A stretch of DNA of 41,859 nt from a virus, in IMG/VR virus record IMGVR_UViG_3300025617_001059, positions 1-41,859 of that record; one strand, given 5' to 3'. The position numbers and the translations under genes are program-made. How positions within the stretch are numbered: position 1 is the stretch's first letter; each line of letters starts with the position of its first letter. The notes below the pieces were generated by a model that searched no databases, had not been told where the DNA came from, and saw only the letters and a list, made by a program, of their open reading frames with translations. Positions 1-41,859 of the stretch are shown here, piece by piece.

Positions 1-427
1 TAAGTCTAACATCAAGTGTTCTTGCAAGCTCGCCGACTCTAGCAAATGCTTTTTCGCAATACGCTCGAACATCAGGTTGCTGCCAATAGTAAGCCCAGTC
101 AGACTGAGTGTAAACAGGAAGGACATCGCTGCCAAGTCGAACCATTCGTAATTCATGTGGTAAACTCCCTACGTATTCAATCAAGTTGTAGTACGATTGA
201 ATGTTATGCACCATGATATCCCACAAGCGTTCTTCGGCAACATCACGTGTTTGTCTATTTAACCATTGTACTGTAGTACTACGTGTATTCAATGGTCGCT
301 GAATTTCTTCGAGTAGTTTCTTCTTCTGCGTTTGATCTGGATGCATATATTTACAAGCAAACCCTATACGTCTAGTTTGTTGTTTCATATAATCGCCAGC
401 AGTAGTAAACTTCAAATCAATATTCAT
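1..427 (-). CDS. uvdE: UV damage endonuclease UvdE, N-terminal part (runs off window)
   Basis: I translated this frame by hand. It opens with ATG at 427, overlaps the end of the phosphomannomutase gene by 11 bases, and stays open to base 1, so only the first 142 residues are visible. They carry the UvdE/UVDE family pattern: RIGFACKYMHP near residue 20, a Thr/Asn-rich NTRSTTVQWLNRQ segment near 48, then LRMVRLGSDVLPVYTQSDW around 95-113. UvdE is a TIM-barrel, metal-dependent endonuclease that nicks DNA 5' to UV photoproducts. In a surface-ocean phage this would be an alternative to the T4 DenV glycosylase. It is last in the operon that starts at the 4464 promoter. The catalytic C-terminal half is outside the window, so intactness is unknown. 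Confidence 0.8.
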   Translation of the reverse strand, partial: MNIDLKFTTAGDYMKQQTRRIGFACKYMHPDQTQKKKLLEEIQRPLNTRSTTVQWLNRQTRDVAEERLWDIMVHNIQSYYNLIEYVGSLPHELRMVRLGSDVLPVYTQSDWAYYWQQPDVRAYCEKAFARVGELARTLDVRL

Positions 428-1121
428 CAAGTAAGGCCCATGTTTCGTTATAACTGTTAACATTATAACAAAATCCAAGGTCCTTGTCAATGATTATTTT
501 TTTCAACGGATAGTCATTTCCTCCGGGCATTTGCTTATCTCCAAAGAAATATAAGATATCTTTAGGATCAAACTGGTTAGCTATTTGACTTTTATCACTA
601 CCTTTTGGAAAAATATCAATACTGATTTCACCACCAACTACTGCTTGAAGATCAGGGAATAGTAGGTTAAAGTTGTGAGCAATATAAGCACGTTCGTCCT
701 GCTCTTCATCCCATACAACGTATTCAGCACGTTGTTGTACATCGGCATTACGTCCTACTATGCTGTAGTTTACCATGCCCGGACGATGTTCAAAGTGTAA
801 GCCTGTGCGAAGATGAAAATTACTAAACGTTAATTGTTCGGATAACCAGTGATGTGCATATTCAGGAAGCACCCAGTCATCAGTCTTGATGTTTATACCC
901 TTTTCCCATACATCACATCCTGAACAGTTGTAAACTCTGCTTACTTTTTGCAGAATAGTTTTACCGAGTTGTTCTTCAGTCTTAGGATAATCACTACCTG
1001 TTATTAGATAAACATCATGGTTATCACAAAAATCTAAAAAAAACTTTTCAAACTCACTGTCGATTTTTTGACGGCTAGGGGTCAGAGTACCATCCACATC
1101 AAATATAAATTTATCAGCCAT
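417..1121 (-). CDS. Phosphomannomutase, eukaryotic-type HAD family
   Basis: 234 residues. The HAD nucleophile motif DVDGT is at residues 8-12 and continues as LTPSRQ, the signature of the eukaryotic (alpha) phosphomannomutase family rather than the bacterial ManB/AlgC family. Further family matches are VYNCSGCDVWEKG, the cap segment PGMVNYSIVGRNA, GGEISIDIFPKGSDKSQ, and the metal-site segment FFGDKQMPGGNDYPL near the C-terminus. The expected reaction is mannose-6-P to mannose-1-P, feeding GDP-mannose. It sits one base downstream of a 2OG oxygenase gene and in the same operon as KDO genes and a glycosyltransferase, which supports a role in sugar-nucleotide supply. Family assignment is strong. 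Preference for mannose over glucose phosphates is inferred. Confidence 0.85.
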   Translation of the reverse strand: MADKFIFDVDGTLTPSRQKIDSEFEKFFLDFCDNHDVYLITGSDYPKTEEQLGKTILQKVSRVYNCSGCDVWEKGINIKTDDWVLPEYAHHWLSEQLTFSNFHLRTGLHFEHRPGMVNYSIVGRNADVQQRAEYVVWDEEQDERAYIAHNFNLLFPDLQAVVGGEISIDIFPKGSDKSQIANQFDPKDILYFFGDKQMPGGNDYPLKKIIIDKDLGFCYNVNSYNETWALLDEY

Positions 1122-1122
1122 G

Positions 1123-1695
1123 TTAGTTATCGTATGTATACCAACCTGTACAGATGTACTTGTGTCCGCTATAAATTGGATTGCCTCTATGCGGATGGGT
1201 AATTCCAGCGGGCCACAATACTACTCTTCCTGCCTTAGGTTGTACTTTAATTCCTTGATAAAGATACTCAGTGTCACCACCGTGTTCGGGATCAACATCA
1301 TTTAAGTAAAGCATGTATACTAGCATTCTCGACGATGAAGCAATACCGCCATTTTCAACATGCCACACATGATATCCTTGTCTAGGACCAGTGCGTTGCA
1401 TACTCATTCCTTTTGGAGTATGCTGTTCTAGAGACTTAATAATATCGTATTTGTTTGCATATTGTTCATAACATGTTTGTAGTCCATTATAAAACTGTGC
1501 GGCAATATCAGGATGATAATAATGCAATCCCCAATGAGGAGACCAGTCATACATTACTCTGTCATCGCTATTCTGCTGAATATTTGATGGATTAATAGTT
1601 TCATGAGCATCGTGAAAGATCTCAAATTGTTGCACTAAACTATCGCAATATTCCTTAGTAAATACGTCATCGTATACTTCTATCATTGTATCCAT
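1123..1695 (-). CDS. 2OG-Fe(II) oxygenase, prolyl 4-hydroxylase-like
   Basis: 190 residues from the ATG at 1695, whose A overlaps the upstream stop (TAATG). A longer frame would need a TTG start. The double-stranded beta-helix core is recognisable: YHVWHVENGG supplies an iron-binding H-x-E (H112, E114) where most prolyl hydroxylases have H-x-D. HPHRGNPIYSGHKYICTGW supplies the distal histidine (H169) and the 2OG-binding lysine ten residues on (K179), the spacing typical of P4H proteins. The gene lies between a glycosyltransferase and the phosphomannomutase gene. Substrate unknown; protein prolyl hydroxylation or small-molecule oxidation are both possible. Confidence 0.8.
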   Translation of the reverse strand: MDTMIEVYDDVFTKEYCDSLVQQFEIFHDAHETINPSNIQQNSDDRVMYDWSPHWGLHYYHPDIAAQFYNGLQTCYEQYANKYDIIKSLEQHTPKGMSMQRTGPRQGYHVWHVENGGIASSSRMLVYMLYLNDVDPEHGGDTEYLYQGIKVQPKAGRVVLWPAGITHPHRGNPIYSGHKYICTGWYTYDN

Positions 1696-2504
1696 TATTT
1701 CCAATTCTCCTTTACAAATTTGTCTTCTACTATTGCCGGGTTAGGATCACCGTGGAATACTGCTACACAACAATCAGCATGTGGTTGAATATCATTTTTT
1801 ACAGTAGCAAATTGCCTAACACCGTTTTTTACTCTTAGTTCGCTTCGATCTCTAATTTCCCATTTATAGCTCTGTATCCACGAATCGGGCCAAAATTTAA
1901 TTCTATCTCGACTTAGCCGCCATATCCAATCTTGATCTCCGTGTAGTGCTTGAGCACCTTGGGGATTAACATTAAACTTTTCCCAGATAAATCTTTGTGT
2001 GCCAGCATTCCATGCCATAACACTACTATTCAGACTTTTATAATTTGAATGAAATTTTCTATTAAAATCTCTAATACCGATAAAGTCATTTTTCCACACA
2101 GACGTAAGTTTGTCAATATTTCGATGAATAACAATATCCAAGTCCATATACAAAATTCTTCCTGTAAGCGGAAGCCGAGGATCGAACATATGTACTTTGT
2201 GCCACCATCCTCTTTTGTACCCTGCATTGGGCTGTACAATACTTCTAACACCGTGAATAGGCTTCGGATCATCAGTTAGGCATACTACTTCATGCGGAAC
2301 TGTACAGTGCCGTTTTACCATGTTTCGAAATCGTTCAACATATTCAATGCCGTATTTGTTTCCAAATCTAACACATAAAATTGATACTGGTTCTTCATCT
2401 GTAGGAGACTGTTGTGATTTTAGAGCAATGTTTCCTTGTTTTTCTAATCGACGTTTTTCTTTTTGAAGTCTTCTTTCTTCTTTTTCGCTCATCTGCTGTG
2501 CCAT
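1695..2504 (-). CDS. Glycosyltransferase, GT-A fold with DxD motif
   Basis: 269 residues. A charged, Lys/Glu-rich N-terminal tail of about 40 residues is followed by SILCVRFGNKYG, HEVVCLTDD and RILYMDLDIVIHRNI. The DLD in the last segment is the DxD-type metal/sugar-nucleotide site of GT-A enzymes, and the strand arrangement resembles the GT8-like group. A later HGDQDWIW is similar to acceptor-side motifs in that group. The start overlaps the kdsB stop: ATG at 2504 is used here, and a second ATG at 2492 overlaps the kdsB TGA directly. Being in one operon with CMP-KDO synthesis and phosphomannomutase suggests that it builds a glycan. Donor and acceptor are not predictable. Confidence 0.75.
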   Translation of the reverse strand: MAQQMSEKEERRLQKEKRRLEKQGNIALKSQQSPTDEEPVSILCVRFGNKYGIEYVERFRNMVKRHCTVPHEVVCLTDDPKPIHGVRSIVQPNAGYKRGWWHKVHMFDPRLPLTGRILYMDLDIVIHRNIDKLTSVWKNDFIGIRDFNRKFHSNYKSLNSSVMAWNAGTQRFIWEKFNVNPQGAQALHGDQDWIWRLSRDRIKFWPDSWIQSYKWEIRDRSELRVKNGVRQFATVKNDIQPHADCCVAVFHGDPNPAIVEDKFVKENWK

Positions 2505-3169
2505 GCTTCTACATCCTCAGGCGAATTAATTTCTATACCATTAAAGTATACACTCTGTGTGCCAATTCGCCAACCGCTTTTTAACCAACGCAACTGTTCT
2601 AGTTGCTCAATTGTTTCTTCTTGTGTAACTTTTAGAGTAGGATAAGTTTCGAGTGCGTGTCTCGTGTATCCATATACACCTAAGTGCCATTCGCCGTAGC
2701 CGGTAAGTCCTCTTCCAAACCATAGAGCTTGATTTGGATAGGCATGTATCATTTTAACTGAGTTAGGATCGTTTTGCATACAAGGAGGCATGTCAGTGTA
2801 AACTGTACTTACAGAATAATTATAGTTCAGACTTTCAGCACACTTTTCGATCATGTCAACTGTTACGTCTGGCATGTCACCTTGCACATTAATGAATCTA
2901 TCATACTTGTCAAAGAAGTCGTGTTTAACTGCACCTGCACATCGTTCAGTGCCGTTTGCATAATCTACTTCTTCAATCCAGCAGTTACTGGCTCCAAACA
3001 GATTAAAGATACGCATGTCGTCTGTAAGCACATACGTATCAAGTCCTGTCTTGCGACAGCGTTCGTACACTCTGCGTATCATTGGAATATTATCCAAAGG
3101 TATTAAAGGCTTACCTGGTAAGCGTGTACTGCCGTATCTAGCGGGTATAAGAATAGCGGTGGATGTCAT
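2489..3169 (-). CDS. kdsB: CMP-KDO synthetase (3-deoxy-manno-octulosonate cytidylyltransferase)
   Basis: 226 residues from the ATG at 3169; an ATG at 3184 in the same frame is possible. It has the nucleotidyltransferase motif ILIPARYGSTRLPGKPL at residues 6-22, TGLDTYVLTDD, ANGTERCAGAV, and FINVQGDMPDVTVDMI, all characteristic of KdsB/CMP-sugar synthetases. It activates KDO with CTP to give CMP-KDO, the donor for lipopolysaccharide inner core or KDO-containing capsules. It is slightly shorter than the roughly 250-residue bacterial enzymes. It overlaps the 3' end of kdsA by about 30 bases, so the two are almost certainly translated together. Confidence 0.9.
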   Translation of the reverse strand: MTSTAILIPARYGSTRLPGKPLIPLDNIPMIRRVYERCRKTGLDTYVLTDDMRIFNLFGASNCWIEEVDYANGTERCAGAVKHDFFDKYDRFINVQGDMPDVTVDMIEKCAESLNYNYSVSTVYTDMPPCMQNDPNSVKMIHAYPNQALWFGRGLTGYGEWHLGVYGYTRHALETYPTLKVTQEETIEQLEQLRWLKSGWRIGTQSVYFNGIEINSPEDVEAWHSR

Positions 3170-3911
3170 CAACAACTCTTTCAAAGTCTTCTATACGCAA
3201 CATATTAGGTCCGTCGCTTGGTGCATTGTCTGGGTCAGCGTGTACTTCTAAAAAGAAGTTACTAATACCTAAAGCACTAGCTGAACGAGATAAGCCAGGA
3301 ACATAATCCCTATTCCCGCCGCTACTACCTCCGTTGCCACCTGGTTTTTGTACTGAGTGCGTGGCGTCCAAAACAATAGGACAATCAAAATTATCAAGCA
3401 TATAGTTAAGGCCGGTAAAATCGACAACCAAAGTATTATATCCAAAGCTAGTTCCCCTTTCAGTTATCCAAACTTCTTTAGCGTCTGCACACTTACTTAG
3501 TATTCCTGCAACGTCCCACGGTGCTAAGAACTGTCCTTTTTTGATATTTACAATTTTATCTGTAGCACAAGCGGCAGTAATTAAATCCGTTTGTCTGCAC
3601 AAGAATGCAGGAATTTGCAATACATCGACAGCATCTTTGAAATGATGCTGTATCAAATTTATCTGCTGTACATCGTGTACATCTGTTAATATCTGAACAC
3701 CTAGTGTTTCTTTTAATGCACGGAAGTCTTCCATAGTCGGGCGCATCCCAACACCGCGCTTACCGTTTGCACTTGTGCGATTTGCTTTATCGTAACTGGC
3801 TTTAAAATAATATTCAATGCCATACTTGTCGCACACACGTTTACACTCTTTAGCAATCTCTGCTGACTGTGCTAGTCCTTCATGTTGACATGGTCCTGCT
3901 ATAATTCTCAT
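3138..3911 (-). CDS. kdsA: KDO-8-phosphate synthase, metal-dependent type
   Basis: 257 residues from ATG at 3911, chosen because AAGGA lies 5 bases upstream and the ATG follows the queD-like stop almost directly; frames with upstream ATGs would overlap queD. The family signatures are clear: IIAGPCQHEG, YYFKASYDKANRTS, GVQILTDVHD, VDVLQIPAFLCRQTDL, KKGQFLAPWD, and ERGTSFGYN. The Cys in AGPC, the His in DATHSVQ, the Glu in FLEVHADP and the Asp in APSDGPN reproduce the four metal ligands of class II (metal-dependent) enzymes such as that of Aquifex, unlike E. coli, which has Asn in place of the Cys. It condenses phosphoenolpyruvate with arabinose-5-P. No KdsC or KdsD partner is visible nearby, so the host would have to supply those steps. 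Confidence 0.93.
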   Translation of the reverse strand: MRIIAGPCQHEGLAQSAEIAKECKRVCDKYGIEYYFKASYDKANRTSANGKRGVGMRPTMEDFRALKETLGVQILTDVHDVQQINLIQHHFKDAVDVLQIPAFLCRQTDLITAACATDKIVNIKKGQFLAPWDVAGILSKCADAKEVWITERGTSFGYNTLVVDFTGLNYMLDNFDCPIVLDATHSVQKPGGNGGSSGGNRDYVPGLSRSASALGISNFFLEVHADPDNAPSDGPNMLRIEDFERVVDDIHRYSYTR

Positions 3912-3912
3912 T

Positions 3913-4362
3913 TTATCCTTCATAAATTGCTGAGTTTGCTCCGTGTTCTGCACACTCTACTCGTACACAATAACACCGATTGTCTGTTGCTTCGCGAATC
4001 AGTTTGTCTGCAAAGTTAAATGCGTGTTCTGCAAATTTCTCTGCACCTACACCATCAAAGATACGTAGCTCTGCTAATCCAAATTCTTCCATTTCCTGCA
4101 ATTTGTACAAGAAAGGATCGTTACGATCGACTGCTACTTTGTGATCGAACATATCTTCCAACCAGGCCTTGAGTGGCTTTAGTCCGCCGAAGTCAACTGC
4201 CCAGTTCTTATTATCTAGATGATCGCAACCAAATGTAAATGTAAATGCTAGACTATAACCATGTAGCAAATGACAGTGTGAATGATCTGCGTTAGGTTGA
4301 CGGAACACTGCTGATAAGCCAATGTTGTGTCCGTAGTGTTTAGTGCTTAAATGTCTTGCCAT
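3913..4362 (-). CDS. queD: QueD / 6-pyruvoyl-tetrahydropterin synthase-like protein
   Basis: 149 residues, with GGAG 8 bases before the ATG and first gene behind the 4464 promoter. The fold is recognisable from CHLLHGYSLAF, WAVDFGGLKPLKAWLEDMFDHK and VRVECAEHGANSAIYE. The catalytic Cys (C30), the Asp-His of FDHK and the Glu of VECAEHG line up with the active site of 6-carboxytetrahydropterin synthase. Two of the three usual zinc ligands do not: the FxAAH histidine is replaced by Phe (LSAVF) and the second His of HGH by Tyr (HGY). It may therefore be a divergent pterin/7-deazaguanine-pathway enzyme or use another metal site. No other queuosine gene is in the window. Confidence 0.7.
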   Translation of the reverse strand: MARHLSTKHYGHNIGLSAVFRQPNADHSHCHLLHGYSLAFTFTFGCDHLDNKNWAVDFGGLKPLKAWLEDMFDHKVAVDRNDPFLYKLQEMEEFGLAELRIFDGVGAEKFAEHAFNFADKLIREATDNRCYCVRVECAEHGANSAIYEG

Positions 4363-4435
4363 ATATTTTCTCCTATTAAATATGTGGCGGCAGAATTAGA
4401 AGGGGTGACGCCAAGTCCTATACTTTATATATGAT

Positions 4436-4464
4436 AGTATATAGTATAATTACTCAGTTGTCAA
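4436..4464 (-). promoter_or_regulatory. sigma70-type promoter for the queD-kdsA-kdsB operon
   Basis: On the minus strand TTGACA (4464-4459) is followed by 17 bases and TATACT (4441-4436). A transcription start near 4429 would give a leader of about 67 bases to the queD-like ATG. The -35 box lies just past the stop of the upstream glycosyltransferase-like gene. Host-type sequence suggests early transcription. Confidence 0.8.
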
Positions 4465-4467
4465 GTG

Positions 4468-5058
4468 TTATTTGATATTTTCTAACCGGACATTGTCACG
4501 TTGCCATTTAGCCGGCATTTCCCAGTCAGAAGTTTGAAATATTATAAAATCGTTATTTGGAAATGATTCGAATACTTTTCCTATCTGATGTATCCAGTAT
4601 GACGGATCAACGGGTTTAGAGTTAGAATCATTGTAGTTGTTAGTGTCTTTATAAACATTGTTAATTCGAGCATTACTAGAATACAGATCAAACCCTACTA
4701 ATATAACAGTACTACTTTGTAATGCTCCGAGCAAGACAGCATACGGTCCACTGCCCCAATGAAACGGTTCGTCTTGTTTTACTTTTACTATATAAGGAAT
4801 TTCAGGTACTGAAAGAACATTTGAATATCCGATACTTTTATAGTAGGGTATATAATCTTCTCTAGTATAAATCTTTGTGTTCTTTGTGTTCGCGTGTCTA
4901 ACTGCTTCTTCGAGCATTCGCCTATCTGCACATACAAGATGTTCAACAGCAATTTCTCTGCAAATAGCATTGCACCCGATGATGTCGTAATCTTTCGAGA
5001 ACGTTTTTAGATCAAGTAGGTTACGACTTTCGCCATTGCCTACTACCATTACAGTCAT
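4468..5058 (-). CDS. Possible glycosyltransferase (GT42 / DUF115-like)
   Basis: 196 residues. The N-terminus MTVMVVGNGESRNLLD, then YDIIGCNAICRE, CADRRM, and HWGSGPYAVLLGALQSSTVILVGFDLY resemble, in order, the GNGPSL, FRCN, GSGVYM and IYLSGIDFY landmarks of GT42 sialyltransferases and related MptE/DUF115 proteins. Similarity is by motif order only, so the call is tentative. If it is a CMP-sugar-dependent transferase, CMP-KDO from the neighbouring kdsB product would be an attractive donor. It is translated just after the tail-fibre-like gene (4-base gap) and would share its late promoter, so glycosylation of the fibre is another option. Confidence 0.45.
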   Translation of the reverse strand: MTVMVVGNGESRNLLDLKTFSKDYDIIGCNAICREIAVEHLVCADRRMLEEAVRHANTKNTKIYTREDYIPYYKSIGYSNVLSVPEIPYIVKVKQDEPFHWGSGPYAVLLGALQSSTVILVGFDLYSSNARINNVYKDTNNYNDSNSKPVDPSYWIHQIGKVFESFPNNDFIIFQTSDWEMPAKWQRDNVRLENIK

Positions 5059-5062
5059 TTTA

Positions 5063-5887
5063 TTATACTATTTGTCCAAACGGAGACCAAAGACCAGGAG
5101 CACCAGTTCTAACACAAACCCAACCAATGTGTCCTTTTTGTGACGGCGCTTCATTCCAAATAATATCGCCCTGTTGATATTGTCCGCTATCGGGAGGTGC
5201 GCTTGCTACAGTATGTAATCTGCTACCAAATTTAATACTGCCGCGTACATCTAAGTCAGCTCTAGGATCTGCGTTATTGATACCAATCGAAACTTTGCCA
5301 TGTACTTTTACTTCTGTTGGAGATTGTGTTGTATTGCCTAAATGTATGTTTCCATTTGCTTTGACTGAGATTCTCGGAGTGTCGTCAGTAACTATCAAAA
5401 AGTCTTTTGATGCAAACGTTCCAACCTTTCCTGCTTCAAAATTATGTGTACCTAACATAGTTTCGACACCATCTTCAGCTACACTTAATCCTGCATGAGG
5501 AGCATCAGTACCTAAACCAAGTCTGTCTGAACCTGCATCATAATACAGATAATTGTTAACTGACATTGAGCCATCAACAATTAATCCTCGAAGTTTACCT
5601 ACCTCACGTAAGTTACTTCTAGTAATACCAGCTCCTAAACTTTCGCTGTCTAAGACTTTTACACCGTTAACTTGAAGTTCTTTGCCTTTTGCAATATCAA
5701 TTGTTTCTGAGCTAAAAATTCTGTCCGGTGAACTTACCATTACAAATTGTTTGGTATAGTCCTGTCCGGCCCAGTAAAAGCCTTTGTTATAGATATCGCC
5801 TCTAAAGGCAATTGAAGCATTTGCAGTATCAGTTGCAATTGCTTCTGCTAGTTCATTAATTACACGGTTTAAGTTATCTCTGCTCAT
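5063..5887 (-). CDS. Tail-fibre-like structural protein
   Basis: 274 residues, Gly/Asp/Asn-rich with short beta-rich repeats. Segments such as YYDAGSDRLGLGTDAPHAGLS, GNIHLGNTTQSP and GKVSIGINNADPRADLDVRGSI are the triple-beta-helix-type fibre repeats common in myophage tail fibres. The C-terminus ends in GWVCVRTGAPGLWSPFGQ, a typical fibre tip/collar segment. It probably forms part of a host-contact appendage. The ATG at 5887 has no Shine-Dalgarno sequence and lies exactly 5 bases after a late promoter box. Its size suggests a short accessory fibre rather than a full long fibre. Confidence 0.65.
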   Translation of the reverse strand: MSRDNLNRVINELAEAIATDTANASIAFRGDIYNKGFYWAGQDYTKQFVMVSSPDRIFSSETIDIAKGKELQVNGVKVLDSESLGAGITRSNLREVGKLRGLIVDGSMSVNNYLYYDAGSDRLGLGTDAPHAGLSVAEDGVETMLGTHNFEAGKVGTFASKDFLIVTDDTPRISVKANGNIHLGNTTQSPTEVKVHGKVSIGINNADPRADLDVRGSIKFGSRLHTVASAPPDSGQYQQGDIIWNEAPSQKGHIGWVCVRTGAPGLWSPFGQIV

Positions 5888-5892
5888 GCATA

Positions 5893-5900
5893 TATTTATG
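5893..5900 (-). promoter_or_regulatory. T4-type late promoter box, leaderless arrangement
   Basis: The minus strand reads CATAAATA, 7 of 8 matches to the T4 late box TATAAATA, then TATGC, then the ATG of the fibre-like gene. With T4 geometry the start of transcription would be the A of that ATG. Confidence 0.6.
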
Positions 5901-5903
5901 CAT

Positions 5904-7205
5904 TTAGGAAACTTTTAATAGTATAGTATCTGCGTTGATTCTTCCATTTAGCTTAATATCGACAGTTTTAATATCATCAATAAACTTACGCAGTGCAACC
6001 TTGCCAGCACTCTTAAATTGTTTAAGTTGCTCTTCCGGTTTACGCAGTGTCTTTTGAATACTAGCAGTTTCATCAAAGCCGATAATAGTAGTACCTTTAA
6101 CACTAAGTCCTGTACCTTCGCGCTTCATTCCCTTAGGATCGACATTGGAAGCGATATACTTACCAATCTTACGTGTCTTAGTATTAAACACCCAAAGCTC
6201 GTTTGCTCCTACAATGTCTACAGGATTGACACTTGCTAGGCTGTACTTACTATCCGTCTTAGCATACTTGAGCTTCTCTACCAGTTTGTCTGAACTCTTA
6301 GGCTTAGCTTTGCGTGGCTTACGTGTTGCTTTTGCTTGATCAATAATAAAGTCTAGTTCTGCATTTACAGTTTCAATTGCTTTGCGATATTTGGCAATAT
6401 CTGCTTTCTTAAGATGTGCATACCCGTCTTTGAGTTGCTCCCACATGTCTTGATCATGTTCGCTCATCTTAGCTAACTTTGCTTTTGTTGGCATGCGTTC
6501 TAGATCGTCATAGTCTGCAAGTACACCGTCGTAGAATGTTTTCATCTTGCGAGCGTGTGCTTGACTAGGTTGTAGTTTTTGAAAATGTTTCTTAAAGTCA
6601 AAGCCTTTAGGATCAAACTTACTAGGATCACGTGTCCATTCTTCTAACCATTCATCGATAGCTTCTGCCATTTCAAATGATTGATCTCGAATACGTTCTT
6701 GGATAGTAGGCACATACTTTTTAGCATTAGCCTTTTCTTCTTCTTTCTGTTCTTCTACAATGCCTTCGCCGGCAGCAATAGCACGTTCGATACGTTTCTT
6801 CAGAAACTCTGTAATAGGCTTCTTACTGCCCATTGTACCTGGAAGACTCTCCCAAAACTCATTCTCTTTTTCACTATAGTCAGGAGCACCGTCTAGCAAT
6901 ATGCGAGCAACAATGCCTGCTGTTACACTCATTTCACTTGCTTTAGCAGCCTTGGCTTGTTTAATCTGTTGTTTGCTATACTCGCCGCTGGCTTCCATCC
7001 ACTTGAACACACCTTGGTACAAGTCTGCAGGTTTAAAGTTTTCATAATAAAAAGCACGACAAATTTCGCGATGACGATGGATTTGTTCACCAGTCCATTC
7101 TTCCCAACCTTCCCAGCCAGGTGATGCAATTTTGCCACCTCGTTTAATACGGGGCGCCGCACGTGGTGCTTTCTTTTTTACTTTGATGCCTGCTACTGTT
7201 GCCAT
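5904..7205 (-). CDS. Conserved phage protein of unknown function, highly charged
   Basis: 433 residues, very rich in Lys and Glu. A basic N-terminus (AGIKVKKKAPRAAPRIKRGGK) is followed by long predicted helices with acidic/basic stretches and a Lys-rich linker near residue 300 (TRKPRKAKPKSSDK). A more ordered C-terminal domain contains ELWVFNTKTRKIGKYIA and a terminal VDIKLNGRINADTILLKVS. I do not recognise a named family; proteins of this type occur in marine T4-like phages. AGGAG precedes the ATG and it has its own sigma70-type promoter (7232-7260). A role in binding nucleic acid or in the virion is possible, but neither is supported by a motif. Confidence 0.75.
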   Translation of the reverse strand: MATVAGIKVKKKAPRAAPRIKRGGKIASPGWEGWEEWTGEQIHRHREICRAFYYENFKPADLYQGVFKWMEASGEYSKQQIKQAKAAKASEMSVTAGIVARILLDGAPDYSEKENEFWESLPGTMGSKKPITEFLKKRIERAIAAGEGIVEEQKEEEKANAKKYVPTIQERIRDQSFEMAEAIDEWLEEWTRDPSKFDPKGFDFKKHFQKLQPSQAHARKMKTFYDGVLADYDDLERMPTKAKLAKMSEHDQDMWEQLKDGYAHLKKADIAKYRKAIETVNAELDFIIDQAKATRKPRKAKPKSSDKLVEKLKYAKTDSKYSLASVNPVDIVGANELWVFNTKTRKIGKYIASNVDPKGMKREGTGLSVKGTTIIGFDETASIQKTLRKPEEQLKQFKSAGKVALRKFIDDIKTVDIKLNGRINADTILLKVS

Positions 7206-7231
7206 GTGAGTTTCTCCTAACTATTTGTGTT

Positions 7232-7260
7232 AGTATATAGTCATTAATTTAAAAAGTCAA
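7232..7260 (-). promoter_or_regulatory. sigma70-type promoter
   Basis: Minus strand TTGACT (7260-7255), 17 bases, TATACT (7237-7232). The -35 box overlaps the TGA stop of the upstream small gene. The start would fall near 7225, giving a short leader that carries AGGAG before the ATG at 7205. Confidence 0.75.
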
Positions 7261-7445
7261 CCTTCTTTGTATAACTTTCTGAGGAACCATTTATTTTCTT
7301 TAATGTATTCTTGAAATTCTAAGCATTCTTCGTTATGATATTGTCTTTCGTCTTTATTTTCGTAATACTTGTTTCTTACAAAAATTCGAAAAGGGGATTC
7401 GGTAGCCGGGTGTTCCCATACCATTGATAAGTCTTCAGTGTACAT
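7257..7445 (-). CDS. Small conserved hypothetical protein
   Basis: 62 residues from ATG at 7445, chosen because GAGGAG lies 7 bases upstream and a consensus promoter (7474-7502) occupies the space where a longer reading of the frame would begin. The protein is charged and Tyr/Glu-rich (VRNKYYENKDERQYHNEECLEFQEY), with no transmembrane segment or recognisable domain. It is the only gene between two promoters, so it is probably made early and in quantity. Confidence 0.6.
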   Translation of the reverse strand: MYTEDLSMVWEHPATESPFRIFVRNKYYENKDERQYHNEECLEFQEYIKENKWFLRKLYKEG

Positions 7446-7473
7446 AGGCGTCTCCTCTATTACTTGTTCCACT

Positions 7474-7502
7474 ATTATACTAAAAGTATTATTTTTTGTC
7501 AA
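7474..7502 (-). promoter_or_regulatory. Perfect-consensus sigma70 promoter
   Basis: Minus strand TTGACA (7502-7497), 17 bases, TATAAT (7479-7474): both hexamers and the spacing match the bacterial consensus exactly. The -35 box lies within the last codons and stop of the upstream gene. Expected start is near 7467, about 22 bases before the ATG at 7445. Confidence 0.88.
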
Positions 7503-7731
7503 GTAATTTTAAGTTCAGAACAAAATTTTCAACTAACAGTTTAACAATAATTGCACCATCTGTCAACGGATTCCTTTCCATTTGTAACACATGTGTTGCC
7601 ATCATTATATAGGCTTGGTCCTCAGAGATATTTAAATCACCCCAATCAATAGGATCAAACTCCGCACCTTCTTTTGCTAAGATTACAAGGTTGCGGATTG
7701 CCTCGTCATCTGGTTCAAACATATTTGTCAT
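7489..7731 (-). CDS. Small conserved phage protein
   Basis: 80 residues, acidic, single domain. ISEDQAYIMMATHVLQMERN in the middle and a hydrophobic C-terminal helix (IIVKLLVENFVLNLKLL) are the visible features. The ATG overlaps the TGA of the membrane-protein gene (ATGA), so translation is coupled. No function is recognised; similar short proteins with a HVLQME-like helix occur in marine T4-like phages. Confidence 0.65.
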   Translation of the reverse strand: MTNMFEPDDEAIRNLVILAKEGAEFDPIDWGDLNISEDQAYIMMATHVLQMERNPLTDGAIIVKLLVENFVLNLKLLDKK

Positions 7732-8138
7732 ACTAATACCTGTACTAAATTCATTGCTACTGCTGTTCCTGTGATAGAACTACCAATCATAATAGCCCTG
7801 TCACTCCAAGCCATACCTACATATACCCAACAGATGCTGGATAGCAAGTATAAAACTTGTCCGTAACTACCAAAGCCTGCGCTGATGATAAACACACCTG
7901 CAACAGCAAGGATAGTCGCTGTCCACTTTACATACCAGTCCGGTGTGCCTGTAGGCGTAGTAGGCGTAAGATCCTCTACTTCTGTTTGCAGTTCAGACAG
8001 TTCTTGTTTTAGTCGCTTGCGTTCTTTTGACAACTCCATCGCAAGGTTACGAGCCCTACTTTCAGATGAGGCTTCTTTGTATTCTTCTTGTGTCGTTGTA
8101 TCGTCTAAATTTTCCAAATCAGTCCCAGAGATTTTCAT
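7728..8138 (-). CDS. Small membrane protein with coiled coil
   Basis: 136 residues from ATG at 8138, chosen over the ATG at 8165 to reduce overlap with the upstream gene. Residues 15-60 are charged and helical with a heptad-like run (ELSKERKRLKQELSELQTEV), predicted as coiled coil. A Thr/Pro hinge then leads into three hydrophobic segments, WTATILAVAGVFIISAGFG, VLYLLSSICWVYVGMAW and AIMIGSSITGTAVAMNLVQV. The topology suggests an inner-membrane protein with a cytoplasmic N-terminal coiled coil. A holin role is conceivable, but the coiled coil and the early-type operon context do not favour it. Confidence 0.6.
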   Translation of the reverse strand: MKISGTDLENLDDTTTQEEYKEASSESRARNLAMELSKERKRLKQELSELQTEVEDLTPTTPTGTPDWYVKWTATILAVAGVFIISAGFGSYGQVLYLLSSICWVYVGMAWSDRAIMIGSSITGTAVAMNLVQVLV

Positions 8139-8775
8139 AATATTTTCCAAAGAGTCTAAACCCATTGCTCATACGTTCTTGATGCTTCTGTCTACCTTCG
8201 TCGTCTATCCATTCAAACCGACCAAATAATTCTCTTTTATCTTTGCTTTCAATGTACGGTCCATAGTAATCATCTTTCCAATCATCACGACACTTTTGTT
8301 CAAATGCCCAGATCATTTCGTCCATTACCCAATCCCAACGTTCAAAGAACTTAGGATCAGTTTCGCCTAGTTTGGCATATTTGTTTTGCTGTGCTTTTGT
8401 AGCACGTAGTTCTTTTGGCACATCTGCCATGTCAACAAACGGAGCACCGTGTTTAGTTTCTTTCAACTGCTTGAGCATAGGCAAGATGATAGGAGCAAGA
8501 GTATGATCCATACTCCAAGTATCCCAACGGTCTATGCGTACTTTTACTTTCTGTGTACGTCTGTCAAACCACGCCCAGTTAAACACATTGTACACGCTTT
8601 GTATAGCGTCCTCGAGTCCTTCTAAGAACGCTTCTTTAAACGGCTGATGCTTGCCCGGACCTAAACCTTTAGTACCGTACTCCGGCCAATTAATAAGCCC
8701 GTACTTCTTTTCCATATAACGTGTATGGATACGACACACAAGTCTGTTTGGATAATTAGATATCTTGACTTTCAT
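8119..8775 (-). CDS. Conserved phage protein of unknown function
   Basis: 218 residues, Trp/Lys/Asp-rich and soluble. Recognisable blocks are RIHTRYMEKKYGLINWPEYGTKGLG near the start, RIDRWDTWSMDHTLAPIILPMLKQL in the middle, and WDWVMDEMIWAFEQKCRDDW. The last is followed by a C-terminal segment ending RMSNGFRLFGKYYENLW. I know proteins with this layout only as hypothetical proteins of marine T4-like phages. It overlaps both neighbours (20 bases upstream), consistent with a coupled operon from glyA to the membrane protein. Confidence 0.7.
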   Translation of the reverse strand: MKVKISNYPNRLVCRIHTRYMEKKYGLINWPEYGTKGLGPGKHQPFKEAFLEGLEDAIQSVYNVFNWAWFDRRTQKVKVRIDRWDTWSMDHTLAPIILPMLKQLKETKHGAPFVDMADVPKELRATKAQQNKYAKLGETDPKFFERWDWVMDEMIWAFEQKCRDDWKDDYYGPYIESKDKRELFGRFEWIDDEGRQKHQERMSNGFRLFGKYYENLWD

Positions 8776-8983
8776 AGTTTACCACCATTACATATTCTTC
8801 TCTGCCGGGCAAGCTAAACGTGTTAGCATACGACATTGCTTCGTTGACGTCATCAAACAGCACAGGACGCAAGTCCCACATGTCGCACTTGCCGTTATCT
8901 TCTGTAACAAAGATCCAATCATCTTCTTCTACATCAATACAGACCATTACAGCCCATTTACCATCTGTCTGATCATCAATCAT
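8756..8983 (-). CDS. Small acidic hypothetical protein
   Basis: 75 residues, acidic, with WAVMVCIDVEEDDWIFVTED and LFDDVNEAMSYANTFSLPGREE followed by a beta-strand VMVVNY. The ATG overlaps the glyA stop (ATGA). The pattern is that of a small alpha/beta phage protein with unknown function. No catalytic motif is visible. Confidence 0.65.
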   Translation of the reverse strand: MIDDQTDGKWAVMVCIDVEEDDWIFVTEDNGKCDMWDLRPVLFDDVNEAMSYANTFSLPGREEYVMVVNYESQDI

Positions 8984-10119
8984 TCTAAAATGTCCGCAAT
9001 CTTATGTGCTAGTTTACGGAACCACATTTCGTCATGTCCGCGAGTAGTTTCTGCCGCTGTACCAATACGGATACCACTTGTTTCTACAAAGCTACGTGGA
9101 TCATTTGGGATACCGTTTTTGTTTACAGTGATGCCATTTTCTTCCAACAAGTCTGCGGCTTCACGCCCACTGTACTTGCTGTCGCTTAGATCCACAAGGA
9201 TAATATGACTGTCAGTACCGCCTGTTTGCACCGTCATATTGCGCTGTCTAAGCACGTCACACATAGCTTTAGCGTTACGTACAACGTCTGCACTGTACTG
9301 CTTAAAATCGCTTGTATTCGCTTCTATGAACGCTTGTGCTTTAGCGGCAACAATGTTCATCAACGGACCACCTTGTGTACCTGGGAAAATAGCACTGTTA
9401 AAGTAACGGCTCAATCCTGCATCGTTCCATAGGATAATACCGCCACGTGGTCCACGCAGGGTCTTGTGTGTGGTACTTGTAACTACGTCAGCATGTGGCA
9501 CAGGTGACGGGTACACACCGCCTGCAATAAGTCCTGAATAGTGTGCCATGTCTACAACAAGATACGCACCTACTTTATCTGCAATCTTTCTAAATCGTGC
9601 CCAGTCAATCTCACGTGGATATGCACTTGCACCTGCAACAATAACACTCGGTTGCACTTCAATTGCCTGTTCTTCAATAGCATCGTAGTCAAGCCAGCCT
9701 GCTTCGTCTACACCATACGCATAACAGTCGTATACCTTGCCTGAGATATTAGGTTTGCTACCATGACTCAAGTGTCCGCCACTTGCTAGATCCATGCCCA
9801 ACAATCTATCACCTGGTTGCATCAATGCTTGGTATACTGCGGTATTAGCATTAGCACCACAGTGTGGTTGTACGTTAGCGTAGTTAGCACCATACAGTTC
9901 GCAGAGTGTGTCAATAGCAAGTGTTTCAATCTCGTCCATATGCTCGCAACCGTTGTAGTAACGCTTGCCTGGATAACCTTCAGCATACTTGTTAGTAAAC
10001 ACTGAACCTGCAAGTTGCATTACTGCTTCACTTGCAAAGTTCTCACTTGCAATAAGCTCTACAGTTTGATGCTGTCTGTTGGTTTCTTTTGCAAGAATAT
10101 TGTTAATTCTTTGATCCAT
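8980..10119 (-). CDS. glyA: Serine hydroxymethyltransferase
   Basis: 379 residues. Family landmarks are present in order: ELIASENFAS (21-30), NKYAEGYPGKRYYNGCEHMDEIE, NVQPHCGANAN, SGGHLSHG, and VVDMAHYSGLIAGGVYPSP. The PLP-binding Lys is K219 in TSTTHKTLRGPRGG, and TQGGPLMNIVAAKA follows. The C-terminal domain ends early, making it about 35-45 residues shorter than cellular GlyA. It interconverts serine and glycine and charges tetrahydrofolate to 5,10-methylene-THF, the one-carbon donor for thymidylate synthesis. In a phage this most likely supports nucleotide production. AAGGAAG precedes the ATG, which overlaps the upstream stop (TAATG). Confidence 0.95.
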   Translation of the reverse strand: MDQRINNILAKETNRQHQTVELIASENFASEAVMQLAGSVFTNKYAEGYPGKRYYNGCEHMDEIETLAIDTLCELYGANYANVQPHCGANANTAVYQALMQPGDRLLGMDLASGGHLSHGSKPNISGKVYDCYAYGVDEAGWLDYDAIEEQAIEVQPSVIVAGASAYPREIDWARFRKIADKVGAYLVVDMAHYSGLIAGGVYPSPVPHADVVTSTTHKTLRGPRGGIILWNDAGLSRYFNSAIFPGTQGGPLMNIVAAKAQAFIEANTSDFKQYSADVVRNAKAMCDVLRQRNMTVQTGGTDSHIILVDLSDSKYSGREAADLLEENGITVNKNGIPNDPRSFVETSGIRIGTAAETTRGHDEMWFRKLAHKIADILE

Positions 10120-10331
10120 TATTCTTCCTTTTCATATGACCATTCTGTAATAGGTTCAAAACTTTCCGCAGGCTCCATCATATCAAACTTACGTGGATAG
10201 TGCTTGAGTAGGCTACTTGCTTGCTTGCGAACTTCACTCGGTACCCGTGGATACTTCTTAGGATCTCGCAAGTCCATTAGGAATCGTTCTACATTTAGTA
10301 CTGCATTTGTTCTTTCAATTGGCAATGTCAT
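10119..10331 (-). CDS. BPSL0761-like small protein
   Basis: 70 residues. It starts MTLPIERTNAVLNVERFLMDL and has PRVPSEVRKQASSLLKHYPRKFDM. This matches the proteobacterial BPSL0761 pattern (ERT-A-L----FL--L ... PRVP-EVR--A--LLRHYP). The function of the family is unknown. It sits directly before glyA with a TAATG overlap. The match to a cellular family suggests acquisition from a proteobacterial source. Confidence 0.65.
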   Translation of the reverse strand: MTLPIERTNAVLNVERFLMDLRDPKKYPRVPSEVRKQASSLLKHYPRKFDMMEPAESFEPITEWSYEKEE

Positions 10332-10729
10332 TATACTAGATCCGTTATAAGTTTATAATTATCCCACGCTTTCTGTTGTGCAGGATTCATTTCCTCTTTG
10401 GGTACAAAACACTCTAGCCAGTAGTAAGGCATACGACGAGGATGAGCACCGTACTGTCGCGGCTGATGTAGTTTGCCGTCATCGTATAGTTGTATTGCAA
10501 CATTGCGATAGATAGCACTTGCTTCTTCATCAGTGCTGTTAGGTTCTGCATCTGCCCATTCAGGATTGCTTAGTCCACCATAACGATAGCCATTCCAAAT
10601 GCCATCCCAATGTTTATCATTGTGCGGATCAAAATCTGTTCGAGCAACAATTACCAACACATCGTCGTAATCTACTCGTGCTTCTACAATATCTCGCATA
10701 CAGCGACTTAAACTTAATCCAACTTTCAT
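10331..10729 (-). CDS. Conserved phage protein of unknown function
   Basis: 132 residues. The N-terminal block KVGLSLSRCMRDIVEARVDYDDVLVIVARTDFDP and WDGIWNGYRYGG are strongly patterned (alternating helix and strand). They look like the hypothetical proteins of T4-like cyanophages rather than any named enzyme. The C-terminal half, with YWLECFVPKEEMNPAQQKAWDNYKL, is helical. Start and stop overlap neighbours on both sides (ATGA upstream). Confidence 0.7.
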   Translation of the reverse strand: MKVGLSLSRCMRDIVEARVDYDDVLVIVARTDFDPHNDKHWDGIWNGYRYGGLSNPEWADAEPNSTDEEASAIYRNVAIQLYDDGKLHQPRQYGAHPRRMPYYWLECFVPKEEMNPAQQKAWDNYKLITDLV

Positions 10730-11193
10730 AAGTCATCAATTCCTAATTTAGTAATTTTGTCAATAAACACTTTGAGTGTGCGATTGTCATCTTGTAGCAT
10801 GTAACGCACACGTTCATCATCTTTTAAATATTTGGTATATGCTCGTCCAGTATTGTCAATTACTTCAAAACGATTAACGCCACGCATTGCTTGATAGTCT
10901 TCACCGTCGCCGATGGCATTGTGTATAGCCATGTAGCCACAGTCCATACCTTTCATGTACATGCCCGGATCAAATCCAAACACGTTGTACAGTGCATATC
11001 GATAGGATCCGCCATCTTGTAAGTCTGCCTTGTGTATACGTTTTACAACTGCAAAGAAAGCATCTTCACGTTCTTGTTCACTAAGTCCATTCCACCACGC
11101 ATCGTTTTCTTCCTCATACTGCTTACGAGACTTTTCCATCTCTTGACCTAAGTCACTTAGTGCGTGTAATGCTTTTTCGCGTTCGTCGCTCAT
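10726..11193 (-). CDS. Hypothetical protein
   Basis: 155 residues, acidic and helical at the N-terminus (EKALHALSDLGQEMEKSRKQYEEE), then DAFFAVVKRIHKADLQDGGSYRYALYNVFG. A Gly/Met/Tyr-rich centre (MYMKGMDCGYMAIHNAIGDG) and a basic C-terminal end follow. No family is recognised and no membrane segment or metal-site pattern is evident. It is translated with both neighbours (overlapping start and stop codons). Confidence 0.65.
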   Translation of the reverse strand: MSDEREKALHALSDLGQEMEKSRKQYEEENDAWWNGLSEQEREDAFFAVVKRIHKADLQDGGSYRYALYNVFGFDPGMYMKGMDCGYMAIHNAIGDGEDYQAMRGVNRFEVIDNTGRAYTKYLKDDERVRYMLQDDNRTLKVFIDKITKLGIDDL

Positions 11194-11456
11194 TAGTCTT
11201 TACCTACATTTACCCAACGTTCAAACTTTGAACGAAATGCATGTGCATCGTTCATGTTCTCAAAGTAGAAACTGTGACTATACACATCTGTGTATGTGTC
11301 CATGCTCCACTCCCATCGGTTTAGATTACCTCTACACCAATTTTTACATTGTACATCCAAATCACTGTGTACGTCAACCTGATATCCAGGTTTCCATGCA
11401 TTTTTATATTCAAAGATTTCTTGCGGAGTCATTTTACTTTTTTCTAAGACAGACAT
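11193..11456 (-). CDS. Hypothetical protein
   Basis: 87 residues from ATG at 11456; a second ATG at 11432 (MTPQEIFEYKN) is equally plausible because neither has a good ribosome-binding site. The core WSMDTYTDVYSHSFYFENMNDAHAFRSKFERW is aromatic and looks like a small alpha/beta domain. The segment HSFYFENMNDAHAFRSKF recalls short phage proteins of unknown role that bring a strand and a helix together. No function can be assigned. Confidence 0.6.
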   Translation of the reverse strand: MSVLEKSKMTPQEIFEYKNAWKPGYQVDVHSDLDVQCKNWCRGNLNRWEWSMDTYTDVYSHSFYFENMNDAHAFRSKFERWVNVGKD

Positions 11457-11854
11457 GGCGTATCCGAGTTTTTAATGGTTTCGAGTAATTTCTTTTTACT
11501 CTTGATTTTTTCTTCAAGTTCACGATATTGTTTGCCTAGTTGTTTAAGCTCATCGACTTCTTCTTCGAGCTCTGGATTTAATGTATAAATTCCAAGTTTT
11601 TCTTCTACTTGACTCATAAACTCTTTGAGGCTCCTATCGCCGATTTTTAGATCGCCTTCGTCATGTATTGTTAAGTTTCCTTCTGTAACTGCAATGCCAG
11701 GCTTAGTATAAGGTCCAAAGTCTATAGAGTAGTCTGAAAAAACGGTGTCGTCAACTGATATTGTAAATGTGTCACTATTATTGTAAATGCTATCATCTAT
11801 CTCAACAGTTGACGATACCGTTGATATATCGAATTCAACGATATCGTCTTCCAT
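11444..11854 (-). CDS. Conserved phage protein with C-terminal coiled coil
   Basis: 136 residues in two parts. Residues 1-60 are acidic and beta-rich (Ser/Thr/Asp/Val). Residues 65-130 begin LKIGDRSLKEFMSQVEEKLGI and continue as a charged helix (EELEEEVDELKQLGKQYRELEE in outline) ending in a Lys-rich tail. The RSLKEFM--VEE-L-I--P-PELEE pattern occurs in unnamed T4-like marine phage proteins and may be a self-association module. It follows the Hc1-like gene by 3 bases. Confidence 0.65.
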   Translation of the reverse strand: MEDDIVEFDISTVSSTVEIDDSIYNNSDTFTISVDDTVFSDYSIDFGPYTKPGIAVTEGNLTIHDEGDLKIGDRSLKEFMSQVEEKLGIYTLNPELEEEVDELKQLGKQYRELEEKIKSKKKLLETIKNSDTPCLS

Positions 11855-11857
11855 ATG

Positions 11858-12040
11858 TTAACCCTCTTTCCGAGAGTTTTTTTCTTCCTGGATCTCTGCT
11901 CTGCGTGTTTTACACAACTTAGCAACTTCACCAAGTGCTTTACGAGCACGAGTTCCGGCGGCGCCATTGCCGCTTTCATGTTTTTCGTTTTCTGCTAAAA
12001 AAGCTTCAAACTGTTCTTTGATTTGATTTACCGTTGACAT
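11858..12040 (-). CDS. Histone H1-like (Hc1-type) small protein
   Basis: 60 residues from ATG at 12040, which has AGGAG 6 bases upstream; upstream extension of the frame would run into the tRNA-like gene. The core HESGNGAAGTRARKALGEVAKL matches the Hc1 family signature (GN-AAGTRARKAL-E---L) of small bacterial nucleoid proteins, preceded by MSTVNQIKEQFEAFL. Such proteins bind DNA through basic helices, although this copy has a fairly acidic N-terminal half. As first protein gene behind a strong early-type promoter it could compact or reprogram host DNA, or bind phage DNA; this is inference. Confidence 0.7.
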   Translation of the reverse strand: MSTVNQIKEQFEAFLAENEKHESGNGAAGTRARKALGEVAKLCKTRRAEIQEEKNSRKEG

Positions 12041-12063
12041 AATGTCTCCTTCATTAAAACGTC

Positions 12064-12182
12064 TGGTATGGCTGGTAGGAATCGAACCTACAAACATTCA
12101 TCGACTATATCGTTAAAATGTCTTCCCACCCTGCACAATTTCAAGTCTGCCGGGGGAGCTTTACCTATTTGCTCACAGCCAC
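12064..12182 (-). ncRNA. tRNA-like RNA, 119 nt, Ser(UGA)-like but noncanonical
   Basis: The minus strand has a complete 7-bp acceptor stem (GTGGCTG with CAGCCAT, one G-U pair), discriminator A and encoded CCA. The T arm is perfect (GTAGG, TTCGATT, CCTAC), and a D arm (GAGC/GCTC) carries GGT in its loop. The middle is odd: a candidate anticodon arm GCAGA-CTTGAAA-TTGTGC (UGA, serine) pairs only with a bulged G. Extra CCC and GGG flank it, and the variable region of about 41 nt contains an ACATT/AATGT hairpin with an inner CGA/TCG. It is about 30 nt longer than normal class II tRNAs. It may be an aberrant tRNA-Ser or a tRNA mimic. Confidence 0.6.
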
Positions 12183-12188
12183 ATACAT

Positions 12189-12217
12189 AGTATATTATCC
12201 TAAACTGCATTTGTCAA
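12189..12217 (-). promoter_or_regulatory. sigma70-type promoter for the tRNA-like RNA and downstream operon
   Basis: Minus strand TTGACA (12217-12212), 17 bases, TATACT (12194-12189). Seven bases after the -10 box lies 12182, the first base of the acceptor stem of the tRNA-like RNA. The unit behind it continues through the Hc1-like gene and glyA. Confidence 0.82.
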
Positions 12218-12228
12218 CCTTAATATAG

Positions 12229-12236
12229 GTTAAATA
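12229..12236 (+). promoter_or_regulatory. Weak late-type promoter box
   Basis: GTTAAATA, 6 of 8 matches to TATAAATA, 10 bases before the ATG at 12247; no Shine-Dalgarno sequence intervenes. It is the best candidate for driving the plus-strand rSAM block, but the match is marginal. Confidence 0.35.
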
Positions 12237-12246
12237 GTAGCATATT

Positions 12247-13245
12247 ATGAAAACTGATTTTACCAAAATACCATTTGACAATATTACAGAGTTTGGACAG
12301 CGTACCATGCTCAATACCAACTTATTTAACGTTAGTTGGATACTAGGAAGATTTTGTAACTATAACTGTAGTTACTGCTGGCCATATGCTAGATCTGATA
12401 AACCGGATCATCAGGACTTTGAAGTATATACAAACACTATTGATGAAATAAAACGTCAAGCACGAGCGAACGGATTTACAGATTTCCATTTTAGTTTTTC
12501 GGGCGGCGAGCCAACTGCATACAAGTACTTTGGACAACTCATAGAGTATTACTGTAGTGATATAGAAGGATCTTATCAAAGTTTGCATTTGACTACAAAC
12601 TTGTCGCCCGGATCTAAATGGTGGTCAAAATTTATAAATAAAACTGAAAGTCTTCAAAGGCGTAGTATAACAGCAAGTTTTCATGACGAATTTGCTAAAG
12701 AACAAGAATTTGGAGATAAGTGTTTACAACTCATGAAGGGAGGTGTATATGTTACAATCAATCAAGTTATGGTTCCGGAACGCTTCGAAGAGCTTTACAG
12801 CCGCTTGGAACGATTTGCCTCCAGAGGTATTAATGTCACTCTCAAGCCCCAGTCCGATCCAACCGCCTCTTATGTGGTACACGGGTATACCGAAGATCAA
12901 ATCCACAGAATGCAAACAGGATTCCCTCAAAGAATCCCAGACGAATATAAAAAACTAATACCGCTATATCAAGTTGAGATGCGCTCAGACACTGATGTCT
13001 ATAATTTGGATCAGGCCGAACGCCTAAATGCGTTTGGATTTAACAAGTTCGAAGGATGGACTTGTAATGCAGGATATCAAAGTTGTATTATAAGAGGCGA
13101 TGAAGTTAAGCGAGGATATAGTTGTAGTGACGAGCCCTTAGGCACGCTGTATGACGGTTTTACGCTGTTTAAGACACCATCTAAGTGCGTAACTGCTACA
13201 TGTGTAAGTAGTGCAGACTCAAAAATACCCAAGAGGAAAATATGA
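12247..13245 (+). CDS. Radical SAM enzyme with KGWxC-type C-terminal cysteine domain
   Basis: 332 residues. The 4Fe-4S/SAM site CxxxCxxC is at C37, C41, C44 (CNYNCSYC) and the GGEP motif at 86-89 (FSGGEP). After the barrel the chain has FEGWTCNAG (W271, C273) and further cysteines at 280, 293, 314 and 319, a SPASM-like region that probably holds an auxiliary cluster. The same signature occurs in the products at 21217, 22178 and 23944, forming a paralogue group. Enzymes with such domains modify peptides, proteins or sugars, often with a partner. First gene of the plus-strand block; its TGA overlaps the next ATG. Confidence 0.85.
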   Translation: MKTDFTKIPFDNITEFGQRTMLNTNLFNVSWILGRFCNYNCSYCWPYARSDKPDHQDFEVYTNTIDEIKRQARANGFTDFHFSFSGGEPTAYKYFGQLIEYYCSDIEGSYQSLHLTTNLSPGSKWWSKFINKTESLQRRSITASFHDEFAKEQEFGDKCLQLMKGGVYVTINQVMVPERFEELYSRLERFASRGINVTLKPQSDPTASYVVHGYTEDQIHRMQTGFPQRIPDEYKKLIPLYQVEMRSDTDVYNLDQAERLNAFGFNKFEGWTCNAGYQSCIIRGDEVKRGYSCSDEPLGTLYDGFTLFKTPSKCVTATCVSSADSKIPKRKI

Positions 13246-13979
13246 ATAAATTTGGAATACTAGGATACGGTTATGTGGGCAAAGCAACACATAAGGGTAT
13301 TCTCAAAGATGCAAAAGCAATTGTATATGACACACTGTTTGATATGGATAAGTCTGCGATCTATAATGCCGATACAGTGTTTATATGTATACCTACTAAT
13401 ACAGATAACGATATTGTTATTATTATTGACGAAATCAAAGAACTACAATCTAATAACCCCAATGTAGATATTGTTATCCGTAGCACATTACCTTTAGGTG
13501 CTTGCGAAAAAATTCAATCAGAAGTAGGACCTGTCATTTATATTCCGGAGTTCCTACGTGAACGACATTGGGATACCGATTGTTTAAAACGTCCGTTAGT
13601 TGTAGGATGTGATATAGTAGACTTCCTACCTGATTGGTTATTAAAAGAAGAAATACATGAGTGCAGTACAACCGAAGCAGAGCTTGTTAAGATGTTTTCT
13701 AATAATTTTGCTGTAGTACGTATTGCATTTGCAAATGTATTTTATGAGTTGTCAGAAAAAGTTGGTGCAGACTATAACACCGTAAAAGACATGTTCTTTA
13801 AAATTCAACAGGACCAAACATATATGGATGTTCCTGGTCATGACGGTACTAAAGGTTTCGGCGGCAAATGTTTGCCTAAAGATTTAGACTTCCTTATTGA
13901 TACATTAGATAAAGAAAATATTAATCAAAATTGGTTTAAGCATATTAGAGAGTTAAACAAAGAATGGACAAAGTCTTAG
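13242..13979 (+). CDS. UDP-sugar/GDP-sugar dehydrogenase, short form
   Basis: 245 residues. The N-terminal Rossmann motif GILGYGYVG is at 5-13. CIPTNTDND, STLPLGACE, PEFLRERHWDTDCLKRPLVVG and AELVKMFSNNF follow, the last giving the conserved Lys150 and Asn154. The catalytic Cys210 is in FGGKCLPKDLDFL. These are the UDP-glucose/GDP-mannose 6-dehydrogenase landmarks. The C-terminal nucleotide-sugar-binding Rossmann domain (about 150 residues) is absent; the protein ends soon after the catalytic loop. It may use a smaller substrate, work with another chain, or have lost sugar oxidation. Translation is coupled to the rSAM gene before it. Confidence 0.8.
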   Translation: MNKFGILGYGYVGKATHKGILKDAKAIVYDTLFDMDKSAIYNADTVFICIPTNTDNDIVIIIDEIKELQSNNPNVDIVIRSTLPLGACEKIQSEVGPVIYIPEFLRERHWDTDCLKRPLVVGCDIVDFLPDWLLKEEIHECSTTEAELVKMFSNNFAVVRIAFANVFYELSEKVGADYNTVKDMFFKIQQDQTYMDVPGHDGTKGFGGKCLPKDLDFLIDTLDKENINQNWFKHIRELNKEWTKS

Positions 13980-14836
13980 TAACAGGAGCCTCTGGCTTAC
14001 TCGGTAGAGAACTATGCAAACAACTTCGAGCAGAAGGCTACTATGTTGCGGCAGTTGACAATAACTTTAGGTACAAATATATTCCCGATTGTGACGAATA
14101 CAATACAGATGATATTACCAACTACACTTCTACAGTTGCAAACGATTACAAGTATGTGTTTCATATGGGCAATATAAACGGTACAAAATATTTTTATGAT
14201 ATACCCAATCAACTAATTGAGAGTAATATTAATGCTGATTTTGCAGTGTTTAACTTTGTAAAACAAAATCCTAACTGCAAACTAATATATGCCAGTAGTA
14301 GTGAAGTAGTAGCAGGATCAACAGAGTTTCCTACTGCGGAACAAACAGATATTTGTATTAAGGATATCCATAATCCTCGGTGGAGTTATCGGTTAGGAAA
14401 AATAGTTGGCGAAAATTATTTGATGAATAGTTCTTTAAATTTTTTAATTTTGAGATTCTTTAACATATTTGGAACTGCAAGCGGCCCAGGACATTTTGTA
14501 AGAGATGTATTAGATAAAATAGACAATGGAGACTTTACACTAATAGGTGCAGACGAAACACGTAGTTTTATTAGAGTAGAGGATAGCGTAGATGCTATTC
14601 TTAATATTTTTAATATAGCATCTAATGATATTGTTAACATCGGAAGCAATGAAGAAATTACTGTGTTAGAGGCGGCAAATATACTTGCCGCTCATAAAAA
14701 TAAAACAATAGAATGGCAGTTTGCGCCTAGCAATGTAGGCAGTGTAAAACGCCGTCGGCCAGACATTACAAAACTACTAGAATTATACCCTTCATTTAAA
14801 CCAGCCAAGTTTAAAGACGCAATAGGTGATTTATGA
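13964..14836 (+). CDS. NAD-dependent sugar epimerase/dehydratase (extended SDR)
   Basis: 290 residues. VTGASGLLG at 6-14 is the NAD-binding glycine motif. LIYASSSEVV supplies the catalytic Ser, and SYRLGK gives Tyr142 and Lys146 of the YxxxK pair. ILRFFNIFGTASGPGHFVRDVL and VNIGSNEEITVLEAANIL are typical of nucleotide-sugar epimerases. The likely substrate is a nucleoside diphosphate sugar, perhaps one oxidised by the preceding dehydrogenase. The gene overlaps that gene by 16 bases and the next by 4. Confidence 0.85.
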   Translation: MDKVLVTGASGLLGRELCKQLRAEGYYVAAVDNNFRYKYIPDCDEYNTDDITNYTSTVANDYKYVFHMGNINGTKYFYDIPNQLIESNINADFAVFNFVKQNPNCKLIYASSSEVVAGSTEFPTAEQTDICIKDIHNPRWSYRLGKIVGENYLMNSSLNFLILRFFNIFGTASGPGHFVRDVLDKIDNGDFTLIGADETRSFIRVEDSVDAILNIFNIASNDIVNIGSNEEITVLEAANILAAHKNKTIEWQFAPSNVGSVKRRRPDITKLLELYPSFKPAKFKDAIGDL

Positions 14837-15471
14837 AAATTGATATAAAAGATATTAAATTTTGGATGGATGCTATCCGCAACAGTGAAGACAGATCAAG
14901 AACATTAGAAAGTTTCTGGGGAGGTCAGTTAGAATCTAAAACTTGGCTAATAGAAAATTTAGAAAAAAGATCACGTATTGCAAACGCACATATTACAATT
15001 TATGGCGGATGGAATGGTGTACTAGCAAGTATGATATTCAATAGCGGCCTCGGTGTTAATTCTATTACAAGCATCGACATCGATCCGATATGCGAACCGA
15101 TTGCATCTATGATGAATAAACGTCAAGAGATGGAGGGCCGATTTGTTGCAGTAACAGGCGATATGGCAAATTATACCGCAATGTCAGATATTGTCATCAA
15201 CACAAGTTGCGAACACATAACCCAAGATCAGTATAATCAATGGATGCACAATCAGCCAGATGATGCGCTATTTGTACTTCAAAGTAATAATTACTACGAG
15301 TGCGATGAACATATTAACTGCTCATCTTCGATTGATGAGTTTGTAAAAAAATCAAATCTTCATCCGTTATGGAAGGGTGAAAAAGAAACACAAAAGTACA
15401 CACGGTACATGATAATTGGAAAGAAACATGACAGTAGTAACTCTAACAGACAGTGCAAAAGATCAAATTAA
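14833..15471 (+). CDS. SAM-dependent methyltransferase (class I-like)
   Basis: 212 residues. ITIYGGWNGVLASMIFNS at about 54-71 takes the place of motif I (glycine-rich SAM loop), and SITSIDIDPICEPIA gives the acidic residue at the end of strand 2. VAVTGDMANY and DIVINTSCEHI correspond to motifs II-IV. The C-terminal part is short. The acceptor is unknown; sugar or peptide methylation fits the neighbourhood. The last 44 bases overlap the IscA-like gene, so the final residues (SSNSNRQCKRSN) are probably not structurally important. Confidence 0.7.
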   Translation: MKIDIKDIKFWMDAIRNSEDRSRTLESFWGGQLESKTWLIENLEKRSRIANAHITIYGGWNGVLASMIFNSGLGVNSITSIDIDPICEPIASMMNKRQEMEGRFVAVTGDMANYTAMSDIVINTSCEHITQDQYNQWMHNQPDDALFVLQSNNYYECDEHINCSSSIDEFVKKSNLHPLWKGEKETQKYTRYMIIGKKHDSSNSNRQCKRSN

Positions 15472-15763
15472 CCAACTATGCGGCGACAACAATGAATGGG
15501 GAGTTAGTTTGAACATCAAAGGCGGCGGATGTGCAGGGTTCGAATACGAATGGGGATTTGCAAAGGAAGACTCGATTGAAAAGAACGATGAAGTAATTGA
15601 TACCGGCAACGGAAAATTTGTTGTTAGCTCGTATAGTATTATGTTTTTGTTAGGGTCAGTTATTGATTATAAAAAAGATATTATGGGTTCAATGTTTGAT
15701 ATACAGAACCCGAATGCAGTTAGCTCTTGCGGGTGCGGAGTTAGTGTGAACTTTGACACTTAA
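15428..15763 (+). CDS. iscA: A-type iron-sulfur carrier (IscA/HesB family)
   Basis: 111 residues from ATG at 15428 (GGAAAG just upstream). The three cluster-binding cysteines are C35 in GGGCAGFEY and C101/C103 in SSCGCGVS, in the canonical CxnCGCG arrangement, and the length matches the family. It carries and hands over Fe-S clusters to apo-proteins. HesB/IscA-like genes are known from T4-like cyanophages. Here the gene sits inside a block of rSAM genes, each of which needs at least one 4Fe-4S cluster, so local supply of clusters to these enzymes is a natural reading. Confidence 0.9.
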   Translation: MTVVTLTDSAKDQINQLCGDNNEWGVSLNIKGGGCAGFEYEWGFAKEDSIEKNDEVIDTGNGKFVVSSYSIMFLLGSVIDYKKDIMGSMFDIQNPNAVSSCGCGVSVNFDT

Positions 15764-15772
15764 GGATTAAAA

Positions 15773-16813
15773 ATGAAAAATACCATATGCCCACTAGCTT
15801 GGCACAATCTAGCACAAACACAACACGGGTCTGTTTCTATCTGTAGTAATAATATTGTTAATATGTCAGGAGAACAAAGCGACAATATTTCAACTGACTT
15901 TCAAATGATACGACACGAAATGATGAACGATATTCGTCCAGCATATTGCCAAAAATGTTTTATCGAAGAAGACAAAGGTTTTAATAGCAAACGACAAGAT
16001 GCACTTAAAAATAATAATGATTTTAATCCCAAAGATGAAAATCCTGGAAAACTAACGTCTATTGAAATATATAGCGATTGGGCATCTGATATTGAAGATA
16101 CCACAGATATTACTACTATAACTTTTTTAGAAAATAATAGTTTAGAACTTCAAAGTCATTCTGATTTTTTAATAGGGTTTGTTGCATCAGGACAATCAAG
16201 AAACATGTCATTGGTTTATAACCTCTCTAGTACCATTGGATTACATAATAAATTTAATAATATCTGGAACATGTTCAAACATGTTACATTAAACATTGCA
16301 ATCGACGGCATTGACGAAAAACATAACTGGTTTAATCCTAATATTCATTTCCATAAAATTGAAAACCATTTGAATTTTCTTAGAGGAACAGTAGGACACC
16401 ATGTTAGTATTAATGTAACTGCTAGAGTTAATATGTTAACTGCTCCATATCTCGATAGATTAGCATTATGGAAGAAAAATAGTGCCAATAGTTTAAATAA
16501 GGATGGCGGTCTAATTAACCTTTACATGGACACCAATCCGAACTTAGATATTCGTAGGTTGCCTATGCACTTAAAAGGTTATACAAAACTAAAAATTGAA
16601 AGACTAATAGACGCTCATCGAATTGATACAGTCTTTAATTCAGCAGTAACTGGTAGAAAGGTATGGACTGGTCTCATTGACTATATGTACTCCGAAGACT
16701 TGTCTCAACATTTACCTGATACATTAAATTATATAAAAGAACAAGACAACAAAAACAACACAAATTGGAAAGAAGTATTTCCAGAATTATCCGATATAGA
16801 GGACGATTTATGA
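15773..16813 (+). CDS. Degenerate N-twitch radical SAM-like protein lacking the CxxxCxxC motif
   Basis: 346 residues. It is clearly a paralogue of the 443-residue protein at 19899: both have an N-terminal CPLxW module (C6, C24, C59, C62 here), KCFxEE-KG--SKRQ, and a shared C-terminus (KVWTGLIDYMYSEDLS against QRWVGLIDYMMSEDWS, then NWKEVFPEL). Where the paralogue has LRLGNICNLKCVMC, this protein reads IEIYSDWASDIEDT, with no cysteine, and GGEP is also missing. It therefore cannot bind the SAM-cleaving cluster but may keep the N-terminal auxiliary cluster site. It is an intact open frame with AGGA before its ATG, which suggests a retained non-catalytic partner role rather than a decaying pseudogene. 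Confidence 0.75.
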   Translation: MKNTICPLAWHNLAQTQHGSVSICSNNIVNMSGEQSDNISTDFQMIRHEMMNDIRPAYCQKCFIEEDKGFNSKRQDALKNNNDFNPKDENPGKLTSIEIYSDWASDIEDTTDITTITFLENNSLELQSHSDFLIGFVASGQSRNMSLVYNLSSTIGLHNKFNNIWNMFKHVTLNIAIDGIDEKHNWFNPNIHFHKIENHLNFLRGTVGHHVSINVTARVNMLTAPYLDRLALWKKNSANSLNKDGGLINLYMDTNPNLDIRRLPMHLKGYTKLKIERLIDAHRIDTVFNSAVTGRKVWTGLIDYMYSEDLSQHLPDTLNYIKEQDNKNNTNWKEVFPELSDIEDDL

Positions 16814-17313
16814 GTTTAGAAGAATTTAAAAACAAAACATGGCAAACTCCGGTTGCTAAGGATATAAGCCAAGAGCAATTACAACGCCTAATTGACATTT
16901 TAGATATCGATGATTTCCAGACTGTGATTATTGTTAACACTGCTAGTGAATGCGGGTTTACACGACAGTATGCAGATTTACAAAAATTTTATAATGACAA
17001 CAAGGACAACGGATTATTAGTTGTTGCTCAACCTTCTAATAATTTTGGTCAGCAAGAACCTGGAGAAGATAACGAAATTAAAGAATTTTGTAATACTAAC
17101 TTTGGAGTAACTTTTCCTATCTTGCCCAAGGCAGATGTAGTTAACGAAAACTCAACCGAATTGTATAATCTACTAGCAGAGATTACTGGTCAACGTCCAA
17201 TGTGGAACTTCCACAAATACATTATTTCAAAAAAACTTAATAAACTAATAAGCACAAATCACTTCAATGAGATTGACGAGCGATTTATTAATGACGTGAA
17301 AGCAACGTTATGA
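16810..17313 (+). CDS. Glutathione peroxidase-like thiol peroxidase
   Basis: 167 residues from ATG at 16810, which overlaps the preceding stop (ATGA). The peroxidatic Cys48 is in NTASECGFTRQY. PSNNFGQQEPG is the second family block, with Asn where the catalytic Gln often sits, and Trp132-Asn133 are in MWNFHKY. It has Cys rather than selenocysteine, so it probably uses thioredoxin or a similar reductant. It would remove peroxides, plausibly protecting the many oxygen-sensitive Fe-S enzymes encoded around it. Confidence 0.88.
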   Translation: MSLEEFKNKTWQTPVAKDISQEQLQRLIDILDIDDFQTVIIVNTASECGFTRQYADLQKFYNDNKDNGLLVVAQPSNNFGQQEPGEDNEIKEFCNTNFGVTFPILPKADVVNENSTELYNLLAEITGQRPMWNFHKYIISKKLNKLISTNHFNEIDERFINDVKATL

Positions 17314-18857
17314 ACCATGCCCTGTTCTTTTCGTTAACCGGTAAACGCTGGGAAAGAGCATTGTGGCCGCACAGGGTTGCTACCTTCTTAAGAATGCACG
17401 ACTGGGACGCCGAGGTAATTGATTATACAGCTTTTTGGAAATTAGAAGAGTTACAAGAATTAGTTAGATCGCGTGTATCGAAAAATACAGTTATGTTTTG
17501 TTTTGGAACTGCATTTTTAAATCCTTGGAGTCCGTACCTAAATACATTTATAAAGTGGCTTAAAGATGAGTATCCAAAAATACCTGTAGTTGTAGGCGGG
17601 CAAAATGCATTAACCACTCCTGCTGAACATGTAGACTACTGGGTTGACAGTTACGGAGAAAATGCAATACTTGCATTATGCCGCCATCTTATCGGAACTC
17701 TATCGGAACCTCTTCGTACTGATCCTGCATTTTTTGGTAGCAAACAAGTCATTAGAGGATTGTCTCACTATCCTTCTACTCCGCTAGAATCGTATATTGT
17801 TGACTATGAACCTCGAGATTTTATAACACCTTACGATTGTCCTCAAATCGAAACTGCTCGAGGTTGTATGTTTAATTGTTCGTATTGTAATTTTCCGTTG
17901 TTAGGACAAACTAAAGATGTTAGTATTAGCAAGGAACAATTTAAAAAACAGATACAAACAGGATTTGAAAAATGGGGTGTTGTTAATTGGAGAGTAATGG
18001 ATGAGACATTCAATGACAGGCCCGAAAAGATACAAAAATATGCACAGGCAGTTGACGAATTAGGATACAACATATGGATGTGCGGATTTGCAAGGGGTGA
18101 CCTTGTAATCAATCACGAAAAGTATTGGGACGACTACATACGATTAGGATTCTTAGGACACTCTATGGGCATCGAAACTTTTAACAGAGATGCTGGCAAA
18201 TTTGTCCGCAAAGGAGTTGATACAAAAAAGCTCCAAGAAGGATTGTTAAAATTCCAAATGTACACAGATATTCATGCACCTAATCGTTATAGAGCTAACA
18301 TACAAATGATTTGCGGCATACCTGGCGAAACTGAAGAGTCGTGGTATAATTCTATGGATTGGCTTAACACTCATTGGACAAGACAAAGTGCTAGTGCGCA
18401 TATATTAGAAATCGGCGACTACGATGAAAGCCTTACAAATCAAAGCAGATTTACAAAGCAATTAAAAGACAACGGTCTTAAAAAATTAAAAGCTCAACGC
18501 AATGACGGATACGTTGTAACAAAAAGTAAAGATGACGATGTTACATTCCAATCAACTACTCCTCGAGGCGGTGGCGTAGGAAGTACTCGAAACGATATTG
18601 TTATTTGGGAACATGATACAATGGACTGGTACAAGGCAAAAGAGTTAGTTTCTGAGTTTTACAGTGATAAAGGATTCAAGGGACTTGCCGGATGTAATCC
18701 TTTCTTATCTGATAGATTATTCCAGTACCATGAAACTAGCAAGTACGAAGAAATATATGATAAAAAGATTTCCGAAACACCGACCTCTGATCCTAAATTT
18801 AAAAGGCTAGTACAAAGTTATATCGATAACAAATTAAATTGGAATTGTAATGTTTAA
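17310..18857 (+). CDS. B12-binding-domain-type radical SAM protein
   Basis: 515 residues. Residues 1-135 form an alpha/beta domain of the kind that precedes class B rSAM enzymes (MFCFGTAFLNPW, IPVVVGGQNALT, HVDYWVDSYGENA). The cobalamin-ligand DxHxxG motif is not evident. The rSAM site is C186, C190, C193 in ARGCMFNCSYCNFP. Later segments WRVMDETFNDRPEKI, LGHSMGIETFNRD and MICGIPGETEESW are typical of the B12-rSAM barrel. Candidate chemistry is methylation, ring contraction or another radical reaction on an unactivated carbon. It overlaps both neighbours by a few bases. Confidence 0.82.
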   Translation: MNHALFFSLTGKRWERALWPHRVATFLRMHDWDAEVIDYTAFWKLEELQELVRSRVSKNTVMFCFGTAFLNPWSPYLNTFIKWLKDEYPKIPVVVGGQNALTTPAEHVDYWVDSYGENAILALCRHLIGTLSEPLRTDPAFFGSKQVIRGLSHYPSTPLESYIVDYEPRDFITPYDCPQIETARGCMFNCSYCNFPLLGQTKDVSISKEQFKKQIQTGFEKWGVVNWRVMDETFNDRPEKIQKYAQAVDELGYNIWMCGFARGDLVINHEKYWDDYIRLGFLGHSMGIETFNRDAGKFVRKGVDTKKLQEGLLKFQMYTDIHAPNRYRANIQMICGIPGETEESWYNSMDWLNTHWTRQSASAHILEIGDYDESLTNQSRFTKQLKDNGLKKLKAQRNDGYVVTKSKDDDVTFQSTTPRGGGVGSTRNDIVIWEHDTMDWYKAKELVSEFYSDKGFKGLAGCNPFLSDRLFQYHETSKYEEIYDKKISETPTSDPKFKRLVQSYIDNKLNWNCNV

Positions 18858-19923
18858 ATTTAATCAGTTGCGAGACATGCACCTAGAAATAACAAATGCT
18901 TGTCAGGCAAGTTGCCCAATGTGTCCTAGAAATATTAATAGTGGAATTGAAAACCCTTTGATAACTGTCAAAGAATGGACATTGGCTGATTTTAAAAAAA
19001 TCATGTGTAAGGACACATTGTCTCAGCTAGACGGTTTTTACTTTTGCGGAAACTACGGTGATCCGATCATCGCTAAAGATTTGATTCCGATGATAGAATA
19101 TGCAGTTTCAATTAACCCGCAGTTATTCATTCGGGTACATACTAATGGCGGAGCAAGGACAACTGATTGGTGGTCTCGGTTAGCATCTGCATTACCTCAG
19201 AGGCACGAAGTAATCTTTGCATTAGACGGAGTTGGTAGCACTCACAGTTTATACAGAGTAGGAACAAAATACGATACTGTGATTAACAATGCAACAGCAT
19301 TTATACAAGCAGGAGGTGTTGCCCAATGGTGTTTTATTAAGTTTAAACATAACGAACATCAGGAACAGCAAGCAAAGCAAATCGCAGAAGAATTAAAATT
19401 TGCAAAATTTGTGGTTAAAAATTCCAGCAGGTTTATTTTAGAACCTAGAGTTCCTGTGCTTGATAGAACTGGTACACACTTGTACGACATAGAGCCTAGT
19501 ACCGATACTGAGTTAAAATTTGTAGATGAAAAAACTATTAACAGTTATAAAGAAATTCTTCAATTGTCTACAATTGATTGTCAAGTAAAAAACAATAAAG
19601 AAGTATTCATTGATGCATACGGTACACTGTTTCCCTGTTGCTGGCTTGCTAGTATAAGTTTTGATTATGTTGAAGACAACGAAGCATTTGAAGTTCGGTA
19701 CGAAATGAAAAAAGAACAACAGAATCTTATTGACGAGTTAGGCGGGCTAAACAAATTAAATGCTAAAAATAATAGTATTGAGGATATTATAGATTCTAAA
19801 GAATACCAAACCATATGGAAGCCTCATTGGGATAACAAAGAACTAATTACTTGTGCAAGGCAATGCGGAAACGCTGACTTTGCAAAATCTAAAGATCAAT
19901 GGATAGAAGTAAAACAACTGTGA
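18850..19923 (+). CDS. Radical SAM enzyme with SPASM-like C-terminus
   Basis: 357 residues. C18, C22, C25 in ITNACQASCPMCPRN are the cluster ligands; FYFCGNYGDPI replaces GGEP with a related GDP loop, common in SPASM-domain oxidoreductases. The C-terminal region has IDAYGTLFPCCWLASI and CARQCGNADF, six or so cysteines arranged as in SPASM/twitch domains. Proteins of this type are found in peptide- and cofactor-maturing systems and in marine surface-polysaccharide loci. The last codons overlap the next gene. Confidence 0.82.
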   Translation: MFKFNQLRDMHLEITNACQASCPMCPRNINSGIENPLITVKEWTLADFKKIMCKDTLSQLDGFYFCGNYGDPIIAKDLIPMIEYAVSINPQLFIRVHTNGGARTTDWWSRLASALPQRHEVIFALDGVGSTHSLYRVGTKYDTVINNATAFIQAGGVAQWCFIKFKHNEHQEQQAKQIAEELKFAKFVVKNSSRFILEPRVPVLDRTGTHLYDIEPSTDTELKFVDEKTINSYKEILQLSTIDCQVKNNKEVFIDAYGTLFPCCWLASISFDYVEDNEAFEVRYEMKKEQQNLIDELGGLNKLNAKNNSIEDIIDSKEYQTIWKPHWDNKELITCARQCGNADFAKSKDQWIEVKQL

Positions 19924-21230
19924 ATAGTAAAACATTTTGCCCATTACCGTGGATACACTTAGCAACCAGACCTAATGGCGATGTTAGAGTATGTTGTACT
20001 GCTAATGCCAGCGGTGCAGGTAAGACTGATAACAAAACAGCTGGCCTTGTTAAAAAAGATGGTATTGCAATGAACATGCGAGATCATACAATCGAGGAAG
20101 TATGGAACAGTGAGCATATGCGTACAACTAGAATACAAATGCTCAATAACGAAGTTCCGGAAAGTTGCCGAAAGTGTTTTGTTGAAGAGTCTAAGGGAAT
20201 TGTCAGTAAACGACAGTGGGAAACTGAAGTGTGGAAAGATAGAATTGATCTAAAAGAGATAGTAGATCAAACCGATCAAGATGGTAACTTACCTGTACAT
20301 ATTCCTTACTTCGATTTAAGACTAGGTAATATATGTAATTTAAAATGCGTAATGTGTAGCCCACACGATTCTAGCAGTTGGATCAAAGACTGGAAACTAC
20401 AATATCCCAAATATAAATTAAATGACTTAAAACAAGATCAAGGTTGGGATCCAGCGTTTGATTATACTTGGTACAAAAAAGGGTCTTTTATAGATTCTAT
20501 GAAAGAACAAGCACAGCATATTAAAGAACTTTATTTTGCTGGCGGCGAACCTTTAATGATACCAGAACATTATGCTATACTACAGTTTATGGTAGATAAC
20601 GACTATGCTAAAAACTGTTGTATTAGATACAACAGCAACGGCTTAAAAATAAACCCAGAGCTGTTTGAACTATGGAATCATTTTAAAGAGATTACATTTA
20701 ATTTTAGTATTGATGCATACGGCGAAAAAAATGATTATATCCGCTATCCTAGTAAATGGGAAGACATTGAAAGTAATTTAGTACAACTAGATCAGTCAGG
20801 CGCCAATATTAAAATCAATATCGCGGCGGCAGTTCAATTACTTAACGTATCCTGTATTAACGAGTTAGCCGAGTGGAAACTTTTGCAAAATTTTAATAAG
20901 GTAAATGCTAAAACACAAGGCGGAATCATCAGTACCCATTTAGTTTACTTTCCTAGTTATCTAAATGTAAAAGTTCTTCCTTTAGAAATCAAACTTAAAG
21001 TTAAAAGTAAAATTGAAAAATTCATCAACATCCAGTTAGATAATGCCGATTGGGTATCTCATCCTATGGGCAAGCAACGGTGGGTTGGACTAATTGACTA
21101 TATGATGTCTGAAGACTGGTCAAACAAGATTCCTGCAACTGTAGAATACTTGGATGCATGCGATAACCAAAGAGGAACCGATTGGAGAAATACTTTTCCA
21201 GAGTTGAGAGGATTAGATGAATATACATAA
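19899..21230 (+). CDS. Twitch-domain radical SAM protein (N-terminal auxiliary cluster)
   Basis: 443 residues if it starts at the ATG at 19899. A GTG at 19920 overlapping the previous TGA would give MNSKTFCPLPW, closer to the starts of the paralogues. N-terminal cysteines C14, C32, C33, C90 and C93 form the twitch-type module (FCPLPW, VCCTANASG, CRKCFVEE). The rSAM motif is at C146, C150, C153 (CNLKCVMC), followed by SPHDSSSW, and GGEP at 215-218. It is a close paralogue of the minus-strand protein at 25085 and of the cysteine-less protein at 15773. Substrate unknown. Confidence 0.85.
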   Translation: MDRSKTTVNSKTFCPLPWIHLATRPNGDVRVCCTANASGAGKTDNKTAGLVKKDGIAMNMRDHTIEEVWNSEHMRTTRIQMLNNEVPESCRKCFVEESKGIVSKRQWETEVWKDRIDLKEIVDQTDQDGNLPVHIPYFDLRLGNICNLKCVMCSPHDSSSWIKDWKLQYPKYKLNDLKQDQGWDPAFDYTWYKKGSFIDSMKEQAQHIKELYFAGGEPLMIPEHYAILQFMVDNDYAKNCCIRYNSNGLKINPELFELWNHFKEITFNFSIDAYGEKNDYIRYPSKWEDIESNLVQLDQSGANIKINIAAAVQLLNVSCINELAEWKLLQNFNKVNAKTQGGIISTHLVYFPSYLNVKVLPLEIKLKVKSKIEKFINIQLDNADWVSHPMGKQRWVGLIDYMMSEDWSNKIPATVEYLDACDNQRGTDWRNTFPELRGLDEYT

Positions 21231-22260
21231 AATAGAGTCTAACATAGATAGCGACATTTTACGTATTGAGTTATTTTTAAGTAATCAATGTAATTATTCT
21301 TGCTGGTATTGCTTCCCCGGATTTAATGAAGGTACACACTTGTGGCCCAAGCTAGATAAAGTTATTCCTAATTTATCACACCTGCTGGACTACTATATAA
21401 AACACAAAAATAAAAAACGATTCATCTTACATATTATTGGCGGCGAGCCTACACTATGGAAAGACCTTGGAAAGTTTGTACAGTATTTCAAAGAAAATTA
21501 TAATGTTATAATTAGTATGAGCTCTAATGGTAGCAGAACACTAAGATGGTGGGAAAAGTACGGAGAATTTTTTGATCATGTTATTCTAAGCACACATCAC
21601 GAACGTGCAGACGTTCCGCATATTAGTAACGTTGCTGACATTCTATATAAGAAAAAAGTATGGGTAAACGCTACAGTGTTAATGGATCAGTTTGCATGGG
21701 ACAAATGTTTAGGTAACATTAAACAATTACGAAAAAGTAAGTTTCGATGGCCGATTACTGCAATAGCAGTCGATCACCAAAAAATTAATTATACCCAAGA
21801 ACAAAAAAAGTTTTTTAAATTTAGTCTTAAAAGAATTCCATGGCCGCTGTATTATATACAGTGCAAGCGACTACCTCATAAGATATCTACCATTTATTTT
21901 AATAATGGCAAGAAAAAGAAAGTGCCTCACAATTGGATGAAGCTAAACGGCTATAACTTTTTTAAAGGTTGGGATTGTAATATTGGTATTGATACAATGT
22001 TTATCGACAAGAACGGAGAGCTAAGAGGAGCATGCGGTAGCAAGTTGTTTAACTTAGATTTTCATTACAACATTTTTGACGATGACTTTGTAGAAAAATT
22101 CAATCCAGATCTACAACCGCAAACATGTCCATTTGATTGTTGTAAGTGTATGCCCGAAATAAACTGTAGTAAAGAACTTAAGGACGTTTCTTTGAAAGAG
22201 GAATGTCCGCCGCACAAGTACACCAATCCCTCGTACATACCACTGGTGAAGCAGGAATAA
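21217..22260 (+). CDS. Radical SAM enzyme, KGWxC group
   Basis: 347 residues. C25, C29, C32 in SNQCNYSCWYCFPG, then LHIIGGEPTLW and ISMSSNGSRT. The C-terminal half has FFKGWDCNIGIDTMFID, GELRGACGSK and TCPFDCCKC, so the auxiliary-cluster region resembles those encoded at 12247, 22178 and 23944. It contains several basic runs (NNGKKKKVPHN). The 3' end overlaps the convergent rSAM gene by 83 bases, so its last 27 codons are antisense to coding sequence. Confidence 0.83.
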   Translation: MNIHKIESNIDSDILRIELFLSNQCNYSCWYCFPGFNEGTHLWPKLDKVIPNLSHLLDYYIKHKNKKRFILHIIGGEPTLWKDLGKFVQYFKENYNVIISMSSNGSRTLRWWEKYGEFFDHVILSTHHERADVPHISNVADILYKKKVWVNATVLMDQFAWDKCLGNIKQLRKSKFRWPITAIAVDHQKINYTQEQKKFFKFSLKRIPWPLYYIQCKRLPHKISTIYFNNGKKKKVPHNWMKLNGYNFFKGWDCNIGIDTMFIDKNGELRGACGSKLFNLDFHYNIFDDDFVEKFNPDLQPQTCPFDCCKCMPEINCSKELKDVSLKEECPPHKYTNPSYIPLVKQE

Positions 22261-23080
22261 CAAACGTACCGTTGTAGATATTACCTAGGCTACCTCCAAC
22301 ACGACAGGTAGCACGATGTACTTCACCATCCCAGTTAATCATTAGGCTTTCGATGCCTGCATTACAACTCCACCCTTTGAATTTATTTTTGTGCAGTTTA
22401 ATAATATCATTAGCATGAAGCGGCTCGTTGTCATATATAGTATTTGGTTTTACTGTAGCATCTTGTTGCATGATCCAATCTAAATCAACACCGTCGTACT
22501 TCATATCATCAAACACATTATGGTCGCCTTCTGTCCAACGTATACGTCTAATAGCATATCGAACATTGTGACTATCAAACAACGTTACTGCACTTCGAAC
22601 CTTATCCATGTGTTCGTGATGTGCCATTACATTTATGTGAAACGGTATGTTTCGATGATTTTCATTGTGTTGAGTAAACAGTAAAATATTTTCTGCAATC
22701 TTACGTGACTGCACTTGATCTTCGAAATGTAGACTAAACACATAGTGATCTACATCCTGCTCTGCATACCATTCCGGTTTACGTGTTCCATTTGTTGTAA
22801 CACTTAACCAATCACATCTTTGTTTAATGTGTTCAAACAACTCTTCGATATTGGGATGTACACACGGCTCTCCACCTGTCAGGCTAATACGAACTGGACG
22901 ATCTAATTCTACTAGAGTGTCAACTGCATCGATTAGATGTTTAATATTAGTATGAGGACTAAAATTATCATGAATGTACGCAGGACAGTATGAGCAATCT
23001 AAGTTACAACGTTTTCCTAGGTTCCATTCTACTTTGACGCAATCTAAGTGTTGCGGGTATATGCTAGATACATCGTACAT
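22178..23080 (-). CDS. Radical SAM enzyme, KGWxC group
   Basis: 300 residues. C25, C29, C32 in LGKRCNLDCSYCPAY, LTGGEPCVHPN and SVTTNGT define the SAM barrel. FKGWSCNAGIESLMIN, EVHRATCRVGG and VCTRDWCTCAADIP define the C-terminal cysteine domain. The final cysteine motif lies inside the 83-base tail-to-tail overlap with the plus-strand gene ending at 22260. It is last of a four-gene minus-strand unit starting at 26356. Ordinary length for a SPASM-type enzyme. Confidence 0.84.
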   Translation of the reverse strand: MYDVSSIYPQHLDCVKVEWNLGKRCNLDCSYCPAYIHDNFSPHTNIKHLIDAVDTLVELDRPVRISLTGGEPCVHPNIEELFEHIKQRCDWLSVTTNGTRKPEWYAEQDVDHYVFSLHFEDQVQSRKIAENILLFTQHNENHRNIPFHINVMAHHEHMDKVRSAVTLFDSHNVRYAIRRIRWTEGDHNVFDDMKYDGVDLDWIMQQDATVKPNTIYDNEPLHANDIIKLHKNKFKGWSCNAGIESLMINWDGEVHRATCRVGGSLGNIYNGTFVIPASPVVCTRDWCTCAADIPLSKKRP

Positions 23081-23954
23081 GCTTTACCTTATTAAATTCT
23101 TTTAGTGTATGCACTACTTCTTTCTGTGTGCAATTTGAAAAATTTGATTTATCAAAGTTAAATTTTGCAACAGGAATCATTCCTGCACTCAATTTATTTT
23201 TTGGAATGTGTTTTGCAACAGGATGTAATGCACACCATACATGAAAAACAAACCTTCGTAGCCAATAGTACGGCTTGGGTGTACTCGGTCCGAACTTAAT
23301 CATAAAGTCTGCATTGTAATGCCTCTGAGGTTTAATATTATTATTACCTACTATAGAGTCATTGTCTTTGAATACATCTAGTAACGGCTTTCCTACTTCA
23401 CAATAATTTAAGTATAGTTCACCAAAGTTCCAACAAAACGTAAACTTATCGTAATCTTTATCTTGTATTGCAAATCGTTTGCTATTCTCAAAGGTACACA
23501 CAATAGTTGCATTTGTGTGTTTATATAAACTTTTTGCGTTCCGAACAAAACTTTCGTATTCGTGTATTAGTATGTTAAATTCTTCTACAGCATCTTGTAC
23601 ATATTTAGGTGCCGAATGAAACCAATCAGTACTGGCATCTCTGTCTCCCCTTAGTTCCTCAAAATGCTTGTGAAGTTTGTTCATTGTTTTTTGAGTAGCA
23701 GTGTTAGACATTCTTAAATTAATCAGTTGTTGATGATAATCGTTAACTATATCAATCTTTTCATTTAATTTTGAAACATAGTATGTATTGTCTTTAATGC
23801 TATTGGGCCAATTTGTAAAACGAGTTGATTCTTTAATACGATATCTGTTTGCTAAACGTGCCCAGTGCTGTGCTATGTCAGAGCTATATACTTCAAATAC
23901 TATATCTCGTTCGCTACTACCGTTAGTCAACGTAATTACAACATCAGTCAACAT
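23064..23954 (-). CDS. Unknown protein within rSAM operon
   Basis: 296 residues from ATG at 23954, which overlaps the end of the upstream rSAM gene by 11 bases; longer readings would lie over that gene. The first part (DVVITLTNGSSERDIVFEVYSSD) looks alpha/beta. A helical middle (KTMNKLHKHFEELRGDRDAS) and a long Trp/Phe/His-rich C-terminal half (FTFCWNFGELYLNYCE, YYWLRRFVFHVWCALHPVAKH) follow. I do not recognise the family. Its fixed place between two rSAM genes makes it a candidate substrate, acceptor-recognition protein or partner. Confidence 0.65.
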   Translation of the reverse strand: MLTDVVITLTNGSSERDIVFEVYSSDIAQHWARLANRYRIKESTRFTNWPNSIKDNTYYVSKLNEKIDIVNDYHQQLINLRMSNTATQKTMNKLHKHFEELRGDRDASTDWFHSAPKYVQDAVEEFNILIHEYESFVRNAKSLYKHTNATIVCTFENSKRFAIQDKDYDKFTFCWNFGELYLNYCEVGKPLLDVFKDNDSIVGNNNIKPQRHYNADFMIKFGPSTPKPYYWLRRFVFHVWCALHPVAKHIPKNKLSAGMIPVAKFNFDKSNFSNCTQKEVVHTLKEFNKVKHVRCI

Positions 23955-25095
23955 ATTTTGCAAATATCCTATCAAACGTTGTTTTGTCTTTGGCCTTCGG
24001 CGCACATATCCCGCACAGGCATGTTCTTTTCGCACAAGTAATAGTAGGCAGTGTGTTGGTTTCCAAACGAGTTTTTGTATAGTCAAGTAGTTCTTGGTAA
24101 TTATCTAAATGTCCTATAGGTTCAACTTTACCATTGAAGCCCATTTGACAGTCTTTGTTTGTAAATATTTCTTTAGTGTTCTGCTTTATGAATACATAAA
24201 AATAATTAACTCCGCAACTCCAACCCTTAAACTTGTTATCAACGTATTTTACTGTAGACGAATAATCTTCATCTTGGTGCAAGGGAATGCCGCCGCAACA
24301 CTGTCTTCCCTTGTTGCTCATGTTAACCATTTTTATAGTGCTTTCGCCTATTAGCTTTACAGTGTCCATAATGTTAGTGTTGCTAGTCTCACAAGAACAA
24401 TCACCGCAAGCAGGTTTTTTATTATTGTTGTTATACATTTCTTTAAGCCATTTAGCTTGTTCTGTTGTATAATAGAATTCAAAAGACGTCCATGGGTGAT
24501 CAATCTGTCTAGGAAGATATGGAATATCGTTATCCTCACACCAATCAATCATTTGCATACAGTTATCCCAATGCTTGGTATGCAATAAAATACTAACTTG
24601 AAACATCTTTCCTCTATTTTTAAGATCCAAAATGTTTCGTCTCATTAGATCCTGTTGCTCTTGTGTACTTTCAGTATGATAGCTAACAGTCCAGTAATCG
24701 ATCTTATCTACAATTTTATCCCAAATACGCTGTTTGACTACAGCGTTAGTTACTGTGTTAAGTCCAAGGGTCCACTGATCTTTATAAGGTTTGTGCTTCT
24801 CTTCAAAGTAGTCTAGTATCTCTACAATATGCGGATGAAACAAACTTTCACCACCGAATATGTTAATACTTGCATGACGTTGTTCTTTGTTGCGTCTCAT
24901 GATATACAAGTTAATGTATTCAACTAAGAAATCAATAGTAGTTTTACATTCGTCTAAGCTAGGGTGCGGCACAGTGTTATCATGTGACCCGCAGTAACTA
25001 CAATCGAGATTACATTTTAAAGTGCTTTCCCACGTGACATAAAATACTGGCCGACGGTTTGGATCTGTAATTACAGGTTCGATGCTATAAGACAT
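23944..25095 (-). CDS. Radical SAM enzyme with cysteine-rich C-terminus
   Basis: 383 residues. C28, C32, C35 in STLKCNLDCSYCGSH; NIFGGESLFHP replaces GGEP. There is an additional cysteine cluster in an insertion (KKPACGDCSCETSN), then RQCCGGIPL, KFKGWSCGVNYF, TNKDCQMGF and finally CAKRTCLCGICAPK. This gives at least ten C-terminal cysteines, enough for two auxiliary clusters. It belongs to the KGWxC group but is the longest member. It overlaps both neighbours by 11 bases. Confidence 0.84.
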   Translation of the reverse strand: MSYSIEPVITDPNRRPVFYVTWESTLKCNLDCSYCGSHDNTVPHPSLDECKTTIDFLVEYINLYIMRRNKEQRHASINIFGGESLFHPHIVEILDYFEEKHKPYKDQWTLGLNTVTNAVVKQRIWDKIVDKIDYWTVSYHTESTQEQQDLMRRNILDLKNRGKMFQVSILLHTKHWDNCMQMIDWCEDNDIPYLPRQIDHPWTSFEFYYTTEQAKWLKEMYNNNNKKPACGDCSCETSNTNIMDTVKLIGESTIKMVNMSNKGRQCCGGIPLHQDEDYSSTVKYVDNKFKGWSCGVNYFYVFIKQNTKEIFTNKDCQMGFNGKVEPIGHLDNYQELLDYTKTRLETNTLPTITCAKRTCLCGICAPKAKDKTTFDRIFAKYVD

Positions 25096-26356
25096 ATTTT
25101 TTAAATTCCGGAGTTACCTGTTCAAAAGGTTTTTGCTTTCGTGACTTGTCTAATCTTCTATTAAATTCGATAGTGTCTTTCCACATGTGGCTTTTATCGT
25201 TTGCTTGGATATAGTTTATAACACCATCAATTTGTGTATTGGTAATATCAACAAGTATAGGATTTTCTTTAACAAACTTAAACTCTGGCATTCTATACTT
25301 TACTTGTTGCAATCTTTCTATTGCAATTGATTTTAATTCACTAGGCAAAGTTTGAATACTCAAAACTTGTGGATAGTTTACCATGTTAGTATAAAACACA
25401 ATACCTAATTCGTCAAGAAAATATTCTACCATTTTATCCAGGATAAGAACATTGCTAACCTGTACTGCGACAGCACCAACTACTCTGCTTATGTTAGGAA
25501 ATTGTTGTATGACTTTGATATTGTCTACGAGTTTATTCCAGTCGCCATTGCCTCGAATGTATTCATAGCTATCGCCTATACCGTCTATGCTTACATTTAC
25601 TGCTACACTTTTAAACTTGGGCCAATAGTCATGTATAGTGCGTCCGCCTTTAATGCCTAGCGTAGTGCCGTTTGTGGCATACTTTAGTTCTATGTTGTCA
25701 CCGTACTCTGCAAGTTTGTCTAGAATCTTGTAATGATATGGATCCATTAGAGGCTCGCCACCTGCAAATTCTACACGTCTAAAGTGCGGCAATAGTTTTT
25801 CAAAACTCGCCCACCAGTTGTCGCTGTTGTCGAACGGACCAATATATTGTCCTGGAGTATCTACAGTTTGTTCAATTAACGGAATTAGGTAATTGTCTTC
25901 TTTTTTGTAAAAATCAGTAACTTGATCCCAATCCTTCCAGCTTGTACTGTCTAGTGGATTGCACATACGACACTTGAGATTACACAAGTTGTTTAGTTTA
26001 ATCTCCATAGTAGGAAGCTCGAAAGGCATGCTGTAGTCTTCTTCTAAAGCGTCTAGTGCATCAGGGTACAAGTTGACCCTAGCTTCGGGTATTACCCCTG
26101 CTGTATGACGCTGTCGTAAGCTCTCTACCCCCTGATCTTCAAGGTTAAAGCATGGCGCACATTCTGCAGGTCTCTCTCCGTTGAGTACTTGCTTACGGAT
26201 ACGTTTCATTGTATCGTTATTCCAAATTTCTTCTAGAGTTTGCTTTTGAATATATCCTACAGGATGACTTCGACAGCATGCTTTTACTGCACCATCTTCT
26301 CTAGTTGCTAAACCAGTAAAAGGGTGCATACAAAATGTACAAGATTTGTTGTTCAT
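25085..26356 (-). CDS. Twitch-domain radical SAM protein
   Basis: 423 residues, with an N-terminal auxiliary module (C6, C9, C27, C28, C66, C69: CTFCMHPF, KACCRSHP, CAPCFNLED) and the landmark LEEIWNNDTMKRIRKQVLNGE. The rSAM site is C125, C129, C132 (NNLCNLKCRMCNPLDSTSW), with FAGGEPLMDP. This is the N-terminal twitch rSAM architecture found widely in marine bacteria and phages. Paralogue of the protein at 19899. First gene of the minus-strand rSAM unit; no convincing promoter is seen in the 39-base divergent gap before it. Confidence 0.86.
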   Translation of the reverse strand: MNNKSCTFCMHPFTGLATREDGAVKACCRSHPVGYIQKQTLEEIWNNDTMKRIRKQVLNGERPAECAPCFNLEDQGVESLRQRHTAGVIPEARVNLYPDALDALEEDYSMPFELPTMEIKLNNLCNLKCRMCNPLDSTSWKDWDQVTDFYKKEDNYLIPLIEQTVDTPGQYIGPFDNSDNWWASFEKLLPHFRRVEFAGGEPLMDPYHYKILDKLAEYGDNIELKYATNGTTLGIKGGRTIHDYWPKFKSVAVNVSIDGIGDSYEYIRGNGDWNKLVDNIKVIQQFPNISRVVGAVAVQVSNVLILDKMVEYFLDELGIVFYTNMVNYPQVLSIQTLPSELKSIAIERLQQVKYRMPEFKFVKENPILVDITNTQIDGVINYIQANDKSHMWKDTIEFNRRLDKSRKQKPFEQVTPEFKKYVL

Positions 26357-26382
26357 ATTGTACTTATGTAATTAACTGCGCA

Positions 26383-26390
26383 CATAAATA
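26383..26390 (+). promoter_or_regulatory. T4-type late promoter box, leaderless arrangement
   Basis: CATAAATA followed by five T and then ATG at 26396. The geometry is identical to the boxes before the genes at 5887 and 32234, and no ribosome-binding site can fit. It would drive the AspH-like, kinase-like and 2OG genes up to 28266. Confidence 0.65.
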
Positions 26391-26395
26391 TTTTT

Positions 26396-27070
26396 ATGTT
26401 AACATCAACAGCACATTCTGTTACTAGAGATATAGTAGAGCAAGCAATTCTTGAACTACCCAATATCAATTTTAAACACACATTAAACAGTCCCAGCGGA
26501 GATTTCTTCTATGACGGTTGGGATATCAAACCCGAATATAAAGACACTGTTTGGGATACATTACTAAACAGTTTACCTTTTGAAAAGGGTGAAGCTAGAA
26601 TAATTAAATTAAGCCCGGGTACTTGTTATCAAAGTCACAGTGACATTGACGATAGATACCACCTGACAATATCTAGTGATAGGAGTTATCTAGTAGATAT
26701 CCTTGAAAATAAATTGTATCCTACAGATAGCGATGCAAACTGGCATTGTTTAGATGCTGGGAAGTTACACAGTGCAGTTAATTTTGGTGTTAGTGATAGA
26801 TATCAATTAGTAGTAAGACACTTGTTAACTCGAAATGTTTTAAAAGATCCAGTGGACATTACATTGTCTACAAGCCTTACCGACCCTAACAGAGCTAGGC
26901 ATATTTTTGATAATGCTATTAGTCCTTGGCTGAATTATGCAAATAAAACAAAACATATTAACAATTTTAAAATGCATTTGCCTACAGTGTCGTTGACTAT
27001 TGAAAGGCAAGAGATGGGATCCTTAGAACAAATATTACCAGACGAATTTTTTATATCTACAAATGACTAA
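26396..27070 (+). CDS. Aspartyl/asparaginyl hydroxylase-like 2OG oxygenase
   Basis: 224 residues. ARIIKLSPGTCYQSHSDIDDRYHLTI supplies the iron ligands H81 and D83 and an Arg four residues on. LDAGKLHSAVNFGVSDRYQLVVRHL supplies the distal H125 and the 2OG-binding R135. The H-x-D...HxxxN...R pattern is that of the AspH/cupin-like 2OG family. A C-terminal extension of about 75 residues is unassigned. It probably hydroxylates an amino-acid side chain or related molecule. Its ATG is five bases from a late promoter box. Confidence 0.75.
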   Translation: MLTSTAHSVTRDIVEQAILELPNINFKHTLNSPSGDFFYDGWDIKPEYKDTVWDTLLNSLPFEKGEARIIKLSPGTCYQSHSDIDDRYHLTISSDRSYLVDILENKLYPTDSDANWHCLDAGKLHSAVNFGVSDRYQLVVRHLLTRNVLKDPVDITLSTSLTDPNRARHIFDNAISPWLNYANKTKHINNFKMHLPTVSLTIERQEMGSLEQILPDEFFISTND

Positions 27071-27740
27071 TTTTTTATACAAACTTTTTGACGACAAGTT
27101 ACGTCCTACAAATTTGTTATATACTCCGACTCTAAATGATGACGGCAGTGTTTTGTGCATGCAATTTATTAACAATCCTGAATATCAAATGCACAACTAT
27201 AGGAATATTCCAGAAGAGCTATTAAGTTTTTTTTATCATAGAGAACTAGATAACTTGAAAAGATTCCAAGGTGAAAATTGGGCACCTATTCTATATGATG
27301 AAGACCCTACACAACGAAAAATTTATATCGAATTTAATTGCGAAACACTCAATCAAGTACTGTTTGGAAAAGATAGAAATATAAACGAAGAAGTGTTTGG
27401 GTGGAAGGAACAAATATACGTTATTCTAAATGATATGTATAGTAAAGGGTATCTGAAGACAGCCTTGTATCCTCATTGTTTTTTTGTAGGTGCGGACGGT
27501 TTATTAAAAACAATAGATTTTTATAGTTGCTTTCACAAGTCCGAATCAAGTGTTCCAATTGATTTGTATAAGAGCATGATAGGAGAAATGAGTGTAACAC
27601 GATTTGAAGAATGCACCATTGACAATCAGCTTGACTTACAATTGTTTTGGAAGTATACTCTAACTAAACAATTAGACAACTCATGGCCTGACAATCCTTT
27701 TCCGGAGTTCTACGAAAGGTTAGAAAATGGAACACGCTAA
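27063..27740 (+). CDS. Kinase-fold-like protein (degenerate)
   Basis: 225 residues, homologous in layout to the 227-residue protein at 32234. YHRELDNLKRF resembles the alpha-C helix with its Glu (E61). Residues 86-92 (KIYIEFN) resemble a hinge. KTALYPHCFFVGADGLLKTIDFYSCF resembles the catalytic loop and DFG segment of protein or lipopolysaccharide kinases, with D152 kept in IDF but the HRD aspartate absent. No glycine-rich loop is evident. It may be a pseudokinase or a minimal sugar/peptide kinase. It overlaps 2OG genes on both sides. Confidence 0.5.
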   Translation: MTNFLYKLFDDKLRPTNLLYTPTLNDDGSVLCMQFINNPEYQMHNYRNIPEELLSFFYHRELDNLKRFQGENWAPILYDEDPTQRKIYIEFNCETLNQVLFGKDRNINEEVFGWKEQIYVILNDMYSKGYLKTALYPHCFFVGADGLLKTIDFYSCFHKSESSVPIDLYKSMIGEMSVTRFEECTIDNQLDLQLFWKYTLTKQLDNSWPDNPFPEFYERLENGTR

Positions 27741-28266
27741 ATTCTGTGGTATTATAGATCATAACTGGGAAAACTTAGTTTCTCATTTAAGCACAACTGA
27801 TGGATCTGAAGTTACACCAGATCCTGACAGATGGAACGAACGAAATCCCGAGTATAAAAAAATATACAATCTATGGGAGAAATCTAAATTTAATATGCAA
27901 AGTATTAAATGGATCAACTACTATCCCGACGTACAATTTCCTAACACTATCAACACTTTGATTAGTTCCTTTACAGGAAAGCAATGTCATCGTAGTTGGG
28001 TCAGTCGAGTTGATCCGGGATATTGTGCGGCCTGGCATTGGGACGTTGATGACAACGAAAGCAAATATCTAGAAAAAGGTAAGATACATCGTTATAGTAT
28101 TTTTATTAGCAAACCATCGCCTGGACAATCGTTTAATGTTGAGGATCAATATTTGGTAAATCAAGAGCAAGGTTCTGTATGGGAGTGGAATAATCACAAT
28201 GCCTGGCATGCAGGTATGAACGCAAGCCTATCACCTAAATATATGCTACACTTTTTAGGCTATTAA
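27727..28266 (+). CDS. 2OG-Fe(II) oxygenase-like protein
   Basis: 179 residues. CAAWHWDVDDNE gives H104 and D106, and WNNHNAWHAGMNASLSPKYML gives the distal H161 with a basic residue ten positions on (K171). A central IHRYSIFISKPSPGQSFNVED fits the beta-helix strands. Distantly similar in plan to the two minus-strand proteins that follow. Its TAA lies in the palindrome TTAA, which also provides the stop for the converging gene. Confidence 0.7.
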   Translation: MEHAKFCGIIDHNWENLVSHLSTTDGSEVTPDPDRWNERNPEYKKIYNLWEKSKFNMQSIKWINYYPDVQFPNTINTLISSFTGKQCHRSWVSRVDPGYCAAWHWDVDDNESKYLEKGKIHRYSIFISKPSPGQSFNVEDQYLVNQEQGSVWEWNNHNAWHAGMNASLSPKYMLHFLGY

Positions 28267-28784
28267 TCGTGCATTGTAATTTGCATAGTATATCGAGTAT
28301 CGTATCCAATATTAACAACTCCGTGCAGTGTCATCGGATCACTCCACTCGTATAAATCGCCTGCTTTATAGTTTGTTAAAATTTTATCATCGTAATGAAA
28401 TATATGTCCTGGTTGCCAGTCTTCTAAGAACATAGTATATCTTACAGGGTTCTCTACTTCAACAAGGTGAGGATCGATATGCATAGTTTGCATTTGTCCT
28501 GGTAGTAGTTTTACGAACCACCAAAACTGATGTTTACGTATTTCAGGTAACAATGGCAATTCAAATAAAAATCCATCCATGTCCGGACTCTTATTTTGAA
28601 ACTGTTGAAAATCATGTTTATTATTACTATACCCTGATCTAGCACGTTCTTTGAATTCCTCTAACAACGGATGCCCACTCCACCGATCAGGCTGCCAAAC
28701 CGGAACAGTGTCTCCTGATTTGTCTTTTAAATGCGACATTAATTTTTCAGTGATCCAATCACTATAGTTGTCAATGTATTTCAT
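28263..28784 (-). CDS. 2OG-Fe(II) oxygenase-like protein
   Basis: 173 residues. LLPGQMQTMHIDPHLVE gives H102 and D104; AGDLYEWSDPMTLHGVVNIGYDTRYTMQI gives H154 and R164, a complete facial triad plus 2OG-binding Arg. It is a tandem paralogue of the gene at 28781: both begin MKYI-NY--WI and share the GHxF...YK-GDL-E pattern. The small size is near the minimum for a beta-helix oxygenase. Translation is coupled by an ATGA overlap. Confidence 0.75.
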   Translation of the reverse strand: MKYIDNYSDWITEKLMSHLKDKSGDTVPVWQPDRWSGHPLLEEFKERARSGYSNNKHDFQQFQNKSPDMDGFLFELPLLPEIRKHQFWWFVKLLPGQMQTMHIDPHLVEVENPVRYTMFLEDWQPGHIFHYDDKILTNYKAGDLYEWSDPMTLHGVVNIGYDTRYTMQITMHD

Positions 28785-29278
28785 GGCAAGTCAAACGTGC
28801 TAAAGTTTAGTATCAATCTCGGAGTCCATCCTATGTTACATGAACCGTGGATTGCATCGGATTCGTTATATTCAAACAAATCACCCTTTTTATAATCAGT
28901 CGACAGTTCGTTTTCATTTATAAAAACATGTCCCGGTTCGTAGTCTTGAAGAGGCATCCAATATCTTTTACTATTAGATTCGTGAACTGCATGTGGATCT
29001 TTGTGCATAGGCATAAACTGTCCCGGAAGCATTTTTATAAACCACCAAATAAAATTACCGTTTACTTCTATAGGTGATTCTATATCATATGGAAACGTAT
29101 GCGGTTCGTATATGTACCAGTAAGTTTTAGATAAGTCGTATCCTGCTTGAGATGCTTGATTGAACTCTTCGCTATCTGGATTACTACCTCCCGACGGTCT
29201 CGGTGTTCCATCATTGACTAGCATCCACTCTATCCAATCGTCATTAATCCAACTTGCATAATTTCCAATGTACTTCAT
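28781..29278 (-). CDS. 2OG-Fe(II) oxygenase-like protein
   Basis: 165 residues. MLPGQFMPMHKDPHAVHE gives H92 and D94, and KKGDLFEYNESDAIHGSCNIGWTPRLIL gives H144 and R154. It was produced by tandem duplication with the following gene and is diverged throughout, especially residues 15-75, which probably set substrate specificity. The ATG overlaps the stop of the gene before it (TAATG). Confidence 0.75.
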   Translation of the reverse strand: MKYIGNYASWINDDWIEWMLVNDGTPRPSGGSNPDSEEFNQASQAGYDLSKTYWYIYEPHTFPYDIESPIEVNGNFIWWFIKMLPGQFMPMHKDPHAVHESNSKRYWMPLQDYEPGHVFINENELSTDYKKGDLFEYNESDAIHGSCNIGWTPRLILNFSTFDLP

Positions 29279-30090
29279 TAATAGAAATCCAACTGATCGA
29301 TACCTAATGTTTTTCTAAACTCGGAAGTAAATTTACAATCAATACGTAGTCCGTATTCCTGCTCCTTAGATCCTTCGCCTCCGTGCCAGTCTTCATCATT
29401 CCAAAAAGCCGCATTGGAATTTATGTAATGTTTATTCTGGGATTCTGGATCCCATACATAGAAGCCTCGCTTTGTGCGATAGCGTATATGTATAAATTCA
29501 TTATTGTGATTGCTATATCCTTGATCATCACCATTCTTTCCATCTAAATCTCTATGTTCAAAAGCGTGTCCATTATGGTCACAGTGGAAGAAGATAACAC
29601 GCCCAATACGATCAATAATATTATCTTCTACAAGTTTTTCTACCCAACGAACAACGCCCGGAAAATATTGTTGTTCTTCTGTTGGCTTACGTTCTGCATT
29701 GCGTTCGTCCCATGAACCTTCCTCCCAAAGGAAGTAATAGTTATAAGGATCGTTTGCACCGAGTACACTCTTTAAATAACGTGTAAACAAGTTACGCTGT
29801 TTATAGTCTTTGAAGTCTGTAGGAAAAATTTCATTTCCTTGTACTTTAATCGGATCGTCATCGGGCAGTGCCTGGTATTCTGCAAATGCTTTGTAAATAG
29901 GCTTCCAATTTAAAATGTAACTCATATCTTCAAACTTAAAACCAGGAGACATCCAAGTTCCTTCTTTTGCGTAATCTCGTGCTAGTGCAAACCCTTTACA
30001 AATTTCAGGGTGTAAGTTTCTAAATCCTTCTACGTCTAAGTAAGGGTCCAGGTTAATATACGGCTTGCCGCCAATACCTTTAATTGCCAT
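29278..30090 (-). CDS. 2OG-Fe(II) oxygenase, larger type
   Basis: 270 residues from ATG at 30090; a longer frame would need a TTG start. VIFFHCDHNGHAFEHRDLDGKNG gives H179 and D181, and NDEDWHGGEGSKEQEYGLRIDCKF gives H236 and R249. The N-terminal 110 residues are helical and not recognisable. RTKRGFYVWDPESQNKHYINSN fits the central strands. It directly follows two rSAM genes with a short overlap, so rSAM and 2OG enzymes are co-translated here. Confidence 0.72.
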   Translation of the reverse strand: MAIKGIGGKPYINLDPYLDVEGFRNLHPEICKGFALARDYAKEGTWMSPGFKFEDMSYILNWKPIYKAFAEYQALPDDDPIKVQGNEIFPTDFKDYKQRNLFTRYLKSVLGANDPYNYYFLWEEGSWDERNAERKPTEEQQYFPGVVRWVEKLVEDNIIDRIGRVIFFHCDHNGHAFEHRDLDGKNGDDQGYSNHNNEFIHIRYRTKRGFYVWDPESQNKHYINSNAAFWNDEDWHGGEGSKEQEYGLRIDCKFTSEFRKTLGIDQLDFY

Positions 30091-31135
30091 AGTTATCAAT
30101 CCATTCCTGCGGTATAGTATCGTGTAAGGGCAATCCTTTGTTGATTGCTCCGTCTCTTAAAATTACTTGATGTACCAAAGGCGAAGGCGGCTGTCCTGGA
30201 AGTATATCTGCAATTGCTTCTGTTTGCACTTCTTTTAAATCTAAAGTCTTTGCGTCCGGCCATTGGATAATTTTTACAAGTAAGTCGTTAATCAATAAGC
30301 TATAATGAGCTCGATTACTAAGTGTGTATTCTTCCACTACATGCCAATTATTTTCTTTGCAAATTTTCATAGTCTGTTTAACTAAGTCGCTAAGAAATAT
30401 CTTTTCTCCTCCGGGGTGTCTCCCGATGTCAGCGCCGCATCGTACACGAAACTGTTGACACACGTTATTGCCAAACTCTTGTATTTCGTGTAAGCAGTAT
30501 TCTAATTGTGTCATGTCTTCTAAAGTGTAACTTACATTCTTGATAGGAATCTCGAGTCTTTTTAAATTACTAATTCCGTTCATTTGCTTGTTGCGTACTA
30601 CTATGCCTTGATAGTCCGGATGATTCAACCCGAATGTCCATGCAACGTTTTTTAAACCTTTAAATTTTTTTGCGTACTCAAAGTTTGCAAGGTGAACGCC
30701 GTTTGTTAGTATCATAATACTTCTTTGCTTACCTGGCATATTTTGAATTGCAGTAATTACCTCATTTAAATCACTTCGCATAGTTGGCTCTGCACCTACT
30801 AATGCTACAGGCTTGCCATCATCGGGCCACTTACTAATTAGATTTAAAATTTCATCAATAGTAGGATCTGTGCTAGATAAATTTGGTTGCTGATAGCAAT
30901 GAGGACAATTGAGATTGCATCTGTTTGTAACTTCGATAAAATAACTACCTAATGCATGTTTAGGATATTTGTAATTTAAATAAAAGTCAGCATCAGATTC
31001 TACACAATGTGTAGCTTCTCCGTGTACCGGACATTGCTTGTCGATCCATATTTGATCGTCTTGTTCGTAGACACTTGCGTCTACGTGCCTATAACAATGC
31101 TCGCAAACTGATAATGTCTTGTGTATTAGATTCAT
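30080..31135 (-). CDS. Radical SAM enzyme with N-terminal CxxC...CxxH knuckle (Tes/MJ0619-like)
   Basis: 351 residues. An N-terminal metal knuckle, C11 and C14 in VCEHCYRHV with C35 and H38 in KQCPVHGE, precedes the rSAM site C73, C77, C80 (VTNRCNLNCPHCYQQP). GAEP in VALVGAEPTMRSD replaces GGEP, and TNGVHL follows. This architecture is that of the archaeal tetraether lipid synthase and the MJ0619 pterin-methylating group, although those proteins are longer. A carbon-carbon bond-forming or methylating radical reaction is therefore a reasonable guess. Tandem paralogue of the next gene. Confidence 0.8.
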   Translation of the reverse strand: MNLIHKTLSVCEHCYRHVDASVYEQDDQIWIDKQCPVHGEATHCVESDADFYLNYKYPKHALGSYFIEVTNRCNLNCPHCYQQPNLSSTDPTIDEILNLISKWPDDGKPVALVGAEPTMRSDLNEVITAIQNMPGKQRSIMILTNGVHLANFEYAKKFKGLKNVAWTFGLNHPDYQGIVVRNKQMNGISNLKRLEIPIKNVSYTLEDMTQLEYCLHEIQEFGNNVCQQFRVRCGADIGRHPGGEKIFLSDLVKQTMKICKENNWHVVEEYTLSNRAHYSLLINDLLVKIIQWPDAKTLDLKEVQTEAIADILPGQPPSPLVHQVILRDGAINKGLPLHDTIPQEWIDNYGN

Positions 31136-32183
31136 GTTTTGTGTATTCCAGTGGTATAGTATCGTATAGTTGCTGTCTATTGTTAATAAACCTATCTCGT
31201 AAAATTACTTGATGTAACAACGGACTCATTGGTTTGTGGGGTACTAGACTAGCCCATGACTCGCTTTGTGTTTCTTCCAAATTAATAGTTTGAACATCGC
31301 ACCATTTAATCAACCTTACAGTAATTCCGTCAATATCGACAGCGTAGTGTGTTCGATTGCTAAGGTCTTCTCGTTCAGTGATCTTCCAATTCTTTCGTTC
31401 ACACAATGCATAGGTTTCTTTTACTAAATCGCTCAAATACATTTCTTGATGTTCGTCTTCAGGAGTTCTTCCAATGTCAACACCTAATTGTATTCTAGTA
31501 TTATCGCAAATCCCTCGATTTTTAAATTCGTGCATTTCTTCTAGTGCATATTCTAACTGTTCAATCTCACCCAGTGTATATGTAAAGTTTTTAATTTTTA
31601 ATCCTAACTTTACACAGTTTTCAATACCTTTATTTTGTTGCTCTCTAATAGTTCTACTGTTATAGTCTGGATGGTTAAGTCCGAACGTCCATTTTAAATT
31701 CTCAATACCTTGAAACATTTTTGCATATTCATACTTGGATAAATTAACACCATTAGTAACAATCATTATGTCACGGGTTTTTGTAGGTAATGCATTTATA
31801 GTTTCTACTAGTTCAAACAAGTCTTTTCTAGTAGTTGGTTCTGCTCCGACTAAACTAACAGGAAGCCCGTCGTCGCCCCAACCGATAACTTGATTGATTA
31901 AACTGTCAATGCTAGGATCTTTACTTTGATTGTCTGGCATTTGATAACAGTGAGGGCAAGCAAGATTACATCTATTAGTAATATCTAACCAATAGCTACT
32001 AGGCTTTCTTTTGTTATAGTTTTGTAATTGATAAAAATCTCCATCGCCGTCAAGGATTGCTTCTTGTACACCATGTATTTGGCATACTTTTTTAAGTATT
32101 GCTTTTCCGTCTTTTATTATAACTTCGGCAGGTACGTGTCTGTAACAGTCCTTGCACATGCCTACGGTATGTTGAATTAACAT
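31089..32183 (-). CDS. Radical SAM enzyme with N-terminal CxxC...CxxH knuckle (Tes/MJ0619-like)
   Basis: 364 residues. C10, C13, C34, H37 form the N-terminal knuckle, and C72, C76, C79 (CNLACPHCYQMP) bind the SAM cluster. SLVGAEPTTRKD and IVTNGVNLSKYEYAKMF are shared almost word for word with the following paralogue. Conserved C-terminal segments (LVKETYALCERKNWKI, SPLLHQVILRDRFINN) show the two proteins are homologous end to end. The 3' end overlaps the paralogue's start by 47 bases, covering that protein's first two cysteines. Confidence 0.82.
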   Translation of the reverse strand: MLIQHTVGMCKDCYRHVPAEVIIKDGKAILKKVCQIHGVQEAILDGDGDFYQLQNYNKRKPSSYWLDITNRCNLACPHCYQMPDNQSKDPSIDSLINQVIGWGDDGLPVSLVGAEPTTRKDLFELVETINALPTKTRDIMIVTNGVNLSKYEYAKMFQGIENLKWTFGLNHPDYNSRTIREQQNKGIENCVKLGLKIKNFTYTLGEIEQLEYALEEMHEFKNRGICDNTRIQLGVDIGRTPEDEHQEMYLSDLVKETYALCERKNWKITEREDLSNRTHYAVDIDGITVRLIKWCDVQTINLEETQSESWASLVPHKPMSPLLHQVILRDRFINNRQQLYDTIPLEYTKHESNTQDIISLRALL

Positions 32184-32220
32184 TTAGAATCCATGAATTT
32201 GTATTTGCAAAATATTTAGC

Positions 32221-32228
32221 CATAAATA
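32221..32228 (+). promoter_or_regulatory. T4-type late promoter box, leaderless arrangement
   Basis: CATAAATA, then CTGGC, then ATG at 32234. Same box and same 5-base spacing as at 26383 and 5893. It would drive the plus-strand block to 36184. Confidence 0.65.
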
Positions 32229-32233
32229 CTGGC

Positions 32234-32917
32234 ATGCAAAAAGATTATGAATATTACTTCAACAGAATGCCGGGGAGAGATCCTTGGCGTAATAATCTTA
32301 TCTATACTAGTTTAATCTCTAACGATAAAAAAACATTTTGCAAATGGTTTTACAACGATCCTAAATATCATAAAAATCAAAACGAAGTTGTAGATCCTGC
32401 ATTAATGACAGATAAGTTTGAACGTGAAGTTCGAATGTTAACAAAGGTATACGATAACTTTCCACAGCATGTTCCTGAGATACTAGATATTGATTACTCA
32501 TCACAAAAGATTTTTTTAAAAGTCGACGGTGATGATTTTTGGCAAAGAAGTTTAACTGACAGTTGCTCATACGATGATATATTAGTAGACTGGCAGGAAC
32601 AAATGATAGATATCATACAAGCACACAAAAGTCTTGGATTGTACAAATACAGTATGCACCCTAGCAGTTATTTTATTGTCAACGGAAAATTAAAAAGCAT
32701 AAATTATTTTTTCTGTTATCATAAGGATGAAGGCCCGATCCGCATATGTGATCATTCTAGTCACATATATCATACTAGACAAGACGAAATGAAAAAATAT
32801 ATTACTGATTTGGGTATAGGTTGGGATAGTCCTGAGCCATTAAACGTACTAGAAAAATTATGCTGGAACAGTTTTAGAAGTCATTATCCGGAGGAGTTTA
32901 TTAATCGTGTCATTTAA
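32234..32917 (+). CDS. Kinase-fold-like protein (degenerate)
   Basis: 227 residues. FCKWFYND has a Lys (K37) where the ATP-binding Lys would be, and DKFEREVRMLTKV resembles the alpha-C helix. QKIFLKVDGDDF resembles the hinge, and YSMHPSSYFIVNGKLKSINYFFCY the catalytic loop and DFG region. In that region the metal-binding Asp is Asn (N157) and HRD is MHP, so catalysis by the usual mechanism is doubtful. Paralogue of the protein at 27063, which keeps the Asp. Both stand at or near the head of a block of 2OG genes. Confidence 0.5.
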   Translation: MQKDYEYYFNRMPGRDPWRNNLIYTSLISNDKKTFCKWFYNDPKYHKNQNEVVDPALMTDKFEREVRMLTKVYDNFPQHVPEILDIDYSSQKIFLKVDGDDFWQRSLTDSCSYDDILVDWQEQMIDIIQAHKSLGLYKYSMHPSSYFIVNGKLKSINYFFCYHKDEGPIRICDHSSHIYHTRQDEMKKYITDLGIGWDSPEPLNVLEKLCWNSFRSHYPEEFINRVI

Positions 32918-33473
32918 AATTATTCCGTTTTCTAAGGAACTTGATTTAACTAATTTTTATCACGAAGCAAAACAAAGAGGATACGAAAATAATGCCAGCG
33001 AACATATGTTAGTAGGCTGTTTTCAAAATGAAAGAAAAAGTCAAACATGGATTCTCTACTATAATAACGAACCTGTAGGAAGTGTGGCAGCTCATACTTT
33101 TGACGAAATGGGGGAAGACTGTTATCGTGTTGCCGCTAGGACATGTGTGTTTACAGATAAACTTCCAGAAGGTAAGACGTTACGAACACGCAACCAGATA
33201 GTAACACACCAACATGCTACTTCACAATTCCTTATTCCTGCATGTATTGATTGGGCTGGTAGAGATAACAATCTGTTTATTACATCTAATAATCTAGAAG
33301 GCGGATCACAGCGTATTGTGCATAATGTATACTTTCCTGCAATGGCAAAAACAGGACAAGCAGAACGTGTATGCGATATGGAATATAGAGGAACCGTTCA
33401 AACTGTTTGGAAGTTAAACGCAGAACGTTTCTATGAAGAGCTCAATAAGTATCCTCGTTGGGGGCAACAATGA
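32907..33473 (+). CDS. GNAT-like acyltransferase (tentative)
   Basis: 188 residues from GTG at 32907, with GGAGGAG 10 bases upstream; no ATG lies near. The layout is GNAT-like: a helix-rich start (LTNFYHEAKQRGYENN), WILYYNNEPVGSVAAHTFD (strands 2-4), YRVAARTCVFTDKLPEG, a His-rich centre, and NLFITSNNLEGGSQRIVHNVYFPA resembling the later acceptor-side strands. The glycine-rich acetyl-CoA loop is not clear. It could be an acyltransferase or a related phage protein of unknown role. Confidence 0.45.
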   Translation: MSFKIIPFSKELDLTNFYHEAKQRGYENNASEHMLVGCFQNERKSQTWILYYNNEPVGSVAAHTFDEMGEDCYRVAARTCVFTDKLPEGKTLRTRNQIVTHQHATSQFLIPACIDWAGRDNNLFITSNNLEGGSQRIVHNVYFPAMAKTGQAERVCDMEYRGTVQTVWKLNAERFYEELNKYPRWGQQ

Positions 33474-34903
33474 GTGTCCAATTATTCAACACATCCCATC
33501 AGTCTAAAATCGTATATTGCATAACTGATTACACGCAGATCTATCACAGTGGCTATGCAAAAGAAACTGCTAAGAATCTAAGCGACTATATGATTTCAAA
33601 AATAACTAGACACGGTCGAGATATACTAATCGGCGACAACGTACAAGAGCTAGTTAATACTGCATGTGAGTATAATTACAGTCACGCTGTTGTTCTTGCC
33701 ATCGGCACGAGTCCAAGACTAAGTGATAGACTGTATTCAGCGATTGATGAAAAATGTAAAGAGAATTTTTTATTAGCAGGACACATCTTAGATCGAGGTG
33801 ATAGCTATTACGAAATACACAGACAATTTTTTATTTTAAATTTACAGCAATATAAAGATATCGGATGTCCCTTTTTTGGCGAAGAAGAATTTGAAGAACA
33901 CACTAAGATAGAACCTATCCGAAGTAAAGAAGTAGTAAACAACGATAGTGAAATCCCAGTGTATGTTAATAAAGGCACTGTGTTGAAGAAGTACACGGAA
34001 AAACGATTTGGATGGAATCTATTTACAGTTGCCGTGGATCAGGACAAGACTCTTACTGATGTAGGAGACAAAATACGAAATAATAAAAAATACTTTTATT
34101 ACGAACACGAACATGTATTTCTTAGAGAGGTGACTGAACTATATCGTTATAGTCACTTCTGTAATAACTTTTTTGCTCCGTGGAATAGTGATAAACTAAG
34201 AAACGATGTAGAATTACAAAACAATCTAGAACATTACATCACTGTAGGCACAGGATTGAACTGGGTGTACAATATTAATAAAGTAGGCTTTAACGAAACT
34301 ACTAGAGTTACATTTACTGACAACAGTTTCAGTACTTTAAGATTTATGCAGACTATGGTTAATGAATGGGACGGTGCAGACTATCCTAGTTTTTATGAAA
34401 AGCATCACGATCTAATTCCTAACAGGCCATACATAACGGTAGATGAGGTTATGCCTGAACTTCGCATATGGTGGGAACAATTTACATCACAGTTTAAAAA
34501 CTGGATTGTAGTTTGGAATCAAATTAAACAGTTACAGTTTGAATATAAGCTGATCGATTATAATGCTAATTGGGACTTGTCGTGGATTGACCCTAATCTA
34601 AACACTCTTATAAATTTAAGTGATTTATATAATCACATTCCTTACGTTCCGTTTACTCCGTTGAAATATAGAGTTGCAAGAGAGAATAAACTAATTGACG
34701 AAATAAACAAAATTAATCCAGATTTCTATTTGTGTTTAACTAGCAGAGTGGGCAATGCGTTTACTGATGTCGAAGAAATATATTTCGGAAAGGCTAGTGA
34801 ATATCAATTGTGGGATATTAATAAATTCAATGTTCCGTTATGGCACGCCGATGAATGGAATAGTTATTGTCCTATTACAAAGGAAGTAAAAATACTAAAA
34901 TGA
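33470..34903 (+). CDS. Large protein of unknown function
   Basis: 477 residues from ATG at 33470, overlapping the previous stop (ATGA). The first 130 residues look like an alpha/beta domain (KIVYCITDYTQIYHSGYAK, HAVVLAIGTSPRLSDRLY, NFLLAGHILDRGD). The central part contains FFAPWNSDKLRNDVE and VGTGLNWVYNINKVGFNET, reminiscent of a small-molecule or methyltransferase-like pocket. The C-terminal 150 residues are Trp/Tyr/Asp-rich. I do not recognise the family. It may be the enzyme or scaffold that defines this block's substrate. Confidence 0.6.
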   Translation: MSVQLFNTSHQSKIVYCITDYTQIYHSGYAKETAKNLSDYMISKITRHGRDILIGDNVQELVNTACEYNYSHAVVLAIGTSPRLSDRLYSAIDEKCKENFLLAGHILDRGDSYYEIHRQFFILNLQQYKDIGCPFFGEEEFEEHTKIEPIRSKEVVNNDSEIPVYVNKGTVLKKYTEKRFGWNLFTVAVDQDKTLTDVGDKIRNNKKYFYYEHEHVFLREVTELYRYSHFCNNFFAPWNSDKLRNDVELQNNLEHYITVGTGLNWVYNINKVGFNETTRVTFTDNSFSTLRFMQTMVNEWDGADYPSFYEKHHDLIPNRPYITVDEVMPELRIWWEQFTSQFKNWIVVWNQIKQLQFEYKLIDYNANWDLSWIDPNLNTLINLSDLYNHIPYVPFTPLKYRVARENKLIDEINKINPDFYLCLTSRVGNAFTDVEEIYFGKASEYQLWDINKFNVPLWHADEWNSYCPITKEVKILK

Positions 34904-34916
34904 AAAGAGCATACAC

Positions 34917-35540
34917 ATGAAAGAGATTGATTTAAAATTTAATTTTAATAAACTTAAAGACTATGTACTAGAGGTTCAAACTGTTTATAAAAATCAGATG
35001 TGGACAGTAGGAAATCCAAACCGGTCCCTGTACACCGAACAAGAAATGTTAAAAATCAATCAAGACATTGATTCTCTTTGTCAAGAAGGACACACGCTTG
35101 AAGGACTAAAAAAGATTCACGGTTGGGTATTGTATGGACCGTTGGTCGACAGTACGGATATAGGACCTCCTTATAATTCAATTCGACCTAGAGATAAGTT
35201 ATTACTGCAACATACACAATTGTCTTATGGTGAAGGCAAAAACTTAATATCAAAAATTCCAGGACTTAAAAGAGCATTACTGGCAAAGTTTGATCCTGGT
35301 GCTGTTTTACCGTTGCATTCAGACAACGATAACGAAGCAAAAATACATATTCCTATTACATCAAACGACCGTTGTGAGTTTATTCTTGATGATATATCAT
35401 ACAAGTTACTACCGGGAAAAGCATACTATGTGGATACTACAATACCGCATACAGTTTTTAACTACGGCGACACAGAACGAACTCATCTAGTAATACACTT
35501 TGATAAACAATATACAGAGCAAGTATTGGAAGGCACATGA
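34917..35540 (+). CDS. Aspartyl/asparaginyl hydroxylase-like 2OG oxygenase
   Basis: 207 residues. AKFDPGAVLPLHSDNDNEAKIHIPI supplies H134 and D136. LLPGKAYYVDTTIPHTVFNYGDTERTHLVIHF supplies H178 and R188, with HxxxN and a ten-residue H-to-R spacing typical of AspH-like proteins. The N-terminal 110 residues are helical. It is a tandem neighbour of a second AspH-like gene. Likely to hydroxylate a side chain or a free amino-acid-like molecule. Confidence 0.78.
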   Translation: MKEIDLKFNFNKLKDYVLEVQTVYKNQMWTVGNPNRSLYTEQEMLKINQDIDSLCQEGHTLEGLKKIHGWVLYGPLVDSTDIGPPYNSIRPRDKLLLQHTQLSYGEGKNLISKIPGLKRALLAKFDPGAVLPLHSDNDNEAKIHIPITSNDRCEFILDDISYKLLPGKAYYVDTTIPHTVFNYGDTERTHLVIHFDKQYTEQVLEGT

Positions 35541-36184
35541 AAGAATTTTTTCAAACAGATGCAAAGTATCTAAAGCTAGACATACCTATTCCATCTATAG
35601 AAATGTACTTCGAAGCAGAAAATCTTATTGATAGATTTACAGCACATCGCCCTAGTGAACAATTACATCAAGGTTGGAAAAGTCTTACCTTATACGGACT
35701 AGATAACAATCGTCACGAAAACTGGAATGTCTATGGTTACAGTTCGGCCGCGCATGCCGCAAAAGATTTTGTTTGGTCTGAAGAAAGCAAAGCGTGTCCA
35801 ATAATTACTAATTGGTTACAGAACGTTTTTCCTTGTAATCGATACGGCAGAGTTAGACTGATGCTATTAGAGCCCGGTGGCTATATCGGATTTCACAGTG
35901 ACTCGAAAATGAGCGTAGCTGAAAATATAAACATTGCAATTACTAATCCTCCTGACTGCAAATGGTTATGGAAAGATGGAACTGAATTAGAAATGCAAGA
36001 AGGCGGCGTGTATGCAATGAATCTAAGTTACGAGCATAGTGTAGTAAATCGTAGTAACGAACCTCGACTACATATGATTGTTGCAAGACACGATAGTACC
36101 GAAGAATGGAAACAATTAATAAAGCAGTCTGCCGATGCTAGTAATCAGGACGGCGAATTTATATTGCTAGACGCTGTTCCTTAA
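35537..36184 (+). CDS. Aspartyl/asparaginyl hydroxylase-like 2OG oxygenase
   Basis: 215 residues. RLMLLEPGGYIGFHSDSKMS gives H120 and D122; GGVYAMNLSYEHSVVNRSNEPRLHMIV gives H167 and R177. The pattern EPGGYIxxHxD ... H-x-V-x-N matches the AspH-like cupin oxygenases. Its TAA stop forms TTAA together with the converging TauD-like gene's stop, so the two coding regions interlock by four bases. Coupled to the previous gene by an ATGA overlap. Confidence 0.78.
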   Translation: MKEFFQTDAKYLKLDIPIPSIEMYFEAENLIDRFTAHRPSEQLHQGWKSLTLYGLDNNRHENWNVYGYSSAAHAAKDFVWSEESKACPIITNWLQNVFPCNRYGRVRLMLLEPGGYIGFHSDSKMSVAENINIAITNPPDCKWLWKDGTELEMQEGGVYAMNLSYEHSVVNRSNEPRLHMIVARHDSTEEWKQLIKQSADASNQDGEFILLDAVP

Positions 36185-37023
36185 ATGTTAGTATAGTCCA
36201 GATCGTTAAAATCCATTACTGCTCTATGAAGTAATCTATTTTTCATATCAGGAAAAGGCCATCTTTTGTGTATACCTAAACTCTGTTCAGATATAATCAA
36301 ATCACCATCTCGCCAATCATGATGATACATATACTTTTCTTGAGTAGTATGCTCTACTAACGGTTGCTTAAATTCGTCACTTTCTTCTTTAGACATACCA
36401 ACAAAACGACTTATCTGCAGAAACGGAAAGAATAATCCGGTTTGTCCTGCTAGGTTAGTATGTACAATGTTTGGTGTAAAATGTTCTTGTCCTTCTTCAC
36501 CGTCTGTCCAATGACACATTTTAGCTTTTACATTTTGAATTTTTTGTTTAGTATCTTCATCAAGATCTCTATATGATAGTACGTTATTATTCCAAGTTGT
36601 TCGACTTCCGTGCGAGCCTTCAACAGCATAGAGCCATGTGACTTGCCTGCGGTCGGCATGTGTTGCATCGTTGCAATGCCATTGTAGTTCTTCTTCCATT
36701 CCTGCAAAGCCCGGATTGCCGTACGCATCTAGTGCGGCAGTTACTCTAATAATATAATCTTTTGAGTGAGGAACTATACATCCTCTGTATCCTGCTTTAT
36801 CAGGATGAGACAGTACTTCGCTATTAAATGCAAATGGATCTTTAAACATATCAAGTACACGTACTTCGTCATCTAATTCTAGTAATTGATTTCGAATTAC
36901 TACGCAAGTGTACTTTGCAATTAGTTTGCAGATATCGTCAATGTCTTGTTGCCGAGCATCCCTTAGATCTAAATTTTCTATTATTACGGTCCAGCCGTTT
37001 TCATGTAGTTTATAATCAATCAT
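36181..37023 (-). CDS. TauD/TfdA-like dioxygenase with H-x-N at the iron site
   Basis: 280 residues. MIDYKLHENGWTVIIENLDLRD and TCVVIRNQ open the TauD-type fold. The iron motif reads ELQWHCNDATH (H116, N118), with Asn in place of the usual Asp. Distal residues are intact: ISEQSLGIHKRW (H252) and NRLLHRAVMDF (R267). The same H-x-N occurs in the paralogue at 37858, while the one between them has H-x-D. Whether the enzyme still hydroxylates, or uses the freed site differently, is open. First Met overlaps the upstream TGA. Confidence 0.78.
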   Translation of the reverse strand: MIDYKLHENGWTVIIENLDLRDARQQDIDDICKLIAKYTCVVIRNQLLELDDEVRVLDMFKDPFAFNSEVLSHPDKAGYRGCIVPHSKDYIIRVTAALDAYGNPGFAGMEEELQWHCNDATHADRRQVTWLYAVEGSHGSRTTWNNNVLSYRDLDEDTKQKIQNVKAKMCHWTDGEEGQEHFTPNIVHTNLAGQTGLFFPFLQISRFVGMSKEESDEFKQPLVEHTTQEKYMYHHDWRDGDLIISEQSLGIHKRWPFPDMKNRLLHRAVMDFNDLDYTNI

Positions 37024-37868
37024 TGTTCTGTCCTGTGTTCTTGGTTAACGTAATCAAATAATGCACGGTGTATTCTGCGACTTTCTATAAATTCGCATCT
37101 GTCTCTTTTGTGCAGTCCTGACCACTGATCTGAAATTACAATATCTCCGGTGTCCCATTCGTGTACATACAAGTAAGACGGATCAGTAATATACTTCTTA
37201 ACTTCTAATATAATTTCTTTAGATTCTTCACGAGTCATACCTTCAAAATGATGTATTTGATTGAAGGGAAAATACATGTACTTGTTTCCAGTTTGATTCA
37301 TTCTTACAACTTTTGCTTTGTAGTCATTAACAATTTCTCCAGGAGGCCAATACGTACCGTCTGGATCTTGTTTAAAGGTATCTACATCAAAGTCTTGACT
37401 CTTCATTAACACTGCATATAGTGATTCTAATTCTTTTTTTATGCTGTTTGGCATTCGTTGATATGCTAGTATATTATTTGCATATGTAGTAGTGCTTCCT
37501 ATAACGTTGCGAACTCCATGCAACCATATTAGAGATGGTTTATGTTTTAACTGCCAATGAAAGTCGTGGTGCCAATCCATTTGTCCTACATGATCAGCAA
37601 TTCCTCCGTTCCCGCCTACTTTAAGTAGCAGTCCATTGGTGTCTGGAATTACGTACTCATTATCGTTTTCATATAATGCAGTGGGGCTATTAAACATCTT
37701 AATAACACGAAGTTGAGCTGGAACATCTATATTTTGTTTTTTTATAACAATTGTAGTATGTTTGTATATTAAATTGCTAATCAATTCAATATCATCATCA
37801 GTCGAATTGTTGAGATCAAATTTCTCAACAATAGGAGTCCAACCGTTATTATGAAGTCTATACTCCAT
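37020..37868 (-). CDS. TauD/TfdA-like dioxygenase, canonical H-x-D
   Basis: 282 residues from ATG at 37868, inside the end of the preceding paralogue (11-base overlap). MEYRLHNNGWTPIVEKFDL aligns with the starts of both neighbours. The iron motif is complete (QMDWHHDFHW: H100, D102), and DIVISDQWSGLHKRDR and ESRRIHRALFDY supply H253 and R268. It is the most diverged of the three, with a Gly-rich NGGIADH before the metal site. It probably has ordinary 2OG-dependent hydroxylase or related activity on an unknown substrate. Confidence 0.8.
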   Translation of the reverse strand: MEYRLHNNGWTPIVEKFDLNNSTDDDIELISNLIYKHTTIVIKKQNIDVPAQLRVIKMFNSPTALYENDNEYVIPDTNGLLLKVGGNGGIADHVGQMDWHHDFHWQLKHKPSLIWLHGVRNVIGSTTTYANNILAYQRMPNSIKKELESLYAVLMKSQDFDVDTFKQDPDGTYWPPGEIVNDYKAKVVRMNQTGNKYMYFPFNQIHHFEGMTREESKEIILEVKKYITDPSYLYVHEWDTGDIVISDQWSGLHKRDRCEFIESRRIHRALFDYVNQEHRTEQ

Positions 37869-38718
37869 CAGTATAATCTTGCTCCGGAAAATCAAATACT
37901 GCTCTATGCAACAGACGATTCTTAATGTTTGCAAATTTCCAACGCTTGTGAATTCCTAACCATTGTTCGCTTAGGACCAAGTCGCCGTCTTGCCAATCAT
38001 GGTGATAGCAATATTTTTCTTGAGTAGTGTATTCTGCTAACTCGTTTATAATAGGCTGACTTTCTTCAGCTGTCATTCCTTCGAATCTATCAATTTGTAA
38101 AAAAGGAAAAAACAGTCCTGTTTGACCTGCATTATTTGTATGTACAATGCAAGGTGTATAATCTTCTTTAACGTAACCTTTGTCTTGATCATCTCGATCG
38201 GAATCGTTTTGATCCAGTCCACCTTTCATATAGGCATGCAACCCTTTACAAAATTCTTTCTTGCTTTCATCCATATCTTGATATGAATATACATTATTAT
38301 TCCAACTAGTTCTCGAACCTTCAGTACCATATACTCCGTACAACCAAACGATTGGACGTCTGTCTTTTCGGTACGGATGATTACAGTGCCATACCATCTC
38401 GTCTTCGAACCCTGCAATCCCTTCAACACCGTGTTCGTTCAATGCTCCAGTAACTCGAGTTATCTTTCCGTCAGTTCCGGGAACATGATAGTGCATATAA
38501 TTAGGATCTGATTCTTCGTAAAATTCTTCAGGGTCTTTAAACAAATGTATTAGTCGCATTTCGTCTTCTAGTTCTAACATTTGATGTCTTAGAACTACAC
38601 AGGTATGTTTTGAAATTAACTTAGCAAGAAAATTGATATGTTCTTGAGTTGCATCACGTAAATCAAAGTTTTCGATAATGACAGTCCATCCGTTATTGTG
38701 TAATTTATAATCTATCAT
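37858..38718 (-). CDS. TauD/TfdA-like dioxygenase with H-x-N at the iron site
   Basis: 286 residues. The N-terminus is nearly identical to that of the protein at 36181. DEMVWHCNHPYRKDRRPIVWLYGVYG shows H111-C-N113 in place of H-x-D. LSEQWLGIHKRWKF (H257) and NRLLHRAVFDF (R272) are intact. A 20-residue acidic insertion (QNDSDRDDQDKG) lies before the YTPCIVHTNNAGQTGLFFPF block. First gene of the three-gene TauD unit, with AGGAAATACTAGG before its ATG and a late box about 75 bases upstream. Confidence 0.8.
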   Translation of the reverse strand: MIDYKLHNNGWTVIIENFDLRDATQEHINFLAKLISKHTCVVLRHQMLELEDEMRLIHLFKDPEEFYEESDPNYMHYHVPGTDGKITRVTGALNEHGVEGIAGFEDEMVWHCNHPYRKDRRPIVWLYGVYGTEGSRTSWNNNVYSYQDMDESKKEFCKGLHAYMKGGLDQNDSDRDDQDKGYVKEDYTPCIVHTNNAGQTGLFFPFLQIDRFEGMTAEESQPIINELAEYTTQEKYCYHHDWQDGDLVLSEQWLGIHKRWKFANIKNRLLHRAVFDFPEQDYTDGV

Positions 38719-38790
38719 AATCCTAGTATTTCCTTTTTGCGTTTCATATAGAAGTTTTTAATGATACAGTACATAATATCTTCATACTGA

Positions 38791-38798
38791 TATTTATT
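38791..38798 (-). promoter_or_regulatory. T4-type late promoter box
   Basis: The minus strand reads AATAAATA (7 of 8 to TATAAATA) within TATAATAAATATC. A start near 38785 would give a leader of about 67 bases to the TauD-like ATG at 38718. The 38719-38860 gap otherwise holds the terminator below and no gene. Confidence 0.5.
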
Positions 38799-38817
38799 AT
38801 ATGTTTTTAGTCAAAAG

Positions 38818-38847
38818 AAAAGGTCTGGCAATAAAGCGAGACCTTTT
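38818..38847 (-). terminator. Rho-independent terminator after the adhesin gene
   Basis: AAAAGGTCT and AGACCTTTT form a perfect 9-bp stem with a 12-base loop. On the minus strand the hairpin runs directly into TTTTCTTTT. It lies 14 bases beyond the adhesin stop codon. Confidence 0.8.
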
Positions 38848-38860
38848 CATGTAAGTTAAA

Positions 38861-40216
38861 TTAGTTTAAGTTTGCCCAACCGCCAGTTGTACCATCAGTA
38901 TTGCCTTGGAACTTAGGATTACCTGCACCGTCTCCGTCTGTAACAAATACCATCATTCCTGCTTCAGGGGACGGTATTGCCGCATCACGTGCAGATGCGT
39001 CTGCGTAAATACCAGTTTTAACTGCTCCTGGTACTTTTAAATGACTTCCTGTAAACGAGTATACATATGAACTGGAATTATTGTCTCCAATTGCAATCTG
39101 TAGTGTCGATGCTGGAGCACTGTCTGTTAGTGTTGCTCCAGCATCCCACGTTGTAAGTAATACAGGTCCAGGCAAATAGTCTCCAGAATAGTAACCACCA
39201 AACTTAAAGTTTGCAATTTTATCACCTGCTACTGTATCAACAGGGTTTGCAAGAGTTCCTCGTTGCGATTGGACAGATACATCTGGAGGATTAGAACCGT
39301 CAGTAATTAGATTGAATCTATATGCATCCTGTACTTCGGATGATAAGTTAACAGTACTAGAACCTATAATTGAATTTGCATTAATTTCGATGTCTGTATT
39401 GTCAAAGTCTGTAGCGTACACTCTACTAGCAACTCCGTCGACTAGAATCGCAGAATTGTCGCCAAACACACTGCCTGTTAGATCGCCTACAAACACACCA
39501 GATACTGTGTTTGTTTCTGTGTTAATAATCACAGTACTGTCAGAACCAATAATATCAATTTGCTGTTGACCGCCTGCGCCACCAGCACCAATTGGTGCAC
39601 CGTCGATTGTTGATCCTAATGGTAAGTTAACACCTACCCCATTAGTTCCGATTCCACTGTTACCAATCCACACTGTGTCTGACAAATAAATTTCTTTAAA
39701 CTTATTTGCAACGCTACCAATTTCGGCCGTACCATTGTTGATAGGTACAATATGATTTTGCACTTTTCCGTCTAAGTTAAACGTTCCAGTTACGCTGTCA
39801 ATCATTAAGGAGCTGTCGTCTGCAAAAATACTACCTTTGTAATCACCGGTAACATTGCCATCAACAGTTAAATTGCCAGTAATGTTGACGTTTCCTGAAC
39901 CAATAATATTGTTACCGTTTAAATCTAGGTCTTGTAGCATTGCGCCGTAACTAACTGTTGCTGAAATTGTATCAGCAACATCGTCGTATACAAAAGAAAC
40001 ACCTGAATGTGTTCCGCTAGTAAGTGCATTACCAGCCGCGTCTCGTGCATTCTCGTCTGTGTACCCTGTTATGGGCGATAAGTCTCTAAGTAATGTTGCG
40101 CCATCACCGACGTACATGCGCTGTTCGTCAGTAATCCATACAAGCTCACCGTCCTGTGGCGCTGTAGCTAGAACTTGACGTTCCGCTTCTGTTCCTCGTC
40201 TAATTTGCAAAGGCAT
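38861..40216 (-). CDS. Tail-fibre/adhesin protein with Mtd-like N-terminal domain
   Basis: 451 residues. The start MPLQIRRGTEAERQVLATAP and ELVWITDEQRMYVGDGATLL matches the N-terminal attachment domain of Mtd-type and other phage receptor-binding proteins (IQ-RRGT-AE ... GE---T---K-Y-GDG). A long Gly/Asn/Asp/Thr-rich beta-repeat body follows, with recurring NITGNLTVDGNVTGDYKGSIF and VFVGDLTGSVFGDNSA units. The C-terminal tip ends GNTDGTTGGWANLN. It is a virion protein, probably for host attachment. AGGAG lies before the ATG, with a late box upstream and a terminator downstream. Confidence 0.85.
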   Translation of the reverse strand: MPLQIRRGTEAERQVLATAPQDGELVWITDEQRMYVGDGATLLRDLSPITGYTDENARDAAGNALTSGTHSGVSFVYDDVADTISATVSYGAMLQDLDLNGNNIIGSGNVNITGNLTVDGNVTGDYKGSIFADDSSLMIDSVTGTFNLDGKVQNHIVPINNGTAEIGSVANKFKEIYLSDTVWIGNSGIGTNGVGVNLPLGSTIDGAPIGAGGAGGQQQIDIIGSDSTVIINTETNTVSGVFVGDLTGSVFGDNSAILVDGVASRVYATDFDNTDIEINANSIIGSSTVNLSSEVQDAYRFNLITDGSNPPDVSVQSQRGTLANPVDTVAGDKIANFKFGGYYSGDYLPGPVLLTTWDAGATLTDSAPASTLQIAIGDNNSSSYVYSFTGSHLKVPGAVKTGIYADASARDAAIPSPEAGMMVFVTDGDGAGNPKFQGNTDGTTGGWANLN

Positions 40217-40250
40217 TTATGTCTCCTGGCAATAATTCATTCTATGCAAG

Positions 40251-40258
40251 TATTTATC
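40251..40258 (-). promoter_or_regulatory. T4-type late promoter box
   Basis: The minus strand reads GATAAATA (7 of 8) about 35 bases before the adhesin ATG at 40216, followed by a normal leader with AGGAG. It occupies most of the 40217-40269 gap. Confidence 0.6.
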
Positions 40259-40269
40259 CAGACTAACCA

Positions 40270-40848
40270 TTATTTGTATTCTATATCGGCTGCCAATATA
40301 AATCGATAGTCATTACTTTGCGGGATGCCAGGACGGTGATATAGACTACCTGGATACACTAACCAATGAAAATCAGAGGGCGGAACAAAGAATTTATTAC
40401 CGCTTTCCGGGCCGTTAGGCGCAAACTCTGTGCCGCACAGCTTTCGATCTTCTACATCCTCTGGTATTTTTAAGTAGAATATACCACTCATTATTTTGCC
40501 GTCTGGAGTTTTAGGATTCCAATGATGATGCCATAAGCCTGATCGTTCTTCGGCATCTTGTTTACGTGTCATAAAACTCCACGCTTGCATATTACTTACT
40601 TGTGCTTCTCTGCCTAGTGACAGAAATACACTGGTAATAAAACTCATCCTAAACTTTAACCAACACTGTTCTTGTCTAGCAAACAAGTTTTCTTTTGTTT
40701 GATACTTAGGACTATTTTCCCAATAGTTGCCTGAGTCGATTACATTCTCAATAATCGTGATTGCTTCATCAACATCACTCTGACTAATAATACTATTCCA
40801 ATCAAACTTTTTAAAGAGGTCTGATTGTTCTACAATCGTATTAGTCAT
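40270..40848 (-). CDS. 2OG-Fe(II) oxygenase-like protein
   Basis: 192 residues. GLWHHHWNPKTPDGKIMSGIFYLKIPED is the HxH...SGxFYLxxP block of the phage/bacterial 2OG-FeII_Oxy_5-like family (H107-H109). FHWLVYPGSLYHRPGIPQSNDYRFILAAD gives H171 and R182. The WN after the histidines replaces the usual Pro-rich turn. It overlaps the related gene before it by 8 bases and sits directly upstream of the adhesin gene, so a virion-linked role is possible. Confidence 0.68.
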   Translation of the reverse strand: MTNTIVEQSDLFKKFDWNSIISQSDVDEAITIIENVIDSGNYWENSPKYQTKENLFARQEQCWLKFRMSFITSVFLSLGREAQVSNMQAWSFMTRKQDAEERSGLWHHHWNPKTPDGKIMSGIFYLKIPEDVEDRKLCGTEFAPNGPESGNKFFVPPSDFHWLVYPGSLYHRPGIPQSNDYRFILAADIEYK

Positions 40849-41476
40849 CTTGTTGTTCCTTGGGCATTAATCTTACATCCCACGCCAAGATAGTTCTAGT
40901 TCCGTATCCTTTCCATGGATAAACAGTATGACTAACATAACTAGGAAAAACAATCATCTTCATTGGCTCCGGTTTAAAGCGCCACTGATCCGTAAAAATT
41001 AAATGTGCAGGATTTCGTATTACTGGAAGTCTAAACTCAATATTAGCATCGCTGGGTTTTGAATCAGGATCTAGATCTGGGACATCAATATAGATGTTGC
41101 CGCTAATATGTGCTTCGTGATTGTGAAGAGCTTGATAATCTCCACTGTTTTGCTTAATTGTCCATGCACTAACTAATACTGGATCATATCCTTCAAGCTC
41201 ATCTTTACCACTGACTTTGAGTATGTTGCCAATATACTCTCGACACCGTGCTTCAATAAATGTTTTAAGCACCGATGTATCTAATCCAAATTCATTAGGA
41301 ACAAGTTGTACTTGCTGACCGCCTCGAATACTAATATTGGGATTTCCAGCATCATTATGTTCTTCATGTTCGTGAGCAAGCCTTGCATTCATTTGCAGTT
41401 CTGTAAAGACATCTGAAGGAACATCGTCAACAGCCATCACTGTCGGATTAAAGTAAGCAAATTTCATTTCATTCAT
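40841..41476 (-). CDS. 2OG-Fe(II) oxygenase, Oxy_5-like family
   Basis: 211 residues. SAWTIKQNSGDYQALHNHEAHISGNIYIDVPDL is the family block with H118 and H120. KMIVFPSYVSHTVYPWKGYGTRTILAWDVR gives H183 and R194. Proteins of this family are frequent in T4-like cyanophages, usually near structural genes, and their substrate is not known. The start overlaps the end of a small basic protein gene by 8 bases. Confidence 0.78.
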   Translation of the reverse strand: MNEMKFAYFNPTVMAVDDVPSDVFTELQMNARLAHEHEEHNDAGNPNISIRGGQQVQLVPNEFGLDTSVLKTFIEARCREYIGNILKVSGKDELEGYDPVLVSAWTIKQNSGDYQALHNHEAHISGNIYIDVPDLDPDSKPSDANIEFRLPVIRNPAHLIFTDQWRFKPEPMKMIVFPSYVSHTVYPWKGYGTRTILAWDVRLMPKEQQDD

Positions 41477-41621
41477 CCCATTTTATTTTTTTATACTTAG
41501 GTTTCTTTTTAATCTTGTTATCGATTACTTTTGGACGGTAGGGACCATCAAGATCCCTTACCGTTTTAGCAACCCAATTACGTTGTTTCGGAGCCTGAGG
41601 GCGCCTTGTTTTCTTTGACAT
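41469..41621 (-). CDS. Small basic protein
   Basis: 50 residues, translated by hand. It begins MSKKTRRPQAPKQRNWVAKT and continues VRDLDGPYRPKVIDNK, then a Lys-rich tail ending KWDE. The ATG at 41621 overlaps the upstream stop (TAATG) and the stop lies inside the next gene's first codons, so it is embedded in a coupled operon. The RN-VAK...GPYRPKVI-NK pattern recalls small ribosome- or nucleic-acid-binding proteins of proteobacteria and phages (ArfA-like or similar); I cannot assign it. Confidence 0.6.
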   Translation of the reverse strand: MSKKTRRPQAPKQRNWVAKTVRDLDGPYRPKVIDNKIKKKPKYKKIKWDE

Positions 41622-41859
41622 TAGACAATCCTCAGTTCCTCAATGTTAATCGGAGTGTAGTTGATTTGCTCAACACTCACACATCTGTGATTAGCTGTAG
41701 GGCTTGCGTTCTGGTGAATGTGTCCGTGTACGTTTGTCATAGGTCCGTCACCCCATCTGTGACTCTCGCCTAATGTACTGTTGTGTACAGGAACGTGAGT
41801 CAGCAACAATCCAAACTCTGGAAACATTCTCCACAAGTCAATCTTGCCCCACCAACCAC
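41621..41859 (-). CDS. Metallophosphoesterase, C-terminal part (runs off window)
   Basis: The frame is open to the last base of the window, so the start is outside; 78 codons are visible. It reads GWWGKIDLWRMFPEFGLLLTHVPVHN and then MTNVHGHIHQN. The LTHVP and GHIHQN segments are the C-terminal metal-binding motifs (GH-x-H) of calcineurin-like phosphoesterases, and VSVEQINYTPINIEEL is the usual final strand-helix. Probably a phosphodiesterase or phosphatase. The N-terminal metal ligands (DxH, GDxxD) are not in the window. Confidence 0.75.
   Translation of the reverse strand, partial: GWWGKIDLWRMFPEFGLLLTHVPVHNSTLGESHRWGDGPMTNVHGHIHQNASPTANHRCVSVEQINYTPINIEELRIV

Follow-up and report, generated by a model that had tools for sequence, protein, structure and literature searches.

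A conserved, apparently almost virus-only cassette of radical SAM enzymes joined to a variable 2OG-oxygenase arm in large phages

What might a phage do with ten radical SAM (rSAM) enzymes, members of a class whose reactions are among the hardest in biology, packed together with a dozen 2OG oxygenases? The question is raised by the window, i.e. the whole 41,859-nucleotide stretch analyzed here (positions 1 to 41,859 of the IMG/VR virus record IMGVR_UViG_3300025617_001059), for which no near DNA match was found among isolated phages. In its block at 12247-41476, a first-pass annotation had counted ten proteins with an intact CxxxCxxC motif and twelve with a 2OG-oxygenase pattern, and proposed a modification system acting on a glycan or on a virion or surface protein. 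Both counts were upheld. The Radical_SAM profile PF04055 detects all ten CxxxCxxC proteins, nine over the cut-off and one (18850..19923) below it; shuffling the 35 block ORFs yields a mean of 0.1 and a maximum of 2 such proteins. The bare 2OG regular expression matches 24 block ORFs versus 18.8 after shuffling and is thus not diagnostic in itself, but all twelve oxygenases are recovered through profile matches or invariant ligand columns.

Among the rSAM proteins, two N-terminal-twitch enzymes, of family 2 (19899..21230, plus strand; NF033640 414 bits; 78/81 loci) and family 0 (25085..26356, minus; NF033640 349 bits), far exceed that model's cut-off of 170 bits and also contain PF13186, the mark of SPASM/twitch maturase-type rSAMs. 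The family 1 protein (22178..23080, minus), with an extra C-terminal cysteine motif, occurs in 81/81 loci, and the STM4011-like family 8 protein (12247..13245, plus; PF04055 E=1.3e-12), whose CxxxCxxC is present in all full-length members, in 57/81. These are accompanied by members of family 4 (18850..19923, plus; 69/81 loci, motif in 76/76), family 7 (21217..22260, plus; PF04055 E=4e-9; 57/81 loci) and family 29 (23944..25095, minus; PF04055 E=2e-6; motif in 12/12). A PhpK-like rSAM of the B12-binding (cobalamin) type belongs to family 24 (17310..18857, plus; PF04055 E=5e-14, B12-binding E=1.3e-3) and reaches 61 bits against TIGR04479, whose cut-off is 600. Two adjacent Zn-ribbon rSAMs of the HMPTM/Tes/TrsS-like family 16 complete the ten (30080..31135, minus, PF23545 E=1e-14 and PF04055 E=1e-14; 31089..32183, minus, PF23545 E=1.5e-10 and PF04055 E=4e-11), the former scoring 93 bits against the Tes model with its cut-off of 450. 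A degenerate relative of the N-terminal-twitch enzymes (15773..16813, plus) is devoid of CxxxCxxC; phmmer finds relatives of it in all 81 loci, yet as best match it retrieves only itself. Viperin-like defence, including prokaryotic viperin (pVip), was rejected as an identity for these proteins, with 26-48 bits versus a cut-off of 180 and no full-length match, as were PADLOC defence systems, for which there were only partial, sub-threshold matches to the rSAM core.

Seven of the oxygenases are recognized by profiles: two Asp/Asn hydroxylases (Asp_Arg_Hydrox; 34917..35540 and 35537..36184, both plus; PF05118 E=4e-12 and 7e-14), three TauD-type enzymes (36181..37023, 37020..37934 and 37858..38718, all minus; PF02668 E=3e-22, 1e-29 and 1e-23), one 2OG-FeII_Oxy_5 protein (40841..41476, minus; PF13759 E=7e-14) and one matching phrog_81 (40270..40848, minus; E=1e-6). 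The Asp/Asn-hydroxylase-like family 6 protein (26396..27070, plus; 64/81 loci) combines an Asp_Arg_Hydrox match at E=0.0036 with the invariant columns H81xD83..H125..R135. The other four were called from invariant HxD...H...R/K columns in family alignments: the 2OG-type proteins of family 11 (27727..28266, plus; H104xD106..H161) and family 9 (29278..30099, minus; H182xD184..H239..R252; 16/16 complete loci, dN/dS 0.041), and two oxygenases of family 13 (28263..28784 and 28781..29278, both minus; H102xD104..H154..R164 in each), a family linked to family 11 by a profile match at E=4e-22.

The nucleotide-sugar and kinase-like genes of the first-pass annotation were likewise corroborated. The former comprise a UDP-glucose/GDP-mannose dehydrogenase-like protein (13242..13979, plus; PF00984 E=2e-17) and an NAD-dependent epimerase/dehydratase (13964..14836, plus; PF01370 E=2.5e-29), each found in 13/81 loci. 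The family 10 protein (32234..32917, plus; 16/16 complete loci) yields a model (pLDDT 90) whose best Foldseek matches are protein kinases (E=6e-6); its predicted kinase fold has the HRD and DFG aspartates replaced, and we accordingly classify it as a pseudokinase. The family 10 profile also picks up a degenerate kinase-like protein of family 27 (27063..27740, plus). Family 3 (14833..15471, plus; 70/81 loci) is a putative class I methyltransferase, predicted from a sequence motif, with no Pfam match. Neither Pfam nor PHROG matches the proteins of family 14 (32907..33473, plus; 25 loci), GNAT-like by eye only, and family 21 (23064..24086, minus; 15 loci).

Several genes had escaped the first-pass annotation. 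Besides the cobalamin-type rSAM, they are an A-type Fe-S cluster carrier (15416..15763, plus; PF01521 E=9e-18), seen in the window only among the 81 loci, and a glutathione-peroxidase-like protein (16765..17313, plus; PF00255 E=7e-27), both accessory; a probable two-domain protein with GT-A-like and class I methyltransferase-like parts (33458..34903, plus); and a fibre-like protein with an Mtd_N domain (38861..40216, minus; PF18454 E=6e-7), which in 9/11 contigs searched is encoded close to the island's 2OG end. The model of the two-domain protein (pLDDT 78), whose family numbers 26 proteins in related loci, is weakly matched by Foldseek to NNMT and to GT-A enzymes (for GT-A, PDB E >= 1.5e-3), with viral GT25/GT2 also matched. 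A weak structural match to the lysyl hydroxylase LH3 raised collagen-like repeats as a candidate hydroxylase/GT substrate; this was dropped, as none occurs in the window, the fetched parts of relatives G001 and G004, or the 80 related loci. PDB profile searches with the PP-loop, 2OG and GT-like families returned nothing useful.

Are these genes, then, unrelated singletons scattered among genomes, the outcome that the first-pass annotation had named as fatal to its proposal? We find instead that 11 families recur in one order across 80 related loci of viruses, of which 46 are distinct at 95% identity: six of rSAM enzymes, the methyltransferase-like family, a QueC-like PP-loop enzyme, two of 2OG oxygenases and the pseudokinase. 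The PP-loop enzyme (family 5) is present in most relatives and absent from the window; 14 aligned members conserve SGGADS and SC..CxxCFWC columns, i.e. the PP-loop SGGxDS and a C-terminal cysteine motif, and its match to PF06508 (E=1e-3) lies below the cut-off. Restricting the comparison to non-redundant loci that include both flanks leaves 16, in which families 0, 1, 2, 9 and 10 occur in 16/16, 4 and 6 in 15, and 3 and 8 in 14. No full-length member lacks its motif, whether CxxxCxxC in 13 rSAM families or HxD..H..R/K in 13 2OG-type families, and dN/dS values of 0.04-0.15 show the core families to be under strong purifying selection. Co-variation with family 0 is seen for families 1, 2, 3, 5 and 8 (rho 0.63-0.81; 0.78 for family 3), which together with it define an inner core; families 4, 6, 9 and 10 show none, and family 7 shows only a weak one. 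The adjoining arm is variable in make-up: its 2OG and accessory genes differ between loci; GT-like genes, found in 12/16 complete non-redundant loci, and nucleotide-sugar genes are accessory rather than core; in some relatives a tryptophan halogenase is added, along with a class III aminotransferase; and a candidate glycine amidinotransferase, an enzyme looked for in comparison with the Campylobacter group II phage module and absent from the window, appears in some relatives (L004:18760-19842) without a Pfam match at E<=0.05. Domain fusions join pseudokinase to 2OG domains in locus L001 and 2OG to GT/methyltransferase-like domains in L073.

At least six rSAM genes, a methyltransferase-like gene and mostly a PP-loop gene stay together in a fixed order in large uncultured aquatic phages; among 10 long relatives, the 5 largest have a T4-type gp23. 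The gp14 model PF11649, used as a position marker for the pelagimyophage-type location between VrlC and gp14, has no match anywhere. Family 0 is found in 274 viral contigs and family 1 in at least 569, against 0 and 1 matches, respectively, in ~85,000 prokaryote genomes; as the sole match is a misbinned 3.5-kb contig with phage gene order, a cellular origin was rejected, and the cassette appears to be almost virus-only. With ten rSAM genes in the block and 10-15 in ten relatives, at least ten such enzymes form a conserved unit, apparently all but confined to viruses, in hundreds of contigs, which extends the supply of new enzymes beyond the families known from cells.

The modification system of the first-pass annotation gains support from the conserved gene order, the intact motifs, purifying selection, inner-core co-variation and the 2OG fusions; its glycan or surface-protein target fits the context, and is the part that we can only infer. 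We tentatively favor, while holding it somewhat short of probable, a single multi-step tailoring pathway, probably for a surface glycan or glycoprotein, in which a fixed rSAM core is coupled to an exchangeable 2OG/pseudokinase/GT arm. The inner core would use radical chemistry to introduce a common modification or to make a common building block, with the PP-loop enzyme perhaps activating a carboxylate, by analogy to QueC; the arm would then hydroxylate and further substitute this product, with the pseudokinases possibly serving as scaffolds or substrate holders. The product would most likely end up on a glycan or glycoprotein exposed at the surface, for example on the phage fibre or the host envelope, and might thereby change adsorption or block superinfection. 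Such a target would be in keeping with the Mtd_N neighbor, toward which the variable arm sits, the frequency of GT-like genes, the GT-A/methyltransferase-like fold of 33458..34903 and the GT-containing rSAM loci of phages K566 and CP220, although proximity alone does not show that the fibre is acted on. Against this reading, GT-like and nucleotide-sugar genes stand outside the core, the GT-A match of 33458..34903 is weak, and the SPASM/twitch rSAM enzymes of known function act mostly on peptides. A more far-reaching version, which we consider doubtful, is a virus-exclusive biosynthesis with no known cellular counterpart, combining oxygen-sensitive rSAM with O2-dependent 2OG chemistry in a new modification of phage or host surface molecules and diversified in aquatic large phages through an arms race over adsorption and superinfection.

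In an alternative that we regard as unlikely, the chemistry would be RiPP-like and involve no glycan: the rSAM, 2OG and PP-loop enzymes would act on amino-acid side chains of a large phage or host protein encoded elsewhere, e.g. a fibre. The polytheonamide-type proteusins are made by just such a mix of rSAM, 2OG and methyltransferase enzymes. The SPASM/twitch-type rSAMs of the block point the same way, as do QueC-family enzymes of type IV CBASS, described in PMC11996544 as conjugating a nucleobase to protein. A dedicated precursor, in contrast, has no room. The gaps of mostly under 150 bases and the want of a stand-alone precursor gene had been remarked on before; in related islands the packing is tighter still (715 core gaps, median -8 nt, 90% <=27 nt), and with 2/715 gaps above 120 nt (ORFs overlapping genes being covered from 60 aa upward) a precursor hidden between genes was rejected. 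Furthermore, no block protein matches a PqqD/RRE model in Pfam at E<=0.01, a search that remote RREs could escape, and GT-like and sugar genes are frequent. Slightly less likely in our estimate is a diffusible toxin, signal or protective metabolite made during infection, as Iyer et al. 2021 offer for one reading of a cyanophage halogenase/2OG cluster (PMC7824862). The halogenase and aminotransferase in some arms would suit it, whereas strong core conservation, next to an arm that changes toward the fibre, better fits surface diversification, and Pfam finds no transporter or NRPS/PKS gene in the block.

That phage DNA or tRNA is hypermodified, for instance with 7-deazaguanine, is suggested by the QueC-like enzyme of most relatives, by family 1 weakly matching QueE among others, and by a PTPS/QueD-like gene in the window at 3913-4362, outside the block. 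We nonetheless deem it highly improbable: deazaguanine modification was rejected on finding TGT/DpdA in 0/11 contigs, which may be incomplete, against 14/14 control genomes, and PTPS in only 2/11; pyrimidine hypermodification was rejected with the thymidylate synthase family in 2/11; and the number of SPASM-type rSAMs would be left unaccounted for. Least credible of all is a heap of unrelated auxiliary genes in a hypervariable region, to which the variation of 2OG and accessory genes and the many scattered 2OG genes of phage HTVC008M lend some color, and against which stand the core's fixed order, intact motifs, low dN/dS values and co-variation.

The proteusin pathways resemble the cassette in chemistry, and the latter differs in lacking a precursor gene or RRE match and in having far more rSAMs. 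The earlier statement that no phage system of this composition had been described was too strong, as two precede it. The Campylobacter group II phages CP220/CPt10, also T4-related, have 11-12 rSAM genes, five of them in an interchangeable ~10-kb module that their authors propose to boost host metabolism (PMC2853527, 2010); our block, with ten, likewise has more than four in one module. In CP220 these adjoin genes for nucleotide-diphospho-sugar transferases; baseplate/PAAR genes flank them on one side, and a fibre gene lies further along. However, the rSAMs of these phages align to family 1 at only 20-38% identity, mostly partially, and are not homologous by this test, and the annotation of the CP220 stretch compared contains neither 2OG nor pseudokinase genes. 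Pelagimyophages, aquatic T4-like phages like the carriers of the cassette, have a variable host-recognition island where rSAM cassettes are interspersed with fibre and glycosyltransferase genes (PMC7029224, 2020); the cassettes are mentioned there without analysis of gene content, and the major capsid proteins of the window's relatives are ~33% identical to that of HTVC008M, from which G001 and G004 differ in gene order. The cyanophage halogenase/2OG/carbamoyltransferase clusters are of the tailoring type, with 8-12 genes including methyltransferases (PMC7824862, 2021), but rSAM enzymes go unmentioned and the halogenase is shared with only some relatives. Vibrio phage K566 carries N_Twi-type rSAMs in tandem between genes that look GT-like by eye, at ~23% identity and with families 1, 3, 5, 9 and 10 unmatched in the stretch compared. 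The conserved combination seen here is not described in the literature searched, and with it the puzzle of the rSAM-rich phages, standing since 2010, is turned into a set of defined families whose substrate can be sought.

The window is an IMG/VR virus record with a length of 41,859 bases. Ten proteins of the block at 12247-41476 carry an intact radical-SAM (rSAM) motif; the Radical_SAM profile detects all ten, one of them below the cut-off, and shuffling the block's 35 ORFs yielded a mean of 0.1 such proteins (maximum 2). The tally of 2OG-type oxygenases (2OG) needs care, because the bare HxD...H...R/K pattern is not diagnostic (24 ORFs matched versus 18.8 after shuffling), and we counted a protein if it had either a profile match or strictly invariant iron-ligand columns within its family alignment. 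Twelve 2OG proteins result, with starts at 26396, 27727, 28263, 28781, 29278, 34917, 35537, 36181, 37020, 37858, 40270 and 40841. Profiles, shuffling and invariant ligand columns thus uphold the ten rSAM and twelve 2OG proteins counted by the first-pass annotation, which overlooked four features. Three lie in the rSAM part of the block: a B12-type rSAM, a glutathione-peroxidase-like protein and an A-type Fe-S carrier. The fourth, at 38861-40216, is a fibre-like protein with an Mtd_N domain.

Using the N-terminal-twitch (N-twitch) rSAM at 25085-26356 as query, we recovered 274 relatives in viral contigs, and clustered the proteins of 80 retained loci together with those of the window into numbered families. 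In the recurring order, rSAM 8, methyltransferase-like 3, rSAM 4, N-twitch rSAM 2 and rSAM 7 come first and face rSAM 1 and N-twitch rSAM 0, followed by PP-loop protein 5, 2OG 6, and an arm comprising 2OG families 9, 11 and 13, pseudokinases 10, 17, 26 and 27, and sometimes the Zn-ribbon rSAM 16; families 3, 4 and 8 are at times permuted. The core has 11 families (0-10), namely six rSAM (0, 1, 2, 4, 7 and 8), the methyltransferase-like 3, the PP-loop 5 (absent from the window), 2OG 6 and 9, and pseudokinase 10. Among 16 non-redundant complete loci with 10-kb flanks on both sides, families 0, 1, 2, 9 and 10 occur in all, 4 and 6 in 15, 3 and 8 in 14, 7 and 11 in 13, and 5 in 12. All full-length rSAM members keep CxxxCxxC, and all full-length 2OG-type members the ligand pattern. 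Each of ten long contigs has 10-15 rSAM genes, confined in nine of them to a single island of ~15-43 kb; the exception, G005, has most in its island and a separate second group at G005:C1:114906-122619.

These genes are retained together, intact, and under selection. Median dN/dS values of 0.04-0.15 show that the families evolve under purifying selection. Families 1, 2, 3, 5 and 8 track family 0 in their pairwise identities (rho 0.63-0.81; 0 of 500 permutations). Family 7 tracks it weakly (rho 0.23) and families 4, 6, 9 and 10 do not, the value for family 4 being possibly blurred by its paralogues. We read this as an inner core that is probably inherited as a unit, while its partners are swapped more freely.

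The cassette is real, conserved and nearly restricted to viruses. In a scan of ~85,000 prokaryote genomes family 0 had no relatives and family 1 a single match, while the family 1 query found at least 569 viral contigs; both scans rely on short conserved peptides, which distant cellular relatives may escape. The single match comes from a contig of 3.5 kb filed under a Thermoplasmata archaeon MAG; this contig is most likely a misbinned phage fragment, as its four cassette families (1, 15, 2 and 4) stand in phage order. Tblastn with families 0, 1, 5, 9 and 16 found no closely related isolate among 50,697 phage records. Of the ten long contigs, the five largest carry T4-type gp23; no gp23 was found in the window. 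The gp23 region of G001 is closest in DNA to the Serratia BF and Erwinia SNUABM jumbo phages (68.7%).

Family 10 (32234-32917) has a protein-kinase model (pLDDT 90; Foldseek E=6e-6) that has lost the HRD and DFG aspartates. The 481-aa protein at 33458-34903 is modelled as two domains, the first GT-A glycosyltransferase (GT)-like and the second resembling NNMT-type methyltransferases; its structure matches are weak (PDB E >= 1.5e-3) and consistent with its weak viral GT25/GT2 model matches. Family 12 (36 loci) combines a DxD-type VDADA motif with a weak Glycos_transf_2 match; its members range from ~224 to 1057 aa, and the one at L001:19155-21089 contains tandem repeats of a single unit. Fusions join a pseudokinase to a 2OG domain (in the related locus L001) and a 2OG-like domain to a GT/methyltransferase-like protein of the 33458 type (L073:1343-3202, 619 aa). 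The island of one relative encodes a tryptophan halogenase (L004:15007-16566; PF04820, E=5e-93), and in another relative, L014, a class III aminotransferase occupies a comparable position.

In nine of 11 contigs, the window included, the 2OG/pseudokinase end of the rSAM island has an Mtd_N fibre gene at a distance of 4-13 kb; the search found none in the other two, G005 and G008. It is mainly this circumstantial adjacency that brings a surface or virion substrate into consideration. The core gaps leave no room for a separate precursor gene, so the substrate would be encoded elsewhere, or be a carbohydrate or small molecule. Among these readings we tentatively favour a surface glycan or glycoprotein. 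Going by family chemistry, radical C-H reactions would fall to the inner-core rSAM enzymes, methylation and activation or amidation to the methyltransferase-like and PP-loop proteins, and hydroxylation to the 2OG enzymes; pseudokinases may hold or present the substrate, and GT-like proteins would add sugars in loci having them. In the window, the A-type carrier and the peroxidase could aid Fe-S cluster loading and protection under oxygen.

GT-like families stand within 10 kb in 12 of the 16 complete loci, and we consider a protein substrate without glycan less likely. A diffusible metabolite as product appears somewhat less likely still. Nucleic acid as substrate might be suggested by family 5, which has a QueC PP-loop and a cysteine motif (Pfam QueC E=1e-3; PHROG QueC-like E=6e-8). 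However, a study of type IV CBASS reports QueC-family enzymes that attach a nucleobase to protein (PMC11996544), and hence a QueC-like fold alone does not imply nucleic-acid chemistry; we regard such a substrate as very improbable.

To the left of the block, window positions 417-4362 encode a PMM-like HAD protein, a CMP-KDO-synthetase-like cytidylyltransferase, a DAHP/KDO8P-synthase-family protein, a GT8-like protein and a PTPS/QueD-like protein; judging from these domains, the group is a predicted additional sugar pathway. A further 2OG oxygenase (PF13640) lies outside the block at 1123-1704. By eye, the 379-aa protein at 8980-10119 resembles serine hydroxymethyltransferase, and could serve as a one-carbon source for HMPTM-like rSAMs.

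Comparable groupings are known from other phages. Timms et al. (2010) reported 11 rSAM genes in Campylobacter phage CP220 and 12 in CPt10, and described an interchangeable module that combines five rSAMs with a putative amidinotransferase (PMC2853527); in CP220 the rSAM genes occur together with nucleotide-diphospho-sugar transferases, flanked by baseplate/PAAR genes and a fibre gene. Host-recognition islands of pelagimyophages have rSAM cassettes close to fibres and glycosyltransferases (PMC7029224), and Iyer et al. (2021) proposed that cyanophage halogenase/2OG clusters either decorate the capsule or make a secondary metabolite (PMC7824862). In the 255-kb isolate Vibrio phage K566, N-twitch rSAMs are interleaved with GT-like genes (L089:19956-27755); this partial analogue offers a practical test system. 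All these systems have low sequence similarity to the present cassette, and its core is not described for any of them in the open PMC papers searched. The initial proposal of an rSAM and 2OG arsenal acting on a glycan or a virion/surface protein is partly supported, and its assertion that no phage precedent was known has to be softened in view of the rSAM genes of Campylobacter phages and pelagimyophages.
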